Source: Flavitalea plasmicola (GTDB taxonomy: Bacteria; Bacteroidota; Bacteroidia; Chitinophagales; Chitinophagaceae). From it: a DNA stretch of 64,000 nt. A model generated the notes under the pieces. It made no database searches, was not told the DNA's origin, and worked only from the letters and a program-made list of their open reading frames with translations. Where the stretch lies: positions 186,001 to 250,000 of the forward strand of contig NZ_JAUOTO010000009.1 of the NCBI RefSeq assembly GCF_030546645.1, written 5' to 3'. Shown here in pieces: positions 1 to 64,000 of the stretch (its first letter is position 1; every line of letters begins with the position of its first letter). The position numbers and the translations under genes are program-made.

Positions 1-819
1 AGGGAGATCATGCTGCCTGGCAATTCCGGGATGGAGGATGTGAATCTCTCCATCGATAACATGCGGGATGAAGCCACGGCTGCCGTGCTTTCCACCTTTC
101 ATTACGATGTGCTGAAGAACGTGCATGTCGTGCATTATTCCATGCGGCAAAAGGCATTTGATTTTGACAGTTCATATCGTTTCAGCACACTGGTGCCGGG
201 CAAAGTGCGGGATGAGAATCTGACGAAGGAAAGTTTTATAGCGGTGCCTGGCAGCGGATTTATGCTGCTGAAGGAATACGGCAGGCCTTTTACGGAGTGG
301 TATGACGACGAGAGCACGTATGATCTGCAGTGGGATCCTTCTTCTCTTTTGATCCCTGTGAGCAATATCCCTGCCAAGAGCCTCCGGTCACCCGCGTTGC
401 ATGACGGTTATGCCCGGTTTCCTTCGTTGGGTGGCTTGGGTATGGACCATTTACGGGGTGATCTGGGACTTTTCTATTTCCCATGCAAAAGGGGCGATAG
501 CTGCTGGAGCGCCGTGCTGAGCAAAGAGCAGACCACGGAGTTGAATTCGCCTAACCTTTCTTATTTTATGGTGCCTATGGGCGACAGGTTGTTTTTATTA
601 TATAACAGTTTTTTCCGTAATGAGAATCCGTACGGCAGCACTACGGTGCTGGATCACCAGGGGGATGTGCTTAGCGACGCCATCAGTCCTATGTTCTGGA
701 AGTTCAAGACCATCCTGCAATTCCAGCAGGCCCGCCAGATATCATGGGATGAGGTGGTGATACCTTATAATAATTATTATGGGAGAAGTGGTTTTGCCGT
801 TGTCAAGTTTGGGGAGTAA
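1..819 (+). CDS. C-terminal part of an unknown protein (5' end outside window)
   Basis: The reading frame is open from base 1 to the TAA at 817-819. The first ATG (base 10) has in-frame codons before it, so I treat this as the C-terminal ~272 residues of a longer gene. The visible part is soluble-looking, rich in aromatic residues, with no membrane segment and no motif I recognise. It ends 24 bases before the gamma-glutamyltransferase-like gene on the same strand, so the two may be co-transcribed. No function is proposed. Confidence 0.6.
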   Translation, partial: REIMLPGNSGMEDVNLSIDNMRDEATAAVLSTFHYDVLKNVHVVHYSMRQKAFDFDSSYRFSTLVPGKVRDENLTKESFIAVPGSGFMLLKEYGRPFTEWYDDESTYDLQWDPSSLLIPVSNIPAKSLRSPALHDGYARFPSLGGLGMDHLRGDLGLFYFPCKRGDSCWSAVLSKEQTTELNSPNLSYFMVPMGDRLFLLYNSFFRNENPYGSTTVLDHQGDVLSDAISPMFWKFKTILQFQQARQISWDEVVIPYNNYYGRSGFAVVKFGE

Positions 820-843
820 TTTAGGCAACTAAAATTCCCCGAC

Positions 844-2817
844 ATGAGAAATTATTACCTGCTGCCAGCAGCTGCTATCTTCTGCTGCCAGGTTTCCCTG
901 GCACAATTGACACAAAAACCACCGCTGCACGGTACGCATTGGATGGCCGTCACCGGCAAGCCGCTGGCTGCGGAGGCCGGGGCGCAGATCTTCCAGAAAG
1001 GCGGCAATGCGGTGGATGCCACCTGCGCTATGCTGGGGGCTGTGTGCACGATGTGGGACGTGCTGAGCTGGGGTGGCGAGACGCAAGCCATCATCTACAA
1101 CCCGAAGACCGGCAAGGTCATTTCCATCAATGCGTTGGGTTATGCGCCTACCGGCGCTACGCCGGCTTACTTTTCGAGCAAAGGATTCAATTTTCCTCCT
1201 GAATACGGGCCATTGGCGGCCGTCACACCCGGCACGCCCGGCGGGCTCTGCTATATGCTGGCGGAGTATGGCACCATGAGCCTGAAAGAGGTATTGGCCC
1301 CTGCTATGGAAATGGCGAGGGGGTATGCGATCGAGGCGCAGACGGCCAACAGCTTTGAGGCGCAGAAAAGGCGGCTGAAGGAATGGCCTTACAGCAAGCA
1401 GGTGTTCCTTACGCATCCCGGAGAGAAGCGGGAGGCGCCCGAGGCCGGAGAGATCTTCGTTCAGAAGGACCTGCTGGAAACACTTACGAAAATGGTGGAT
1501 GCGGAGCAGGATGCGCTGAAGCATAAGAAGAGCCGGAAGGAGGCTATTTATGCCGCGTATGACCGATTCTATAAGGGAGACATCGCGAAGGAGTTCGTGC
1601 GCGGGTGCCAGGAGCAGGGAGGGCTGATCACGCTGGAAGACCTGGCCATGTGGAAGCCAGTCGAGGAGGAGCCGCTGCATGTCAATTACAAAGGAATCGA
1701 GGTTTATAAGCTGCAGCAATGGACGCAGGGGCCCTCTTTATTACAAAGCCTGAATATCCTGGAGAATTTCGACCTGAAGGGGATGGGGTATAACAGCACG
1801 CGGTATATACATACATTGTATCAGGCGATGAGCCTTAGCTTTGCCGATCGTGATTTTTATTATGGGGATCCGGCATTTGCCAAGGGGCAGCCGATGAAGG
1901 GCCTGCTGAGCAAGGAGTATGCGAAGCAGCGGGCGGGGCTGATAGGCGGTGACAGGAATGATCCCGCCATTGCGCCGGGCGATCCTTATCCTTTCGAAGG
2001 GAGGACCAATCCATTTGTGGAGCTGCTGAAGCAGCGGAAAGCTTTGGGGCAGGGACAAGGCGGGGGCGGGGGGGTAGGGCCCAGTACGAGCGGGGCTATG
2101 AATGGGACGGCGATGACGGGAGATGACGGGCTGGGAAAACGGGATGAGCAGGCATTGGCATTTGACCGGAGCAATGGGAACCCTGGCATGGATGAGGCAT
2201 TGTATCATGACCGGCAATGGCGTGGCACCACCACGATCGAGGCGGCTGATAAGGAGGGTTGGGTGGTATCGGTGACGCCCAGCGGCGGATGGAATCCAGC
2301 CTGTATCGCGGGACATACGGGGGTGGGGATGAGCCAGCGTATGCAGAGCTTCGTCCTGGACAGCATTATTGATCCGTTCAACGTCGTTGAGCCGCATAAG
2401 CGGCCCCGGGTGACGCTGACGCCCAGCCTGGCTATGAAGGATGGCAAGCCGTTCCTGTGTTTTGGGGTGCAGGGAGGAGATACGCAGGACCAGAACCTTT
2501 TGCAATTCTTTCTCAATGTCGTCGAGTTCGGCATGACCGTACAGGAAGCGACGGAAGCGGCGAATATCAATACTGACCAGCTGTGGCTCAGCCTTGGCGG
2601 CGAGAAGCTGGAGGACAGGAGACCACGTCCCGGTCGCGTCCTTCTGGGCAATACCACGCCGCCGTGGGTTAGGAAGGACCTTACGCGGATGGGGTATACG
2701 ACGAGCTATGGAGACCGGACCAGCGGCCCTATCAATGCCATCTGGTTTGACTGGAAGCATGGGTCCTTGTGGGGAGGCAGCAGCAATAACGGGGAGGATT
2801 ATGGTATCGGATGGTAG
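844..2817 (+). CDS. Gamma-glutamyltransferase family protein (Ntn-hydrolase), exported
   Basis: 657 residues. A signal peptide ends near residue 20 (...SLAQ). The N-terminal half carries the family pattern of a large subunit (GKPLAAEAG, GGNAVDATCA, GETQAIIYNP). The autoprocessing nucleophile is expected in the G-T-T-T stretch at residues 461-464, after which the small subunit begins (T-I-E-A-A-D-K-E-G). Family knowledge: the precursor cleaves before this threonine and then hydrolyses or transfers gamma-glutamyl groups such as that of glutathione in the periplasm. Oddity: about 50 residues before the nucleophile (around 400-435) there is a Gly/Gln/Ser-rich low-complexity insert coded by G-runs, making the protein longer than the usual 550-580 residues. 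Substrate is unknown; many members act on compounds other than glutathione. Confidence 0.85.
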   Translation: MRNYYLLPAAAIFCCQVSLAQLTQKPPLHGTHWMAVTGKPLAAEAGAQIFQKGGNAVDATCAMLGAVCTMWDVLSWGGETQAIIYNPKTGKVISINALGYAPTGATPAYFSSKGFNFPPEYGPLAAVTPGTPGGLCYMLAEYGTMSLKEVLAPAMEMARGYAIEAQTANSFEAQKRRLKEWPYSKQVFLTHPGEKREAPEAGEIFVQKDLLETLTKMVDAEQDALKHKKSRKEAIYAAYDRFYKGDIAKEFVRGCQEQGGLITLEDLAMWKPVEEEPLHVNYKGIEVYKLQQWTQGPSLLQSLNILENFDLKGMGYNSTRYIHTLYQAMSLSFADRDFYYGDPAFAKGQPMKGLLSKEYAKQRAGLIGGDRNDPAIAPGDPYPFEGRTNPFVELLKQRKALGQGQGGGGGVGPSTSGAMNGTAMTGDDGLGKRDEQALAFDRSNGNPGMDEALYHDRQWRGTTTIEAADKEGWVVSVTPSGGWNPACIAGHTGVGMSQRMQSFVLDSIIDPFNVVEPHKRPRVTLTPSLAMKDGKPFLCFGVQGGDTQDQNLLQFFLNVVEFGMTVQEATEAANINTDQLWLSLGGEKLEDRRPRPGRVLLGNTTPPWVRKDLTRMGYTTSYGDRTSGPINAIWFDWKHGSLWGGSSNNGEDYGIGW

Positions 2818-2899
2818 GAAAAGCCTTCCGGTTCGTTAAACGGCGGAAAAAACTGATGGGCGTGCGCAACATTTCTTTACGGGTGGGTACTTTTAAGAT

Positions 2900-5260
2900 A
2901 TGCTTAAGAATTATCTGAAAGTCGCCTTCCGCAATCTCTGGAAGAACAAGGGGTTCTCCTTTATCAATATTACCGGTCTGGCTATTGGCATGGCCAGCGC
3001 CATTCTTATCCTGCTGTGGATACAGAGTGAGGTGACCTATGAGCAATTCCATCAGAAGAAGGACCGCATCTACGAGGCATGGAACCGGGCTGCTTTCAGC
3101 GGGGAGATGCATTGCTGGAACACTACACCCAAGGTGCTGGCGGGCGCGTTGAAAAGGGATCTGCCCGAAGTAGAGCATGCTTGTCGTGTCAACTGGGGCC
3201 AGAACTATCTTTTCAGCCTGGGCGACAAGCGGATCATGATGCAAGGAAATGCGGTGGACTCCAACTTTCTGCAGGTGTTTTCTTTTCCTTTATTACAGGG
3301 GGATCCCAATACCGCATTGAATGAGCCTTTTTCCATTATCCTAACGGTGGGGCTGGCCAAAAGCCTTTTTGGAGAGGAGAACCCGATGGGAAAGACGGTG
3401 AGGGTGGACAATAAGGATCTATTCAAGGTGACAGGGGTGGCAAAGAACCCGCCGGTGAACAGCCGGTTCCGATTTAATTACCTGGTCCCCTGGAGCTATA
3501 TACGTAAGATCGGAGAGGACGACCAGAATTGGGGTAATAACTCCACCCGAACCTATGTACTGTTGAAAGAGCATGCATCGCTGGCAGCCGCGGATGCCAA
3601 AATAAAAGGGATCAAGACCCGGTATGACAGCAGTGAGAAACATTGGGAAATGTTCCTGTATCCCATCAGCCGCTGGAGGCTTTATTCCAGCTTTAAAGGG
3701 GCTGAAGAAAGCGGCGGCAAAATCGAATTTGTCCGGCTATTCGGGATCATCGCGGCTTTTATCCTGCTGATCGCCTGTATCAATTTTATGAACCTCAGTA
3801 CGGCCCGCAGCGAGAAGCGGGCCAAGGAGGTGGGGATACGCAAGGTGGTGGGCGCCCAGCGGGGGGCGCTGGTGAGCCAGTTCATCGGGGAGTCGATCCT
3901 GCTGGCTTTTTTGGCGGGCCTGGTCGCCCTTGCCATTGTGCAGCTAAGTTTGCCGGGCTTCAATACCCTTACGGATAAGAAGCTGACCATGCAATACGGC
4001 AATCCCTGGTTCTGGCTGGTGGGGCTGGTATTTGTCGTTTTCACGGGATTGCTGGCGGGCAGTTATCCGGCTTTTTTCCTTTCCGGCTTCCAGCCTGTGA
4101 AGGTGCTGAAGGGAACATTCAGGGCTGTGAATGCCCTGATCACGCCCAGGAAGGTATTGGTCGTGCTGCAGTTCAGCTTTGCCATCATCCTTATTATCTG
4201 CACTATTATCGTCAAGCAGCAAATAGATCACGCGCGGGACAGGGAGGCGGGATATAATAAAAGCAATCTCATCTATCATTTTATTACCGGAGATATCCGG
4301 AAAAATTATGATCTGATCAAGGGAGAGCTGCTGTCTTCGGGTGTTGCCACTGCTGTCTGCAAGACCAGCAGTCCCCTGACGGAAAGCTATAGTGACAGCT
4401 GGGGATTTGAATGGGTGGGTAAGGCCCCGGACGACAAAACGGACTTCTCCCGCTTTTGCACGGACGAGAACCTCATTGCCACCACGGGCCTGAAACTGGC
4501 CAAGGGCCGGGACTTTTCCCTCAAGGAATATATTACGGACAGCACGGGCATGATGCTGAACGAATCTGCCGTCAAGGCCATGGGATTTAAGGAACCGCTG
4601 GGACAGATCATCAAGGACGATGGGATCTCCTGGCATGTCATCGGCGTCATCAAGGATTTTATCCTGGAGTCGCCTTATACGCCCGTCAGACCCATGGTCA
4701 TCGAAGGCGCCAAAGGATGGTTCAGCACGGTGAATATCCGTCTGAACGACGCGCATCCGACGGCGGAGAACCTGAAGAAGGCTGAAGCTATTTTCAAGCG
4801 GTACAACCCCGAGTATCCTTTCCAATATAATTTTGTCGACCAGGAGTATGCGCAGAAGTTCGACGACGAGAAGCGGACCGGTACGCTGGCGGCTTTGTTC
4901 GCGGGATTGACCATCTTCATTTCCTGCCTGGGGTTGTTTGGTTTGGCTACGTATATGGCGGAGAACCGTGTCAAGGAGATCGGTGTTCGCAAAGTGCTGG
5001 GCGCTTCCGTCTCCGGTATTGTCAGCCTGCTGTCCAGGGATTTTCTCCGGCTCGTGATCATTTCGTTCTTCATTGCGGCGCCGATTGCATGGTGGGCCAT
5101 GCATAAGTGGCTACAGGCTTACCCTTATCGAGTATCTATTCAATGGTGGGTATTCGTGATGGCGGGAGTATTGTCGATGGGGATTGCCGTGATGACAGTG
5201 AGCTGGCAGGCAATCAGGGCGGCATTAGCCAATCCTGCGCGGAGCCTGCGTTCCGAATGA
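2900..5260 (+). CDS. ABC transporter permease, MacB/FtsX type
   Basis: 786 residues in the double-module layout typical of Bacteroidota: first membrane helix at residues ~20-42, an extracytoplasmic MacB-type domain (~50-285), three helices of a first FtsX module (~290-425, with the E-V-G-I-R-K-V-V-G-A motif), a second periplasmic domain, and a second FtsX module at ~660-786 with the repeated motif E-I-G-V-R-K-V-L-G-A. Family members work with a LolD/MacB-like ATPase as mechanotransmission-type exporters or in antimicrobial-peptide resistance. No partner ATPase of that class lies beside it; the ATPase at 8274-9071 is of the ABC-2/drug-export type. A probable terminator follows at 5304-5333. 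Confidence 0.9.
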   Translation: MLKNYLKVAFRNLWKNKGFSFINITGLAIGMASAILILLWIQSEVTYEQFHQKKDRIYEAWNRAAFSGEMHCWNTTPKVLAGALKRDLPEVEHACRVNWGQNYLFSLGDKRIMMQGNAVDSNFLQVFSFPLLQGDPNTALNEPFSIILTVGLAKSLFGEENPMGKTVRVDNKDLFKVTGVAKNPPVNSRFRFNYLVPWSYIRKIGEDDQNWGNNSTRTYVLLKEHASLAAADAKIKGIKTRYDSSEKHWEMFLYPISRWRLYSSFKGAEESGGKIEFVRLFGIIAAFILLIACINFMNLSTARSEKRAKEVGIRKVVGAQRGALVSQFIGESILLAFLAGLVALAIVQLSLPGFNTLTDKKLTMQYGNPWFWLVGLVFVVFTGLLAGSYPAFFLSGFQPVKVLKGTFRAVNALITPRKVLVVLQFSFAIILIICTIIVKQQIDHARDREAGYNKSNLIYHFITGDIRKNYDLIKGELLSSGVATAVCKTSSPLTESYSDSWGFEWVGKAPDDKTDFSRFCTDENLIATTGLKLAKGRDFSLKEYITDSTGMMLNESAVKAMGFKEPLGQIIKDDGISWHVIGVIKDFILESPYTPVRPMVIEGAKGWFSTVNIRLNDAHPTAENLKKAEAIFKRYNPEYPFQYNFVDQEYAQKFDDEKRTGTLAALFAGLTIFISCLGLFGLATYMAENRVKEIGVRKVLGASVSGIVSLLSRDFLRLVIISFFIAAPIAWWAMHKWLQAYPYRVSIQWWVFVMAGVLSMGIAVMTVSWQAIRAALANPARSLRSE

Positions 5261-5303
5261 CAGGAGCGCTTCACCTTAAGTTGTTAAAAATTGATTAATA
5301 GAC

Positions 5304-5333
5304 AGGCGCCTTCTACCGGGGCGCTTTTATTTA
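5304..5333 (+). terminator. Probable rho-independent terminator after the FtsX permease
   Basis: A short GC stem (GCGCC at 5306-5310 pairing with GGCGC at 5320-5324, extended by a G-U and an A-U pair) is followed at once by TTTTATTTATTATATTTT. It lies 44 bases after the permease stop. Its position also argues that the next gene starts at 5363 and not at the in-frame upstream codon 5291. Confidence 0.55.
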
Positions 5334-5362
5334 TTATATTTTGGCAGACCATAACCCTATTT

Positions 5363-7450
5363 ATGAGAAGAACGATCCTGTTAACCGTATTGAGCTTTTT
5401 TGTTTATTGTTCCCAGGCCCAGAATGACAGTACCCGGCTGGATGTCGGAGGTGTCGTATTAAAACGGGCATTTACCCAAAACATTTCCATTAAAGGCCAG
5501 GACCTGGAAAAGATGCCTTTTGCCACTTTGTCGGAAGCTATCAATGTCTGGTTGTACGGCTCCTATACCGATGCTTCCCATATCTCCTATGTAGTGGATG
5601 GAAATATCCTCAGTGATGTGAACAGCTACAGCATTCATGATATCGAGGAGGTCGTGCTGGTGCAAAATGCGGCGGCTCTCACCGGGCTGGGAGGCGGTCA
5701 GCCACAGATGGTGGTGATCACTACGCGGAAGGGCAAAGGAAGATCCGGGATACAAGGCGCGGCGCAGACCTTTTTGGTGCACAGTCCCCGTTCGACGACC
5801 AACTTATATCACCAATATTATTTAGGCGCTTATCGCAACTTCGATAAAGTGAGCTTCGGGCTTTCGGCCAATTACCTCAGGGATGCGGAACCGCTGTCAA
5901 AGACCAGCGACCTTCATGTCAGCACTCCCCAACATATGGACCGCTGGCGGCTGAACGGTTATTTTACCTGGCGGCCGGACAGGAAGAATGAGATCGATGT
6001 GCATGCGGGGTTTACCCGCCAAACCATCGGTGCTGAATTCGACAGTTCCATCGTTTATAGCCCCACGCGGTACAACGCTCATTACAAGACACGTGAGCCT
6101 GTCAACCTCTTCCTGCCCTGGCTGAGATGGCATGGCGAGTGGGTGCGAGGATTAAGGAACGACCTGCAGGCGGGGCTTGCTACCGGGCTGGATAAAGGGA
6201 ATAGCTGGTTTTTGGAGGCGGCGACCGATAATAACGCAGACCGCCATTATTCAGAGGTCAATGCGACGATGCACACGGATCATGTGTATATCCGGGACCG
6301 GCTGAGTTACACGCTGCAGGCGGGGGGCTGGAGCATAGAACCTGCTTTCAATGCATCGTATCAACATTTCAAGTATGCATCTTCGGCGATCGCTTATAAC
6401 GAGACGGGACCTAACGTAGGGCCTGGCGCCGGCAATCAGGGCATGGGGTCGACCAGTGGCTATGAGCGTGGCCTGAGCGCCAATCTGTATGTCCTGATCC
6501 CGGCTGTGGAGATCAGTTATAAGGAGGGGATCAATGTACAGGGCGGCTTTACGGCAAATGTTTCCCATGCCAGCGGCAACCAGCAGGGGCTTAAGCGGGT
6601 GTTCCCTTTTGCCAGCGCTACGGTGGATCTGCTGGGCCTGGGGAATACGGCGCACCACAGCAGCCTGAAGCTGTTCGGATCCTATGCTCAACGGGATGCG
6701 TTTGTCTTTACGGACTACAGGCTAAGGGATCTTTCCGATAACAGCACTGTGTTTTTCAACGCCCTGACCTACGGAGGAGTGACGTGGGGAGGGGGGCTGC
6801 CGGTGGGGTTCCCTGGCGTCAACAACATAAAATATTTTTGGGTTTGGCAAACGGGGACAAGCTTTGCCGGCAAGGACAACCGGTGGCAGTTGAGCTACCA
6901 TCTGGAACGGCTGAATTTTGCTACCCTGGGATCCAATTTACTGCCGGGAGGATACACGACCGGTGTATATCCCGAATGGAAGTCCGTCCGGCATTTCCTG
7001 GCTTTGCGGGTGCGGATAGTAGATAAGGGCGCTTTCAGCTGGGAATCGGGATTAACGGCCACCACTATCCAGAATAAGACCAATTTTTATCCTGAGGTTT
7101 ATGCGAGTACCGCGAATGTCCCCCTGGGGGATCATGCGAAGGGTAATGACAAGCCTTCCTGGACGGGGGGATGGACACACCGGCTGCGGTACAAGGATCT
7201 ATCCGTAGGAGTGGATATGTCGTATCATTTCAACCGGGAAATCAATGCTTCCGTGCTCAGCGGTATTTACTCTTATAGCCGGGCCAATACTTTTCTTTTA
7301 CAGCATATCTATATAGGTTACCGGGTGCATTTACCCGGGATAACCGGCCTGGAGGTCTATGCCGATAGCCGGGGGCTGGTCCGCAGCGATAAATCCAATG
7401 CGCTGGACTCGCGGAGATATTATGGAGTGGGAGGAAAGATCACGATATGA
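5363..7450 (+). CDS. TonB-receptor-like outer-membrane protein with a reduced N-terminus
   Basis: 695 residues from the ATG at 5363, which gives a clean signal peptide (MRRTILLTVLSFFVYCSQAQ). A plug-like domain follows directly (residues ~30-125, with V-V-D-G-N, I-E-E-V-V-L-V and V-I-T-T-R-K-G-K-G), then a region of alternating aromatic strands typical of a 22-strand barrel. The CarboxypepD_reg-like domain usual for Bacteroidota SusC-type proteins is missing, and there is no SusD partner. The protein is short for the class, so it may be an energised receptor with a trimmed N-terminus or a plug-and-barrel pore. Its TGA stop forms the palindrome TGATCA with the stop of the convergent gene, so the two coding regions touch with no spacer. 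Confidence 0.75.
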   Translation: MRRTILLTVLSFFVYCSQAQNDSTRLDVGGVVLKRAFTQNISIKGQDLEKMPFATLSEAINVWLYGSYTDASHISYVVDGNILSDVNSYSIHDIEEVVLVQNAAALTGLGGGQPQMVVITTRKGKGRSGIQGAAQTFLVHSPRSTTNLYHQYYLGAYRNFDKVSFGLSANYLRDAEPLSKTSDLHVSTPQHMDRWRLNGYFTWRPDRKNEIDVHAGFTRQTIGAEFDSSIVYSPTRYNAHYKTREPVNLFLPWLRWHGEWVRGLRNDLQAGLATGLDKGNSWFLEAATDNNADRHYSEVNATMHTDHVYIRDRLSYTLQAGGWSIEPAFNASYQHFKYASSAIAYNETGPNVGPGAGNQGMGSTSGYERGLSANLYVLIPAVEISYKEGINVQGGFTANVSHASGNQQGLKRVFPFASATVDLLGLGNTAHHSSLKLFGSYAQRDAFVFTDYRLRDLSDNSTVFFNALTYGGVTWGGGLPVGFPGVNNIKYFWVWQTGTSFAGKDNRWQLSYHLERLNFATLGSNLLPGGYTTGVYPEWKSVRHFLALRVRIVDKGAFSWESGLTATTIQNKTNFYPEVYASTANVPLGDHAKGNDKPSWTGGWTHRLRYKDLSVGVDMSYHFNREINASVLSGIYSYSRANTFLLQHIYIGYRVHLPGITGLEVYADSRGLVRSDKSNALDSRRYYGVGGKITI

Positions 7451-8203
7451 TCACCGGCTATTCCAACGGAACCACTTAATGCCAAGGAAGGCGAATACAA
7501 AAGTATAACCGAGGGTGACCAGGAGGGCCATCCAGCTATGCTCATTCCAGGTGGAGGGAGTAAGCGCTGCCGATACGATGTGCTTGACGGTGCCATAGGG
7601 AGACCATTTAACGGCGTCTCCGACCTCTTTTCCCAATACGCCCAGCTCACCGAACATTCCGATCATGATAAAGGCAAAATAGACCAGGCGGGTCGTGACG
7701 TTCACTGTCTCGGGATTTTTGATCAATCCGACGATGACCTGCCCCAGGCTGAGGTAAACGGCTCCGCCAACGATGGCTATCAACAGGCCGCCGAAGTAGC
7801 CGCCTGCGCTGATGGTGATGCCGTCAAACTTATATCCGACGAGAAAAAGCACCAGTGTTGTTATGACGATCATCATCAGTTGTACCGTCAGGCGGCTGGC
7901 CATGATGGTCCAGTTGGAGGCCGGCGCTACCCGCAGGCGTTGGAATATGCCTTTGTCCCTGTCACGCGCCACCGTATTGGAATAGCCCATCAGCCCGATG
8001 GCCGTCAGGCCTACAGTAATGCAATTCGAGAGGACAAAGGCGCCCCCGAATTTCGGTACGAGGCCTTTCCAGGAAATGAGGATGATGGTGGGGACCAGGA
8101 CGACGAGCAGGGAAGCCCGGCGGTTACGCCATTGCGTGGTCAGGTCCGCTCTCAGGAGGTGGGAGAATACAGTATAGGTGGAAGGGAGGGTGGTAGTGGA
8201 CAT
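7451..8203 (-). CDS. ABC-2 type transporter permease
   Basis: 250 residues with about six hydrophobic segments: an N-terminal amphipathic stretch with R-A-D-L-T-T-Q-W-R-N-R-R, helices near 32-50 and 58-78, then a cytoplasmic loop containing D-R-D-K-G-I-F-Q-R-L-R-V-A-P, the typical ABC-2 permease signature, and C-terminal helices. It partners with the ATPase whose gene ends 70 bases upstream on the same strand. Together they form a Nod/drug-type exporter of unknown cargo. It ends back to back with the convergent TonB-like gene. Confidence 0.88.
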   Translation of the reverse strand: MSTTTLPSTYTVFSHLLRADLTTQWRNRRASLLVVLVPTIILISWKGLVPKFGGAFVLSNCITVGLTAIGLMGYSNTVARDRDKGIFQRLRVAPASNWTIMASRLTVQLMMIVITTLVLFLVGYKFDGITISAGGYFGGLLIAIVGGAVYLSLGQVIVGLIKNPETVNVTTRLVYFAFIMIGMFGELGVLGKEVGDAVKWSPYGTVKHIVSAALTPSTWNEHSWMALLVTLGYTFVFAFLGIKWFRWNSR

Positions 8204-8273
8204 GGGAGTGTGGTTAGGTGAATGAAGTATGATTAAGTGAATGAAGTGTTATCGGGTGTTTGAATGAATGGTT

Positions 8274-9071
8274 TCAGGAACGGATCTCGGTACCTGTCAG
8301 GCCGATGAAGACGTCTTCCAGCGTAATTTTTCCTTTGCGTGAAGCGCGGATGACTTCCGGGTTGCCGCGGTTCGTGTCGATGAGGGCCTGGGGCGTATCG
8401 ATAGCGATGATCGTGCCGTGGTCGATGATAGCGATGCGATCGCAGACGGATTCCGCTTCTTCCATGGAATGGGTGGTGAGCAGGATGCCGTGACCTTTTT
8501 CTCTCATGGCTTCGATCCTTTCCCAGAGCTGCCGGCGGGATTGGGGGTCCAGGCCTGTGGTGGGTTCGTCCATCAGCAGGAGCCTGGGTTCGTGGATGGT
8601 GGCGATGAGCAGGGATACCCGTTGTTGCTGACCTCCGGACAGCTGTCCATAGCGTTTGTTGGCGGCGTCCAGCAGCTTGATATTGGACAGGATGCCATCT
8701 ATCCTTTCTTTTGATAAGGAGACTCCGTAAATGCCGGCGTATAATCTTATGATCTCGGAGACGGTGAGCTCCGGCTGGAAGCTGGTGGCCTGTAATTGAA
8801 CGCCCATGCTGGCCCTGGCGTAAAGTGGTTGTTCACGGGTGGAATAGCCTGCTACGCGGATGGTGCCGGAGTGAGGCTTGAGCAGACCTTCCACGGCGCT
8901 GAGCGTGCTGGTCTTGCCGGCTCCATTGGGGCCCAGGAGCCCGAAGATCTCACCTGGCCGGACGTTGAAGCTTACATTACGGACTGCCTGAAAGGCGCCA
9001 TAATAAACGTTGAGGCCTTCCACCTCGAGGACGAGGGACGTATGGTTAGTGTTGGTTATGGGATCGTTCAT
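8274..9071 (-). CDS. ABC transporter ATP-binding protein (ABC-2 exporter)
   Basis: 265 residues from the ATG at 9071; a start at 9107 would add 12 residues before the usual family beginning, so I prefer 9071. Walker A is G-P-N-G-A-G-K-T at residues 47-54, the signature is L-S-G-G-Q, Walker B is L-L-L-M-D-E-P, followed by a D-loop (T-G-L-D-P) and the switch histidine in T-T-H-S-M-E-E. Layout and length match CcmA/drug-type ABC-2 ATPases. It is the first gene of a two-gene unit with the permease. The intergenic region to the divergent TPR regulator holds CCGGTG direct repeats. Confidence 0.92.
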   Translation of the reverse strand: MNDPITNTNHTSLVLEVEGLNVYYGAFQAVRNVSFNVRPGEIFGLLGPNGAGKTSTLSAVEGLLKPHSGTIRVAGYSTREQPLYARASMGVQLQATSFQPELTVSEIIRLYAGIYGVSLSKERIDGILSNIKLLDAANKRYGQLSGGQQQRVSLLIATIHEPRLLLMDEPTTGLDPQSRRQLWERIEAMREKGHGILLTTHSMEEAESVCDRIAIIDHGTIIAIDTPQALIDTNRGNPEVIRASRKGKITLEDVFIGLTGTEIRS

Positions 9072-9114
9072 GGGTGTAAATATATGAGAAGAGAGAGGAT
9101 GGGGCAACGAAAGG

Positions 9115-9142
9115 CCGGTGATTTCCGGTGAAATTTCCGGTG
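9115..9142. repeat. Three CCGGTG direct repeats in a divergent promoter region
   Basis: CCGGTG occurs at 9115-9120, 9125-9130 and 9137-9142. The last two are part of a longer direct repeat, ATTTCCGGTG at 9121-9130 and 9133-9142. It lies between the ABC exporter unit and the TPR regulator. It could be a regulator site; nothing else supports that. Confidence 0.3.
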
Positions 9143-9220
9143 GAAGCAGGGGATTTGGCGGTAAAGAGGGAGGGGGCTTAACAATTACATAATCTTAAGT
9201 TCCTTTCTTTGTATCCACGG

Positions 9221-10843
9221 ATGAAGTATTTATATAATGTATTGTTAGGACTGGTCTTATGCATTTCAGTCAGGGGGCAGGAGAATGATCGTGCGGAGCT
9301 GGCGTATACGCAGCGGCTGAGCCAGCGATTTCCGGACAGCGCCTTCTTATTATTAAAGGAGATGTATACGCAGTCCATTGCCAAGAAGGACCGGGCGAGC
9401 ACGGCAACCTGTCTTCAGCAGATGGGGCAGATCAGTTATTACCTGGGCAATTATTCCCAGGCGTTGGATTACCATTTACAGGCGGATAAGATCTTCCGGG
9501 AAGTGGGGCGCCGGGAGCAGACGGCGGCGAACCTGGATGATATGGGCATATTATATTATTACAACCGGCAGCTGCCCCTGGCGCGTAAGCAATATGACGA
9601 GGCGCTTGCTTTATACAATCAGTCGGGCAATGGCGAAGGGCTGGCGAATACCTATGGTAAGATCGGTCATCTCTATGAGAAGCAACGGAAATATGACAGC
9701 GCTTTCCTGTATCAGCGGCTGGCTCTGGCGCAATATCAGCGTATAGCGCATAAGCAGGGGATGGCCAAGATCTACGAGAACATGGGCAGCATCTATGAGG
9801 ACCTGGAACGTTATGACTCGTCGAATTATTATTTCACTGCTGCCCTGCAATTATATGAACAATCCGGCGATCGGGTGGCCAGCATCGAGGTGGTCAATAA
9901 CCTCGGCGACGTACTCCGAAAGACGGGGCATTATCCCGAGGCCATTGTACAGACCAACAAGGCGCTGGCATTGGCTATGCAGACCAATGACCTCTATGAG
10001 AAGGGGGCTGCTTACCGGGACCTTGGGAAGGCTTACCATTTATTGGGTAAGGAGGACAGTGCTTACCATTACCTGGAGCTTTCCCGACGCGCCACACTGG
10101 ATATCTATTCCGGGGAAAACAACCGGCAAACGGCCTTTCTCAGCGTGCTGTATGATATAGATAAGAAGAACGACGAGATCGTCCGGCTGGAAAATGCCCA
10201 CAAAATTACTGTCATCACTACTATTGCGGTGATCATCGTCGTTGTCCTGCTGATCGTATTAGGCGTTGTCATCATCAGCCGGCAGCGTTTGAAGATCAGG
10301 AATGAGCGTCTGACGGGCGAGCAGGACCGGCAGATCTATCGCACGCAGCGGGAGCTGATGCAGGCTGAGCTGCAGAACCGCCGGTTGCAGGAGGAAAAGC
10401 TGATGCAGGAGCTGGAAGTAAAACGTAAGGGACTTACCAGCAGTACCTTGCATGTGATCCAAAAGAACCAGCTGCTGGAGAATCTCAGGGATCGCCTGGC
10501 TGTTCTTGTAAAGGACGACAAGCGCGACCAGAAAAAACAGCTGCAGCAGCTGATCCAGCAGATAAACCTCAACTTCAACCACGACCAATACTGGAATGAA
10601 TTCCGCGAGACCTTTGGGCAGGTGCATCAGCAATTCTTCGACAACCTGAAAAGTCACAACGAAGAGCTGACGGGCAATGATCTCCGCCTTTTATCCCTCA
10701 TCAAGCTAAACCTCGCCTCGGGCGATATTGCCACTCTGCTGGGTATTTCCCAGGATAGTTTAAGGGTATCGCGGTACCGGCTGAAGAAAAAGCTGGCCTT
10801 ACATAATGGAGAAAGCCTGACGGCTTTTGTCCAATCGTTGTAA
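9221..10843 (+). CDS. TPR-repeat sensor/regulator with LuxR-like HTH end
   Basis: 540 residues from the ATG at 9221, which yields a signal peptide (MKYLYNVLLGLVLCISVRGQ). Residues ~40-290 are tetratricopeptide repeats, several with the N-L-D-D-M-G or Y-E-N-M-G-S-I-Y-E-D-L pattern. One membrane helix follows at ~330-352, then a cytoplasmic coiled coil rich in Q/E/L/R, and a C-terminal segment (N-D-L-R-L-L-S-L-I-K-L-N-L...I-S-Q-D-S-L-R-V-S-R-Y-R) resembling the GerE/LuxR-type helix-turn-helix common in Bacteroidota TPR regulators. So it probably senses in the periplasm and binds DNA from the membrane. The stop codon TAA overlaps the first unit of a 7-bp repeat array. Confidence 0.82.
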   Translation: MKYLYNVLLGLVLCISVRGQENDRAELAYTQRLSQRFPDSAFLLLKEMYTQSIAKKDRASTATCLQQMGQISYYLGNYSQALDYHLQADKIFREVGRREQTAANLDDMGILYYYNRQLPLARKQYDEALALYNQSGNGEGLANTYGKIGHLYEKQRKYDSAFLYQRLALAQYQRIAHKQGMAKIYENMGSIYEDLERYDSSNYYFTAALQLYEQSGDRVASIEVVNNLGDVLRKTGHYPEAIVQTNKALALAMQTNDLYEKGAAYRDLGKAYHLLGKEDSAYHYLELSRRATLDIYSGENNRQTAFLSVLYDIDKKNDEIVRLENAHKITVITTIAVIIVVVLLIVLGVVIISRQRLKIRNERLTGEQDRQIYRTQRELMQAELQNRRLQEEKLMQELEVKRKGLTSSTLHVIQKNQLLENLRDRLAVLVKDDKRDQKKQLQQLIQQINLNFNHDQYWNEFRETFGQVHQQFFDNLKSHNEELTGNDLRLLSLIKLNLASGDIATLLGISQDSLRVSRYRLKKKLALHNGESLTAFVQSL

Positions 10844-10882
10844 GCTACAAGCTACAAGCTACAAGCTACAAGCTGCAAGCTT
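10842..10882 (+). repeat. Heptanucleotide tandem array 1 (AAGCTAC), intergenic
   Basis: Four perfect units of AAGCTAC (10842-10869), one AAGCTGC (10870-10876) and a partial AAGCTTA. The first two bases are the last two of the TAA stop codon of the TPR gene, so the array sits exactly at the coding boundary. The same unit recurs inside two genes at 23676-23829 and 36634-36731. This is the cleanest and therefore perhaps the youngest copy. Confidence 0.95.
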
Positions 10883-11098
10883 AGTTTTGTCAGGCGACTT
10901 TGTGTTACGGTAACAATTTGGTAATGGAGGATCTTGTTCTTTGAACATGATTGATAACCATGCGATTGAATGCTGTTTGTCTATGCTGCTGCTGCCCGGT
11001 CTACGTCCCTTGCTACGCTGTTCCCATTTTGTTCATCCGGTGTTTTTCGCTTTTGCCGGGCGTCTGTGCACATTTGCATCGCAAAAAAACTAACTACA
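10883..11098. other. Leader region before the phosphatase-linked TonB receptor gene
   Basis: 216 bases between repeat array 1 and the ATG at 11099. The receptor frame is open back to 10970, but the clear signal peptide starts at 11099, so I do not extend the gene. I see no terminator, RNA gene or convincing TAnnTTTG promoter here. Confidence 0.4.
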
Positions 11099-13879
11099 AT
11101 GAAGTATTTATTTCCCCTATTACTCTTACTGTCGGGTGCGATGGCGGCTCAGTCGCAGACAGTGGTCCTACGAGGTTCCGTAGTGGACCGGCAGACCGGA
11201 GAGCCTTTGCAGGGAGCAACTGTAGAGATCGAGGGCCGGGATGGTTCCGGCACCAGGGGAGGGGCAAGGCTGGTGGCCGGATTGGACGGGACTTTTGTCT
11301 TACGGGATCTTCGGGCCGGCGATTATAAGATCAGGGTGAATGCCATTGGATATGGCAAATATGAAGCGGATGTTGTTGTGCGGGAAGGTGGTAGTACTAT
11401 GAGGATCGATATGGAGCGTCGTCAAACGGAGCTGGAGATGATGCAGGTCTCGGGGCGTCATGACAGGGGTTCCGAGCGGGCCTCCCTCCTGGCGGACCGC
11501 CGGGCTGACATCGTGCAGAATTCGCTTTCTGCCCGGAGTATCGAGATCTCCCCTGATCTTTCGGTGGCGAATACGGCTCAGCGGATCTCGGGTGTATCGC
11601 TGGAAAGGAGCTCTAATGGAGAAGGGCAGTATGTCATTATCCGGGGGATGGACAAGCGGTATATCTATACATTGGTGAATGGGATCAAGATCCCCAGCCC
11701 GGACAATAAGAACCGTTATGTACCGCTGGATATTTTCCCTGCGGATATGCTGGACAGATTGGAGGTGATCAAGTCGCTTACTCCCAATATGGAATCGGAT
11801 GCCATTGGCGGGGCGGTGAATATGATCATGAAGGATGCGCCTGCCAGATTTTCCGTCAATGCAAATGTTGCTGCGGGGTATGCCAGCAAGTTCTTTACCC
11901 AGGACTATACGCATTTCAGCAGTGGTCCCAGTCTGGATCTGAGCCCACGTCAGATCAACGGACCTTCGTATGTGGCTACCATGAAGGATTTCCCTGATAA
12001 TGCTTTCAGTCATGACACGCGGCACCATCCCCTTGCCTTGCTGGGGGGGCTGTCCATGGGAGGAAGGGTTTGGCATGATAAGCTGGGGATCCTGATCGGG
12101 GCCAGCTACCAGAACAATTACCGGAATGTCAATTCGGTATTTTTCAATACGGAGATGGCCAGTAATGGGGCTACCAAGGTAACGGGCATCGAGGACCGAA
12201 AATATTCCATTCAGCAGCAGCGGAGCGGCGTGCATGCGAAGCTGGATCTTACACCGGATGCAAGGAATAAGATAAGCCTGTATGGGGCCTGGCTCAATCT
12301 GATGCGGAATGAGTTCCGGATGGCTTCCGACACCAACCTTCAACTGGGGCGGGTGGGGCCGGGGTTTGGCCGGATCAACAATACCTACCGTACCCTGCAC
12401 GACGTGCAGCAAATGGTGAATGCCACATTGAAAGGGGAGCATCAGATAGGTGACAGGCTGAAGCTGGACTGGACGGGAGCTTATTCCAAAGCGACGTTGA
12501 ACAGGCCGGACGAAGGCGTCCTGAATGTTAGCACCGGCGTAAGTAAGGACTCTACGGGACATGCGGTGCATGCGCCTTCGACCTTATTCGAATCGGACAG
12601 GATCTTTGCCCACAGTTCGGACGAGGATAAGAGCGGCTATGCCCATCTTACTTATCGTACCCGGATCGGGGGTGTCAGGACAGACTGGCTGGCAGGCGGT
12701 ATGTACCGGAGCAAGAAGAGGACCAGCACTTATGACGATTATGAGCTGCGTCCCGCCAGTCCGAGCAACCAGCAGTATGACGGGGATATCCGTCACAATC
12801 ATTTCGAAGTATTCAACGGTCAGGGAACTTTTTCCGATGCCCTGAACTACACGGCGAAGGAGAATGTAGGGGCCGCCTATCTTATGTTGAAGCTCGACTG
12901 GCATAATTTCCTGATCACCGGCGGCACCCGTATAGAGAATACGGATCTCAGCTGGGCCAGCAACCTGCCGGAAACCGCGGAGGGCAAAACAGGTTCTGTA
13001 ACTTACTATGATGTGCTGCCCAGCGGCAATATCAAATATTCCCTCAATGCCAGGCAGGCCCTGCGTCTATCGTACTATTCAGCCATCAGCCGTCCCAATT
13101 TTTACGAGATCATACCGCACGTGTCCAATGACGCGGATGCGGACTATGACGAAAAAGGCAATCCGAACCTGAAGCATACGGTGTCGGATAACCTGGACCT
13201 TCGTTATGAGCTCTATCCCAAGGGGCTGGATCAGTTCGTGGCAGGCGTATTTTACAAGCGGCTGAAAAACCCCATCGAATATGCGTTGGTTAACGAGGGC
13301 ACGTTTGTATACTACGAAGCGTATAATTTCGGGAATGCCACGAATTATGGGTTGGAGGCTGATATGACGAAATTCTGGAGGTGGTTTGGCATCAAGGCCA
13401 ACTATACGTACACCCATTCTTCCATTACGACCACCAAGCAGCAAAATTACCTCATTACGGGCGGGAGCACCAACAGAATGATGGATCAGACCAGGCCTTT
13501 ACAAGGGCAGTCCAAGCATATCGCCAATCTGAGCCTGCTCTTCAAGGATGATGGCAGAGCCGGGCTGAATGCGCAGCTGGCCTTCGGGTATACCAGTGCG
13601 CGGATCAATACGGTGTCTCAGTTCCTGGACAATGATATCTGGCAGAAAGGGTTTGCTCAAATGGACTTTTCGGCGGAGAAAAGAGTTACGCGGCGGTGGT
13701 ATGTATATGCCAAGGTGAACAATATCCTTAATACACCTTTTCAATTGGAGATACGGCAGCCCTATACCGGTGTGGATGTAGTAGGGGATGTGAAATATCA
13801 GACCCCCGGCAAAAATACTTTCGTACGGAAGGACACTTACGGGACCAATTATCTGCTGGGAGTGAAATTTAAATTTTAG
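11099..13879 (+). CDS. TonB-dependent outer-membrane receptor with CarboxypepD_reg-like domain
   Basis: 926 residues from the ATG at 11099 (MKYLFPLLLLLSGAMAAQSQ signal peptide). Residues ~24-105 form a carboxypeptidase-regulatory-like beta domain (G-S-V-V-D-R-Q-T-G-E-P-L-Q-G-A-T-V). A plug follows (~135-270; V-I-I-R-G-M-D, L-E-V-I-K-S-L-T-P, G-G-A-V-N-M-I) and then a long barrel ending in ...L-L-G-V-K-F-K-F with the C-terminal phenylalanine needed for outer-membrane insertion. It begins a tight unit with a beta-helix lipoprotein (22 bases later) and a histidine phosphatase (8 bases after that). Context suggests uptake of a ligand freed by the phosphatase, for instance an inositol phosphate product; that is inference. 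Confidence 0.9.
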   Translation: MKYLFPLLLLLSGAMAAQSQTVVLRGSVVDRQTGEPLQGATVEIEGRDGSGTRGGARLVAGLDGTFVLRDLRAGDYKIRVNAIGYGKYEADVVVREGGSTMRIDMERRQTELEMMQVSGRHDRGSERASLLADRRADIVQNSLSARSIEISPDLSVANTAQRISGVSLERSSNGEGQYVIIRGMDKRYIYTLVNGIKIPSPDNKNRYVPLDIFPADMLDRLEVIKSLTPNMESDAIGGAVNMIMKDAPARFSVNANVAAGYASKFFTQDYTHFSSGPSLDLSPRQINGPSYVATMKDFPDNAFSHDTRHHPLALLGGLSMGGRVWHDKLGILIGASYQNNYRNVNSVFFNTEMASNGATKVTGIEDRKYSIQQQRSGVHAKLDLTPDARNKISLYGAWLNLMRNEFRMASDTNLQLGRVGPGFGRINNTYRTLHDVQQMVNATLKGEHQIGDRLKLDWTGAYSKATLNRPDEGVLNVSTGVSKDSTGHAVHAPSTLFESDRIFAHSSDEDKSGYAHLTYRTRIGGVRTDWLAGGMYRSKKRTSTYDDYELRPASPSNQQYDGDIRHNHFEVFNGQGTFSDALNYTAKENVGAAYLMLKLDWHNFLITGGTRIENTDLSWASNLPETAEGKTGSVTYYDVLPSGNIKYSLNARQALRLSYYSAISRPNFYEIIPHVSNDADADYDEKGNPNLKHTVSDNLDLRYELYPKGLDQFVAGVFYKRLKNPIEYALVNEGTFVYYEAYNFGNATNYGLEADMTKFWRWFGIKANYTYTHSSITTTKQQNYLITGGSTNRMMDQTRPLQGQSKHIANLSLLFKDDGRAGLNAQLAFGYTSARINTVSQFLDNDIWQKGFAQMDFSAEKRVTRRWYVYAKVNNILNTPFQLEIRQPYTGVDVVGDVKYQTPGKNTFVRKDTYGTNYLLGVKFKF

Positions 13880-13900
13880 TAAGCATTCAAATCAACTACG

Positions 13901-15274
13901 ATGAAACTTTTCAATTATCATATATCGATGGCGGTGGCCGTTGTGCTGCTGGGGGCTTGCCATAAGGAAGAGACGGTGCATGTATCCGCCAGGAAAGAAT
14001 ATATCAGCCAGCCCATTACCAGCGATACGCTGACGGGCGCCATCAAGGGAACGTTGCTCGGCGGAAAGACCTATTATTTCTCCCGGGATATAATCATCAA
14101 CGAGGGTGATACCGTGCTGATGCAGGAAGGCGCCAGATTGATAGCGATCGGAGACGGCAAGACCGCGGAGACCAGCCCGCAGGTGACCTGTAACGGCACT
14201 TTTATCAGCCTGGGCACCGCCGGGCATAACAATTTCATTACCGTACCGGAGGAACTGCGTACGACGGCGAACATCGGCAAGGGATTCTGGGGCGGCATTC
14301 AATGCGGCGCCACCAGCGGGGATGTCATCCTCAAGTGGACGCATATCGAGTTTGCAGGCGGGCCGGCGGGGGCTGCGCCCGACCTGAGTGTCTTCAAGCC
14401 CAAGGACCCGCGCAACTGCCTGAGCTATACCAATATCAATGGTAATTTCATCATGGAGGATTGCTGGGTATATGGCACCAAGGACGACGGGATGCGCATA
14501 CTCCACGGGCATGTCAGCGTCATGCGCAATACCTTCGAGGCTTGCGGGCTCTCCGGCGGCGAAGCCTTCAACCTGAAGAACGGCTGTCTTGGGGACGTAG
14601 CTTATAACCTTGTGATCGGTGCGGCCACCAACGGCTTCAAAGTCAGCAACAGCGGTGACGGTCCTGTGCAGACAAAAATTTATCTCTACAATAACACCAT
14701 CCTCAACTGTGGGTTCCGCCAGCAGAAAACAGGCCGCGGAGGTTCCATCAATTATGAGAAGAACGCGCAAGGAAAGATCTACAATAATATGATCATCAAC
14801 TGTAAGTATGGTTTGCGGCTGACCCCGGACGCGGACATGATCAATACCGCCTATAACCATCAGTTCTTTTATGCCAATGATCCAAGACTGATCAGTGAAT
14901 TCTATGCTTCAGACGGCAAGGGAGTGGCTCAAGGCGCCGACGTAAGGAGTGCGACCCCTAAGGCTAACAACCCTTTATTTGCGACTTATGATGTCAACCA
15001 GTTCGATTATATGACGGCCGGCACGCTGACGCTGGATATTTCGCAGATGCCTATCGGCATTATCAATGCGCAGGCTTATGATCTCAGCTTACTTCCCGGC
15101 AGTCCGGCATTGCTGAAAGGGGACGCGGATGCTTTCAAGGCGCAGCGGACGGTGCCACAGGGAGGAGCTTATGGAGCGAGCACGTTGAACCCCAATACGG
15201 ATATGGGGGCTTATCCCACGAATGGCCCGGGCAACCTGCATAAAGTGTCCAGTATTTCTGTTAAATGGAATTAA
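13901..15274 (+). CDS. Right-handed beta-helix lipoprotein, receptor-associated
   Basis: 457 residues. A lipobox (L-L-G-A-C, Cys near residue 20) predicts a lipid-anchored protein. The body has repeated short strands with N/G turns (V-S-V-M-R-N-T-F-E-A-C, I-Y-L-Y-N-N-T-I-L-N-C, I-Y-N-N-M-I-I-N-C), the look of a pectin-lyase-like parallel beta-helix, ending with the N-T-D-M-G-A-Y motif often seen at the end of such proteins. Family knowledge: such folds bind or cleave polymers, but I see no defined catalytic residues. It lies between the receptor and phosphatase genes and is most likely a surface binding partner of that receptor. Confidence 0.75.
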   Translation: MKLFNYHISMAVAVVLLGACHKEETVHVSARKEYISQPITSDTLTGAIKGTLLGGKTYYFSRDIIINEGDTVLMQEGARLIAIGDGKTAETSPQVTCNGTFISLGTAGHNNFITVPEELRTTANIGKGFWGGIQCGATSGDVILKWTHIEFAGGPAGAAPDLSVFKPKDPRNCLSYTNINGNFIMEDCWVYGTKDDGMRILHGHVSVMRNTFEACGLSGGEAFNLKNGCLGDVAYNLVIGAATNGFKVSNSGDGPVQTKIYLYNNTILNCGFRQQKTGRGGSINYEKNAQGKIYNNMIINCKYGLRLTPDADMINTAYNHQFFYANDPRLISEFYASDGKGVAQGADVRSATPKANNPLFATYDVNQFDYMTAGTLTLDISQMPIGIINAQAYDLSLLPGSPALLKGDADAFKAQRTVPQGGAYGASTLNPNTDMGAYPTNGPGNLHKVSSISVKWN

Positions 15275-15281
15275 TCATACG

Positions 15282-16625
15282 ATGATGAGAAAATTCTTCT
15301 TAGGCGCAGGGATGGTGTTAGGCATATACGTTATGGGGTGGGCGCAGGAAGGCACTTCCTCTCCGGGTTACCTGGGGACCAAGACGCCGTATGTATTTTC
15401 CGGGGGGGCTGCTACGCCGCCTCCGGCGGGCTTCCGGCCTGTGTTCATCAGCTATGCGGGCAGGCATGGCGCCAGGTTCTTAACGAAGGAAGGTACGGAT
15501 CTGCAGGTCTTGCGGGTGCTGCAGTCGGCGGAAAAAAGCGATGGGCTTACAGAAATGGGGTTGCGGGTGGCTAAGATCGTCCGGCATTTGCTGCGTGTGG
15601 GCAAAGGGAATTATGAGCGGATTACTTTACTGGGAGAGTTAGAGCAGGCGGCTATCGGGGAAAGGATGCATCAGCACTACGGGTCTGTTTTTACGGGCAG
15701 GGGATTGGAAGTGGTGACCACGTGGAAGCTGCGGACGCAACAGAGTGCGGCGGCTTTTTTAAAAGGATTGGGGAAGTACGAGGGGGCATTAAAGTGGGAG
15801 CGGGCGCCTGATTCGGCGGATACTGCCTTGCGCTTTTATGATCTTTCGCCTGCGTATCAGCGATATAAGAAAAGCAGCGGGGTAAAGCGCAGCCTGGATA
15901 GCCTGGACAAGGATGAAAGGACGGCGGCTACGGCGAAGCGGGTCTGTGCGCGGCTGTTCCGTCCCGCATTTGCCCGGCTGATGGAGGGGGGAGGAATTGC
16001 TTTTGTCGATGATCTTTACGATCTGTATTCGATCGGGTGGTCCATGAGCGGAGAACTGAAGGCCGCCGGTGATCCTGGTGACCGGGAGGGCCTGGGGGCT
16101 GCATTTGACAAGGACGGCCTGGAATGGCTGGATTTCAGGAACGGGGCGGCGGATTTCCTTGAAAAGGGACCCGGCTTTGATTCCGTGGGGATCCAGGTGA
16201 AGGTGGCGGCGCCGTTGCTGGCGGATATTATCAACAGCCTGGACCGGGCGGTGGGGAAGGCAGACGCTCCTGATGCCGTGCTGCGGTTTACCCATGCGGA
16301 GGCGATCGCCCCACTTGCGGCCTTGTCGGGTATCCGCGGGGCCAGTAGTTCTGCGCGATCGATCTATCTTTATCATGATCATTGGCGTGCGGAGGATGTT
16401 ATTCCTTTAAGCGCCAATATTCAATGGATCCTGTATGCCGGGGACGGCGGGACATACCTGGTCAAAGTGCTGCTGAATGAGCGGGAGGCGGCGCTGCCTG
16501 TGGCTACCCGGCAGTGGCCCTATTACCAGTGGGAGGACCTGCGGGCGTATTATGTGGGAAAACTGGGGGAGTTGGGAGTGGGGTTAAGGGAGAATATGCA
16601 GGAATATCTAAGGGGATTGGAGTAG
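15282..16625 (+). CDS. Histidine-type phosphatase, MINPP/phytase-like, exported
   Basis: 447 residues from the ATG at 15282; 15285 is an equal alternative. A signal peptide ends near MGWAQ (residue 21). The histidine acid phosphatase signature R-H-G-A-R-F has its nucleophile at His62, and the proton-donor motif is H-A-E at residues 338-340. The H-A-E triplet, rather than H-D, is the mark of multiple inositol polyphosphate phosphatases, which remove phosphates from phytate in a varied order. It would act in the periplasm or at the surface. It closes the receptor/beta-helix unit, which suggests scavenging of phosphate or inositol phosphates. Substrate is inferred from the family only. Confidence 0.85.
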   Translation: MMRKFFLGAGMVLGIYVMGWAQEGTSSPGYLGTKTPYVFSGGAATPPPAGFRPVFISYAGRHGARFLTKEGTDLQVLRVLQSAEKSDGLTEMGLRVAKIVRHLLRVGKGNYERITLLGELEQAAIGERMHQHYGSVFTGRGLEVVTTWKLRTQQSAAAFLKGLGKYEGALKWERAPDSADTALRFYDLSPAYQRYKKSSGVKRSLDSLDKDERTAATAKRVCARLFRPAFARLMEGGGIAFVDDLYDLYSIGWSMSGELKAAGDPGDREGLGAAFDKDGLEWLDFRNGAADFLEKGPGFDSVGIQVKVAAPLLADIINSLDRAVGKADAPDAVLRFTHAEAIAPLAALSGIRGASSSARSIYLYHDHWRAEDVIPLSANIQWILYAGDGGTYLVKVLLNEREAALPVATRQWPYYQWEDLRAYYVGKLGELGVGLRENMQEYLRGLE

Positions 16626-16710
16626 GGAGTTGGGTTAAGGTTTTGCTATCATAAAGAGAGAATTTGGTCAGGTGGCTGAAAGGGTTAATTTTATGCATAA
16701 TAATAACTAT

Positions 16711-17094
16711 ATGCGCAAAATATTTTACTTGCTCGTTGTCCTGCTGCTGGCTAGTGTAGCTGGTGTGCATGCCCAGTCTCTGAAGGGAACTTCCTGGAAA
16801 TTATATGTGGATGAATTGCACGACACGCTGACGTTTCATGTGGGCGCGGATACTTCTTATACTACCGATGGCAGTGGTGAAGTGGTGGTCCGTTGTCTAT
16901 CCAGGATCAGCAGGGATACCATTACGCTAAAGGATATAGAGGGGAAATATGCCTGTCCTGGCGGAGAGGGCGTGTATACCTATGTTTTTCTTGCGGATGG
17001 GCTGACGTTAAATATGGTGACTGATCCTTGTGATAATCGCAGTAATGCGATCAACGGAGTGAAGTGGGTACGGGGGAAGGATAGGGGGAAATAA
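16711..17094 (+). CDS. Small secreted protein, unknown, lipocalin-like length
   Basis: 127 residues from the ATG at 16711, which gives a signal peptide (MRKIFYLLVVLLLASVAGVHAQ). ATGs at 16672 and 16693 would only prefix charged residues. The mature protein starts S-L-K-G-T-S-W-K-L-Y and alternates short beta strands with two cysteines near the middle and end (Y-A-C-P-G-G, D-P-C-D-N), consistent with a small beta-barrel held by a disulfide. No family is recognised. It is followed by a strong bidirectional terminator. Confidence 0.65.
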   Translation: MRKIFYLLVVLLLASVAGVHAQSLKGTSWKLYVDELHDTLTFHVGADTSYTTDGSGEVVVRCLSRISRDTITLKDIEGKYACPGGEGVYTYVFLADGLTLNMVTDPCDNRSNAINGVKWVRGKDRGK

Positions 17095-17119
17095 AAGTAT
17101 TTCTGAATTAATTAAGGAT

Positions 17120-17146
17120 AACCCCGTCGGCAGGCCGACGGGGTTT
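17120..17146. terminator. Bidirectional rho-independent terminator
   Basis: AACCCCGTCGG at 17120-17130 pairs with CCGACGGGGTT at 17135-17145 around a CAGG loop. T-rich sequence follows on the right. It lies between convergent genes ending at 17094 (+) and 17153 (-), so it can serve both. Confidence 0.85.
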
Positions 17147-17152
17147 ATATTT

Positions 17153-17575
17153 TTAGAGCTTTGTTACTACTGTTTGTTCAGTGATCGTCCGGGTTACAGC
17201 GAACTGGCGTACTATTTCGTTAGCGCTGTTGCGGATGATGAAAGTGGGGCGGATCTCTGTCTGATCGTTTTCGAAATAAATGGATTTGCTGAAATGCGCA
17301 TCGCTGAACTGTTTGCGATAAACGACATCACCGGCGTCGTTGCGGATGATCAGCCAGAATTTTTCATTTGTGGGGTTCTGGAAGTCTACGTGAAAGACAA
17401 CGTGCTGATCGTTGGCGCCGACATATTGAACGGTGACCTGTTCGTCATTGAGCTTTGCTTTATCATTCTTGCCGCCGTTAGCCAGACTGGCGAGGGGATT
17501 GCTGATAAAGATAACAGCTGCTACGGCTGCTACAGAGATTGCTTTTACTACACGGCTGTTTAATTTGTTGTTCAT
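17153..17575 (-). CDS. Small secreted beta-rich protein, paralogue A
   Basis: 140 residues. The N-terminus is a signal peptide (V-K-A-I-S-V-A-A-V-A-A-V-I-F-I-S-N-P-L-A-S-L-A-N) and the mature part has F-W-L-I-I-R-N-D-A-G-D-V-V-Y-R-K-Q-F-S-D and a C-terminal I-R-N-S-A-N-E-I-V-R-Q-F. It closely resembles the protein coded at 18072-18482 over its whole length, so the pair arose by tandem duplication. It looks like a small immunoglobulin-like or beta-sandwich protein of unknown role. A TATATTTG promoter lies about 160 bases upstream, giving a long 5' leader. Confidence 0.8.
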   Translation of the reverse strand: MNNKLNSRVVKAISVAAVAAVIFISNPLASLANGGKNDKAKLNDEQVTVQYVGANDQHVVFHVDFQNPTNEKFWLIIRNDAGDVVYRKQFSDAHFSKSIYFENDQTEIRPTFIIRNSANEIVRQFAVTRTITEQTVVTKL

Positions 17576-17735
17576 AACTCTATTTTTTAAATTTTGTCTT
17601 TACTAAGATTGTGAAGGCTGACAACCGAAAGAGAGCAGAACAATCGAGAGAGAAGGCAAAGCGGGAAGCAATCAGGAGGGGCAAGTTTTTCGATGCTGGA
17701 GAGGCAATCGTTGGATTTCTTTGGACTTGATGATA

Positions 17736-17766
17736 CAAATATAGAAATAGATCAATGGGGTTGCAA
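17736..17766 (-). promoter_or_regulatory. Bacteroidota promoter of secreted paralogue A
   Basis: On the minus strand TATATTTG (17736-17743) fits the TAnnTTTG -7 box, and TTG (17764-17766) lies 20 bases further upstream as the -33 element. Transcription would start near 17729, leaving a leader of about 150 bases before the ATG at 17575. Confidence 0.6.
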
Positions 17767-17987
17767 ACCTTGTTTTGGGTGGTTTTATTATGGCAAACGA
17801 GGATTTCTAGCGTTGAAAGGATTGATAATAAATGGATTAAAATGGATTCTTACATGATGGGTAACGATAGATATTGTTTTTTTTAATATAGGTGCAATTG
17901 TTGTTAAGGTGTGATCTACATCGGTATTTAAGTGGTCTATATTAGATAACAAAAATATAACATAGGTGAAATAAGGGCATAAAAAAA

Positions 17988-18005
17988 GCTGCCCGTGGGG
18001 GCAGC
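17988..18005 (-). terminator. Terminator of secreted paralogue B
   Basis: GCTGCCC (17988-17994) and GGGCAGC (17999-18005) form a 7-bp stem with a 4-base loop. On the minus strand it is followed by a run of seven T. It lies about 67 bases after the stop of the gene at 18072-18482. Confidence 0.8.
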
Positions 18006-18071
18006 CTTTGCTCTTTTGACCGATGGCTTCTGAGAGATCTTTTTCCTATCTATTACAACTTCAATTACGGA

Positions 18072-18482
18072 TTATAACTTCGTTACAACGGTGCTTTCAG
18101 TGATGGTGCTGGTTACTGCGAACTGGCGCACGATCTCGTTGGCGTTGTTACGGATGACGAAAGTAGGGCGGATATCAGCTTCTTCTTTCTGTACGTATAC
18201 CGATTTGCTGAAATGCACGTCGCTGAACTGTTTGCGGTAAACTACGTCACCGGCGTCGTTCTTGATGATCAGCCAGAATTTTTCGGCAGTAGGGTTTTCG
18301 AACTCTACGCGGAAGGCAACCTGGTCTGCGGTGGAACCGATGTATTGAACGGAAACCTGTTCGTCGGAGAGCTTTTCTTTCTTGCTGCCGTCGTTAGCCA
18401 GGCTGGCCAGGGGGTTGCTTACAAAGAATACAACTGCTACTGCTGCTGCTGTCAGGGTCTTTACTACATGATTGCTTTTCAT
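18072..18482 (-). CDS. Small secreted beta-rich protein, paralogue B
   Basis: 136 residues, full-length paralogue of the product of 17153-17575. It shares the signal peptide type (...V-F-F-V-S-N-P-L-A-S-L-A-N), the E-Q-V-S-V-Q-Y-I-G segment, F-W-L-I-I-K-N-D-A-G-D-V-V-Y-R-K-Q-F and the V-V-T-K-L end. It has its own promoter and terminator, so the copies are separate transcription units. The name and function are unknown. The strongest conservation is in the central strand region, which suggests a shared binding or structural role in the envelope. Confidence 0.8.
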   Translation of the reverse strand: MKSNHVVKTLTAAAVAVVFFVSNPLASLANDGSKKEKLSDEQVSVQYIGSTADQVAFRVEFENPTAEKFWLIIKNDAGDVVYRKQFSDVHFSKSVYVQKEEADIRPTFVIRNNANEIVRQFAVTSTITESTVVTKL

Positions 18483-18796
18483 AATATTTTGTTTTTGTTA
18501 TTTACGAAATTTTGTTAACTATTCGTATGGGGAAGCAATCATCTCTTTTGACAGTACAAAAATAGGAAGGCGGAGGGGGGCATACAAGCCTAGTTTTTGC
18601 CGTTTTTATTACGCCAAACCGGACTTGCGTCGGCTGAAACCCTTGACAGACAAGGGATTTAACATTTTTTTGATATGATTACCAAGGGTTTTTCAGGGGG
18701 AAGACCGGGCTGGAAAAGAGTGCAAAAGTTCATTGTAAATGGAAAAACATGCGATGTGGGGAAAGGGAATGAGGAGAAAATACTTATTTTCAGTAT
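18483..18796. other. Divergent intergenic region before the tricorn-like protease
   Basis: 314 bases. It carries the paralogue B promoter on the minus strand (18557-18587) and a CCCTTG-N5-CAAGGG inverted repeat at 18640-18656 followed by an A/T-rich stretch, which could be a regulator site or a weak hairpin. No ORF or RNA gene is visible. Confidence 0.5.
18557..18587 (-). promoter_or_regulatory. Bacteroidota promoter of secreted paralogue B
   Basis: On the minus strand TATTTTTG (18557-18564) matches TAnnTTTG and TTG (18585-18587) lies 20 bases upstream of it, the same spacing as for paralogue A. The expected leader is only about 70 bases, shorter than that of paralogue A. Confidence 0.6.
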
Positions 18797-21700
18797 ATGA
18801 AGAAACTACTGCTTCTACTCGCCATCGGCTGCCGATGGCTGGTAGGTTATTCGCAAGAGGAACCTTTATGGATGCGTTATCCTGCTATTTCGCCTGATGG
18901 GCAAACCATATTATTCAGCTATAGAGGTGATATTTATAAGGTGCCGGTGTCGGGAGGGACGGCTGTGCCGCTGACTATCAGTGAGGCGTATGAGTTCTCG
19001 CCGGTGTGGAGTCATGATGGAAAATACATTGCATTTGCCTCTGACCGGTATGGAAATTTCGACGTATTCGTGATGCCGGCCACGGGCGGAGAGGCGCGCA
19101 GGCTGACCTACCATTCCATGGGCGAGATACCCAGCAGCTTTTCGGCGGATGATAAGAAGGTGATCTTTTCCGCTCACCGTCAGGATATTTCCACCGATGC
19201 GCAATTCCCTATTACGTTGATGTCGGAGCTATACAGCGTACCCGTCAGTGGAGGTAAGGTGAGCCAGGTATTGCCCGTACCTGCATTAGCGGCAACTGTC
19301 AGCGCTTCGGGAGATAAGTTGATATATGAGGACCTGAAGGGTTACGAGAACAACTGGCGCAAGCATCATACTTCCGCCATTGCGCGGGATATCTGGTTGT
19401 ATGACATGAAAGCGGGTAAGTATTCCCGACTTACCAAATTCAACGGAGAGGATCGTAATCCTGTCTTCGACTCCAACGATAAGGATTTTTATTATCTCAG
19501 CGAGCAGAGCGGCTCATTCAATATATATAAGAGCAGTGTGCAGGACCCGGCTACTTCGACGGCTCTTACTCATTTCAGCAAGCACCCGGTGAGGTTTTTG
19601 ACCAGGGCCAATGACAATACGCTGTGTTTTGGATTCGATGGAGAGATCTATATTAAACGGGGGGCGGGCGAGCCGCAAAAAGTGCCTGTGCGGATAGCCG
19701 AAGATGGCCGGGTAGTAGTGGAAAGAACGTTGCCGGTGAATGGAGGATTGACGGAAATGAAATTATCGCCCAATGGCAAGGAGATTGCTTTCGTGTTCCG
19801 GGGCGAGATCTTTGTCGTCAGCGTAACGGGCGGGGTCACCAAGCGGATCACCAACACTCCCTGGCAGGAGCGGGGTGTCAGCTTTAGTCCTGACGGCCGC
19901 AATCTTGTTTTTGCCGCGGAGAAGAATGGCAGCTGGAACATCTATACGGTGTCCATCAGCCGTAAGGAGGAGCCTTATTTCTATGCATCTACCGTGCTGA
20001 AGGAGGAAACGGTGATCGCCACGGGCGCGGAGGAATTTCAGCCGGCTTATTCTCCCGATGGCAAGGAAGTGGCTTACCTGGAGGACAGGGTGACATTGAA
20101 AGTGGTTAACCTGGCCAGCAAGAAGGTGAGGGCCATTCTACCTGCCGACAGGAACTATTCGTATGCCGACGGGGACCAATATTATCAATGGTCGCCTGAC
20201 GGAAAATGGTTCCTGGTGCAGTTCGGCCCGCCTGAAAGGGTAATGACGCCGGAGGTAGGACTCATCGCTTCGGATGGGAAGTCACCTGTGATCAACCTCA
20301 CGCTCAGCGGATATAATGATGTCAGTCCCAAGTGGGCCATGGGTGGGAAGATGATGATCTGGGGTTCGGACCGGGATGGAGCCCTGCAACAGGGAGGCGG
20401 CTCTATCACTGGAGATGTGTTCGGAATGTTCTTTACGAAGGATGCTTTTGACCGATTTAAGCTTTCCGAGGAGGATTTTACCTTATTGAAAGAGCAGGAG
20501 GAAAAGAAGGATAAGGATAAGAAGAAGGACAGTGCGGACAAGAAAAAGGATAGTCCAAAAGAGATCAGGATCGAATGGGGTAACCTCACGGACCGTAAGC
20601 TGAAGCTCACTACGCATACATCGAATGCAAATGACTGGTTGTTGTCCAAGGACGGGGATAAGCTCTACTATCTTACTGCGTTTGAAAAAGGTGTTGACCT
20701 GTGGGTGACGGAGCTGCGTACCCATGAGACAAAGCTATTTGCAAAGCTGGGGGTTCGCTATGGAGGTATGGAGCTGTCGAATGACGGGAAATTTATTTAC
20801 GTACTGGCAGAAGGCAAGGTGAGGAAGATCGACGTTCAAAGCGGCAAGGCCGAGCCGGTGGCCATCGATGGAGAGATGTTGTTGAAGGAGCCGGAAGAGA
20901 AGGCTTATATTTTCGATCATGCCTGGCGGCAGGTGAAAGCGAAGTATTATGTCGTGGATATGAATGGCGTGGATTGGGATTTTTATTATACGGCATATAA
21001 GAAGTTCCTTCCGTACATCAATAATGATTATGATTTTGCGGAAATGCTCAGTGAGATGCTGGGTGAGCTGAATGTCAGCCATACCGGGTGCCGGTATTCC
21101 GGCAACAGCCAGCGGGGGAATGACCAGACGGCTTCCCTGGGGATCTTGTATGATTACAGCTATACCGGGGCGGGTCTGAGGATCACGGAGGTCATCGACG
21201 GAGGGCCACTGGACAAGTCGGCCTCGAAGACGCGTCCCGGCACGATCCTGGAGAAAATAGATGGAGTGGCTATCTCCGACAGTATCGATCATTATAGTTT
21301 GTTGAACAGAAAGGCCGATAAGCTTACTTTATTATCGCTGTATGATCCCCTCACCCACGTGCGGTGGGAAGAGACGGCGAAACCTATTTCCATGGGGGAG
21401 GAGAATCAGCTGCTGTACAACCGGTGGGTGAGGATGCGCAGAAAGGAAACCGACTCTTTATCCGGTGGGAAGATCGGGTATATCCATGTGCGGGCCATGA
21501 ATGACGCGAGCATGCGGGTAGTGTTTGAAGAGGCATTGGGCCGCAATATCGGTAAGGAAGCCCTGATCATCGATACGCGCTTCAATGGAGGCGGCAATAT
21601 CCATGAGCAATTATCGGATTTCCTCAGCGGCAAAAAGTATTTCGACATCATACCGCATGGGCAATATGTAGGGTCGGAGCCATCTGAAAAATGGGTGAAG

Positions 21701-22015
21701 CCCTCGATCGTATTGATCGGCGAATCCAACTATTCCGATGCGCATCTTTTCCCAGCGGCGTATAAGCTAAAGAATATAGGAAAAACCCTGGGCATGCCGA
21801 TCCCGGGGACGGGTACCTTTGTCTGGTGGGAAACGCAGATCGATCCCGGGCTGGTATTTGGCATGCCCATGGGCGGATGGCGGGCGCCGGAGGGGTATTT
21901 CGAAGAGGGACATCAGATGGAGCCGGACATACCTGTACGCAATGAGCCGGATGTCCTTTCAGCCGGTCATGATCAGCAGATAGCCGCGGCTGTGAAAGAG
22001 CTGTTGAAGAAATAG
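18797..22015 (+). CDS. Tricorn-like S41 family peptidase, exported
   Basis: 1072 residues with a signal peptide. Residues ~25-550 contain TolB/WD-like propeller repeats (I-S-P-D-G, F-S-P-D-G-R, Y-S-P-D-G-K). A very Lys/Asp-rich linker lies near 565-595, then a second propeller, a PDZ domain (~775-860) and a C-terminal S41 protease domain. His762 in E-L-N-V-S-H-T-G and Ser980-Asp981 in N-Y-S-D-A-H fit the tricorn catalytic His and Ser-Asp pair. Family knowledge: tricorn trims peptides made by other proteases; Bacteroidota homologues are exported, so this one probably degrades peptides in the periplasm. Its last 43 bases overlap the 3' end of the convergent ATP-grasp gene. Confidence 0.9.
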   Translation: MKKLLLLLAIGCRWLVGYSQEEPLWMRYPAISPDGQTILFSYRGDIYKVPVSGGTAVPLTISEAYEFSPVWSHDGKYIAFASDRYGNFDVFVMPATGGEARRLTYHSMGEIPSSFSADDKKVIFSAHRQDISTDAQFPITLMSELYSVPVSGGKVSQVLPVPALAATVSASGDKLIYEDLKGYENNWRKHHTSAIARDIWLYDMKAGKYSRLTKFNGEDRNPVFDSNDKDFYYLSEQSGSFNIYKSSVQDPATSTALTHFSKHPVRFLTRANDNTLCFGFDGEIYIKRGAGEPQKVPVRIAEDGRVVVERTLPVNGGLTEMKLSPNGKEIAFVFRGEIFVVSVTGGVTKRITNTPWQERGVSFSPDGRNLVFAAEKNGSWNIYTVSISRKEEPYFYASTVLKEETVIATGAEEFQPAYSPDGKEVAYLEDRVTLKVVNLASKKVRAILPADRNYSYADGDQYYQWSPDGKWFLVQFGPPERVMTPEVGLIASDGKSPVINLTLSGYNDVSPKWAMGGKMMIWGSDRDGALQQGGGSITGDVFGMFFTKDAFDRFKLSEEDFTLLKEQEEKKDKDKKKDSADKKKDSPKEIRIEWGNLTDRKLKLTTHTSNANDWLLSKDGDKLYYLTAFEKGVDLWVTELRTHETKLFAKLGVRYGGMELSNDGKFIYVLAEGKVRKIDVQSGKAEPVAIDGEMLLKEPEEKAYIFDHAWRQVKAKYYVVDMNGVDWDFYYTAYKKFLPYINNDYDFAEMLSEMLGELNVSHTGCRYSGNSQRGNDQTASLGILYDYSYTGAGLRITEVIDGGPLDKSASKTRPGTILEKIDGVAISDSIDHYSLLNRKADKLTLLSLYDPLTHVRWEETAKPISMGEENQLLYNRWVRMRRKETDSLSGGKIGYIHVRAMNDASMRVVFEEALGRNIGKEALIIDTRFNGGGNIHEQLSDFLSGKKYFDIIPHGQYVGSEPSEKWVKPSIVLIGESNYSDAHLFPAAYKLKNIGKTLGMPIPGTGTFVWWETQIDPGLVFGMPMGGWRAPEGYFEEGHQMEPDIPVRNEPDVLSAGHDQQIAAAVKELLKK

Positions 22016-22875
22016 GCGAACTGCTGAATAGCCAGGGTATTGCCATTGATGAAAAGAGAGGGCTCTACCAGCTCCAATTCCATTAAGGTAAAGATCTTTT
22101 TGTGCATGACACCGTCCACCCGTGCATACAGCAGTCGGGGGGTGGAGGTGAAAGGGACCGCTTTGTCCAGGATGGCTGTAGCCTGGCGAATGATGGAAGG
22201 CCCTGGCCGGGAGGGCCGGCTGTGTCCTCCAAACTGCTCCTGCACCCTGAAGTCACCTTTCTTTGCGGTCTTTTTAACCGCATGGCTATATTGCTGGCCG
22301 AAGAAGATCAGGGAATATTCTCCATCCGACTCCACTTCATCCATGAATTCCTGGATCATGTATTTACCTGTATGTAGCAGCTGGCGCAGTCTGGCGGCGT
22401 CCGGTGCGGCGGTTGTTGGAGTAGTGATCCAGGTGTTGTGTGCGGTGGCGGAGATACAGGGTTTGATCACGGCCTTTTGCCAGCCTGTGTCCTGGAAGAT
22501 GCTGTCCAGGCAGGCGTTGTTGTGATTATCCAGGAACAAAGTCGGAGGCAGGGGTACGTCCAGGTGCCGCAGGTCAGCGAGGTAGCTTTTATCCATATTC
22601 CATTCCAGTATGTCAACGGGATTGGCTACCTGCAATGGATAGCTTTCCAGGCGGCGGAGCCAGTGAAGGAAGGCCTGGGGATGCAGGTGATAGTTCCAGG
22701 TCGAACGGATGATCACTGCGTCGTAACGACCCCAGTCAATGGAGATGTCGTCCCAGGCCGCGGCCTCTACCTGATGGCCGGCGGCAACCAGTGCTGCTGC
22801 CAGGGTGCTGTCGTCCTTTGCCAGGTCCGGGCAGGAACTGCAGGTAGCAAAGGCGATCCGTTTATTCGCAGCCAC
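21973..22875 (-). CDS. ATP-grasp domain protein (RimK/glutathione-synthetase-like)
   Basis: 300 residues. An N-terminal Rossmann-like part (I-A-F-A-T-C, Y-D-A-V-I-I-R-S-T-W-N-Y) is followed by an ATP-grasp fold: nucleotide-binding lysine in K-A-V-I-K-P, the E-F-M-D-E-V-E-S-D-G-E-Y segment, and the metal-binding end L-M-E-L-E-L-V-E-P-S-L-F. Such proteins join an acid to an amine through an acyl phosphate; the substrate is unknown. It is translated after the rhodanese gene, with a 14-base overlap, so the two are co-transcribed. The 3' end overlaps the protease gene by 43 bases on the other strand. Confidence 0.8.
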   Translation of the reverse strand: MAANKRIAFATCSSCPDLAKDDSTLAAALVAAGHQVEAAAWDDISIDWGRYDAVIIRSTWNYHLHPQAFLHWLRRLESYPLQVANPVDILEWNMDKSYLADLRHLDVPLPPTLFLDNHNNACLDSIFQDTGWQKAVIKPCISATAHNTWITTPTTAAPDAARLRQLLHTGKYMIQEFMDEVESDGEYSLIFFGQQYSHAVKKTAKKGDFRVQEQFGGHSRPSRPGPSIIRQATAILDKAVPFTSTPRLLYARVDGVMHKKIFTLMELELVEPSLFINGNTLAIQQFAYFFNSSFTAAAIC

Positions 22876-23323
22876 AGACGAGGGGATTTGAGGATAATGG
22901 ACCTTTTTCCGTTGTATATCCGTCGTATTTCCACCATTCCAATCCGCCGATCATTTCTTTTACGAGAAAGCCCAGGCTGGCCAGTTTGAGGCTGCCCTTG
23001 GTAGAAGCATTGCACCCGATGCCGTCGCAATAGACGACCATCATTTTTTCTTTGGGAAGGAAGGCGGTGGTCTCCAGGTTCATGTGTTTGTGCGGAATAT
23101 TGATGGCGCCGGGGATGTGTTCCCTGGTGAAGCTTTCATGCGAGCGGGCATCGATGACGACAAAGTTGTCGATGCCATTTTCCATGTCGGCATAGACATC
23201 GGAAGGTTCTGTCTCGTGACAGAGTTTGTGCATAAAGTAGGCGACCATGGATTCGCTGCTTTGAGGAAGGTACTGGGTGATGCGTCCTCTCGTGTTGAAG
23301 TAGGTACTGGTGAGTGTAGTCAT
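22862..23323 (-). CDS. Rhodanese-like sulfurtransferase
   Basis: 153 residues, single rhodanese domain. The pattern V-V-I-D-A-R-S-H-E-S-F-T-R-E-H-I-P-G-A-I-N-I-P is typical, and the active-site loop is Y-C-D-G-I-G-C with the catalytic cysteine at residue 99. An N-terminal stretch of ~45 residues precedes the domain. It would move sulfane sulfur in the cytosol. It overlaps the ATP-grasp gene by 14 bases and is divergent from the MocR-like regulator across an 85-base region, so that regulator may control it. Confidence 0.88.
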   Translation of the reverse strand: MTTLTSTYFNTRGRITQYLPQSSESMVAYFMHKLCHETEPSDVYADMENGIDNFVVIDARSHESFTREHIPGAINIPHKHMNLETTAFLPKEKMMVVYCDGIGCNASTKGSLKLASLGFLVKEMIGGLEWWKYDGYTTEKGPLSSNPLVCGCE

Positions 23324-23343
23324 TGTTTTTGGTTTAGCTAAGT

Positions 23344-23403
23344 CAAAGATATTTGTAACTTGGTACTAGGAATTGGTCCAATTTAAATGAATTTAATAGT
23401 ACC
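23344..23403. promoter_or_regulatory. Divergent promoter/operator region, rhodanese versus MocR-like regulator
   Basis: On the minus strand TATCTTTG (23344-23351) fits the -7 box for the rhodanese gene. TTGGTAC (23360-23366) and TTGGTCC (23373-23379) are imperfect direct repeats, and a GTACC (23399-23403) lies inverted near the regulator start. MocR-family proteins usually bind direct repeats in divergent promoters, so this is a plausible site. No exact -33 element was found at the normal distance. Confidence 0.4.
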
Positions 23404-23408
23404 GCTTT

Positions 23409-24997
23409 ATGAGCAGAGCGTCCAGGCAGTTATCGCTGCCATTTATTCGTATCGACCGAAAGGTGCGGCGACCAGCGTATCAGCAGCTGTATGATGGGAT
23501 TCGCCTGGCTATCCTGGAGGGGAGGCTACGGCCGGGGGACAGGCTACCTGCCACGCGTTTGATCGCGGAAGAGCTGGGGGTATCGAGGAATATTGTGGTG
23601 ATGGCTTTCGAGCAGCTGGGGATGGAGGGGTATATACGGGGAAAGAGCGGGTCCGGGAGCTTTGTGGCGGGCTTTGAGCTGGAAGCTACAAGCGACAAGC
23701 GACAAGCTACAAGCTTCGAGCTGTGAGCCGTGAGCTGCGAGCGGGGAGTGAGGAGGTGCGAGGGGAGAGTGATGAGCTGCAAGCTTCAAGCGACAAGCTG
23801 CAAGTGGAGCGTGAGGAGGTTCAAGCAGAACGGAGATTAGGGGGAGATTTTTTACGGACATTGCAGCGGGTGGTGTTACCACGTAACACCCTCCGGGAGG
23901 AGATATTGCCTTTTCAGACGGGGCAGCCTGCTTATGACGCTTTTCCGTTTGCGGTGTGGAGCAAGCTGGCGGCCAGGGTATATCGCTACCTGGATTTTCA
24001 GCATCTGGGATATGAGGATGCGGCCGGCTATTTTCCTTTGCGGGAAGCGATCGCGGACCATCTGCGGGTGAACCGGAGCGTACAATGCGAGGCGGACCGG
24101 ATCCTCATCGTCAATGGTACGCAGCAGGCACTTGCATTATGTGCTCAGCTATTACTGCAGCCGGGGGATCGTTTCTGGATAGATAATCCCGGGTATGTGA
24201 ATGCACGTGCCGTTTTTACACTGTTTGGCGGCGAGCCATGTCCCATACCCGTGACAGGGGAGGGGCTGAATATCGACTATGCGATCCGACATCATCCGGA
24301 TGGGAAGCTGGCTTATCTCACGCCATCTCACCAGGATCCCGTGGGCGGCACTTTACCGTTGGCACAACGGCTCAGGCTGCTGGCATGGGCAAATGACCAC
24401 CGGTGCTGGCTGATCGAGGATGATTATGACAGCGAGCTCCGCTACCGGGGCAAGCCTATTCCGTCCCTGCAGGGGCTGGACACGCATGGGAATGTCATTT
24501 ACACCGGCACTTTCAGCAAAGTCCTTTTTCCGGCCCTGCGCATTGCGTATATGGTGCTGCCGGACCGGGAGACCTTCCAGGCATTCAAATCATTGAAAGC
24601 GTTGAATGACCGGCAGTCGCCGTTGACGGATCAGCTGATACTGACAGATTTTATCAAGGAAGGCTACTTTCACCGGCATCTGCGTAAGATGCGAGGAATC
24701 TATAACCAGCGATTGCAATGCCTGTTAAGCGAATTGCAGGCTCATCTCTCCGACCGCCTTTCATTCACGGATCCTTCCGCGGGGATGCATCTGGCGGCTT
24801 ATTTTTCGACGCCAGTCGATGAGGTACGGCTCATGCAGGCGGCGGCAGCCAGGAAGCTGGTGTTACCCAGTCTGCGGGAATATACATTGGGGGCTTACGA
24901 TCGTCCGGGCATTCTGCTGGGATATGCCGCGTTTCCCGAAGAAAAGATCCGTAAAGCAGTGAGGGCGCTGGCAGAATGCTTTGCTGAAATTAGTTGA
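23409..24997 (+). pseudogene. MocR/PdxR-type regulator split by a frame change at a 7-bp repeat array
   Basis: Two adjoining frames. 23409-23726 codes 105 residues with a GntR-type winged helix (R-R-P-A-Y-Q-Q-L-Y-D-G-I-R...L-P-A-T-R-L-I-A-E-E-L-G-V-S-R-N). 23723-24997 (GTG start, overlap GTGA) codes 424 residues of a type-I aminotransferase-like domain with the PLP lysine in G-T-F-S-K (residue 266), D-D-Y-D-S-E-L-R-Y-R and L-T-P-S-H-Q. These are the two halves of one MocR protein. The join lies in a 22-unit heptanucleotide array. Both frames are open between 23678 and 23723, so one added 7-bp unit there, or two lost, would make a protein of about 531 residues. It may be a pseudogene, a phase-variable gene or two co-translated proteins. 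Confidence 0.85.
23676..23829 (+). repeat. Heptanucleotide tandem array 2, inside the MocR-like gene
   Basis: 22 consecutive 7-base units in unbroken phase. Early units are close to AAGCTAC, AAGCGAC or AAGCTTC; later ones drift to GAGCTGC, GAGTGAG, GAGGTGC or GAGGGGA and then return to AAGCTGC. It codes a heptad pattern in both frames used (E-A-T-S-D-K-R-Q-A-T-S then S-D-E-L-Q-A-S-S-D-K-L-Q). It fills the linker between the DNA-binding and aminotransferase-like domains. Confidence 0.93.
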
Positions 24998-25012
24998 TTT
25001 TGTCAACTAATT
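24988..25012. promoter_or_regulatory. Palindromic operator upstream of the MarR-type regulator
   Basis: AATTAGTTGA (24988-24997) and TCAACTAATT (25003-25012) are perfect inverted arms around TTTTG. It ends 16 bases before the MarR ATG at 25029 and overlaps the stop codon of the preceding gene. Symmetric sites of this kind are typical MarR targets, so autoregulation is likely. Confidence 0.7.
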
Positions 25013-25028
25013 GCCTTATCTTTCCTAC

Positions 25029-25466
25029 ATGAAGCAGACAATCATTGAAGAAGTAAGGGCTTTTAGCAGGTGGTATACCCGGATCATCGGGCTGCTGGAT
25101 GGTCATATCCTTGACAGTTCCTTTAGTCTTCCGGAGGCGAGGGTACTTTATGAGATGTATCACAGGGAGGGCATACAGGCGGGCGAGATGACGGCGTTGC
25201 TGGGTATCGACAAAGGGTATCTGAGCAGGATGCTGGATCAATTTTCCCGGAAATCATTGATCGTCCGTAAGCGGTCGTTGGAGGACGGTCGTGTACAGCA
25301 TCTTTTCCTCACAGCAAAGGGTCGTGCCGCGTTCGAATCATTGGACAGGGCTTCCATTGCGCAGGTGAAGCGATTGCTTGCACCTTTGGCGGAGGAGGAC
25401 AGGAGCAGGCTGGTGCTGCATATGCATGAGATACAAAAAATAATCACCCAATATGGACACGCATAA
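25029..25466 (+). CDS. MarR-family transcriptional regulator
   Basis: 145 residues from the ATG at 25029. Winged-helix layout: an N-terminal dimerisation helix (I-E-E-V-R-A-F-S-R-W-Y-T-R), the recognition region L-L-G-I-D-K-G-Y-L-S-R-M-L-D and the wing (R-S-L-E-D-G-R-V-Q-H-L-F-L-T-A-K-G-R). It overlaps the next gene, a GNAT acetyltransferase, by 14 bases. In many bacteria these two domains are one fused polypeptide with the same order, so this is a split form. A perfect palindrome just upstream is the likely autoregulatory operator. Confidence 0.9.
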   Translation: MKQTIIEEVRAFSRWYTRIIGLLDGHILDSSFSLPEARVLYEMYHREGIQAGEMTALLGIDKGYLSRMLDQFSRKSLIVRKRSLEDGRVQHLFLTAKGRAAFESLDRASIAQVKRLLAPLAEEDRSRLVLHMHEIQKIITQYGHA

Positions 25467-25947
25467 TATCACGATACGTACGGAGCTAAGGCCAGGCGAT
25501 ATAGGCTATATCATACATCTGCATGGCAAGTTATATGGGCAGGAATATGCTTTTGACGTTGGGTTCGAGGCATATGTCGCGCAGGGGATGTGTGAGTTCC
25601 TCAGGCAGTATGATCCTGTAAAAGACAGGGTATGGATCTGTGAGGACCGGGGGAGGATCATCGGTTTTCTTCTGTTGATGCACCGGGAGGGGGATGCTGC
25701 GCAGCTGCGGTATTTCATATTGGAGCCTGCTTACAGGGGGCTTGGGCTTGGTAAGCGGCTACTGGGCCTTTATATGGAGCATTTGCGGAAGGAGGGTTAT
25801 CGCAGCAGCTATTTGTGGACCACGCATGAGCAGGCGGCGGCGGCTTCATTGTACAAGCGATATGGATTTGTGCTGGCGGAGGAGAAGGCGTCCGATGCTT
25901 TCGGAAAATCACTTTACGAGCAAAAATACGAGCTACATGATATTTAG
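25453..25947 (+). CDS. GNAT-family N-acetyltransferase
   Basis: 164 residues. The start reads [20 protein letters not shown], characteristic of the acetyltransferase half of MarR-GNAT fusion proteins. The acetyl-CoA loop is [11 protein letters not shown] (motif A), and Y-K-R-Y-G-F precedes the C-terminal strand. It transfers an acetyl group to an amine; the acceptor is unknown. It overlaps the MarR gene by 14 bases and its stop overlaps the stop of the convergent hybrid kinase by 3 bases. Confidence 0.9.
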
Positions 25948-28900
25948 TTTGCATTGATCGTGCCGCCCCATTTTTCCAGCATGGCGACCAACTGGTGCAG
26001 GTCGACGGGTTTTGCCAGGTAGTCATTCATGCCTTCCGCGAGGCATTCATCCTTATCTCCTGCCATCGCATTGGCTGTCATGGCGATGATGACAGGCTGG
26101 GGGCCACTGCCGTTGCGGATGATGCGCGTGGCTTCCAGACCGTCCATTTCGGGCATTTGGATGTCCATGAGGATGAGGTCGATCTTTTTTTCCCGGAGCT
26201 TACTAAGGACCCCTTTACCATTTTCCACGAATTCAGGTGTATATCCCATTTTGGTAAGGATGATCAGGGCCAATTGCTGATTGATGGGATTGTCTTCCGC
26301 GACGAGGATGCGGAGGGGATATTTCTCTGCCAGAAGAGCGGGTAGTGCTGTAGGTGTCACGGGTTCTTTTATTTTTTGGGTACCGGGCTGGCAGCGGATG
26401 GTCCAGCTGAAGACCGAGCCCTTTCCGGGCTGGCTTTCCACGCGGATCCTGCCGCCCATCAATTGGATGAGCTTATCACAGATGACCAGTCCCAGGCCTG
26501 TGCCCCCGTATTTGCGGGTGATGGAAGAGTCCACCTGTGAGAAGGCTTTAAAGAGCTGGTTCAATTTGTCATGAGGTATGCCGATGCCTGTATCTTTCAC
26601 TTCGAAACCAATCTCCATCTGGCCCGGGGTGGCGTGGGCGAGGAAGGCGTGGACGCGGACCTCGCCCTGGTGGGTGAATTTGATGGCATTGCCAACGATG
26701 TTGATCAATACCTGGCGAAGGCGGCCGCCGTCAACGAGGATTGGGGAAGGGATGGACCCGTCGACAACCCATTCCAGCCGTATGCCGGACTGGGCTGCTT
26801 TGACGCTGAACATGTCCAGGACTTCCTTCAGGCAGTCCGAGAGGTCTACCTCTTTTTCATCCAGCTCCATCTTGCCCGATTCGATCTTGGAGAAGTCCAG
26901 TATGTCGTTGATGACGGAGAGCAGGGTCTCACCACAATGCTGAATGGTGCCTGCATAGCCGCGCTGTTCTTCATCCAGTGGAGTCTGCGCCAGCAGCGAG
27001 GCCATTCCGATCATGCCATTCATGGGGGTACGGATCTCATGGCTCATGTTGGCCAGGAAGATGCTCTTGGCCTTGTTGGCCTGTTCTGCTTCCTGCCTGG
27101 CTTTTACTTCGTTGAGCCTGGCTTTCCGCTCGTCTTCCATGGCCCGTCCCAGTTGATCGGTGCGTTCCCGCACCAGGCTTTCCAGCCTGCGTTGCCTGGC
27201 CTTAATATCTTTGATGCGCCAGAGGTAGATGGCGAGGATTCCGCCAATCAGCAGCAGCGCTGCTCCCAGCCTGAACCACCAGGTAAGCCAGAATGGGGGC
27301 GTGATGATCAGGTGGACGGATGCCATGCGGGGCGACCATTTGCCCTCGTAGTCCAGGCCTTTTACCTTGAAAGTGTATTCTCCGGGATCCAGGTTGGTAT
27401 AGGTGGCTGTGCGTTTGGCGCCCACATAGTTCCAGGTCTTGTCGAAGCCTTCCAATAAATAGGCATATTGCCTTCTTTCATTTGAGCTGTAGTTGAGCGA
27501 GGCATACTCGAAAGAGATCACGGAGCTGGAGTAAGGCAAAGTTATATCAGCGGTCTCTGTGATGTTTTTTTTCAGGGGGGAGGGGTCTGCGTTATCTTTT
27601 GCGATGGGCACTTCTTTATTGAAGATCTTGAAGCCTGTGATCAGCAGGGGCGGCTCCGAGGTTTGTTCTTTGATGCTGTCGGGGAAAAACTCATTAAAAC
27701 CATTCACGCCGCCAAAATACAGGGCCCCGCTGCTGCTCCTGCAATAGGCATGTTCCTTGAACTCATAGCTCTGGAGCCCATCGGAGGTGCCATAGTTCTT
27801 GCTCTTCAGGGTAACAGTATTAAAAAGGCAAATGCCCATGTTGGTGCTGATCCATAGCTGATCTTTCTTTCCGGGCAGGATGCCGTAGATGACGTTGTTG
27901 GGAAGACCGTCGCCGGTGGTATAGACCCGGAATTGGCCGGTGCACCTGTCAAAATAGTTCAATCCATTCATGGTGCCTATCCAAAGGATACCATTTTCGT
28001 CCTCATAGATCTCGCCGACCCTGTTATCGCTGAGGCTATTTTGTCCGTCGTTGTGAATGAAGCGGGTGAACTGGCGGGTCTTTTTATCAAAGTAATTGAT
28101 CCCTCCACCGTCTGTGCCCAGCCAGATGCCGCCCTGCTTATCCTCGAAGATGGAATGGATCTTACGGCTGTTGACATTTACCGGGTCTTTATCGTCATAG
28201 GAATAATGGCTGAAAGTACCTGACTCCGGGTGGTACAGGTCCAGTCCATTGCCATAGGTGCCGATCCAGATATTTCCTTCACGGTCTTCGTGGATGGCGT
28301 AGGCATTGTTGTTACTGAGGCTGGAAGGATTGGAAGGATCATGCCGGAAATGGCGCCAGGTATTTTCTTTTGGTCTGAATACCGTAATGCCATCGGCCCA
28401 GGTGCCCACCCAGACGTTGCCTTTCCTGTCTTGTATGGCGCAGAGCACATAGTTGCCGCAAATGCTGCGGGGATTGCCTTCCTGATGAAGGTAGTGCCGG
28501 AACCGACCCGTGGCAGGGTCGAAGTGATCGAGCCCGCCGCCATCCGTGCCGATCCAGAATTTTTTATCAGCTGTTTCGGTGATGCTAAGCACATTATTGT
28601 TGCTGAGGGTATTATTGTCCAGCGTATGTCTGTAATGTATAAACTGGCTGGAATATCTTTTATGGATATTCAAACCGCCGGCGAATGTGCCTACCCACAT
28701 ATTGCCGACGTTGTCCATATAGGCCGTATGGACCGAGTTGTTGCTAAGACTCGCGGGATCGATGTCGTCGTGCAGGTAGTGCCGGAACGTATTGGTGTTG
28801 GGATCGTAGATATTGACACCGGCATTTTCCAGTGCTATCCACAGGTGGTGGCCGGGATCTTCACCTAATCCGAATATGGTGTTGCCGGAGATCCCTTTGT

Positions 28901-29726
28901 TATCACCGGCGTTGTGTTGGAAGTGATGAAAGGTATTACCATTTTCGGGATCGTCCATCCTGTCCAGTCCGCCGCCATCCGTGCCGATCCAGAGCCGATG
29001 GCTGCAGTCCTCATACAGGCAGATCAGCTTGTCGTTGCAAAGGGAGGACGGATCATCTTTCCGGTGACGGAAGTGGATAAATGCACCACTCTTTTTGTCG
29101 AGGAGGTCCAGTCCATTGCCGTAGGTGCCCAGCCACAGGTTCTTGCGGCTGTCGATAAAGACGTCGCGGATATAATCGCATCCGAGGCTGGCGGTGTCTT
29201 TGTCGAGATGGGTATATTGATAGAACTTATTGCTATCGGGGATGAAGCATATGAGGCCCTGGTCTTCGGTGCCCATCCAAAGGCGGCCTTTTTCATCTTC
29301 GACGAGGCTGGAGATGAAGTCGCTGGGAATGGCCGTGCCACGGGAGTCTTTCCTGAAGGCGGTGAACTGGTCTTTAGCGCGATCGTATCTGTTAAGCCCT
29401 CCTCCCCTGGTGGCGACCCAGATATAGCCGTGTTGATCTTCTATGATGTCGGAGATAAAGTTGTTGCTGATGGTGCCTTTGTTCGCAGGGTCATTACGGT
29501 AGATGGTGATCTGGTAGCCATCGTATTTGTTGAGTCCGTCACGGGTGCCGAACCAGACGAAGCCACGGCTGTCCTGCAGCACGTTGAGGACATTGTTCTG
29601 GGAGAGGCCGTCAACTATATCCAGGTGTTCAAATTTAAGACCTGGCTGCTGTGCAGTAGCCAGGCAACAAAAGCCTGTCACCAGCAGGGAAGCCAGGAGC
29701 TTGGTTTTAACCTTCCGGAATAGCAT
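25944..29726 (-). CDS. Hybrid two-component sensor kinase with propeller sensor and C-terminal receiver
   Basis: 1260 residues. A signal peptide leads to two seven-bladed propeller regions (residues ~30-730; repeated [15 protein letters not shown] and D-R-x-G-N-V-W-V-G-T), a Y_Y_Y domain (~735-800) and a membrane helix at ~815-838. The cytoplasmic part has a coiled coil, HisKA with phosphoacceptor His896 (M-S-H-E-I-R-T-P), HATPase (D-T-G-I-G-I-P, G-G-T-G-L-G-L) and a receiver with Asp1188 ([11 protein letters not shown]). Unlike the classical hybrid systems of Bacteroides it stops after the receiver and has no AraC-type DNA-binding domain, so output must pass to another protein. No obvious target lies beside it. 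Confidence 0.92.
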
Positions 29727-29821
29727 GCGGTTGGGTTTCAGAGCGTAACAATGGTTGTTCTACATATTGCAATAAGGTTTAACGGTGGGGGGAGGGAGGT
29801 ATTTTAGCTTTTGGGGGTTTT

Positions 29822-30379
29822 CTAAATGGCATAAGTGTTTATCCTTAGATCCGGATGGAAAACCGGATGTGCCGGAGGGGCCTGGCGTGCCACGATGGCT
29901 GCCCAGCGTGCCGTAATGTCTTCGTGTTTTTTTTGTTCGCCAGTCTCGTCAATGTGATGTATGGGTATACCTTTTTCGTGAAGGGTCTGACTGATGAGCT
30001 TGCTTCTATGGCATAATTCGGGTTTGCGTTCACTGCACATCAGGACGACGTTGAGGTTTTTCTCATGGGCTGAAATGAGTCTTTCAATACCTTTTTTGAA
30101 GAAGTCTTTTTGCCGGACGAGGTCGTAGTCGATGCGGCCTGTGCCGTGGTTGTAGCAGGAGGGGTCCCCGGGGCGGCCGCCGAGGGAGTCGCCGAGGTAG
30201 ACATATTTTATGTTTTGTTGGTTTAATGAGCGATGGAGGGTTTCGCGGTTGTATTGGGGATTGAATTTCGAATAGGGCTGCGAGCGGACGTCGGCGAGGT
30301 ATCCGATGCCGTATTTTTTGAGGAGGTCCAGCAGTTCGGCGATGGGGCGGGTGCCGTGGCCGATGGTGAAGATGGGCAT
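29822..30379 (-). CDS. DUF488 family protein
   Basis: 185 residues. It has the family start (I-F-T-I-G-H-G-T-R-P-I), L-A-D-V-R-S-Q-P-Y-S and the conserved cysteine block L-M-C-S-E-R-K-P-E-L-C-H-R-S. DUF488 proteins are widespread and uncharacterised; the cysteines suggest metal or nucleic-acid related chemistry, which I cannot confirm. It is divergent from the GlxA-type regulator, with a palindrome between them. Confidence 0.88.
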   Translation of the reverse strand: MPIFTIGHGTRPIAELLDLLKKYGIGYLADVRSQPYSKFNPQYNRETLHRSLNQQNIKYVYLGDSLGGRPGDPSCYNHGTGRIDYDLVRQKDFFKKGIERLISAHEKNLNVVLMCSERKPELCHRSKLISQTLHEKGIPIHHIDETGEQKKHEDITARWAAIVARQAPPAHPVFHPDLRINTYAI

Positions 30380-30403
30380 GGTGGAATAGTTTTAGGCGTA
30401 ATA

Positions 30404-30420
30404 TACTAAAAATATTAGTA
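30404..30420. promoter_or_regulatory. Palindrome between DUF488 gene and GlxA-type regulator
   Basis: TACTAA (30404-30409) and TTAGTA (30415-30420) are inverted around five A/T bases. It lies in the 69-base divergent gap and could regulate both genes. Low sequence complexity makes chance possible. Confidence 0.4.
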
Positions 30421-30448
30421 ATTAAAGATTTCCTATCTTGTCCAAATT

Positions 30449-31396
30449 ATGCCTGACAGCAGAGTCATTTTCTACATCAACAAGGAAACGCATATCCTGG
30501 ACCTGGCCGGTGCGGTGCAGACATTTTATGAAAGCGGGGATTATGGGAAGCCTTACGAGATCCTCTATGTCTCCGACCGTGTTATGCAGCCCACTTCCGC
30601 GCAATTACGGATGACAGGTCTGAAGAAATATACCCAGGTAAAGATACGGGCATCGGACATCCTGATTGTGCCGGGATATGATCTGCGTCGACTGCCGCCT
30701 ATGGATGATCACCGGCTTTTTGCGTGGCTAAGGCAGGCGGGGCAGGCGGGGGCCACCATCTGTTCTATTTGCACAGGGGCGTTTACACTGGCAGCCGCAG
30801 GCTTGTTAGCAGGAAGGGAGTGCACCACGCATTGGAAATATACGGCGCGGCTGCAGCAGGATCACCCGTCATTGAAGGTGTTGAGCAACCGCCTGTTCGT
30901 AAAGAGCGGCAATATCTACACCAGCGCGGGGGTAACGACGGGATTGGATATGGCCCTTGCCCTGCTGGAGGAAAAGCATGGGGCGGAATTCGCTTTCAAG
31001 GTGGCGAGAGAGATGGTGGTTTATATCCGTCGTGATGGAAGCGAATCACAGGACAGCGTGTATCTGCAATACCGCGGGCATGTCAATGATGATATCCATA
31101 TCGTGCAGGATTGGATCATTCATAATCTGCCGAAGAAGATACGAGTGGAGCAGCTGGCCGCGTTGGTGTATACGAGTCCACGGAACCTCACCCGTCAATT
31201 CAAATCAAGCACGGGCATTACGATCGGGGAATACCTGGAGAAACTGCGTGTGGAAAAGGCGGTACAACTGCTGAGCAACCACTATAAGATCGATGCTGTC
31301 GCGCAGCAATGCGGGCTGCAAAGCGCCAATCAACTGCGGCATATCATCAGAAAACATACGGGACGTCTGCCTTCGGCATTGCGGAAGGTGTCGTGA
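30449..31396 (+). CDS. GlxA-type transcriptional regulator (DJ-1/PfpI domain plus AraC HTH)
   Basis: 315 residues. Residues ~5-195 form a DJ-1/PfpI domain with the cysteine of the elbow at Cys108 (S-I-C-T-G-A-F). Residues ~215-315 are an AraC-type double helix-turn-helix (I-R-V-E-Q-L-A-A-L-V-Y-T-S-P-R-N-L-T-R-Q-F and I-D-A-V-A-Q-Q-C-G). Such regulators are thought to sense small molecules through the amidase-like domain. The next gene codes an exported paralogue of the same DJ-1 domain without the DNA-binding part, suggesting a shared ligand. Confidence 0.9.
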   Translation: MPDSRVIFYINKETHILDLAGAVQTFYESGDYGKPYEILYVSDRVMQPTSAQLRMTGLKKYTQVKIRASDILIVPGYDLRRLPPMDDHRLFAWLRQAGQAGATICSICTGAFTLAAAGLLAGRECTTHWKYTARLQQDHPSLKVLSNRLFVKSGNIYTSAGVTTGLDMALALLEEKHGAEFAFKVAREMVVYIRRDGSESQDSVYLQYRGHVNDDIHIVQDWIIHNLPKKIRVEQLAALVYTSPRNLTRQFKSSTGITIGEYLEKLRVEKAVQLLSNHYKIDAVAQQCGLQSANQLRHIIRKHTGRLPSALRKVS

Positions 31397-31494
31397 ACCA
31401 GGAGAAGGCTTGTTGAGCGCAATTAAGTCCGCTTGTCCTGATACTGCGCAGGAATGTCCTACCTCTCCGGATGCGGGGAGACTACCTTTGGGAC

Positions 31495-32310
31495 ATGAAA
31501 AAGAAAATCATTTGTCAAACCGTTGTACTGCTGTTAAGCACTTTTTTTCTCAGGGCGCAGGGAACTGCTCTTAAGGACAGCATGGCCTGGCTCTGCGGCA
31601 TTTGTGGCGGCAGCTGTGACACGCTAGTATTCGCCAAGCCGGGGAACTGTCCTCACTGCGGGATGGAGCTGATCCATCAATCGGTGGCGGTGAGAAAAGA
31701 ATTGATCGAAAACTACAATAAACATATGACTATTTGCTTCTATCTGCAGGACGGTGTGGAGGTGCTGGATTTTGCCGGACCTATGGAGGTATTCGCGTAT
31801 GCCGGTTTCCATGTATTTACCGTCTCGCGGACGAAAGCGCCGATCGTCACCCAGGGTATACTCAAGATCATGCCGGACTACAGCATCGAGGATGCGCCCC
31901 CGGCTGATATCATGGCCTTTTTTGGCGGGAATACAGGACCGTCGTCGAAGGATAGCGCTGTCCTGAGTTGGATCCGGAAGCGAAAGACATCCACTTCCTA
32001 TTTTTTCTCTGTCTGCACTGGCGCCTTTATTATTGGAAAGGCGGGTGTATTGGATAATCTTACAGCAACCACCTTTCATGCCAGTATCGAATCACTGCGC
32101 AAGGCGTTGCCCGGAACCAAGGTGTTATCGGATACGAGATTTGTAGATAATGGGAATGTCATTACTACTGCCGGCATTTCCGCGGGGATCGACGGAGCCC
32201 TTCATCTCGTGGCAAAGCTTAATGGCGAAGAGACGGCCAGGGAAGTGGCTAAGTATATGGAGTATGATAAGTGGATACCGGGACAGGGGTTGGTGGTGCA
32301 GAAAAAATAG
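31495..32310 (+). CDS. Exported DJ-1/PfpI protein with N-terminal metal-binding motif
   Basis: 271 residues from the ATG at 31495, which gives a signal peptide (MKKKIICQTVVLLLSTFFLRAQ). Next comes a small cysteine module (C-G-I-C-G-G-S-C ... K-P-G-N-C-P-H-C-G-M-E-L) that resembles the heavy-metal-binding domain found at the start of copper-efflux proteins. The rest is a DJ-1/PfpI domain with Cys174 in S-V-C-T-G-A-F, closely related to the N-terminal domain of the preceding GlxA-type regulator. It may bind metal or a metabolite in the periplasm. A terminator follows. Confidence 0.82.
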   Translation: MKKKIICQTVVLLLSTFFLRAQGTALKDSMAWLCGICGGSCDTLVFAKPGNCPHCGMELIHQSVAVRKELIENYNKHMTICFYLQDGVEVLDFAGPMEVFAYAGFHVFTVSRTKAPIVTQGILKIMPDYSIEDAPPADIMAFFGGNTGPSSKDSAVLSWIRKRKTSTSYFFSVCTGAFIIGKAGVLDNLTATTFHASIESLRKALPGTKVLSDTRFVDNGNVITTAGISAGIDGALHLVAKLNGEETAREVAKYMEYDKWIPGQGLVVQKK

Positions 32311-32370
32311 CTGCTGACTGCCTGACAGGGGCTTTGCAGAACAGGCAGAAATTTAATGACATAAAAGACA

Positions 32371-32399
32371 AAAAAGCACTCTTTCGGGGTGCTTTTTTT
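32371..32399 (+). terminator. Rho-independent terminator after the exported DJ-1 protein
   Basis: AAAAAGCAC (32371-32379) pairs with GTGCTTTTT (32389-32397) and the run of seven T continues to 32399. It lies about 60 bases after the stop codon at 32310. Confidence 0.8.
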
Positions 32400-32417
32400 G
32401 TGTCTGGTTCTGAGATT

Positions 32418-32436
32418 GTTATAGATATGTTATAAC
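32418..32436. promoter_or_regulatory. Inverted repeat upstream of the Gly/Tyr-rich protein gene
   Basis: GTTATA (32418-32423) and TATAAC (32431-32436) are inverted around seven bases, 62 bases before the ATG at 32499. It may be an operator; there is no further support. Confidence 0.35.
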
Positions 32437-32498
32437 GAACGGGTCGAATCAACCTTGTCCATTTTTTGCCGTCTATTATAGACAAGGAGAATCAAGTT

Positions 32499-33149
32499 AT
32501 GGAAACGAAAATAAAAGATCAATTAAAACGAATGAGCGGCCGGACTGGCCGCAGGTTGCTGATCGTATTATTTGCAGCCGGGCTTTCCCTGGGCGCTTCT
32601 GCCCAGCGGGGAGTGAGTTATCACGGCGGAGGCGGCTTTCATGGCGGTGGGGGATACCACGGCGGCGGCCATATTGTGTATGCCTATCCCCGTACGTATG
32701 TAGGGCTTGGGCTGGGATTTGGCTATGGCTATCCCTTTGGTTACCCTTACGGGTTATATGGCCCCTGGGGTTATCCTTATCCTCCTTACTATTATGGTTA
32801 TGGTGCGATGCCTTCCAAGCTGGCTTTACAGATCGAGGACATTAAGAATGATTACAATGCCCAGATCAAGGACGTGCGTCACGACAAGTCGGTCCCCCGG
32901 AAAGAAAGAAAGGAAAAGATCAGACAGCTGAAGCAAGACCGGGATGCTGCCGTGATCCAGGCAAGAAAAGATTATTTCTACAGGAATTACCGCAGGGATA
33001 ATGGCAACGGGCCGCAGCCCTATAACGGCAATGGTTCGCAGCAACAGCAAAAAGATCAAAAGCCGGCGACGGGAAGTGAAAGTGAGCAGCCGGAGTATCA
33101 AAACAGTCCATCCTCCAATGGGGGATCTACTACACAGGAGCAACAATAA
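32499..33149 (+). CDS. Exported Gly/Tyr-rich protein, unknown
   Basis: 216 residues from the ATG at 32499, preceded by AAGGAGA (32484-32490). A signal peptide ends near S-A-Q-R (~residue 36). The mature part starts with G-G-G-G-F-H and G-G-G-Y-H-type repeats, then a Tyr/Pro/Gly-rich stretch (residues ~60-105) and a charged helix (~115-170, K/R/D/E rich) that likely forms a coiled coil. The tail is Asn/Gln/Ser-rich. No known family. It resembles envelope or stress proteins with sticky low-complexity regions. A strong terminator follows. Confidence 0.7.
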   Translation: METKIKDQLKRMSGRTGRRLLIVLFAAGLSLGASAQRGVSYHGGGGFHGGGGYHGGGHIVYAYPRTYVGLGLGFGYGYPFGYPYGLYGPWGYPYPPYYYGYGAMPSKLALQIEDIKNDYNAQIKDVRHDKSVPRKERKEKIRQLKQDRDAAVIQARKDYFYRNYRRDNGNGPQPYNGNGSQQQQKDQKPATGSESEQPEYQNSPSSNGGSTTQEQQ

Positions 33150-33196
33150 ATCACCTGTCGACTCTGATCGATTCAGTATCTTATCTGACGACTACG

Positions 33197-33228
33197 GGCG
33201 GCCTCTTCGTGAGGCCGCCTATTTTTTT
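33197..33228 (+). terminator. Rho-independent terminator after the Gly/Tyr-rich protein
   Basis: GGCGGCCTC (33197-33205) pairs with GAGGCCGCC (33211-33219) around TTCGT, followed by AT and seven T. It sits between convergent genes. Confidence 0.9.
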
Positions 33229-33243
33229 GGGGAGGTCCTTCGG

Positions 33244-33861
33244 TCAGCTTTGGAGGGCGTACATGATGATATTCACCCCAAACTTCGTGTTGTCTTCCGC
33301 CAGGAAGCGCTTGTTGCGAAAATCATAGTCCCATTCACAGCCATAATCCTTGTTGCTGTAAAGCACGCCGATGCGTCCATTGACCGTAATGGCTTTCAGG
33401 TAGTCGTGGACGAGGTCGTCGCCCCATCCGTTGAGCTCGAAAGCTGTGTTGGGCGGGCCTTTTTCGAATTTAAAGAAGGAATGGTAGATCTGGTGGTTAT
33501 TGGGTATTTTCTGCAGGGCGGCGGGTCCGAAAAGCGTTTGCATCTGTGCTTCGAATGACCGTGCGAAGAGGCCATCGATGTCGTGATTGCAGTCGTCGGC
33601 AAAGACGAAGCCGCCGTTGCGGACGTATTGGAGGAAATGGGCGCTTTCCTGGGTGTTGAACTGCACCAGCTTATGACCGCTGATATAGCAGAAAGGGTAT
33701 TGAAAGAGGTCGGTGCTTTCCAGGTCGACCACCTTTTCCTGCAGGTTGACGGGCAGGGTGGTGTATTCAATCAGTGAATTCAACAGGTTAGACGGCATAC
33801 GTTGATCTGTGTCCCAATCTCCCGACTTGTACCGTAGCCTCGCGAACGTGAATTGATTCAC
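33244..33861 (-). CDS. DUF4159 domain protein
   Basis: 205 residues. The N-terminus F-T-F-A-R-L-R-Y-K-S-G-D-W-D-T-D and the block L-V-Q-F-N-T-Q-E-S-A-H-F-L-Q-Y-V-R-N-G-G-F-V-F-A-D-D-C are typical of DUF4159, a class-I glutamine-amidotransferase-like fold of unknown activity. In other bacteria DUF4159 is fused to or encoded beside BatA-like membrane proteins. Here it is divergent from the MoxR operon that contains such a protein, so it probably belongs to the same system. Confidence 0.85.
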   Translation of the reverse strand: MNQFTFARLRYKSGDWDTDQRMPSNLLNSLIEYTTLPVNLQEKVVDLESTDLFQYPFCYISGHKLVQFNTQESAHFLQYVRNGGFVFADDCNHDIDGLFARSFEAQMQTLFGPAALQKIPNNHQIYHSFFKFEKGPPNTAFELNGWGDDLVHDYLKAITVNGRIGVLYSNKDYGCEWDYDFRNKRFLAEDNTKFGVNIIMYALQS

Positions 33862-33975
33862 CGGTGGTGTAATTTTTTTAAAGTTGATGATTTTATCTTT
33901 AATTTCCTGTTTTCGGGGTGAATTTTTGAAAAATACGAAGATTAGGATTTTTTTTAACCTATAAAATTCACGGGT

Positions 33976-34977
33976 TTGGAAATTGTCGAAAGCACTGTAC
34001 AGTCTTTATTGGGAAAACTCTCGCTCTTAAAAAAGGAGATACAGAAAGTTATTGTCGGGCAGGATGCTATTGTAGAGGAGATGCTGGTAACGTTGCTGGC
34101 CGGCGGACATTGTTTGTTAGAGGGTGTTCCCGGACTGGCGAAGACGTTGATGGTGCGGACCTTGTCGCAGGCGCTGGACCTTTCTTTCCGCAGGATACAA
34201 TTCACGCCGGACCTGATGCCTACCGATATCCTCGGGACAGAGATCCTGGAGGAGGACCATGCGACGGGCAGGCGTTTTTTCAAATTCAATAAGGGGCCGT
34301 TGTTTGCCAATATCGTGCTTGCGGATGAGATCAACCGTACGCCACCCAAGACCCAGTCAGCATTGCTGGAGGCGATGCAGGAGTTTGAGATCACCTACGG
34401 CGGGCAGACGTATAAGCTGGACAGGCCCTTCTTTATTCTTGCCACGCAAAATCCTATCGAGCAGGCGGGGACCTATCCTTTGCCTGAAGCACAGCTGGAT
34501 CGTTTCCTTTTATACATCAAGATCGGCTATCCCACAGCCGAAGAGGAGGCAGTGATCCTCAGCCATACTACCGGGACCCGGCGTCCGGCCGTTCATCCAG
34601 TGGTGAATGGTCCGGAAATCCAACAATTACAGAAGCTGGTAAGGGAAGTCAGCATCAGCGAGGACATGGTGAAATATGTTGCGGAGATCATCCGGGCGAC
34701 AAGGCCGGATACTACCTCCCAGCCGTATGTAAAGGAATGGGTGCGATGGGGAGCGGGTCCCCGTGCGGGGCAGGCCCTCATCCTGACGGCCAAGGCCAGG
34801 GCTTTGTTCAAACAACGATATGCTGTCATTCCCGAAGATATCCATGCTATGGCTTACCCGGTGCTGCGGCACCGGATATTGATGAACTTCAAGGCAGAGG
34901 CGGAGGCGATCACTTCCGACCAGGTGACTGGTGTGCTGTTGAAGGAGATCCAGCGACCGGCAACACCTTTATCCTGA
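33976..34977 (+). CDS. MoxR-type AAA+ ATPase
   Basis: 333 residues from a TTG at 33976; a stop at 33955 in the same frame and no ATG before Met36 make TTG the best choice. Walker A is G-V-P-G-L-A-K-T (residues 50-57), Walker B ends at Asp117-Glu118, and the region V-I-V-G-Q-D before it is typical. MoxR ATPases act as chaperones that assemble or activate partner complexes, often with DUF58 and von Willebrand proteins. It leads a unit of five genes with short gaps and overlaps (33976-41015). Confidence 0.92.
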   Translation: MEIVESTVQSLLGKLSLLKKEIQKVIVGQDAIVEEMLVTLLAGGHCLLEGVPGLAKTLMVRTLSQALDLSFRRIQFTPDLMPTDILGTEILEEDHATGRRFFKFNKGPLFANIVLADEINRTPPKTQSALLEAMQEFEITYGGQTYKLDRPFFILATQNPIEQAGTYPLPEAQLDRFLLYIKIGYPTAEEEAVILSHTTGTRRPAVHPVVNGPEIQQLQKLVREVSISEDMVKYVAEIIRATRPDTTSQPYVKEWVRWGAGPRAGQALILTAKARALFKQRYAVIPEDIHAMAYPVLRHRILMNFKAEAEAITSDQVTGVLLKEIQRPATPLS

Positions 34978-34991
34978 ACAGGGGACATCAG

Positions 34992-35879
34992 ATGAGCGAA
35001 TTACAAGACCACCATATTTTAATGGCCATCAAGGACCTTTCGCTGGCGGCGCGCCGGACGATAGACGGTTTTATGGCGGGAATCAATAAAAGCAAGGTCA
35101 AGGGACCGGGTTTGGAGTTCAGCCAATACCGGAGCTATCAGCCGGGGGATGATCTACGATGGCTGGATTGGAAACGATATGCCCGGAGCGACCGGTATTA
35201 TATCCGGGAGTCGGAGATAGAAACGAGTATCTCTATCCGGCTGCTGGTGGACGCCAGCAGCTCTATGGCGCACCGGGACGGCGCCTTCGCCAAGCTGGAT
35301 TATGCCCGCCTGCTGGCTGCCAGCCTGGGTTGGCTCGCCCATATGCAAGGAGATTCCTTCGGGCTTTATGTTTTCCAGGAGGGCGATGTCTTCTCTCTGC
35401 CCAGCCGGAAGGACCCACAGCATCTTGCCCGCTTTTTTTACCAATTGGAGAATATACGGCCAGGCGGGCGTATGGGAGAGCCCACTCAATATAAGCACAT
35501 CTTCACAGGGGACCAGAAAAGGGAGCTGCTGGTATTTTTCACGGATATGTATGAACGGGATGGAGAGATCAGCGGGTTGCTGGAGGTGCTGGCGGCATTG
35601 CGTCACGAGATCATTGTCTTTCATCTTATGGGAAAGAATGAGCTGGAGATGGACTATAAGGGATATCACCGGGTGCAGGACCTGGAGACGCGGGAACAGA
35701 TCCCTTTCAATGACTTACTGGCGCCAGCGGCTTATAAAGAACGGTTGCAAGCGTGGCTGGCGGGGGTGCGGATGCAGCTGTTGGATAAGCAGATCGCATA
35801 CAGCATGGTGCGCATGGACCAATCTCCGGGGGATGCGCTGCGGGATTTTTTAAAGCAAAGACAAAAAACCATCGGATAG
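34992..35879 (+). CDS. DUF58 domain protein
   Basis: 295 residues from the ATG at 34992. The DUF58 core is clear: G-P-G-L-E-F-S-Q-Y-R-S-Y-Q-P-G-D-D-L-R-W-L-D-W-K and the following S-I-R-L-L-V-D-A-S-S-S-M, a vWA-like MIDAS motif (D-x-S-x-S). It is cytosolic and the usual partner of MoxR. It starts 14 bases after the MoxR stop and is followed 3 bases later by a TTG start. Confidence 0.92.
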   Translation: MSELQDHHILMAIKDLSLAARRTIDGFMAGINKSKVKGPGLEFSQYRSYQPGDDLRWLDWKRYARSDRYYIRESEIETSISIRLLVDASSSMAHRDGAFAKLDYARLLAASLGWLAHMQGDSFGLYVFQEGDVFSLPSRKDPQHLARFFYQLENIRPGGRMGEPTQYKHIFTGDQKRELLVFFTDMYERDGEISGLLEVLAALRHEIIVFHLMGKNELEMDYKGYHRVQDLETREQIPFNDLLAPAAYKERLQAWLAGVRMQLLDKQIAYSMVRMDQSPGDALRDFLKQRQKTIG

Positions 35880-35882
35880 ATC

Positions 35883-37268
35883 TTGTTACAGCTGTTACAA
35901 CCCATATGGTTATTCGCAATGGCCGGGATCGTTTTTCCGGTGGTGATCCATTTATGGAATAACAAGCAGGGAAAGGTATTAGCTATCGGGAGCGTTGCCT
36001 TGCTGGAAAAGACTTCCCGGAAGAAATCGCGCAGCCGGACGGTGTCCGAATGGCTGCTGCTCCTGATGCGTTGTCTTTTGCTGCTGTTGCTGGCTTTGTT
36101 GCTGGCGGGGCCTTACTGGAAGAAGACGGATGGCGCGGGAAAGAAGGGATGGGTATTAGTGGGGGAGGAACCGTTGCGCGGGGAAGTGCGGGCGGTGATG
36201 GACTCATTGATAAAGATTGGCTGGGAACGGCATGACCTGGCAGGTGCTTCCCGGTGGGCGGATGTTTCATCGCTGGACCGGCAGGCTGCACCGGAGATCC
36301 CTTTTTGTATTTTTTCCGATGACCTTTTGCAGCATTTTGCGGGTGCACGTCCTGTGACGACGCGGATGGTTCGATGGTATGTGAACCCGGCCGGAGATAG
36401 CGTTGTAAAATGGGTCGATAAGATGTGGGCGATGGAGCATGACAGTGTTGGAGTGATCTCGGGGAGCAGTGGGCCGACGGGAAGTACGTACAAATATGAA
36501 GAAATGGAAAGGAGGGCGGCGGATCGTTTAGATACTTCCGTGCTGCGTGTTGCCATATATGCTGACGGGATCGATGGACAGTGGGTGGGGGCGGCTGTGA
36601 GGGCGTTGCAACAGTTTACACACAGACGTTTGGAAGCTACAAGCTACAAGCTGCAAGCTGCAAGTGACAAGCTGCAAGCTGCAAGCCGCAAGCTGCAAAC
36701 CACGAGCTATGAGCTGCGAGCTGCGAGCCGGGGTTTAGGTAAGATGGATTGGGTTTTTTGGTTATCCGGGAGGGCGGTACCGCCGGGGTTGAAGGCTGCG
36801 AACATACTATTTTATGAGCCCGGGAAAGAAATACCGGTGGATACCTGGGTAGGGGGTACGAGTGTACGGGTGGAGAAAACGACGGCACAGACTGTGCAGG
36901 CGGACACGCTGCAACCTGTGTGGGTGGACGGGTTTGGAAAGCCCTTACTGGGACTGGAAGAAAGGGAAGATGGAAGGCGATGGCATTTTTTTAGCCGTTT
37001 TGATCCTGCGTGGAACGGATTGGTGTGGAGTGCTGGTTTTCCGCTGTATTTGCAGGAGCTGTTGTTTGGAAAAGAGCAGCCTGCCCAGGACAGGCGAATG
37101 ATAGATCCGCAGCAAATGGTCCTTGCCTATGGGAGGCGGGATATCGAAGCACCGATGGTCAACGCGGGGGCGGCTGTTGATCTTGCGCCCGCCGGGTGGG
37201 TACTGATCTGTTTATTGTTGCTGTTCGAAAGGATATTGAGCTTTAAGCGATCCAGGAATAATGGGTGA
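35883..37268 (+). CDS. BatA-like membrane protein carrying a heptad repeat insert
   Basis: 461 residues from a TTG at 35883; the family N-terminus (Q-P-I-W-L-F-A-M-A-G-I-V-F-P-V-V-I-H-L-W) begins right there and no ATG fits. Helices lie near residues 8-26 and 57-78, and a final helix at ~437-452. The BatA N-terminal domain is present but there is no von Willebrand domain. Residues ~251-283 are coded by a 14-unit 7-bp repeat and read S-Y-K-L-Q-A-A, S-D-K-L-Q-A-A, S-R-K-L-Q-T-T, S-Y-E-L-R-A-A, probably a coiled coil in the periplasmic part. The frame stays open across it. The gene overlaps the next one by 8 bases. Confidence 0.8.
   Translation: MLQLLQPIWLFAMAGIVFPVVIHLWNNKQGKVLAIGSVALLEKTSRKKSRSRTVSEWLLLLMRCLLLLLLALLLAGPYWKKTDGAGKKGWVLVGEEPLRGEVRAVMDSLIKIGWERHDLAGASRWADVSSLDRQAAPEIPFCIFSDDLLQHFAGARPVTTRMVRWYVNPAGDSVVKWVDKMWAMEHDSVGVISGSSGPTGSTYKYEEMERRAADRLDTSVLRVAIYADGIDGQWVGAAVRALQQFTHRRLEATSYKLQAASDKLQAASRKLQTTSYELRAASRGLGKMDWVFWLSGRAVPPGLKAANILFYEPGKEIPVDTWVGGTSVRVEKTTAQTVQADTLQPVWVDGFGKPLLGLEEREDGRRWHFFSRFDPAWNGLVWSAGFPLYLQELLFGKEQPAQDRRMIDPQQMVLAYGRRDIEAPMVNAGAAVDLAPAGWVLICLLLLFERILSFKRSRNNG
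36634..36731 (+). repeat. Heptanucleotide tandem array 3, inside the BatA-like gene
   Basis: 14 units in perfect phase, starting with AAGCTAC twice, then AAGCTGC variants, AAACCAC, GAGCTAT, GAGCTGC and GAGCCGG. Total 98 bases, not divisible by three, yet the reading frame is open throughout because every + strand frame of the unit is stop-free. Same unit as arrays 1 and 2. Confidence 0.95.
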
Positions 37269-39336
37269 AGGAAAACATATATTGAAGTCATTGCAACGGC
37301 GATGGATGACGCAAGGACTGGTGTTCTGCGGACTGCTGTCCCTTGCCGTGAGCCTGTTGCTGATGGCTGTGCTTGCCAGGTGGGGGTATGGGTCGCTGTG
37401 GTATGGGGCAGTGTTTTTCATAGTGGTGTACGGTATTACGCTTTGGCTATTTCCTTCGTGGCGCGTGACGGTTGTAGACATTGCGCGGATCCTGGATAAG
37501 CGATTGCCCGACCTGGAGGAGAGCTGTGGTTTGCTGTTAAGGCCGGTGGAAGCATTAGGGGCACTGGAAAGATTACAGGCTGAGAGGGTGAGGGAGCGGT
37601 TGCATGCGCAAAGACTGCCCCAGCCATTGCAGAAGAAATTGATCATGGGGGTGTGTCTGGTGGGGGCGATGGTATGGGTAAGCATGGCAGTAAGAAAGGA
37701 TAAGGCGAAAGAGGCGCATATTGCTGTAAGGGCGATGCCGGAAGCGAAAGTGGTTGCAGGCGTAAAGGCGGTGAACATACGCGTGATGCCACCTGCTTAT
37801 ACGGGCAGGGGTGTGAGGAGCCAGCAGGATCTCAATCTGCAGGTGGAAGAGGGAGCCTTGGTGAACTGGGAGATACAAACCAATATGCCCGTGGAGGCGA
37901 TGCAATTGATCTTCAATGATAGTATCCGGGTAAGGCTGAAGGCTGCCGATACGGGGCACACCTTATGGAGGACGTCGGGCGTTGCGGGGCTTTCGGGATT
38001 TTATCAGCTGAAGATGAACGACGGGCTGTCGGAGCTATACAAGATGGAAGTGGTCAGAGATGAGGCGCCGAAGATCTCTATAAGGACGCCCAAAGCATAT
38101 CTGATCGTGGACTTTGGAGAGTCCAGGAAAATACCCCTGGCCGTGAGGGTGCAGGATGACTATGGTGTCAGCGATGCCACCATAGTGGCGACGGTTGCCA
38201 GCGGCAGCGGCGAAGCTGTCAGGTTCAAGGAGCAGGTGCTGCCATTCGGCCGTGCGCTTTGGGGCGGGCGGGCTGCCGTCGATCTGATGCAGACCCTGGA
38301 TCTTGATGCGTTGGGGCTTCATCCGGGCGATGAGCTGTATTTCTACTGCCGGGCAAAGGATAACCACGGGCAGGAAGCAAGGAGCGATATGTATATCATT
38401 TCGCTGCCGGATACGGCTAAGCTGATGAGCCTGGAAGGGCTTACGACAGGCGTGGATGTCAAGCCCGAGTTCTTCAGGAGCGAACGGCAGATCATCATCG
38501 AGACGGAGCGGCTGCTGCGTGAAAAGGATACGATGACTGTACAGGCATTCAACAATAAATGCAATGACCTGGGGATAGACCAGAAGCTGCTGCGGCTGCG
38601 GTATGGAAAATTCCTGGGTGAGGAAGCGGAGGAAGGCGGGAACGGGGAAAGTTTCTCCAGGGCCGGCGGTGCCCCGGGGGATTTTGGCAATGCCGCGAAA
38701 GTGCTGGATGCTTTTACGGACAAACATGATAATGCGGAGGATGCCACTTATTTCGAGCCGGCGATCAAGCAGCAGCTGAAGGCAACGTTGACGGAGATGT
38801 GGAATGCGGAGCTGCGGCTGCGGACCTTTAAACCTCTGGAGGCATTGCCGTATGAGTATAAGGCCTTACGGTTGCTGAAAGACCTGCAGCAGAAGTCACG
38901 AGCTTATGTGGCGAAGACGGGTGTGCGCGTGACGCCATTGGACCCGAAGAAACGGCTGACCGGAAAGCTGGATGAGATTTTAACGCCCAGGCAGCATGTC
39001 GTATCCGGGCAGGAGCCTTCGGCGGAGGACAAGCTGCGGATGGCACTGAGTGTATTGGACGGAGGTTCTTTCAGCGGCCCGGCGATGGGGATATTGCAAG
39101 AGGCAAGCCGTCAATTGGGGAAGAAGGCGATGGATAAGCCGGGAGAATATCTGAAAGGTTTTCAGGCGATGAGAAGGGTTTTAGCAGGGGGTGAGGAGGA
39201 GGGGGGAGACCGCCAGCTGGCTCAGCGGGCGATACGCAAATTGGTGTCTCTGCCGGAGGCAAGTCCCTCCAGGCGCCCGGGACCTCCCGATGCGGGTCTT
39301 TCACAACTTTATTTCAGTAATGTAAACAAGCCATGA
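37261..39336 (+). CDS. DUF4175-like membrane protein of the MoxR operon
   Basis: 691 residues. Two N-terminal helices (residues ~20-40 and ~45-65) precede a cytoplasmic-looking helix rich in charged residues, a third helix near 125-142, then a long extracytoplasmic part with beta-domain patterns (V-K-A-V-N-I-R-V-M-P-P-A-Y-T-G) and a helical C-terminal half. Length and layout resemble the DUF4175 proteins of MoxR/DUF58 operons. It overlaps its neighbours by 8 and 4 bases, so it is translated with them. Function unknown. Confidence 0.7.
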   Translation: MGEGKHILKSLQRRWMTQGLVFCGLLSLAVSLLLMAVLARWGYGSLWYGAVFFIVVYGITLWLFPSWRVTVVDIARILDKRLPDLEESCGLLLRPVEALGALERLQAERVRERLHAQRLPQPLQKKLIMGVCLVGAMVWVSMAVRKDKAKEAHIAVRAMPEAKVVAGVKAVNIRVMPPAYTGRGVRSQQDLNLQVEEGALVNWEIQTNMPVEAMQLIFNDSIRVRLKAADTGHTLWRTSGVAGLSGFYQLKMNDGLSELYKMEVVRDEAPKISIRTPKAYLIVDFGESRKIPLAVRVQDDYGVSDATIVATVASGSGEAVRFKEQVLPFGRALWGGRAAVDLMQTLDLDALGLHPGDELYFYCRAKDNHGQEARSDMYIISLPDTAKLMSLEGLTTGVDVKPEFFRSERQIIIETERLLREKDTMTVQAFNNKCNDLGIDQKLLRLRYGKFLGEEAEEGGNGESFSRAGGAPGDFGNAAKVLDAFTDKHDNAEDATYFEPAIKQQLKATLTEMWNAELRLRTFKPLEALPYEYKALRLLKDLQQKSRAYVAKTGVRVTPLDPKKRLTGKLDEILTPRQHVVSGQEPSAEDKLRMALSVLDGGSFSGPAMGILQEASRQLGKKAMDKPGEYLKGFQAMRRVLAGGEEEGGDRQLAQRAIRKLVSLPEASPSRRPGPPDAGLSQLYFSNVNKP

Positions 39337-41015
39337 CGTCCTGGAGCTATATAGTCCTCTGTCTTTCGCTGGCCTTGCTGGCATTGTTGCTGGTGAAGGA
39401 GGTTCAGCGGGATAACCGGGCCCGGGTGTTTTGGCGTGTAATTGCCAATATAGTATTAGTGGCCTCCCTGGCTGCCATCGCGTTGCCGATCGGGTATACC
39501 CGAAGATCCTTGGAAGGGAGCAAGGAGGGTATCTTGCTGACGGAGGGGTATAACATGGATAGTATTAAATCGAAGGCGCCCGTATGGGTGGCTCCGGAGG
39601 ATGTAAAGGGGCAAGGGTTGTCGAGGCTACATGTGTATGGGTATGGGCTGACGAGGGAGGAATGTGCCCGTCTGCCTGACGTGCCGTTGGTATTCCATCC
39701 TTCTTCCTTGCAGGCGGGGATTGTCTCTATTCACTGGAAGCGTTCGTTATGGCCGGGCGAGGCTTGCCGTATCCAGGGAAGGTTCTTTAATGCACAGGGT
39801 ACACCGGTGAAATTATTGCTTACGGGCATGGGGACGATGTTGGACTCGGCAGAAATAAGTTCGGGTGCGGGAGGATACTTTGAATTAAGGACCCTGCCTG
39901 TTCAGGTCGGTCGCGCTGTTTATCACCTGATCGCCCTTTCGGGCGCTGACACGCTTGAGCAGGAATCCATTTCCGTGAAGGTGTCACCCGGGAAGGGGCT
40001 AAAAATATTATTGCTGGCTGCTGCCCCGGATTTCGAGAACCGGTTTTTAGCCCACTGGCTTTCGGAGAAAGGGCATGGTGTAACTATCCGAACGGCTATC
40101 AGTAAAGGAAAGTATGACCATGTTTCTCTCAACATGGCTGTGGAGCAGCCTGATCATCTTACTCCCGCGCTGCTGGACAAGTTTGATGTCGTTGTTGCGG
40201 ACGCCGCGGAACTGAAGGCGATTGGGAGTAGGGAGTATGCCATTTTGCGGCGGCAGGTGGCGGGGAAGGGGCTAGGGTTGATCATTAAGGCAGACAGCAC
40301 ATCGTTAGGGCATGGGGCACGGGCCCTGGGAGGCAACGATTCAGTGCTGCGTATGGTCGTTACTGATAAGCCGGGCGACCGGCCGATGATAAAAGATAGT
40401 CAATCGCGGACGCTGGTAAGTGCGAACATGTATGGCGCGGGGAAAATTATCCTTATGACCTTGAATGGCACTTATGTCAGGCTGCTGTCCGGGGACAAAA
40501 AAGATTATTCTGCGCTTTGGACCTCCATTTTACAGGAGGCGGCCGGTGATGCGGCTGTTACGGAGCGCTGGCAGATCACACCTGATCTGCCGGCGGTGGA
40601 TCAACCGATGAAGGTATTGCTTCAATCGGCCGGGAGTAGCTTACCTCAAGCATTGATCGCTGATGATGACGAGCAAGCCGGCGCAAGGCCTGTTGCCGTA
40701 TACCTGGCGCAGGATCCCCTGCTCCCCTTTGCCTGGGAAGGGAGCTATTGGCCCCGGAAGGCGGGCTGGCAGACTGTGCGTACATCGCAGGGATCGCCCA
40801 GTTGGTGGTATGTTTGGGGGAAGGATGATTGGCATACGCTGCGCAGGACGGAAAGGATGCGGGAGACTGCGGCCTGGATATCACAAAATGGTAGAAGGGG
40901 GGGCGGCCATGGAGAAAGGGAGGCGGAGATCGAGCGCGTATTGATAAGTAAAGGATGGTTTTACCTTTTGTTCCTACTATGCTGCGTTTTTTTATGGGTA
41001 GAAAGGAAGATTTGA
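39333..41015 (+). CDS. Membrane protein with amidotransferase-like middle, last gene of the MoxR operon
   Basis: 560 residues. Two helices at the N-terminus (~3-20 and ~32-52), a beta-rich extracytoplasmic part, a Rossmann-like middle (L-K-I-L-L-L-A-A-A-P-D-F-E-N-R-F-L ... F-D-V-V-V-A-D-A-A-E-L) resembling the amidotransferase-like domain of BatA relatives, and a C-terminal helix ending in E-R-K-I. The start codon overlaps the preceding stop (ATGA). It looks like the periplasmic partner of the BatA-like protein. I cannot assign a family. Confidence 0.65.
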   Translation: MTSWSYIVLCLSLALLALLLVKEVQRDNRARVFWRVIANIVLVASLAAIALPIGYTRRSLEGSKEGILLTEGYNMDSIKSKAPVWVAPEDVKGQGLSRLHVYGYGLTREECARLPDVPLVFHPSSLQAGIVSIHWKRSLWPGEACRIQGRFFNAQGTPVKLLLTGMGTMLDSAEISSGAGGYFELRTLPVQVGRAVYHLIALSGADTLEQESISVKVSPGKGLKILLLAAAPDFENRFLAHWLSEKGHGVTIRTAISKGKYDHVSLNMAVEQPDHLTPALLDKFDVVVADAAELKAIGSREYAILRRQVAGKGLGLIIKADSTSLGHGARALGGNDSVLRMVVTDKPGDRPMIKDSQSRTLVSANMYGAGKIILMTLNGTYVRLLSGDKKDYSALWTSILQEAAGDAAVTERWQITPDLPAVDQPMKVLLQSAGSSLPQALIADDDEQAGARPVAVYLAQDPLLPFAWEGSYWPRKAGWQTVRTSQGSPSWWYVWGKDDWHTLRRTERMRETAAWISQNGRRGGGHGEREAEIERVLISKGWFYLLFLLCCVFLWVERKI

Positions 41016-41098
41016 CAGGATGAGCGGATAAATTGTTATTTAAAAGTTTTTTAGATTGCCTGGGATATTTTTTTAGACTAACAACAAATGAGAAAACC

Positions 41099-42736
41099 TT
41101 GAAACGAAAAGATTTCATTCACATGGCAGGAATGGGCCTTGGCTCATTGGTAATGCCTAAGCTTCCCTTTGGTGCAAGAACGATCGATGTTTCAGAGGCG
41201 TTGAATGCCGGGATGGATGTTGCTGTTAAAAAGCAGCTGGCCGACGTCGCTTTGAATGCCGCACGATCCAAGGGAGCTACTTATGCGGACGTTCGCATTG
41301 GCCGCTATCTCAACCAATTTACGGTGACCCGGGAAAACCGGATACAGAACATTGCCAACACGGAAACTTTCGGTGTGGGGATCCGTGTCATCGCGAATGG
41401 AAGCTGGGGTTTTGCCGCGGGCAATGATGTCACGAAGGAGGGTGTTGCCCGGATTGCCGAAAGGGCGGTGGCGGTGGCGAAGGCGAATGCGAAGATCATA
41501 TCTGAGCCGGTGCAGCTGGCTCCGCAGAAAGGGTATGGAGAAGTGAGCTGGAAGACCCCTATAGTAAAAAATGCTTTTGAAGTCCCTATCAAAGAGAAGG
41601 TGGATCTCCTGTTGAATGTAAATGGTGTTGCTATGAAAGGAGGCGCCAACTTCGTCAACTCGGCCATTCTTGCCGTGAATGAGCAGAAATACTTTGCATC
41701 CACGGACGGGTCGTATATCGACCAGGACATTCACCGCATATATCCTGTCTTCAATGTTACCAGGATAGACCAGGCGACCGGTAAATTCCAGACACGGCAG
41801 GCGCTTAGCTCGCCGGTGGGCATGGGCTATGAGTATCTGACGGCTACTGAAAATGATAAGGTCCAGGGTGTCGTCACCAGATATAAGAACCGTTATGACA
41901 TGCTGGAAGATGTCAAGAATGCCGCGGCTGATGTCACCCAGAAGATCAGCGCCAAGTCGGTGGAGCCGGGTAAGTATGACCTTGTCCTCGACCCTTCCCA
42001 TCTCTGGCTTACCATTCATGAATCGGTGGCGCATCCCACGGAGCTGGACCGGGTGTTGGGGTATGAGGCTAACTTTGCCGGAACGAGCTTCCTTACATTA
42101 GACAAGTGGAAGGCCGGAAATTTCCAATTCGGCAGCAAGCTGGTGAATATAGTCGCCGACAAGCTGCAGACGGGCAGCCTGGGGGCAGTGGGTTATGATG
42201 ACGAGGGTGTGAAGTGCAAGCAATGGGACCTTATCAAGGAAGGGGTTTTGGTGAACTACCAGGCAATCCGGGACCAGGCGCATATCATCGGGCTGAAGGA
42301 ATCCCAGGGGTGCTGTTATTCACAGAGCTGGTCGGACGTTCAATTCCAGCGGATGCCAAATGTTTCTCTTCGTCCGGGGAAGGATCCCTTGAGCGTGGAT
42401 GATATGATCAAAAATGTACAGAAGGGGATCTATATCATCGGGAACGGGTCGTTCTCCATTGACCAGCAGCGCTATAATTTTCAGTTTGGCGGGCAGACCT
42501 TTTACGAAATCAAAGAGGGGAAGATCGTCGGTATGTTGAAGGATGTAGCGTACCAGGCCAATACACGGGAGTTCTGGAATTCCTGTGCGGCCATTGCGGA
42601 TGAGCGCGACTACCGGCTGGGCGGCGCCTTCAATGACGGGAAGGGGCAGCCTTCGCAATCCAATGCCGTCAGTCATGGCAGTTCCACGACCCGGTTTAAT
42701 GGCGTCAACGTCATCAATACGGCCCGTAAAATCTAA
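41099..42736 (+). CDS. tldD: TldD-type metalloprotease
   Basis: 545 residues from a TTG at 41099, which gives the start L-K-R-K-D-F-I-H-M-A-G-M-G-L-G-S, similar to a Tat-type leader; the ATG at 41088 is out of frame. The TldD zinc motif H-E-S-V-A-H is at residues 307-312, and the E-P-G-K-Y-D-L-V-L-D-P motif precedes it. TldD works with TldE/PmbA as a heterodimer that opens unfolded peptides through a narrow tunnel, for instance in microcin B17 maturation. The partner gene starts 31 bases later. No peptide precursor is seen nearby. Confidence 0.9.
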   Translation: MKRKDFIHMAGMGLGSLVMPKLPFGARTIDVSEALNAGMDVAVKKQLADVALNAARSKGATYADVRIGRYLNQFTVTRENRIQNIANTETFGVGIRVIANGSWGFAAGNDVTKEGVARIAERAVAVAKANAKIISEPVQLAPQKGYGEVSWKTPIVKNAFEVPIKEKVDLLLNVNGVAMKGGANFVNSAILAVNEQKYFASTDGSYIDQDIHRIYPVFNVTRIDQATGKFQTRQALSSPVGMGYEYLTATENDKVQGVVTRYKNRYDMLEDVKNAAADVTQKISAKSVEPGKYDLVLDPSHLWLTIHESVAHPTELDRVLGYEANFAGTSFLTLDKWKAGNFQFGSKLVNIVADKLQTGSLGAVGYDDEGVKCKQWDLIKEGVLVNYQAIRDQAHIIGLKESQGCCYSQSWSDVQFQRMPNVSLRPGKDPLSVDDMIKNVQKGIYIIGNGSFSIDQQRYNFQFGGQTFYEIKEGKIVGMLKDVAYQANTREFWNSCAAIADERDYRLGGAFNDGKGQPSQSNAVSHGSSTTRFNGVNVINTARKI

Positions 42737-42767
42737 TCAACCTTTCACTACACAAGCAATTTATCAT

Positions 42768-44102
42768 ATGGCAATTTTTAGTAAAGAAGAAGCTCAGCGA
42801 CTATTGAAGAAAGTGCTCAGCTATTCCAAGGCGGAGGAATGCGAGGTTGCGCTCAACGGCTCCGACGGGGGCAATATCCGTTATGCACGTAATTCCGTGT
42901 CGACGGCCGGCGAGATCAGCCAACAGACACTTGTTGTCAGCTCCACATTCGGTAAGAAAACGGGTGTGGCCTCTATTGACGAGTTTGATGATGCCTCCCT
43001 GGAAAAGGTGGTGCGCAGGGCGGAGGAGCTTGCCCAGCTGGCGCCGGAGAATCCGGAACACATGCCTTTGCTGGGGCCGCAGGATTTCCCGGAACCCATT
43101 ACTTACGTGCCTGCCACGGCCGCCGTAACGCCTGATACAAGGGCGGAGGCTGTCGCAAAGAGCATCCAGGTAACGAAAGAAGCGAAGCTACAGGCGGCAG
43201 GCTATTTGGAGAATACCACGAGCTTCAGCTCCATCATGAACTCCAAGGGGCTTTTCGCTTACAATAAGAACACGGATGTGGTGTTCTCCGTGACTACCCG
43301 TAATGAAGAGGGAACGGGGTCCGGCTATGCGGCAAGAGGTTACAATGACATCAGCAAGCTGGATACTTACGCGGCTACCAAGATCGCAGCGAGCAAGGCC
43401 AATGGATCCATCGGCGCCAAAGCGATCGAGCCGGGAAAATATACGGTGATCCTGGAGCCGGTGGCTGTCGCCTACCTGCTGGAGAGTCTTTTCTTTGGGC
43501 TGGATGCGCGCAATGCGGATGAGGGCAGGAGCTTTATGAGCAAGGCGGGAGGGGGCAATCGCCTGGGGGAGCAACTGATGGATACGAAGGTCAATATTTA
43601 TTCCGATCCTTTTAACCCGGAGCTGCCTTCGTCTACCTGGAGCAGGGAGGGGCAGCTGCTGCAGAAGAGGAACTGGATCGAAAAGGGAGTGGTGAAGAAC
43701 CTCAGCTATTCGCGTTTTTGGGCGGATAAGAAAAAGGTCGATCCCGTGCCTCCGCCTTCGAATATCATTATGGAAGGGGGGAGCGCTTCATTGGAAGAGT
43801 TGATCAAAAGCACGGAAAAAGGCATCCTGGTCTCGAGGCTTTGGTATATCCGGATGGTGGACCCGCAAACCTTGTTGCTCACGGGGCTTACCCGGGACGG
43901 TACATTCTATATCGAGAATGGCGAGGTGAAATTCCCTATCAAGAACTTCCGGTTCAATGAAAGCCCTGTTATCATGCTGAACAATGTGGAAGCGCTGGGT
44001 AAACAGGAGCGGAGCATCAGCGTGGAATCATACAGGAGCTACCTGGTGCCGGCTATCAAGGCAAGGGATTTTACGTTTACGTCGTTGTCGGATGCTGTTT
44101 AG
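42768..44102 (+). CDS. pmbA: PmbA/TldE-like partner of TldD
   Basis: 444 residues from the ATG at 42768. It has the PmbA/TldD fold (V-A-L-N-G-S-D-G-G-N-I-R-Y-A-R-N, E-P-G-K-Y-T-V-I-L-E-P) but at the place of the zinc motif it reads V-A-Y-L-L-E-S-L-F-F, with no HExxxH, as expected for the non-catalytic subunit. Together with the preceding tldD gene it should form the heterodimeric peptidase. Its stop overlaps the stop of the convergent M1 peptidase by 3 bases. Confidence 0.9.
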   Translation: MAIFSKEEAQRLLKKVLSYSKAEECEVALNGSDGGNIRYARNSVSTAGEISQQTLVVSSTFGKKTGVASIDEFDDASLEKVVRRAEELAQLAPENPEHMPLLGPQDFPEPITYVPATAAVTPDTRAEAVAKSIQVTKEAKLQAAGYLENTTSFSSIMNSKGLFAYNKNTDVVFSVTTRNEEGTGSGYAARGYNDISKLDTYAATKIAASKANGSIGAKAIEPGKYTVILEPVAVAYLLESLFFGLDARNADEGRSFMSKAGGGNRLGEQLMDTKVNIYSDPFNPELPSSTWSREGQLLQKRNWIEKGVVKNLSYSRFWADKKKVDPVPPPSNIIMEGGSASLEELIKSTEKGILVSRLWYIRMVDPQTLLLTGLTRDGTFYIENGEVKFPIKNFRFNESPVIMLNNVEALGKQERSISVESYRSYLVPAIKARDFTFTSLSDAV

Positions 44103-45643
44103 TAGGTGAATTCAGCCAATACATTTATATCCGGGTCCGGGAGGATCGTTGTTGGTTCAGCCACCAGCGGTATCCGGACCTGGTTTTTTTTGTCCGTTAT
44201 CTCCATGGAATAGGGGGCTCCGTCTATGGAGAGGTTCAAGGTGAAATGATAGATATAGGATTGTAGTTGGGTAGATTCGAGGATGAGTGAAGCGTTGGCG
44301 GTGTCGTAATGCCAGATGAGATGGATGGAGGGGTGACCCGGGATATAGAGCCATTGATGAAAGAAGGAGCGGAGGTCCTGACCGCTGACGGACTCCATGA
44401 TCTTTTCGAAGTCATCCGAGGAAGCATTTTTGTTGCGATATGCATTGTAATAGGCGGAGATACCTTTCCAGAAAAGCGAGTCGCCTATTTTTCTCCGCAG
44501 CATGTGGAGGACCCAGCTACCTTTCTGGTAGCTGTTGGGATTGAGCAGCTGCATATAGTCATCTTTGACGGAGGTGTCCACCACCGGTGACCATCTCTTT
44601 TTTTCGAAGGAGATGACCTGGGTCCTGTCTTTCCGCATGCCGGCTTTCAGTGTGTCTGTTCCAAATTTATTTTCCAGGTAGCAGTGGGTCATATAGGTGG
44701 CGAAGCCTTCGCTGAGCCAGAGGTGCTGCCATTCCGACTCGGTGGCTGCATCGCCGAACCATTGATGCGCTATTTCATGCGCCATCAGGGATGCTATGCT
44801 TTTTGAACCGACGGAGTTCTCAAAGTAAAAGATGGCGCTGGCATTCTCCAGGCCTCCGAAGCGCGTTTTTGATTGAACGTTACCGCATTTTTCGAAGGGG
44901 TAAGGGCCGATGTGATGGATATAGAAGGGGAGGATCTCCAGGGCATGGGCATAGCTATGGAAGCCTGTGTCTTTATTTTCCGGGTAGACGTAATTATAAA
45001 CGGGGATGCCTTCGGCGTCACCCGGATGATCGACGGCGAAATCGGCGATACCTATTACCATTATCTTGGGGGAAAGGGGCACGGACTCTTTCCAATGAGT
45101 GGCTTTCAGATGATGGGGCAGGGATTTTTCTTCCAGGAGGGCGCCGTTGGCTACCACGGTGTAATGATCGGGCGCGATGATCCGCCAATCTACGGTTGCT
45201 TTGTCGGAAGGGTGGTCTACGCAGGGCAGCCAGTTATGTGCGCGGTCCGGCCAGTTGTCCCCAAAGAAGCCACGATGACCGAATTTATTATTGGAGATGA
45301 TCAGGCCGTCGGCGGGGACGCCTTCGTACCGGATGTCGCAGGTGTATTGCTGGTGGGGTTTGCCGGCGCCGTAGATGATGAGATGGGCTTGTGTCTGGCG
45401 GAAGGTTGCGGGTTTGTTGTCGATCTTTACCGAAGAGACGGACATGCCTGACAGGTCCAGGAGGAAACTGTCGGCTGCTTTTTTGAATTCCAGGATGATG
45501 GCAGCGTTGCCAGCGATCCTGTTGTTGTCGTCGTTGACCTTTATAGAAAAGTCATAATGGAGGACATCGATTGCAGGGTTGTAGGATTGGCCAAGGGTCG
45601 TTTGTGATAGGACGAGCAGCGGCAGCCAAAAAAGTTTGTTCAT
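44099..45643 (-). CDS. M1-family aminopeptidase, exported
   Basis: 514 residues from the ATG at 45643, giving a signal peptide ([19 protein letters not shown]). The exopeptidase motif is G-G-L-E-N, and the zinc site is H-E-I-A-H at 289-293 with the third ligand Glu312. The protein ends soon after the catalytic domain and lacks the long C-terminal region of large M1 enzymes. It would trim amino-terminal residues from peptides in the periplasm. Its start overlaps the stop of the molybdopterin oxidoreductase gene by 4 bases, so the pair is co-transcribed. Confidence 0.92.
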
Positions 45644-47826
45644 ATTTTGTTGATGTCGAAGGGCAGGCGACGGATCCTTTTTCCTGTTGCCGCGAAGATG
45701 GCATTGCATAGGGCGGGTGCGACGGGAGGAAGACCCGGTTCTCCCACGCCTTTGATGACGGCGCCGCCTTCGGCGAGGATATGTACCTCCACCGGCGGCA
45801 TCTCGTTGATACGCAGCATGCGGTTGTTATGAAAATTAGAGGGGATGGCCTGGCCTTTTTCAAACCGGATGGCGTCTTTCGTGGCAGCCGTGATGGCCAT
45901 GACGATGGCGCCTTCCACCTGTGCCTCTACCATGCTGGGGTTGACGACGGTGCCCAGATCGATGACGGCGTACACTTTTTCTATTTTGACGCCGCCGCCG
46001 GATGTGGAGGAGACTTCCACCACGTTGCCGGCCAGCCCTGCGAAAAATTCATATTGGGCGACGCCTCTGCCCCAGCCTTTTGGAAGGGGTTGATCCCAGT
46101 TGGATACTTCTTTTAATTTGAGGAGCACTTTTTTGGTATCGGAGGGGGCTGACAGCATTTCCAGGCGGAAGGCCATGGGGTCTTTGCCGGCGGCAACGGC
46201 CATTTCATCGATGAATGATTCGTGGGCATAGGCCAGCGTGGAGCTCGTGACGGAGCGCCAGGCCTGCATGGGAATATGAATATCCGCGAAGACATAGGCG
46301 TTCTTCATGTTAGGGATCTCATATTTCTGATCGCTGATGCCTTCCGTCATGGATCTATCCGGCTTTGTCTTATCGTACTTGTCGTTCTTGGTGGCGTTGA
46401 TGGAAGGGGAGACGACCTTGTGCTGGAAAGCCAGTGCTTTTCCGTCAGCGGACAAGGCGCCGCGCATGGCGGAGAAGGTCATGGGCCGGAAGGGGCCCAT
46501 CCGGGTGTCATCCTCTCTTGTCCAGATCACTTTTACCGGCCTGCCTGCAGCTTTCGAGATGAAAGCTGCTTCGGATGCAAAATCGGAGGCCAGGCGCCGG
46601 CCGAATCCTCCGCCTAAAAAATTGATGTGGGGTGTGATATTATCTTCGGGTATGCCCAGGGTTTGAGCCAGCTCTCTTTTGATCAATGAGGCGCCCTGGG
46701 ACGAGGTCCATATGTCTACCTTATCGTCCTCTTTCCAGTGGGCGAGGCAGTTCATCGGCTCCATGGTAGAATGGGATACGACGGGTGTTTCGTACAGGGC
46801 TTCCAGCTTTTTAGGCGCCTCCTGCATGGCTTTGTCGAAGTCCCCGCTGTTGTGTGCGATGAGACCATCGGACTTTGCCAGTTCACGCAGGTGCTGTTCG
46901 AATCCTGTGGTGCTGAACTGGTCCAGACCCTGGTGATCCCATTGTATTTTGAGGGCTTTTCTTCCTTTGACGGCGGCCCAGTAATTTTCCGCCACCACGG
47001 CAACGCCTTCGTCCCTGTGTTTGCCTTGGACGCGCAGGGCTTTGACCACTTTCAGCACGCCGGGTACTTTGAGCGCGGCGGTGTCGTCGAAGCTGACCAG
47101 TTTGCTGCCCAGGACGGGGCAGCGTTCCACGGAAGCGAAGGCCATGCCGGGAAGGGAGGCGTCGATGCCGAACATGGCAGAACCGTTCACCTTGAGGGGG
47201 ACATCCGCTCTGGCGGAGGGTTTGCCCAGTATTTTAAAGTCCTTAGGATCCTTCAGTGTGGGATTGGCGGGGACTGCTATCATAGCGGCAGCTTCTACGA
47301 GCTGGCCATAGCCCAGTGACTTACCGGAGGGCTGGTGTACAATGGTGGCGTTGCCTGCCGCAGCGCATTCCGACACCGGGACATTCCATTGTTTGGCGGC
47401 GGCAGACTGCAGCATTTCCCGGGCAGCGGCGCCGACCTTCCGTAATTTGGTATAGCCTCCTCTTATGGAAGAGCTGCCGCCGGCGGACTGGCTGTCGATG
47501 CCTTTTTGCCCGGAGCTGGTGATGACGTGCACCATATCCAGGGGGACTTCCAGCTCTTCTGCCACCAGCGCCGTGACGGACTGGTAGGTGCCCTGGCCCA
47601 TCTCTGGTTTGGGATTGAAGAAAGTGATCTTACCGGACCTGTCGATGGAGAGGTAGGGCGTCAGTCCGAAGGGCTCGGAGGGATCGGGCCCCGGGAGGCC
47701 GCTGAGATTGGTGAGGCGTGCTGTACCGGCGGCGTCTGCGGCGGAGAATCCCAATATGAGGGCGATGCCGGTCAGGCCGGTGTTTTTGAGAAATTCCCTG
47801 CGCGGCATTGGTTGTGTGGCAGACAT
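45640..47826 (-). CDS. Xanthine dehydrogenase family molybdopterin-binding subunit (IorB-like), Tat-exported
   Basis: 728 residues. The N-terminus [17 protein letters not shown] is a twin-arginine signal, so it is folded before export. The body shows the large-subunit signatures of isoquinoline 1-oxidoreductase/aldehyde oxidase relatives ([33 protein letters not shown]). Such proteins bind a molybdenum cofactor and need a [2Fe-2S] subunit, usually coded beside them. That gene is absent here; the nearest neighbours are a peptidase and DUF1345. Substrate unknown. Confidence 0.88.
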
Positions 47827-47939
47827 ACGGGAAAATTTACTTAAATATACTGAATTTTAGGGGGACCGACCCGGGGCGGCAGGCGGGGATAGCGAGACTA
47901 ATTTTTTGAGTAGTGCCGGCAAGCGGTTAAATTGCAGAT

Positions 47940-48626
47940 ATGGCGGAATATGTTAAAGCTCCTCATTGGTTTTACCGGATCAAGGCAATTTATAAATTGC
48001 TGGTCTGTCTGGGAGTGGCGGTCCTGGTGTTCCTTTTGTTGCTGCCTGTGAAAATGGAGGGGGCTTCCAGGACCATGCTGGGCTGGGATGTTTTCAGCCT
48101 GTGTATGATCGTCATCTATGCTGCTATTTTTTCTGCAGTGTGTCCGAAACAGCTGCGGGTGCTGGCCAGCCGCGAAGATGAGAGCCGGCCCGTGGTTTTT
48201 ACTATCGTGGTGGTTGCTATTATTGGAAGCCTGGGCGGGGTATTGCTGTTGTTGAAGAACCAGGGGGGATGGCTGTTGCCTAAATGGTTGGAGACCATCA
48301 TCTATATTACCGGCGTGACATTTTCGTGGTTGCTGCTGCATATGCTTTTCACCAGTAAATATGCCCATCTGTATTATGCCAACCATCCCAGTCAAAAAGG
48401 CCAGATCGCCAAGGGACTGGATATTCCCGGGGATGAGGCGCCTGACTATATGGACTTTGCCTATTTTGCTTTTGTCATCGGGATGACCTTCCAGGTGTCG
48501 GACATCGAGATCACGTCTAAACGTATGCGGCGACTGGTGCTCATACATGGGTTGATATCTTTCCTTTTCAACACGGTGATCGTGGCGTTGACGATCAATG
48601 TGGTGGTGGATCTGCAGGGGAAGTAA
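47940..48626 (+). CDS. DUF1345 membrane protein
   Basis: 228 residues with five to six membrane helices (starting near residues 20, 50, 85, 115, 170 and 200) and the conserved pattern H-M-L-F-T-S-K-Y-A-H-L-Y-Y and Y-F-A-F-V-I-G-M-T-F-Q-V-S-D, typical of DUF1345. The family is uncharacterised and lies in the inner membrane. It stands alone between the divergent oxidoreductase and the lacI gene. Its upstream region shares the 12-mer CTAATTTTTTGA with the region before the SusC gene. Confidence 0.85.
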   Translation: MAEYVKAPHWFYRIKAIYKLLVCLGVAVLVFLLLLPVKMEGASRTMLGWDVFSLCMIVIYAAIFSAVCPKQLRVLASREDESRPVVFTIVVVAIIGSLGGVLLLLKNQGGWLLPKWLETIIYITGVTFSWLLLHMLFTSKYAHLYYANHPSQKGQIAKGLDIPGDEAPDYMDFAYFAFVIGMTFQVSDIEITSKRMRRLVLIHGLISFLFNTVIVALTINVVVDLQGK

Positions 48627-48666
48627 AAGAAAACCAAAAATTATTTTTTTTATAAAGGGGATTATT

Positions 48667-48674
48667 TATATTTG
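48667..48674 (+). promoter_or_regulatory. -7 box of the lacI-type gene
   Basis: TATATTTG matches TAnnTTTG and lies 18 bases before the ATG at 48692, so transcription would start around 48681, inside the palindrome at 48679-48692. No clear -33 element. Confidence 0.5.
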
Positions 48675-48678
48675 AAAA

Positions 48679-48692
48679 TGATTACGTATTCA
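48679..48692. promoter_or_regulatory. Candidate LacI operator overlapping the lacI start
   Basis: TGATTACGTATTCA differs by one base from the perfect palindrome TGAATACGTATTCA. It covers the expected transcription start and the first base of the start codon. The same element stands before susC at 49745-49758. The central ACGT is typical of LacI-family operators. Confidence 0.65.
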
Positions 48693-49720
48693 TGACAATA
48701 GATCCAACCAAGACCGACTTGAAAAAAAATTACACATCGCAGGATGTTGCGGCGATAGCGGGGGTTTCGCAGTCCACGGTTTCGCGGGTATTTGCCGGCA
48801 ATACGAATGTGTCAGAAAAGAAGCGGAAGAAGATACTGGCGGCGGCGGCGAAGCTGGATTACAAGCCGAATGCCCATGCCAGGAGCCTGATCACGCGTAA
48901 GACGATGATGATCGGGATCGTGATGCGTAATATCCGTAATCCTTTCTATTCAGCCGTCCTGGAGATATTTCACAACAGGTTATCGGCCAGGGGGTATCAT
49001 CTTATCTTCATCAATTCAGAGAATGAGGAGATCCAGGAGAGTGAGATCACGCAGCTGCTGGAATACAATGTGGAGGGGGTGATCATCACCGATGCATTAT
49101 TGTCTTCGTCGGCCAGCCAGAAGTTCAAGCGGTATGGCATTACGGTGGTATTGTTCAACAGGTACACCGAACACCTGGAAAGTAGTGCTGTATTTTGCGA
49201 TAATTACCTGGCAGCCAAGCAGATTGCGGCTTACCTCGTAGAGATGGGGCATAAATCTTTCGCTTTTGTTTCCGGGCCCTCGGACACGTCCACCACGATC
49301 GACCGGCTGAAGGGGTTCAAGGAGGTTCTGGATGACAGGAAGATAAAGGACCTGACGATCGAGCCGGGGAATTACACTTTCGAGAGCGGTTACAGGGCTG
49401 CGCAGGAGCTGATGACGAGGAATAAGAATATCGACTGTATCTTTTGCGGCAATGATATCATAGCGTTGGGGGTAATGGATGCTATCAGGACGATTGGTTT
49501 GAGGATCCCCGAGGATGTTTCGGTGGTAGGGTTTGACAATATCCGGATGTCGGAATGGCCTTCTTATGCGCTGACGACCTGGGAGCAACCTTTGGAAGAG
49601 ATGGTGGACAGTGCCGTGGAATTGATGATTAAAGAGATCAATGAGAAGGACGCTCCCATGCAGGTGGTGATGATGAAGGGTCACCTGGTAGTCAGGAATT
49701 CCGTGCGGTCGAGGAAATGA
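48692..49720 (+). CDS. LacI-family transcriptional regulator
   Basis: 342 residues. A classical N-terminal helix-turn-helix (T-S-Q-D-V-A-A-I-A-G-V-S-Q-S-T-V-S-R-V-F) and hinge (Y-K-P-N-A-H-A-R-S-L) are followed by a periplasmic-binding-protein-like effector domain (I-G-I-V-M-R-N-I-R-N-P-F-Y). It lies 151 bases upstream of the susC gene in the same direction. Matching palindromes at its own start and before susC suggest that it represses both itself and the locus, with a sugar or its phosphate as inducer. Confidence 0.92.
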   Translation: MTIDPTKTDLKKNYTSQDVAAIAGVSQSTVSRVFAGNTNVSEKKRKKILAAAAKLDYKPNAHARSLITRKTMMIGIVMRNIRNPFYSAVLEIFHNRLSARGYHLIFINSENEEIQESEITQLLEYNVEGVIITDALLSSSASQKFKRYGITVVLFNRYTEHLESSAVFCDNYLAAKQIAAYLVEMGHKSFAFVSGPSDTSTTIDRLKGFKEVLDDRKIKDLTIEPGNYTFESGYRAAQELMTRNKNIDCIFCGNDIIALGVMDAIRTIGLRIPEDVSVVGFDNIRMSEWPSYALTTWEQPLEEMVDSAVELMIKEINEKDAPMQVVMMKGHLVVRNSVRSRK

Positions 49721-49744
49721 TCTTTTTTTTGTCCTCTAATTTTT

Positions 49745-49758
49745 TGAATACGTAGTCA
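49745..49758. promoter_or_regulatory. Candidate LacI operator upstream of susC
   Basis: TGAATACGTAGTCA differs by one base from the palindrome TGAATACGTATTCA and by two from the site at the lacI start. It lies 113 bases before the susC ATG at 49872 and just downstream of a T-rich stretch. Confidence 0.65.
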
Positions 49759-49871
49759 TTTTATACCAGGCATTGATTAATAGCGGTTTTTAAAAAAGAC
49801 GATTGCCAGCCGGGCTTGATTGGGACTTGGTAAAAAGGGAAATTATTTTTTAACCAATAACTATCAGTTTT

Positions 49872-52800
49872 ATGAGAATTGCTGCTACTAAGAGGATCAC
49901 GGGGTCTGTCTTCCGTGATCTCTTCAACCGGGATGGGAGGCGCCATACCGGTCTCCGGTGTTTCTTCCTACTGCTGGCATTGTGTTGTGGTTTGCTGGAG
50001 GTGAGAGCAGAGGTCCTTTCATTTGTGCTTTCCGGGACCATTGTCAACGAGCGGAGCGAACCGATGCCGGGGGCGAACATCGCGGTGATCGGATCTGCTT
50101 CGAAAGGCGCAACGACGGATGTATATGGGAAGTTCCTGCTGGAAGCGGAAAGCGAGGGGGATTCGATCGTCGTGACATTTGTGGGCTATAAGCAGCTGCG
50201 AATGAGGATTGGGAACCTGGGCGGCAGAAGGGATGTCGTCATTAAGATGGAGCCGGATAAGGAGGGGCAGAAGCTGAACGAATCGGTGGTGATAGGTTTT
50301 GGCTCACAGAAAAAGAATTCGATCACGGGGGCTGTAGCGACGGTGAAGGTGGGCGATCTGCAGCAAGTGGCCACGCCCTCGTTGTCCAATGCCATCGGCG
50401 GCAGGCTACCGGGGATCATCACAAGGCAGACATCGGGAGAGCCGGGCTATGACGCGGCCAATGTATTTATCAGGGGATTGGGAACCTTTACGGGCAACAC
50501 AAGTCCCCTGATCCTGGTGGATGGTGTGGAGAGGGACATGAACCAGCTGAATGTGCAGGAGGTAGAAAGTTTTTCGATATTGAAAGATGCGTCGGCAACG
50601 GCTGTGTATGGCATCAGGGGCGCCAATGGAGTGATATTGATCAACACCAAAAGAGGTGTGTCGGGGCCGCCCAGGGTAAGCTTCCGGACCGAGAACGCCC
50701 AGTTGTCCCCCTTGCGCCTGCCGAAATTCATCAACAGCTATGAGTATGCGTCGCTGGCCAACGAGGCTACCACACGGGGCGGGGCGCCGCAACCCTTCTA
50801 TACGCCTACGCAGGTGCAGGGATACAAGGACCATTCCGACCCTTACCTTTATCCGGATGTGGACTGGGTGGATGTGGTCTTGAGGAAACATACCTTCCAG
50901 ACCATCAACAATCTCAGCCTCACCGGCGGTAATCAGACGTTCAAGTACTACACGAATGTGGGATATACGGTCCAACAAGGGCTTTACAATGAGGACAAGA
51001 CCATCCCGTACCCCACGAATACCAGCTATAAGCGATATAATTTCAGGAGCAACGTGGATGTCAATCTAAGCAAGAGCCTCTCCATGTCGCTGAACCTGGG
51101 AGGGATCACGTCTAACGGGAATTATCCGGGCAATGGGGCTTTCCTGATCATGGAGTCCATCAATCTCACTCCGAATAACGCGTATCCTGTGAGGAATCCG
51201 AACGGATCTATTCCGGGGTCGGGGACTTTTCTCGGGATGAGCCCTTTTTCGAAGACGACGCAGTCGGGATATACCAAGGAGTTCCGGAGCACTATACAGA
51301 GTTCACTGGGGACCAAGTGGGACCTCTCCTCCATCGTGACAAAGGGGTTGTACCTGAAGGGCCTCTTTGCCTATGATTTTTATGATGTGCAGGGTAATGG
51401 CAGGCCAAAGCAGCCGCAGACGTACCAGTACCTGGGCAAGGACGCCAACGGGCAGGACAAGTATAAACTGATCCTGACGGAGAGCCCGCTGGGCTATACG
51501 AGATATAATGTCAGCAACAGGGCTTATTACCTGGAAGCGTCGGTGAACTATGACCGGACGTTTGGCAGGCATACGGTGAACGGGCTTTTGCTGGGTAACA
51601 GGAGGGAGTATGTCGATCTCACCGCCGCCAACTCCATCGACAATATTCCTTTCAGAAGGCAGGGATTGGCGGGTCGGGTGACTTATGATTATGACACCCG
51701 TTATCTGCTGCAATTTGATGCGGGCTATAATGGATCGGAGAACTTTCCGCCCGGAAAGCGATATGGATTCTTCCCTTCCGTGGCTGTTGGCTGGGTCCCC
51801 TCCAAGGAGAAATTCTGGAATGTGAATGTCATCAATTATTTAAAATTCAGGGCTTCGTATGGCAAGTCGGGGAATGATCAGATAGGCGGGGCGAGGTTCC
51901 TTTATCAAACGACCATCAACAAGAATGCAGCGAATTATCTTTTCGGACAGAGCCAGACCACTACGACGGGCGCCTTTGCCGAGGCGAGGATCGGTAATAA
52001 TGATATATCGTGGGAAGTCTCGGAGAAGGCAAATATCGGGACGGACATGGAATTGTTCAATGGCCGGGTCACGCTGACCGTGGATGTTTTCAGGGAGCAC
52101 CGGACGGGCATACTCCTGCAGCTGCAGCAGATACCCAGCTCTGCCGGCTACCCCGGCTCCAACATTCCCTATGCCAACCTGGGAGTGGTGAACAACCATG
52201 GCATCGAAGGCAATATAGAGATCCGTAACAGGACGAAGGGAGGGTTTTATTATTCATTCCAGGGCAATTTCACGTTTGCCCGGAATAAGATCGTAGAGGA
52301 CAACAGCCCGACGAAGCCGTTTGCCTATCAGAATTCCAGAGGACAGAGCATCAAACGTTTCTATGGCTTTGTCGCGGATGGATTGTATAAGGACCAGGCG
52401 GATGTCGCCAAGGGGCCTGACCAGACGTATCTCCAGACGGTGATCCGGCCCGGGGATATCAGGTACAAGGATCTGAATGGAGATGGCAAGATCAATGCGG
52501 ACGATCAGACCTATATCGGATTTTCCCGTACACCGGAGATCATGTTTGGTTTTGGAGGCACCATCGCCTACAAGGGAGTCGATCTCAGTATTTTCTTTGC
52601 GGGGGCTGCGCGGACCAGCATGTACATGTCGGGGCGCAGCACCTGGGCATTTGCGGATGGGGTAGGCGTTTACAATGTGACCAGGGAGTATTTCGATCAC
52701 CGTTGGATAGCGGGCGCCGATAATTCCAAAGCCGAATACCCGGGTATCCTGGATGTGAAATCCACCAATAATTTCAACACCAGCACCCAATGGCTCAGGA

Positions 52801-53018
52801 ACGGCAATTACCTGCGCGTCAAGTCAGCGGAAGTAGGCTATAATTTCCCCAGGAACCTGACACAGCGGGTGCATATCAGCAATTTCCGACTATTTATCAA
52901 CGGATCGAACCTGGGCCTATGGGATCATATCAGGATCGTGAATCCTGAGGATGACGGACCGAATGAGAACTATCCTTTACAGCGAAGCATCAATTTCGGG
53001 GCGCAAGTGACATTTTAA
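49872..53018 (+). CDS. susC: SusC/RagA-type TonB-linked outer-membrane transporter
   Basis: 1048 residues. A long N-terminus with a hydrophobic segment (C-F-F-L-L-L-A-L-C-C-G-L-L-E-V-R-A) serves as signal peptide. A CarboxypepD_reg-like domain (~54-130) and a SusC plug follow: F-G-S-Q-K-K-N-S-I-T-G-A-V, L-V-D-G-V-E-R-D, K-D-A-S-A-T-A-V-Y-G-I-R-G-A-N-G-V-I-L-I-N-T-K. The long barrel ends in F-G-A-Q-V-T-F. It imports oligomers across the outer membrane together with the SusD-type lipoprotein coded 20 bases downstream. Confidence 0.95.
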   Translation: MRIAATKRITGSVFRDLFNRDGRRHTGLRCFFLLLALCCGLLEVRAEVLSFVLSGTIVNERSEPMPGANIAVIGSASKGATTDVYGKFLLEAESEGDSIVVTFVGYKQLRMRIGNLGGRRDVVIKMEPDKEGQKLNESVVIGFGSQKKNSITGAVATVKVGDLQQVATPSLSNAIGGRLPGIITRQTSGEPGYDAANVFIRGLGTFTGNTSPLILVDGVERDMNQLNVQEVESFSILKDASATAVYGIRGANGVILINTKRGVSGPPRVSFRTENAQLSPLRLPKFINSYEYASLANEATTRGGAPQPFYTPTQVQGYKDHSDPYLYPDVDWVDVVLRKHTFQTINNLSLTGGNQTFKYYTNVGYTVQQGLYNEDKTIPYPTNTSYKRYNFRSNVDVNLSKSLSMSLNLGGITSNGNYPGNGAFLIMESINLTPNNAYPVRNPNGSIPGSGTFLGMSPFSKTTQSGYTKEFRSTIQSSLGTKWDLSSIVTKGLYLKGLFAYDFYDVQGNGRPKQPQTYQYLGKDANGQDKYKLILTESPLGYTRYNVSNRAYYLEASVNYDRTFGRHTVNGLLLGNRREYVDLTAANSIDNIPFRRQGLAGRVTYDYDTRYLLQFDAGYNGSENFPPGKRYGFFPSVAVGWVPSKEKFWNVNVINYLKFRASYGKSGNDQIGGARFLYQTTINKNAANYLFGQSQTTTTGAFAEARIGNNDISWEVSEKANIGTDMELFNGRVTLTVDVFREHRTGILLQLQQIPSSAGYPGSNIPYANLGVVNNHGIEGNIEIRNRTKGGFYYSFQGNFTFARNKIVEDNSPTKPFAYQNSRGQSIKRFYGFVADGLYKDQADVAKGPDQTYLQTVIRPGDIRYKDLNGDGKINADDQTYIGFSRTPEIMFGFGGTIAYKGVDLSIFFAGAARTSMYMSGRSTWAFADGVGVYNVTREYFDHRWIAGADNSKAEYPGILDVKSTNNFNTSTQWLRNGNYLRVKSAEVGYNFPRNLTQRVHISNFRLFINGSNLGLWDHIRIVNPEDDGPNENYPLQRSINFGAQVTF

Positions 53019-53038
53019 AACCATCAAATCATTCCATC

Positions 53039-54847
53039 ATGAAATCGATTATAAGAACGATTGCCGGGGTGCTGCTGTTGTTCCTGTCGGCTGCCTGCAA
53101 AAAAGATTATCTGAACAAGGCGCCGGATGACGATCTTACGCTAACCCAGGTATTTGCCAACAGGGATTACGCCATGAATTTTCTCAGTAATATCTATACT
53201 TCCCTGCCTGTAGAACGGCGTATGGTTGATAACGATCCCAACGGCAATCCATTTGTCGGCGCTTCAGACGATATGGAGCAGATGTATCCGCCCAGCTTCA
53301 GCAATTCCATGAATGCCGGATCGTGGGGGCCTACTACCTATACGATCGACCCGTGGACAGCCAATTATGTCGGCATCCGTAAAGCCAATCTTTTCATAGA
53401 GAACGTGGATAAGGTGCCGTTGGATGATTTTTTTACTTCGGACCTGCGGTCGAAGCTGAAAGGGGAAGCCTTATTCTTACGCGCCTACTATCATTTCCTG
53501 CTTATGCGGGTATATGGCGCCGTACCTATTTCCGACCATAGCGTGGCATTTACCGATGACCTTAAAGCCATTCGCCGGGCCCCTGTCGATAAGTGCGCGG
53601 CTTTTGTAGCTGCCGAATGCGACAAGGCAGCTGCGCTCCTGCCCGCCAATATTACGAATGCGACGGATTATGGCCGGCCTACGAAGGCCGTCTGCCTGGC
53701 ATTGAAAGCAAGGGTGCTGTTGTATATGGCAAGTCCGTTGTGGAATGGCAACCCGGACTATAAGGATATTAAGAACGACGACGGCACCCGGCTGTTCCCT
53801 GATGGGGATGCCAGCAGGTGGCAGGCTGCCGCGAATGCCGCGAAAGCATGTATTGACCAGGCGGAGTCGGCCGGGTATGGGTTATACCGGAGCGCCAGCA
53901 ATGACCCTGTAAAAAATTACCAGGAAATCTTCTATGTGAATAATAACAAGGAAGTGCTGTTTGCCAATAATGCGGGTTTTTTTAATGACAATGATGTGTA
54001 CAGTGACCCGAGGAGCACTTATTCGGGGTTCACGCTTAACAGCATTACGCAGAATATCGTGGACGACTATGAGATGGCGGATGGCACGCGGCCGATCCTG
54101 GGTTATAATGCCGATTACACGCCCATCATCAACCCCGCTTCCAGCTATACGGAGACCGGTTTTGCGGCGGCTGCGGATCCCAATGGGAATTATGCGGCCG
54201 GGACGAGTAATATGTATGTGAACAGGGAGCCTCGTTTTTATGCCAGCATCCATTTTTCCGGTCAGCCCTGGAAGAATAGTCCCGGGCTTGAATTCTGGTA
54301 TAAAGGCGCTGACGGTAAGCTGGGCGCAGGCGCGGGTAACTATACGAAAACGGGTTATTTGCCCAAGAAATGCTCCGACCCCAGCTTTACCTGGGTGCCT
54401 AAGCATGAGGTGCTGCGTACCTGGATACTTTTCAGGCTGGGAGAGCAATACCTGAATTATGCAGAGGCGCTGAATGAAGCGCAGGGGCCGGGGGGAGATG
54501 TCTATAAATATGTGAACCTGATCAGGGATCGCAGCGGCCTGCCAGGGCTGCCGGCGGGGCTTTCGAAAGACGAGATGCGGGAGCGGATACATCATGAACG
54601 CCGCATCGAATTATTTTATGAGACGCACCGGTATTTCGATGCACACCGGTGGAAGATAGCCGAACAGACGGAAGGAGGCGACATCCTCGGCCTGAATATT
54701 TTTGCAGGTGATACCAAGACAGACCCTGCTTTTTTTCAAAGGGTATTGGTGGAGAAGCGTGTTTTTGAAAAGAAGCATTACTTATGGCCGATGCAGCAAC
54801 GAGAGCGGGACAAGAACCCCAAACTGGTGCAGAATTATGGCTGGTAG
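53039..54847 (+). CDS. susD: SusD/RagB-type surface glycan-binding lipoprotein
   Basis: 602 residues. The lipobox L-S-A-A-C places the lipidated cysteine at residue 20. Helical TPR-like segments with conserved features of the family (K-G-E-A-L-F-L-R-A-Y-Y-H-F-L-L-M-R-V-Y-G, R-I-H-H-E-R-R-I-E-L-F-Y-E-T-H-R-Y-F-D-A-H-R-W) are clear. It closes over the SusC channel to capture ligand. The long family length fits a large or branched substrate, but specificity cannot be read from sequence. Confidence 0.95.
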   Translation: MKSIIRTIAGVLLLFLSAACKKDYLNKAPDDDLTLTQVFANRDYAMNFLSNIYTSLPVERRMVDNDPNGNPFVGASDDMEQMYPPSFSNSMNAGSWGPTTYTIDPWTANYVGIRKANLFIENVDKVPLDDFFTSDLRSKLKGEALFLRAYYHFLLMRVYGAVPISDHSVAFTDDLKAIRRAPVDKCAAFVAAECDKAAALLPANITNATDYGRPTKAVCLALKARVLLYMASPLWNGNPDYKDIKNDDGTRLFPDGDASRWQAAANAAKACIDQAESAGYGLYRSASNDPVKNYQEIFYVNNNKEVLFANNAGFFNDNDVYSDPRSTYSGFTLNSITQNIVDDYEMADGTRPILGYNADYTPIINPASSYTETGFAAAADPNGNYAAGTSNMYVNREPRFYASIHFSGQPWKNSPGLEFWYKGADGKLGAGAGNYTKTGYLPKKCSDPSFTWVPKHEVLRTWILFRLGEQYLNYAEALNEAQGPGGDVYKYVNLIRDRSGLPGLPAGLSKDEMRERIHHERRIELFYETHRYFDAHRWKIAEQTEGGDILGLNIFAGDTKTDPAFFQRVLVEKRVFEKKHYLWPMQQRERDKNPKLVQNYGW

Positions 54848-54884
54848 AATTGTGGCAGGTAGTTCTTTTTAAAAGTCGTACTAT

Positions 54885-56078
54885 ATGATATTAAGAGTCA
54901 TTGGGTTTATGCTCTGGCTATTGCCTTCAGGGCTTTATGCACAGCAGCTTTATGAGATACCGCAGGGAACCGACAGCCGTTGGGTCAGTTTTGAAAACCC
55001 TACCGGAGAAAAAGGTAGAGGAGGGATGGAGAACCATGGAGCTAAAGGTAATGCCAGCCAATGGATCAAGGCCGGCACCAGCCGGGAGATCGCGGATCTT
55101 CGTGGTGCGGGCGTCATCAACAGGATCTGGATGACCATTATCGACAGGAACCCTAAGGCATTGCGGTCCATTGTTCTCCAGATGTATTGGGACGATGCGA
55201 AGAAGCCTGCGGTGTCTGTGCCGCTGGGTGATTTTTTTGGTGTAGGCCTTGGGAGGATGGCTGCTTTTCAAAGTGCGTTGTTCTCCGATCCTGAGGGGAG
55301 GTCATTCAACTGCTATGTGCCCATGCCTTTTAAGAAGCGGGCCAGGATCGTTTTTATCAATGAGTCGCAGCAGGACGAGCTGCTGTTCTATGACATCAAT
55401 CTTTCTACCTTGAAGACGCCTCTGAAGGATATCGCTTACTTTCACGCCTACTGGAGCAACAATGAAGGGGCAAAGCTGGGGGAGGATTTTCAAATCATGC
55501 CCAGGGTAAATGGACGGGGCCGGTTCCTGGGGACCAACGTGAGTGTCGTAGCCGACAGCGTATACGGCAATACCTGGTTTGGCGAAGGAGAGGTGAAGGC
55601 CTACCTTGACAATGATGGACAATATCCGACGCTGGTGGGATCGGGGACGGAGGATTATATCGGTTCCGCCTGGAATCTTGGGTCTTTCAGTAATTTGTAC
55701 CAGGGCGCACCCATTGTGGACAAAGTGAAAAAGCAATATGCATTTTACAGGTATCATGTGCCTGATCCTATTTATTTCCAACAGAACTGCAGCGTGACGA
55801 TCCAGCAGATGGGCGGCGCCGGCAGGGACCTTATCCGGGGGATATCGAAGGCCGGCGGCAGGGTGAAACCTGTCAGTGTGATGACATCCAAGGGGCTGAT
55901 CAAGCTGTTGGAGACGCCAGGCTATCCGGACCTATTCGATCCTTCTTTCCCTGCTGATGAGTGGGTGAATTTTTACCGGGTGGATGATTATTCGGCAACG
56001 GCCTATTTCTATCTTGATAAACCCGAGAGCAACCTGCCGGCCCTTGTACCATTAGCCAACAGATTAAAAGGACTATAG
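54885..56078 (+). CDS. GH172 (DUF2961) glycoside hydrolase, copy a
   Basis: 397 residues with a signal peptide (...L-L-P-S-G-L-Y-A-Q-Q). DUF2961 motifs: G-A-G-V-I-N-R-I-W-M-T, L-Q-M-Y-W-D-D and G-S-G-T-E-D-Y. Glu234 (G-E-G) and Glu256 (G-T-E-D) are probably the two catalytic acids. Family knowledge: characterised GH172 enzymes act on furanosides (alpha-D-fructofuranosides, alpha-D-arabinofuranosides). It differs clearly from the tandem copies b and c, so it likely has a different specificity. It follows susD by 37 bases. Confidence 0.88.
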   Translation: MILRVIGFMLWLLPSGLYAQQLYEIPQGTDSRWVSFENPTGEKGRGGMENHGAKGNASQWIKAGTSREIADLRGAGVINRIWMTIIDRNPKALRSIVLQMYWDDAKKPAVSVPLGDFFGVGLGRMAAFQSALFSDPEGRSFNCYVPMPFKKRARIVFINESQQDELLFYDINLSTLKTPLKDIAYFHAYWSNNEGAKLGEDFQIMPRVNGRGRFLGTNVSVVADSVYGNTWFGEGEVKAYLDNDGQYPTLVGSGTEDYIGSAWNLGSFSNLYQGAPIVDKVKKQYAFYRYHVPDPIYFQQNCSVTIQQMGGAGRDLIRGISKAGGRVKPVSVMTSKGLIKLLETPGYPDLFDPSFPADEWVNFYRVDDYSATAYFYLDKPESNLPALVPLANRLKGL

Positions 56079-56080
56079 AT

Positions 56081-57880
56081 ATGCATATGAACTGGAACCA
56101 ACCGGATGTTTGGATCGTTGCGGCTTATTTGCTTATCATGTTTAGCATGTCGTTATGGCATAAGCGATTTGCGTCCGCCAACCTTGAAAACTTTTTTCTG
56201 GGAGGAAGAAAGATCCCCGGATGGCTGAATGGCATATCGTATACGGCTGCGCTGGTGAGCCCGGATGCTGCGACGGGGTATGGGGGGCTTGCTGTGGTGA
56301 CGGGGGCTTTTATCTCCTGGTGGTACCTGAGCAGGTTTGGGCTGGCGCTCTTTATCGGAGGGGTATTGTTCTCCGGCTTCTGGCGGCGGCTGAATCTTTT
56401 TACTTCGCTGGAGTTCTATGATCTGCGCTTTCCTCCCCGTGCGGCTGCGGCGATGCGGATCTGGATAGCGGTGAGGACCTCTTTTATTGCGATGCCTGCG
56501 TGGACGGGGATCACGCTGCTGGCGGCCTATAAGATCATGGGGCCGGCGTTTGGATTGACCAAGGCGGAGACAATGTACCTGGTGGTGCCTATATCTTTTC
56601 TTTTTGTTTTTTTCTCGGGATATAAGGGGGTGGTGATCTCCAACCTGATACAGATGATCATATTTTTTGTTGGCGCAGTCGTCCTTGCAGGTCTCACCCT
56701 TGCTCATTTCGGAGGGCCTGTGGCGATGAGCGCTACGCTGAACGATATGTTTGGAAGGACGCACCCGGAGGTGCTGCAAATGACGCCGCCTGCCAGGCAT
56801 GACGTCTTTCCCCTGGCGGCGGCCATGGCCTGGCTATTCGGCCAAAGCATCGGGTATGGCGGCGATGCCGCGCCTATGGGGGGCGCTATGGAGGGGCAGC
56901 GGATCCTTTCCACGCGCACGCCGTCAGAAGCGTTGACGATGTATGTGGTGACGGCGATCAGCATGTTTGTGCTTTTGCTATTGGTGACTTTGCCAAGCAT
57001 ATCGGCTGCTGCTATCTGGCCTGAGCTACGGAGTGCGGGTGCGGACAGGGAGCTGGTGTATGGGCGACTGATGAAGGAGATGCTGCCGCACGGTGCAATG
57101 GGGTTACTGGTGGCGGCGATGATGGCTGCCACGATGTCCACGGTGGGGGACAACCTGAATTTCGGAAGCCAGGTGATGGTGAGTGATATTTACCGGCGGT
57201 GGTTTGTGCGTGGGGCTACACAGCAGCATTATTTAATGATGGGAAAGGTGGCCATGGGGATTATCGTGAGCATTGCTGTCGCTGTCGTATTCAATGTCAG
57301 CATTATTACGAATGTGGCCATCTTCATGCTGCAGCTCAGTGCGGCGGAATTACCTGCCAACTGGGCGCAATGGTGGTGGTGGCGATTTAACGGGGCTGCG
57401 CGTGTAGCGGCCTCCTTTGGGGGAGCGGCCATCTTCTGTCTGGTGGTACTGGGGCCACAGCTATTGTCGTGGCTGGGCGCCGGGTGGGCGCAGCAATTGG
57501 TATTACCGTGGTATTGGTCCACCCTGCTGGTGATGGGGCTAACCACTGTGCTCTGGGTGAGTGTGGCTTTACTTACGCCGCCGGATCCGGACAGGATGCT
57601 GAGCGCGTTCTGTGAGAAGGTGCGGCCATTGGGCTGGTGGGGGCCGTACCGGAAGAACCGGATCTCTGTTGATGTCAGGCCTATCTTTCGCGGATTGTAT
57701 GTGGCGGTGGTGGGCTTTGCGGCTACGAGCCTGTTCATTCAGGCATTGACAGAGGCGTGGTTCGGGAGGTATATGGCAGGCGTGGCAGAGGTGCTGGCGT
57801 CCGTGGTATTGTTTATTCTTTTTAGAAGGACCTCGCGATCGTTCCTCGATTTTTTGGAAGATCGTACAAATCGAAAATAA
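56081..57880 (+). CDS. Sodium:solute symporter (SSS family)
   Basis: 599 residues with about 13 helices; the segment E-N-F-F-L-G-G-R-K-I-P-G-W-L-N-G-I-S-Y-T-A-A-L-V-S is typical of SSS transporters. A start at 56087 is equally possible. It would import the released sugar across the inner membrane with sodium. It starts 2 bases after the GH172a stop. Many PULs use a major-facilitator transporter here, so the use of an SSS carrier is of note. Confidence 0.92.
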   Translation: MHMNWNQPDVWIVAAYLLIMFSMSLWHKRFASANLENFFLGGRKIPGWLNGISYTAALVSPDAATGYGGLAVVTGAFISWWYLSRFGLALFIGGVLFSGFWRRLNLFTSLEFYDLRFPPRAAAAMRIWIAVRTSFIAMPAWTGITLLAAYKIMGPAFGLTKAETMYLVVPISFLFVFFSGYKGVVISNLIQMIIFFVGAVVLAGLTLAHFGGPVAMSATLNDMFGRTHPEVLQMTPPARHDVFPLAAAMAWLFGQSIGYGGDAAPMGGAMEGQRILSTRTPSEALTMYVVTAISMFVLLLLVTLPSISAAAIWPELRSAGADRELVYGRLMKEMLPHGAMGLLVAAMMAATMSTVGDNLNFGSQVMVSDIYRRWFVRGATQQHYLMMGKVAMGIIVSIAVAVVFNVSIITNVAIFMLQLSAAELPANWAQWWWWRFNGAARVAASFGGAAIFCLVVLGPQLLSWLGAGWAQQLVLPWYWSTLLVMGLTTVLWVSVALLTPPDPDRMLSAFCEKVRPLGWWGPYRKNRISVDVRPIFRGLYVAVVGFAATSLFIQALTEAWFGRYMAGVAEVLASVVLFILFRRTSRSFLDFLEDRTNRK

Positions 57881-57887
57881 AAATTTT

Positions 57888-58700
57888 ATGAGAGCAAAAA
57901 GTCAAGTAAGGACAAAAGACGAACATGTACTTTATCTGGGGGACTGGGTCTTTCATGTCGGGCCTACGTTCATTGAAACGCCGTTTGGTACGGAGACCAA
58001 GGATGCGGATCTGCATTTTTATGGCGAGCGGCTGACGGAAGCATTAGAATACCAGGCGGATGTCACGCCTCTTGCGAACTGGGAGCTTTACCGGCTGGAG
58101 CCGGGTAAGCTGGAAGCGTACCTGGAGGAATCAGCGTGCCTGATCATCAGCGATGTGGAGGCGAAGTGCTTTCATTTGTATCCCAGCTTTTTTGACAGGG
58201 CGCGGCGTGAGAAACGAATCGTGACCTTCCCGGACAGGCTGGATGTCATTAAGGATTGGATCCGCGATGGAGGGGGGATGATGATGCTGGGGGGATGGTT
58301 GTCTTTCAGCGGCGTGCAGGGGAAATCCGGGTGGGGGAGGAGCAAGCTGCAGGAGGTGCTGCCGGTGGAATGTCTGCAGGTGGAAGACCTGGTGGAATCA
58401 TCCGCGGGATTTACGGCGGAGGTATTGGCGCCACAGCATCCGGCCGTGAAGGGGCTGCCCTGGGAAAAGTTCCCGCCGATCTTCGGTTACAATGAGGTGA
58501 AGGGAAAGATAGATGGGGAAGTGCTGGTGCGCGTGAAAGAGACGGGTCATCCATTGGTGGTCACCGGGGAGTATGGCAAGGGCCGGCTATTGACGTATAT
58601 GTCGGACCCGGCTCCGCACTGGGGGATCAATTTCGAGCTGTGGGAAGCGTATGACACTTTCTGGCAACAGGCGTTCAACTGGGTAAAAAAGAAAAAATAA
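57888..58700 (+). CDS. Glutamine-amidotransferase-like protein (ThuA/PF07090 type)
   Basis: 270 residues, no signal peptide. It has a flavodoxin-like amidotransferase fold: H-V-L-Y-L-G-D-W-V-F, C-L-I-I-S-D-V-E-A, G-G-G-M-M-M-L-G-G-W-L-S-F-S and a late G-Y-N-E-V block. It matches the putative glutamine amidotransferase family PF07090 from memory. The catalytic Cys of true amidotransferases is not evident, so it may bind sugar instead, as proposed for ThuA-like proteins. It sits 7 bases after the symporter gene. Confidence 0.75.
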   Translation: MRAKSQVRTKDEHVLYLGDWVFHVGPTFIETPFGTETKDADLHFYGERLTEALEYQADVTPLANWELYRLEPGKLEAYLEESACLIISDVEAKCFHLYPSFFDRARREKRIVTFPDRLDVIKDWIRDGGGMMMLGGWLSFSGVQGKSGWGRSKLQEVLPVECLQVEDLVESSAGFTAEVLAPQHPAVKGLPWEKFPPIFGYNEVKGKIDGEVLVRVKETGHPLVVTGEYGKGRLLTYMSDPAPHWGINFELWEAYDTFWQQAFNWVKKKK

Positions 58701-58703
58701 GCG

Positions 58704-59912
58704 ATGCATTCAACTCCATTAAAGGCTGGGGCATCGGTGGTGGATATCACGCCGCCACTCGAGGTCGGCTTGCTTACTTCTTCTGTCAGGGGGGAATACG
58801 GGGCATTCGAATCAGTGAGGTTGCCATTGAAGGCCCGGGTGCTGGTGTTAAGGTCCGGCCATGAAATGGCGGCATTGGTCTCGATGGACCTGCTGGCGTT
58901 AAACGATACTTCCGTAGGCGGATGGCAGGATTTTAAGGAAGGCATGTCGGATGTGATCGCTGCCGAAAGGATCGTTATCACCTGTACGCATACACACAAT
59001 GCGCCGGAATCCGTGGGGCTGTCGGGTTTATACCTGACCGAAGCGTACCAGGCATGGCTGATCCGTGTACAGCGGGCCATCGGGGAGGGGATCAGGCGCG
59101 CGGTGGCCGGGTTGAGGCCGTGCTCGGTGACATTCGGAACTGCGTTGCTGAATGGTTATTCTTTGCAGCGGCGCATCCCCGTGGCGAATGGCATTATCAT
59201 GTCCGATGCGGTGCAGCCAATTTCCGAAGAGCTGATGAACCGGGGGCCTGTGGACAGGAGGGTGCGGACGATCCGGCTGACAGCGCTTTCGGGGGAAGGC
59301 ATAGCAACGTTGGTGCATGCCATCTGTCATCCCGTACATGAAATGTGCCTCCCGCATATCTCCGCCGACTTCCCGGGAGAGATGTGTCTTGAGATGGAGC
59401 GGTCAGCGGAAGGCGGAATACCTTTCTTTTTAAATGGAGCTGCAGGCGACACCAATCCGCCAACTGTGAGCCTGGGGCCCGGATATGCACGCCGGCATGG
59501 GCGGGCGCTGGCCCGGATAGCCGGGAGGCGCGACGGCGAAGAGGCGGCGGACACTGCTGTTTTCAAGGCATCCTACCGTGAGGTGCAGCTTAGCGTGCGA
59601 CCGGAAGCAAATGTGCTCAATATGGGGGATGCGCTGGCCCGATTCACCGCCCTTCGCATAGGTACGCTGGCTATTTTATTCCTGCCGGGAGAACCTTTTG
59701 TGGAAATAGCGCTGGCAATAGAACGGTCATCGCCTTTCGAGCATACCATCGTGGCGGGTTTTGGTGAAAACAATATAGGTTATATCCCTACTGACGCCGC
59801 TTTTGCCCAGGGGGGCTACGAAGTCGGTCCGGGCAAATGGTCGTTCCTGCAAAGGGGCGCGGATGAGGTGATCTATCGTACCGGCTTAAAATTATTGGAG
59901 GAGCTTATATGA
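58704..59912 (+). CDS. Neutral ceramidase N-terminal-like amidase family protein
   Basis: 402 residues, no signal peptide. The metal-site pattern of neutral/alkaline ceramidase N-terminal domains is seen: C-T-H-T-H-N-A-P (His96, His98), C-H-P-V-H-E, S-A-D-F-P-G-E and G-A-A-G-D-T-N-P. It is shorter than true ceramidases (about 650-780 residues) and lacks their C-terminal domain and signal. In sugar loci such proteins probably cleave an amide or another bond of a small sugar derivative in the cytosol. It starts 3 bases after the preceding stop and overlaps the next start (ATGA). Confidence 0.82.
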   Translation: MHSTPLKAGASVVDITPPLEVGLLTSSVRGEYGAFESVRLPLKARVLVLRSGHEMAALVSMDLLALNDTSVGGWQDFKEGMSDVIAAERIVITCTHTHNAPESVGLSGLYLTEAYQAWLIRVQRAIGEGIRRAVAGLRPCSVTFGTALLNGYSLQRRIPVANGIIMSDAVQPISEELMNRGPVDRRVRTIRLTALSGEGIATLVHAICHPVHEMCLPHISADFPGEMCLEMERSAEGGIPFFLNGAAGDTNPPTVSLGPGYARRHGRALARIAGRRDGEEAADTAVFKASYREVQLSVRPEANVLNMGDALARFTALRIGTLAILFLPGEPFVEIALAIERSSPFEHTIVAGFGENNIGYIPTDAAFAQGGYEVGPGKWSFLQRGADEVIYRTGLKLLEELI

Positions 59913-62038
59913 AAAAATTGATCAGATATTCTTTATGGATAGTGATCTTAGTCGGGGCAGGCGCCGTCAGGGGGCAGTCGCTGTATTTTTATGGGAATGA
60001 GCATAACGATCTTTACGCGCTGCTGCGGCGGGAAGGGTATGCGGTGAAAAGATATGGCAGTCCCGGGGCGGCGGTGAAAGCTGCTGTTGCGGGGTCGGGC
60101 GTGTTCATTATCGGAGATGGGTATCCGAAGGTGGATACGGCAAATGTGATTACACCAGCGCTGCTGGAGGAGGCAAATAAAAAAAGGTTAAGGCTCTATG
60201 TAGAATATCCTGCGCGGTTCCCGGGGCTGGATGTGCCTGCCACGGCGGTGGAGACGCAACTGGAGCGGGGAGTGGTCACCAGCGATGTGTTTGGGAAGAA
60301 GCTGCCATCCATGGGATTGCTGGGCATTCACAACTGCCATGTATTACCTGTGGAGGCAGACAGTCTTTTGATCGTGCTGGCCAAGGTGGTGGGCGTGGAC
60401 AGGGCGGAATATGGCCTGACTGACACCAAGGTCTATCCTTTGCTTTTCGAGCGGGACCATGCATTGGTGAGCATGACGGGGTTAAGCAATTTTCAAACGG
60501 GCCGATATGGACCTTCGGCGTCGGTGAGGGTATTGTGGAGCTATATTCTGGGACGGGTGGTGGGGAATAAGCATTTTGTCATTAAGCATTGGCGGGAGGA
60601 TGTACAACCTATGTTTGGCAGGAGCGGGGCTTTGCCAGCAACGGCGCGGTTGAACAGTATTAAAAAGGGCGCGCGGTGGTTTGACAACGGCAGGTTCTTC
60701 GTAGATGCCAGCTGGAAGGGAGATTGGGAAAAATACGGCAGCAATGGGCTAAAGCCTGTGGGGCCGCCTGTGGGCGAGGATAAAGCTGTCGGGGATGGAA
60801 GTCTCGGGATCCTGGAAGGGCATACTTCTACCATTTATTATGACGGGCGGCAGCAGTACCGGTACTGGATGCGGGCGGATGTGCAAGGAGAGGCCAGCAT
60901 GGCGTTGGCTGCCGCTGGGAGAGTGTTGAATGACGAAACATATAAACAGAAATCGGCGCATTTGCTGCAGTATTTATTCCGGAGCAGCAATATGCGGGCG
61001 GGCGCGAAGAATGATCCGTCCAGTCCGGCTTACGGGCTTATTGGCTGGGCGACCAGCAATGCCGGAACCTTTTACGGGGATGACAATTCCAGGGCGATCC
61101 TGGGCGCCATCGCGGCATCTGCCTATCTGCACACGGATAAATGGGATAAGGACCTGGCGGAAGCCATTATGGGTAATTTCCGGACAACGGGTAAGCAGGG
61201 ATTCAGGGGCGAGCGACTGGAAGAGGGGGACATCATCAAGAATGGATGGCCTTATTATTACAACCGTGACCTGGTGCATCCGTCACCTCATTTCGAATCA
61301 TGGATGTGGGCCTGTTATCTATGGCTGTACAGCAAGACGGGGTATGCGCCGTTGCTGGCACGGACAAAAGAGGCCATCAGCATCACTATGGATGCTTATC
61401 CTGATAAATGGCGGTGGGGTAGCAGTATGCAAACACAGCGGGCGCGGATGATATTGCCATTGGCGTGGCTGGTCCGGCTGGAGGATACAGAGGAGCATCG
61501 ACGCTGGCTTGACCGGATGGTCACGGATATGTTGGGTTACCAGGATGCCTGCGGCGCTATCCGGGAAGAGATCGGAAAGGGTAAGGGTATGTTCAAGGAG
61601 CTGAAGAAGAACACTGATTATGGCTCCGATGAAGGATCGTTGATCTTTAAGAATGGGGAAGCAATATCGTGCATGCTGTATACCAACAATTTTGCTCTTT
61701 TTAGTTTACATGAAGCCGCGCTTGCTACGGGCAATGAAAAGTATAAGGCTGCTACATCCAGGCTGTCGGATTTCCTGACCCGGATACAGGTGCGAAGTGT
61801 AAAGCATCAGGACCTGGACGGGGCCTGGTTCAGGGCGTTCGATTATGGAAAATGGGATTACTGGGCATCCAATTCTGATGCCGGGTGGGGCGCCTGGTGT
61901 ACGTTGACAGGCTGGATACAGAGCTGGATCGTCACCACGCAGGTGCAGATCCAGGAAAATCAAAGCTTCTGGGATCTGACGAAGGGATCAGGTATGGGGC
62001 CTGTAGCTAAGGCCGTTATTGAGACAATGATGAAATAA
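59909..62038 (+). CDS. Exported 709-residue protein, probable (alpha/alpha)-barrel enzyme, unassigned
   Basis: 709 residues with a signal peptide (MKKLIRYSLWIVILVGAGAVRGQ). The first ~220 residues are a beta-rich, Rossmann-like part (F-Y-G-N-E-H-N-D-L-Y-A-L-L, G-V-F-I-I-G-D-G-Y). The rest has regular helix pairs and aromatic patches typical of an (alpha/alpha)6 barrel (R-Q-Q-Y-R-Y-W-M-R-A, T-F-Y-G-D-D-N-S-R-A-I-L, F-E-S-W-M-W-A-C-Y-L-W, Y-W-A-S-N-S-D-A-G-W-G-A-W). This suggests a hydrolase, lyase or epimerase for sugars. I do not recognise the family. It is co-translated with the ceramidase-like gene. Confidence 0.7.
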   Translation: MKKLIRYSLWIVILVGAGAVRGQSLYFYGNEHNDLYALLRREGYAVKRYGSPGAAVKAAVAGSGVFIIGDGYPKVDTANVITPALLEEANKKRLRLYVEYPARFPGLDVPATAVETQLERGVVTSDVFGKKLPSMGLLGIHNCHVLPVEADSLLIVLAKVVGVDRAEYGLTDTKVYPLLFERDHALVSMTGLSNFQTGRYGPSASVRVLWSYILGRVVGNKHFVIKHWREDVQPMFGRSGALPATARLNSIKKGARWFDNGRFFVDASWKGDWEKYGSNGLKPVGPPVGEDKAVGDGSLGILEGHTSTIYYDGRQQYRYWMRADVQGEASMALAAAGRVLNDETYKQKSAHLLQYLFRSSNMRAGAKNDPSSPAYGLIGWATSNAGTFYGDDNSRAILGAIAASAYLHTDKWDKDLAEAIMGNFRTTGKQGFRGERLEEGDIIKNGWPYYYNRDLVHPSPHFESWMWACYLWLYSKTGYAPLLARTKEAISITMDAYPDKWRWGSSMQTQRARMILPLAWLVRLEDTEEHRRWLDRMVTDMLGYQDACGAIREEIGKGKGMFKELKKNTDYGSDEGSLIFKNGEAISCMLYTNNFALFSLHEAALATGNEKYKAATSRLSDFLTRIQVRSVKHQDLDGAWFRAFDYGKWDYWASNSDAGWGAWCTLTGWIQSWIVTTQVQIQENQSFWDLTKGSGMGPVAKAVIETMMK

Positions 62039-62046
62039 TATATTTT

Positions 62047-63201
62047 ATGCGGGCTATATTGACCTTACTATTAGGAAGTGCTTTATGTGTACGGGGTCAG
62101 GAACTTTCGACCTTGTCGATGATACAGCAGGGGGTGATGTCCAAACGGGTGAGCAGTGCTGATAAGACCGGCGGGGGAAATGATTTTATCCGTATTGGGA
62201 ATGGCGAGAAGAAAACGATATTCGAAGTAAAGGGCGCGGGTGTGATCGATCATATCTGGATCACTATGGCGCCCGACCCATCGGTGCTTTGCAGGAATGA
62301 TGTCATCATCCGGATGTATTGGGATGGAAAGGACTATCCTTCGGTGGAGTCGCCGATAGGCCCGTTCTTCGGGCAGGGGTGGAATGAGGCATATAATTAC
62401 AATTCCTTACCCTTGTCGGCAAGCCCGGTGGAGGGAAGGGGTATGGTGTGCTATTTCAACATGCCATTTGAGAAGGGCGCCAGGATAGAGATAGAGGACC
62501 AGGCTGGAAGGGACATCGATCATTTTTACTACTATGTGGATTATACTGCCATGGATAAGCTGCCTGCCAATGCCGGAAGGTTCCACGGCTGGTATAACCG
62601 GCAGGTGACGGGGGCGTCTGTGGAAGAAGGCGAGAATGAATGGGGTATACTCGGCAAGCCGGGAAATAATCTTACGGGAAAGGATAACTATGTCATAGCA
62701 GATATAAAGGGGAAAGGGCATTTTGTGGGGGTGAATTATTATGTTCATTCGCCTACACCTGTCTGGTATGGGGAAGGGAATGACATGATCTTTATAGATG
62801 GGGCGAAGGAGCCTACGCTGCGAGGTACGGGAACGGAAGACTATTTCAATACGGCGTGGTGTCCGAAGACTGCTTTCTCGAATCCCTATTATGGGTATCC
62901 CCGGGTGAACAATGATATCGGCTGGCTGGGCAGAACGCATTTATACCGATTCCATATCAGCGATCCGCTGTACTTCAACAAGGATTTCAAATTCACCATC
63001 GAGCATGGCCATAATAATGTGCTTACCCTTGATCTCGCCAGTGTGGCTTACTGGTATCAGAGCGAAGCATCACCTATACCGGCAATCCCAAATAAGGAGG
63101 GCCGGAAGCTTAAACCATTTATAAACATTGGCGACATACACCGGTGGCGGGATGCGTGGAGAAAGAGCAAGGGGAATGACCCGGCGCTATGGGGGAATTA
63201 A
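62047..63201 (+). CDS. GH172 (DUF2961) glycoside hydrolase, copy b
   Basis: 384 residues with a short signal peptide (...S-A-L-C-V-R-G-Q). DUF2961 motifs are strong: F-E-V-K-G-A-G-V-I-D-H-I-W-I-T-M, M-Y-W-D-G, G-P-F-F-G-Q-G-W-N-E and Y-V-H-S-P-T-P-V-W-Y-G-E-G. Candidate catalytic Glu243 and Glu264 (G-T-E-D-Y) are 21 residues apart, the same spacing I recall for the founding GH172 enzyme. It is closely related to copy c, which follows directly, and more distant from copy a. Confidence 0.88.
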   Translation: MRAILTLLLGSALCVRGQELSTLSMIQQGVMSKRVSSADKTGGGNDFIRIGNGEKKTIFEVKGAGVIDHIWITMAPDPSVLCRNDVIIRMYWDGKDYPSVESPIGPFFGQGWNEAYNYNSLPLSASPVEGRGMVCYFNMPFEKGARIEIEDQAGRDIDHFYYYVDYTAMDKLPANAGRFHGWYNRQVTGASVEEGENEWGILGKPGNNLTGKDNYVIADIKGKGHFVGVNYYVHSPTPVWYGEGNDMIFIDGAKEPTLRGTGTEDYFNTAWCPKTAFSNPYYGYPRVNNDIGWLGRTHLYRFHISDPLYFNKDFKFTIEHGHNNVLTLDLASVAYWYQSEASPIPAIPNKEGRKLKPFINIGDIHRWRDAWRKSKGNDPALWGN

Positions 63202-63202
63202 A

Positions 63203-64000
63203 ATGCAGCAATTTATGAGAGCATGGATGATCTTTTTTGTGTTGGGGTTTGTAGTCCGGGTGAGCGCCCAGGAGATGATGGAACTGACAAGGATAAAACA
63301 GGGGGTGAAGTCGAGGCGAGTCAGCAGCTGGGACAGGAGCGGGGACAACCATGATAATATCGGGCTTATTAAGAAGGGGGAGCGCCGGACTATTTTTGAA
63401 GTAAAGGGCGCCGGCATTATCAACCATATCTGGATCACGATGGGGCCAGCGCCTCATGTATTGAGCCGGAATGATATCATCATCCGGATGTATTGGGATG
63501 GGAATGATTATCCGTCGGTGGAATCGCCGATAGGACCCTTCTTTGGGCAGGGATGGAATGAGTCTTACCTGTTTACGTCGGCGCCATTGGCTGCCACACC
63601 TGACAACGGGCAGGGGCTGGTGAGCTATTTTGCCATGCCTTTTGGGCAAGGCGCCAGGATAGAGATCGAGAACCAGGCCAGCGGGGAGATCCGGCCATTT
63701 TATTTTTATGTGGATTATGTAGCAATGAAGCAACTGCCGGCCCATACGGGCAGGTTCCATGCCTGGTACAACAGGCAATTGACCATGCCTGTGGATAGTG
63801 TGGAGAATGAGCATTGGATGTTCGGTGCGAACCGGAGTAATAAAAATGGACGAGGTAATTATATCATAGCTGATGTAAAAGGAAAAGGGCATTTTGCGGG
63901 GGTGAACTATTATGTGCACTCACCTACGCCATATTGGTATGGAGAAGGGGATGATATGATATTCATTGATGGAGATACGGTGCCGACCCTGAGCGGCACG
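63203..64000 (+). CDS. GH172 (DUF2961) glycoside hydrolase, copy c (cut by window edge)
   Basis: First 266 residues seen; the frame runs off the end. The start may be 63203 or the ATG at 63215, where the signal peptide MRAWMIFFVLGFVVRVSAQ begins. Motifs parallel copy b (F-E-V-K-G-A-G-I-I-N-H-I-W-I-T-M, Y-W-Y-G-E-G-D-D-M-I), and the sequence stops at L-S-G-T just before the expected G-T-E-D-Y. Copies b and c are neighbours and very similar, which points to a local duplication. Confidence 0.87.
   Translation, partial: MQQFMRAWMIFFVLGFVVRVSAQEMMELTRIKQGVKSRRVSSWDRSGDNHDNIGLIKKGERRTIFEVKGAGIINHIWITMGPAPHVLSRNDIIIRMYWDGNDYPSVESPIGPFFGQGWNESYLFTSAPLAATPDNGQGLVSYFAMPFGQGARIEIENQASGEIRPFYFYVDYVAMKQLPAHTGRFHAWYNRQLTMPVDSVENEHWMFGANRSNKNGRGNYIIADVKGKGHFAGVNYYVHSPTPYWYGEGDDMIFIDGDTVPTLSGT

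Follow-up and report, generated by a model that had tools for sequence, protein, structure and literature searches.

RAGCTNC heptamer arrays in Flavitalea plasmicola: a dispersed repeat class with imperfect hairpins, often located at gene 3' ends

The window analysed here, a stretch of 64,000 nucleotides of the Flavitalea plasmicola genome, contains three tandem arrays of a 7-bp unit that are real and all lie on the + strand, as had been noticed from the sequence (Table 1). The 10842 array is located outside a gene and overlaps only the upstream stop codon, while the other two are associated with a BatA-like ORF and with a gene carrying PF00392 (GntR) and PF00155 (aminotransferase) domains, which we take to be of the MocR type. 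Direct repeat calling recovered the first array as a tandem 7-mer of 5.7 copies with 96% matches (10842-10881) and the third as a + strand tandem 7-mer stretch (36634-36722), and the second only piecewise, within 23683-23804. A position-weight model placed 6 units at 10842-10883, 20 at 23669-23808 and 14 at 36634-36731, so that from the unit numbers given in the original prediction (5, 22 and 14) the last was reproduced and the other two were revised.

Table 1. Heptamer arrays of the window and the genes at which they lie.
Feature	Position	Strand	Remarks
Unpaired heptamer array, ~5.7 units	10842..10882	+	First base inside the TAA stop of the upstream ORF
TPR protein ORF (TPR_12, E 7.8e-27)	9209..10843	+	5' of the array; start codon uncertain; stop shared with the array
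Drifted unpaired heptamer array	23669..23829	+	Separates both domains of the MocR-type gene
GntR DNA-binding part (PF00392) of the split MocR-type gene	23409..23726	+	Ends in the array, TGA 23724-23726
Aminotransferase class I/II part (PF00155) of the same MocR-type gene	23723..24997	+	Different frame; start uncertain
Unpaired heptamer array, 14 units	36634..36731	+	In frame in the BatA-like ORF; peptide ~EATSYKLQAASDKLQAASRKLQTTSYELRAASR
ORF with BatA N-terminal domain (PF07584, E 2.4e-15)	35883..37268	+	Hosts the in-frame array

It had been claimed that such arrays read without a stop in every sense frame. This holds for pure AAGCTAC/AAGCTGC units, and all three sense frames of the 10842 array are open, but it fails for the longest array (23669-23808), where none of the three is open and the frame of the upstream domain runs into the TGA at 23724; in the 36634 array two of three are open. 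The 54 unpaired arrays have 162 frames in each direction, of which 111 are open in sense and 84 in antisense; this is a difference and not a rule. AlphaFold2 prediction of the array peptide, for which a coiled coil had been suggested, from an alignment of five sequences only, gave an uninformative mean pLDDT of 46.4.

All three window arrays are absent at the matching places of two congeners (G018 and G004), as a comparison of orthologues showed. For the 10842 array, the matching place in G018 is devoid of it, and in G004 no array is present past the orthologous TPR stop, the sequence downstream being different. The MocR-type gene is a single open frame in both congeners and broken across the array in F. 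plasmicola, and the alignment of the BatA-like protein shows a gap at the array, 21 residues long for G018 and 29 for G004. Peptides of the KLQATSY type in predicted proteins can be repeat-derived linkers, and heptamer arrays are able to disrupt genes, perhaps assemblies as well.

The proposed genome-wide dispersal of the repeat was borne out. An 18-base pattern of two and a half units, RAGCTNCRAGCTNCRAGC, has 374 exact matches in the 8.73-Mb genome (211 + 163 on the two strands, overlapping matches each counted; reversed pattern 0 + 0) and, with one mismatch allowed, 525 + 356 matches versus 6 + 0 in the reversed control, whereas its exact matches in 32 congeners range from 0 to 5 per genome. 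With the weight model, 136 RAGCTNC arrays were found in 2.40 Mb, a sample picked by contig (most of C11, all of C19 and parts of C12, C3, C1 and C2), partly for previously seen matches. At the threshold used, 159 arrays were called before de-overlapping versus 14 in reversed sequence, and arrays of three or fewer units seldom pass it. The AGC core of the unit is near-invariant and one base is free; array size has its mode at five units (71/136 arrays). According to gene calls from a custom codon-usage script, not a standard caller, 106 of the 136 arrays are intergenic and 25 of the 30 genic ones are unpaired, 18 of these in sense and seven in antisense orientation. Strand bias relative to replication was inspected in 20-kb bins. 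On contig C19, 11 of 11 unpaired arrays lie on the + strand, with positive GC skew; gene strand is confounded with this bias, so we make no replication-strand claim.

The commonest form of the family is non-coding: 82 of the 136 arrays are the arms of 41 converging pairs, each giving an imperfect hairpin with typically five units per arm. The 5+5 combination is the most frequent one (14/41), and adjacent arrays occur as 39 +/- pairs and one -/+ pair. A typical copy consists of two converging 35-bp arms, each of five 7-bp RAGCTNC units, within a total of ~79-102 bp; a whole-genome 5+5 hairpin pattern gave 50 + 50 matches (control 0), and 31 five-plus-five hairpins had a median of 84 bp. Their centres are AT-rich (72% A+T versus 58% in intergenic DNA) and frequently resemble GACTTAATAAGTC. 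Such an inverted doublet can form a hairpin, as in REPINs, and the predicted RNA folding energies range from -34 to -52 kcal/mol. An Rfam scan of seven loci (116,000 bases) at gathering scores returned a single tRNA and no other RNA family. The converging pairs had been missed at the first reading of the window. The creation of linkers and frame switches, then ascribed to the arrays, is represented by one in-frame linker (the BatA-like ORF) and one frame break (the MocR-type gene), but it is not supported as the main role because most arrays are intergenic or form arms of converging pairs.

The hairpins are located preferentially at gene ends. Array junctions lie within 4 nt of a stop codon in 30 of 44 cases versus 19.8 expected under uniform placement, and in a new set of 31 hairpins, which has no placement control, 24 touch a stop. 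The outermost unit often overlaps the stop codon, which was TAG in 18 of 30 cases of the new set versus 441 of 1861 over the gene calls. Pairs occupy 10 of 143 convergent, 24 of 843 tandem (p 0.02) and 5 of 266 divergent intergenic spaces (p 0.01). Two spacers of one operon contain 94-97 unaligned bases with hairpins in F. plasmicola versus 9-21 in G018 and G004, and at one stop where F. plasmicola has a hairpin G018 carries TGAGCTAG. Hairpins occur, for instance, between sufB and sufC. Visual comparison of two hairpin sites with their counterparts in G018 and G004, a weak test, revealed no target-site duplication. On the 3' side of the hairpins, TTTT was found in 6 of 35 cases versus 8.2% of control 10-mers (p 0.06), the mean number of T in the following 10-mer being 3.11 versus 2.97 in the control.

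The two arms of a hairpin match less than chance at unit positions 5 and 6. The effect first emerged from a portion of the genome and was then repeated on the 31 new hairpins, where position 6 matched in 35 of 155 comparisons (56.3 expected; 1/5000 shuffles) and position 5 in 71 of 155 (83.0 expected; 7/5000 shuffles). Among 45 elements of the 5+5 type the best arm match is 28 of 35 positions or fewer, whereas 5.4 elements would be expected at 29 or more. Arms also pair more poorly with each other than with swapped partners, contrary to the outcome expected if a stable stem were selected for; tests for selection on good arm pairing gave the reverse result. One of these tests is used for its 5+5 pairs only, because over all 41 pairs it compares sums from unequal numbers of unit pairs. 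The mismatch provides a measurable rule that separates chance growth from selection, and if it holds in other lineages, the questions of why heptamers and why gene-end hairpins become directly testable.

Identical units two positions apart number 49 versus 34.2 expected (sd 4.5), as local duplication would give. Segmental duplication of arrays together with their flanks was rejected, since a single flank similarity was left among the 136 arrays after masking. The unmasked comparison had given 382 matches, which we attribute to neighbouring arms. The patterns of the free base in 25 five-unit left arms nearly all differ, which makes recent copying from one master unlikely.

Heptamer repeats are reported to be over-represented in bacteria, for reasons that are not agreed upon (PMC4692102), and families with a comparable anatomy have been published. 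The GGGAATC/GGGANTN heptamers of Xanthomonas form 183-186 tracts per genome (four units preferred, range 2-26) with 70-75 converging inverted pairs, are 89-93% intergenic with few intragenic copies, keep a mean distance of 28 nt to the 5' neighbour and are more frequent between convergent than divergent genes; GGGGA(C/T)T is dispersed in Nostoc (PMC4692102). The present family resembles the GGGAATC class in its many dispersed, mostly intergenic tracts of one unit with a variable base and in its converging pairs, and differs from it in lacking the G run of that G-quadruplex unit, in its five-unit arms, stop-codon overlap and arm mismatch, and in the occurrence of the same unit in several phyla. 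In Geobacter metallireducens, class 3 sites consist of five tandem heptanucleotides (MTYCTGA) and another 49 elements of four heptanucleotides; small fixed numbers are shared with our arrays, as are opposite-strand pairs (at variable distance in classes 1 and 2 there) and, for the 49 elements, locations within and between genes. The units, however, are different, copies number in the tens, a function as regulator sites or regulatory RNA has been proposed, and some class 1 sites have an insertion sequence at a constant distance (PMC2700814). TAACTGA repeats of Beggiatoaceae, Cyanobacteria and some Bacteroidetes are likewise dispersed heptamers, patchy over distant phyla with strain-specific paths, but their unit is another one, and in the main genome they precede start codons as direct repeats, a single case being indirect (PMC4679880).

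Short, mainly extragenic, high-copy hairpins are also typical of REPIN/RAYT systems (PMC3116915) and of ERIC, whose insertions at gene 3' ends alter transcript level (PMC10969869); in contrast, our elements have tandem-heptamer arms, and neither a RAYT link nor, at the two sites inspected, a target-site duplication was found. Rickettsia palindromic elements, described in PMC10969869 as well, add a peptide in frame as well, but as an element of ~150 bp, whereas the genic arrays here are mostly single-armed. The stem-loop families treated in PMC1590033 favour positions within 50 bp past stop codons and convergent over divergent spaces, as do our hairpins; RAGCTNC is not among the families named in the available text. 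Literature searches with long exact unit strings returned no paper, and those with single-unit strings a plasmid iteron string, the rest being irrelevant by title. The statement that no family with this unit has been described was contradicted neither by these searches nor by those on heptamer repeats, but the unit itself is present in numerous other bacteria and a similar anatomy is known elsewhere. The family is best filed as a variant of the dispersed heptamer repeat class with an AGC-core unit and some unusual features. It offers hundreds of matches in one genome and few in congeners, together with empty sites, a preferred arm size and stop-codon overlap.

On balance, we lean towards the view that the arrays represent a lineage-specific, dispersed family of imperfect hairpins at gene 3' ends that often overlap stop codons and have grown and shrunk by unit duplication. 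Copies may arise at gene ends and in tolerant linkers by an insertion or template-copying step and may then gain or lose units by unit-sized duplication, which could give the long single-armed arrays of the window. Sense orientation would be commoner in genes because the reverse strand gives stops more often. In RNA, we posit that the hairpin is not a classical terminator but a 3' end structure for mRNA stability or processing, a role reported or proposed for ERIC and REP elements. Mismatches may be retained since arms pairing almost perfectly over 35 bp would make the DNA unstable or expose the RNA to cleavage as a double strand. A 3'-end role leaves unaccounted the hairpins between genes of one operon and the 5 of 39 intergenic pairs at divergent genes. 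The original notion of a mobile or self-expanding class is in part supported by dispersal, absence in congeners and the excess of identical units two apart.

Plain microsatellite growth, in which a seed close to a stop codon, TGAGCTAG for example, expands by heptamer slippage independently in many lineages, is a real though lesser possibility. The heptamer should be prone to slippage, since the self-complementary AGCT plus three bases gives a 4-bp stem with a 3-nt loop, and the G018 seed, the excess of identical units at lag 2, the lack of shared flanks, the homogeneous arrays of Alcanivorax and the presence of RAGCTNC in many other genomes all fit; a size mode of exactly five units instead of a decreasing distribution, the fixed polarity of converging pairs (39 to 1), the similar AT-rich centres and the scarcity in 32 congeners do not. 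That the hairpins are intrinsic bidirectional terminators whose stems are heptameric by chance is unlikely, for the enrichment in convergent and depletion in divergent spaces and the predicted stable hairpins at stop codons are set against an unclear T-run, hairpins between operon genes and arms that avoid matching.

Phase-variation switches, as at contingency loci, appear improbable: a single-unit change shifts the frame, and the MocR-type gene broken across its array is one open frame in two relatives, but most arrays are intergenic and their units have drifted. Drifted repeat units reduce slippage. The analysis covered one genome per species. We give equally little credence to paired binding sites of a candidate DNA- or RNA-binding regulator that would read the AGC core every seven bases; the near-invariant core with a free base and the opposite-strand pairs of five heptamers, reminiscent of the Geobacter class 3 sites of PMC2700814, would suit it, but the stop-codon position would be unusual for a transcription regulator. 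Least probable are REPIN-like miniature elements that a RAYT (Y1/IS200-type) transposase would mobilize. Two inverted arms, extragenic location and high copy number agree with the REPIN description in PMC3116915, and an array-rich Alcanivorax has five PF01797 matches, one with arrays nearby. F. plasmicola, however, has two such matches, as do G018 and G004, which are poor in arrays; Halomonas beimenensis has none alongside 210 exact matches to the pattern (18 to its reversed control), and 1 of 15 Y1_Tnp loci (PF01797 only, eight genomes) has arrays nearby, so that RAYT/IS200 mobilization is unlikely from these copy numbers.

Outside Flavitalea, RAGCTNC is a frequent unit, with differing loops, in Pseudomonas, Halomonas and Alcanivorax and also in some MAGs from other phyla, whose contigs may be misbinned. 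That it is a recurrent block of stop-codon hairpins across many phyla, with centres of each lineage's own and selection for arm mismatch at one or two bases in most units, is a doubtful extension of our reading over the lineage-specific family; if true, it would imply a shared, undescribed copying or recognition step that relies on an AGC core every seven bases and uses no RAYT transposases. As a point against our preferred reading, arm mismatch in a named set of mostly gammaproteobacteria was only weakly indicated (z -0.8 in one test, with values of about -1.5 and -2.3 for the two registers of another) and, being equally low in other registers, was not register-specific. Matches at position 7 of this set were above expectation (z 3.4), and the arrays of Alcanivorax are long and homogeneous, with runs of one unit variant.

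All three 7-base arrays that the original prediction had placed in the window are present, as found by Tandem Repeats Finder and a position-weight model; the latter counts 6, 20 and 14 units at 10842, 23669-23808 and 36634. In the fetched part of the Flavitalea plasmicola genome (G000; 8.73 Mb, 19 contigs), which holds the window, the consensus unit reads R-A-G-C-T-N-C; its AGC bases reach 93-98%, and position 6 varies freely. The idea that no frame of an array contains a stop held for pure units (10842, three of three sense frames open), but failed for the drifted array at 23669-23808 (none open); at 36634 two are open.

Heptamer arrays, hairpins and array-poor stretches in the genomes compared
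Feature	Sequence	Coordinates	Remark
7-bp array	window	10842-10881	Tandem Repeats Finder
7-bp array	window	within 23683-23804	Tandem Repeats Finder; in pieces
7-bp array	window	36634-36722	Tandem Repeats Finder
Heptamer hairpin	L109	5763-5847	between genes of apparent SUF iron-sulphur operon
Heptamer hairpin	L109	9232-9309	between genes of apparent SUF iron-sulphur operon
Contig end in or beside array	G000 C2 (L140)	2-186	
Contig end in or beside array	G000 C1	256562-256708	contig end 256713
Array-free or array-poor	G000 C12	1-140000	alternating with array-rich
Array-free or array-poor	G000 C12	200001-420000	alternating with array-rich
Array-free or array-poor	G000 C11	60001-220000	alternating with array-rich
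Array-free or array-poor	G000 C11	400001-620000	alternating with array-rich
Unit-variant blocks (example)	G181 C11	223315-223417	Alcanivorax sp. S6407

The RAGCTNC arrays are a real, large and lineage-specific repeat family of the dispersed heptamer kind. A scan of the whole genome bore out the predicted dispersal: RAGCTNCRAGCTNCRAGC matches exactly 211 + 163 times when overlaps are included, and 525 + 356 times when one mismatch is allowed, against controls of 0 + 0 and 6 + 0, respectively. The proposed scan of relatives found matches to RAGCTNCRAGCTNCRAGC in 6 of 32 other genomes of the genus, 1 to 5 in each (control 0). A narrower pattern matched 7 of 147 genomes at the family level, own genome included (control 0), and the phylum search matched 5 of 148, again including our own; its control was positive in 6 of 148, and the four other matching genomes did not exceed control level. 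Judged by these genus, family and phylum counts, the heptamer family is an expansion in one lineage.

Arrays were sought in 2.40 Mb of G000, yielding 136 that do not overlap (159 before overlap removal vs 14 in reversed sequence at equal threshold). Of these, 82 form 41 converging pairs, the arms of imperfect hairpins, and 54 are unpaired; the polarity of adjacent arrays is fixed (39 +/- vs 1 -/+). Five units is the modal size (71 of 136), with four in 19, seven in 7 and nine in 7; arrays of three or fewer units seldom reach the threshold. Pair length is 77-351 bp (median 96), and the most frequent type has five units per arm (5+5; 14 of 41). A strict 5+5 pattern matched 50 + 50 times in all of G000 (control 0 + 0), which counts largely identical loci on both strands and some of them in more than one register. 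In the 31 new 5+5 copies, length is 79-102 bp (median 84), predicted RNA folding energy -34 to -52 kcal/mol and A+T content of the centres 72%, vs 58% in intergenic DNA. Hairpin centres are frequently palindromic when judged by eye, e.g. GGACTTAATAAGTCC.

Selection for a stable hairpin would lead one to expect that the free bases of the units match between arms. The data contradict this prediction and show the reverse. Among the 39 pairs of the first set, 39 of 182 unit pairs agree at position 6 (0.214 vs 0.344, sd 0.034, with swapped partners); for arms of at most seven units (28 pairs) the count is 26/131 (z -3.5; other registers -0.6 to 1.7), and for the 14 exact 5+5 pairs 12/70, where 21.6 were expected (9/2000 shuffles). 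The new set comprises 31 hairpins, all such places in previously unused parts of G000, found with a pattern that fixes positions 2-3 and leaves positions 5-7 free. Here position 6 matches in 35/155 cases (56.3 expected, sd 5.9; 1/5000 shuffles), position 5 in 71/155 (83.0 expected; 7/5000) and position 4, free in the fifth unit only, in 133 (139.6 expected; 83/5000), while positions 1 and 7 show no effect in these 31 hairpins and other registers stay within 2 sd. When all 45 5+5 elements are pooled, 23 of 225 unit pairs agree at both bases, where 45.9 were expected, and arms never match at more than 28 of 35 positions, with 5.4 elements expected at 29 or above. Mean arm-arm duplex energy is -39.97, weaker than that of swapped arms (-42.91, sd 1.27). 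We posit that near-perfect stems of such length may be counter-selected. The mismatch rule is established for G000 only, since in the named set from other bacteria the trend is weak (z -0.8; about -1.5 and -2.3 in a separate analysis), equally low matching occurs in other registers, and position 7 matches above expectation (z 3.4).

Pair placement was counted in intergenic spaces of at least 20 bp, where 39 of 41 pairs could be placed: the 843 tandem spaces contain 24, the 143 convergent ones 10 and the 266 divergent ones 5, convergent density exceeding tandem (p 0.02) and divergent (p 0.01). At least one stop codon is touched within 10 nt by 29 of 41 pairs, and 30 of 44 junctions with an adjoining stop lie within 4 nt of it, where uniform placement in the same spaces expects 19.8. 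In the independent set, counted without placement control, 24 of 31 hairpins touch a stop at -4 to +6 nt. Among stops adjoining pairs, 23 of 42 are TAG, compared with 441 of 1861 gene calls (p 1.4e-5); in the independent set 18 of 30 are. Most often the terminal unit begins with this TAG. The 29 unpaired intergenic arrays are tandem sense (13), tandem antisense (1), convergent (6), divergent (2) or not placed (7). The suggested comparison of array strand with transcription found unpaired genic arrays mostly in sense orientation (18 vs 7, p 0.04).

The gene order of the window is kept in two congeners, G018 and G004, with the first two genes closer together in G004. Comparison of the three loci with these orthologues, likewise suggested by the original prediction, found the arrays absent at matching places: no array exceeded the model threshold in the fetched G018 stretches, and the fetched G004 stretches yielded a single weak match of four units, located elsewhere than the three sites. 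The 10842 array begins exactly within a stop codon; the G018 flanks run on without it, and in G004 the downstream flank differs. The MocR-type gene, one open frame in both relatives, is in the window two ORFs in different frames, separating the GntR and aminotransferase domains, and the BatA-like protein aligns with gaps of 21 (G018) and 29 residues (G004) at the array. An operon recognised as SUF contains hairpins of 85 and 78 bp, one in the apparent sufB-sufC spacer and the other in a later one. They fall within unaligned stretches of 94-97 bp, the counterpart spacers holding 20 and 21 unaligned bases in G018 and 9 and 12 in G004; no target-site duplication is visible at these two sites against either relative, and in another genome, G017, both sites carry a different and longer sequence. 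The comparisons point to gains in the own lineage, losses in both relatives being less likely. As to growth, identical units occur at a spacing of two more often than expected (49 vs 34.2, sd 4.5); counts at lags 1 and 3 exceed expectation by about 2 sd, and the count at lag 4 falls short of it (11 vs 21.0, sd 4.3). This pattern agrees with duplication of one to three units. Because array flanks are unrelated to one another (one similarity after masking) and almost no two of 25 five-unit left arms share an N pattern, a recent burst from one master does not appear to have occurred.

A RAYT transposase was considered as mover and rejected: PF01797 matches number 2 in the own genome, 2 in each of the array-poor G018 and G004, 0 in Halomonas and 5 in Alcanivorax, and one of 15 PF01797 loci has arrays in its vicinity. 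In G000, parts 140-220 kb long are array-free or array-poor and alternate with array-rich ones. Two of its contigs end at arrays, and at the C2 end five-unit arms recur with a 41-bp period; long arrays may therefore break assembly.

Scanning GTDB contigs with a 25-base pattern gave at least 118 stretches, 80 of them named. Among the matches listed, the named ones are mainly Pseudomonas, Halomonas, Alcanivorax and their relatives, joined by MAGs of Clostridia, Selenomonadaceae, Omnitrophota, Gemmataceae, Uhrbacteria and Kiritimatiellales, whose contigs may be misbinned. Exact whole-genome counts in 14 of the named genomes range from 4 to 478, the reversed control being 0 except in Halomonas beimenensis (18) and one Pseudomonas (2); 41 of 59 Pseudomonas genomes match, with at most 97. 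The 118 stretches hold 205 arrays, 114 in converging pairs. Of the 155 intergenic arrays that follow a gene end on their own strand, 67 begin between -2 and +5 of the stop (own genome 41 of 106); since the stretches were selected for holding arrays, these counts describe arrays, not genomes. Hairpin loops vary between lineages, and some contain an ordinary-looking terminator.

A search of open-licence papers for the RAGCTNC unit found no paper on it. Closest in anatomy is the GGGAATC family of Xanthomonas, whose dispersed heptamers prefer four units, make up 70-75 converging pairs in each genome, sit a short way after the preceding gene and for the most part have the same neighbouring genes in two species (PMC4692102). 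Paired tandem-repeat sites in Geobacter metallireducens include a class of five heptanucleotides and have been proposed to bind regulators (PMC2700814), and TAACTGA repeats are similarly patchy in spread (PMC4679880). REPIN, ERIC and Rickettsia palindromic elements were also compared with the family. Three of its features, namely five-unit arms overlapping stop codons, arms matching below chance and the same unit in distant phyla, were not met in the literature examined.

Alcanivorax carries long homogeneous arrays that contain runs of one unit variant and agree with plain slippage there. Unit blocks in G181 follow the order GAGCTAC, AAGCTAC, AAGCTAA, a visible record of unit-by-unit growth. 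In IMG/VR contigs L276, L282, L283, L292 and L271, several AAGCNNC arrays are spaced along the stretch on one strand only; among 31 viral stretches, L291 alone has converging pairs. Heptamer-armed hairpins in L151 and L152 (Clostridia MAG, G188) and L261 have loops similar between copies by eye, as if one element had recently expanded.
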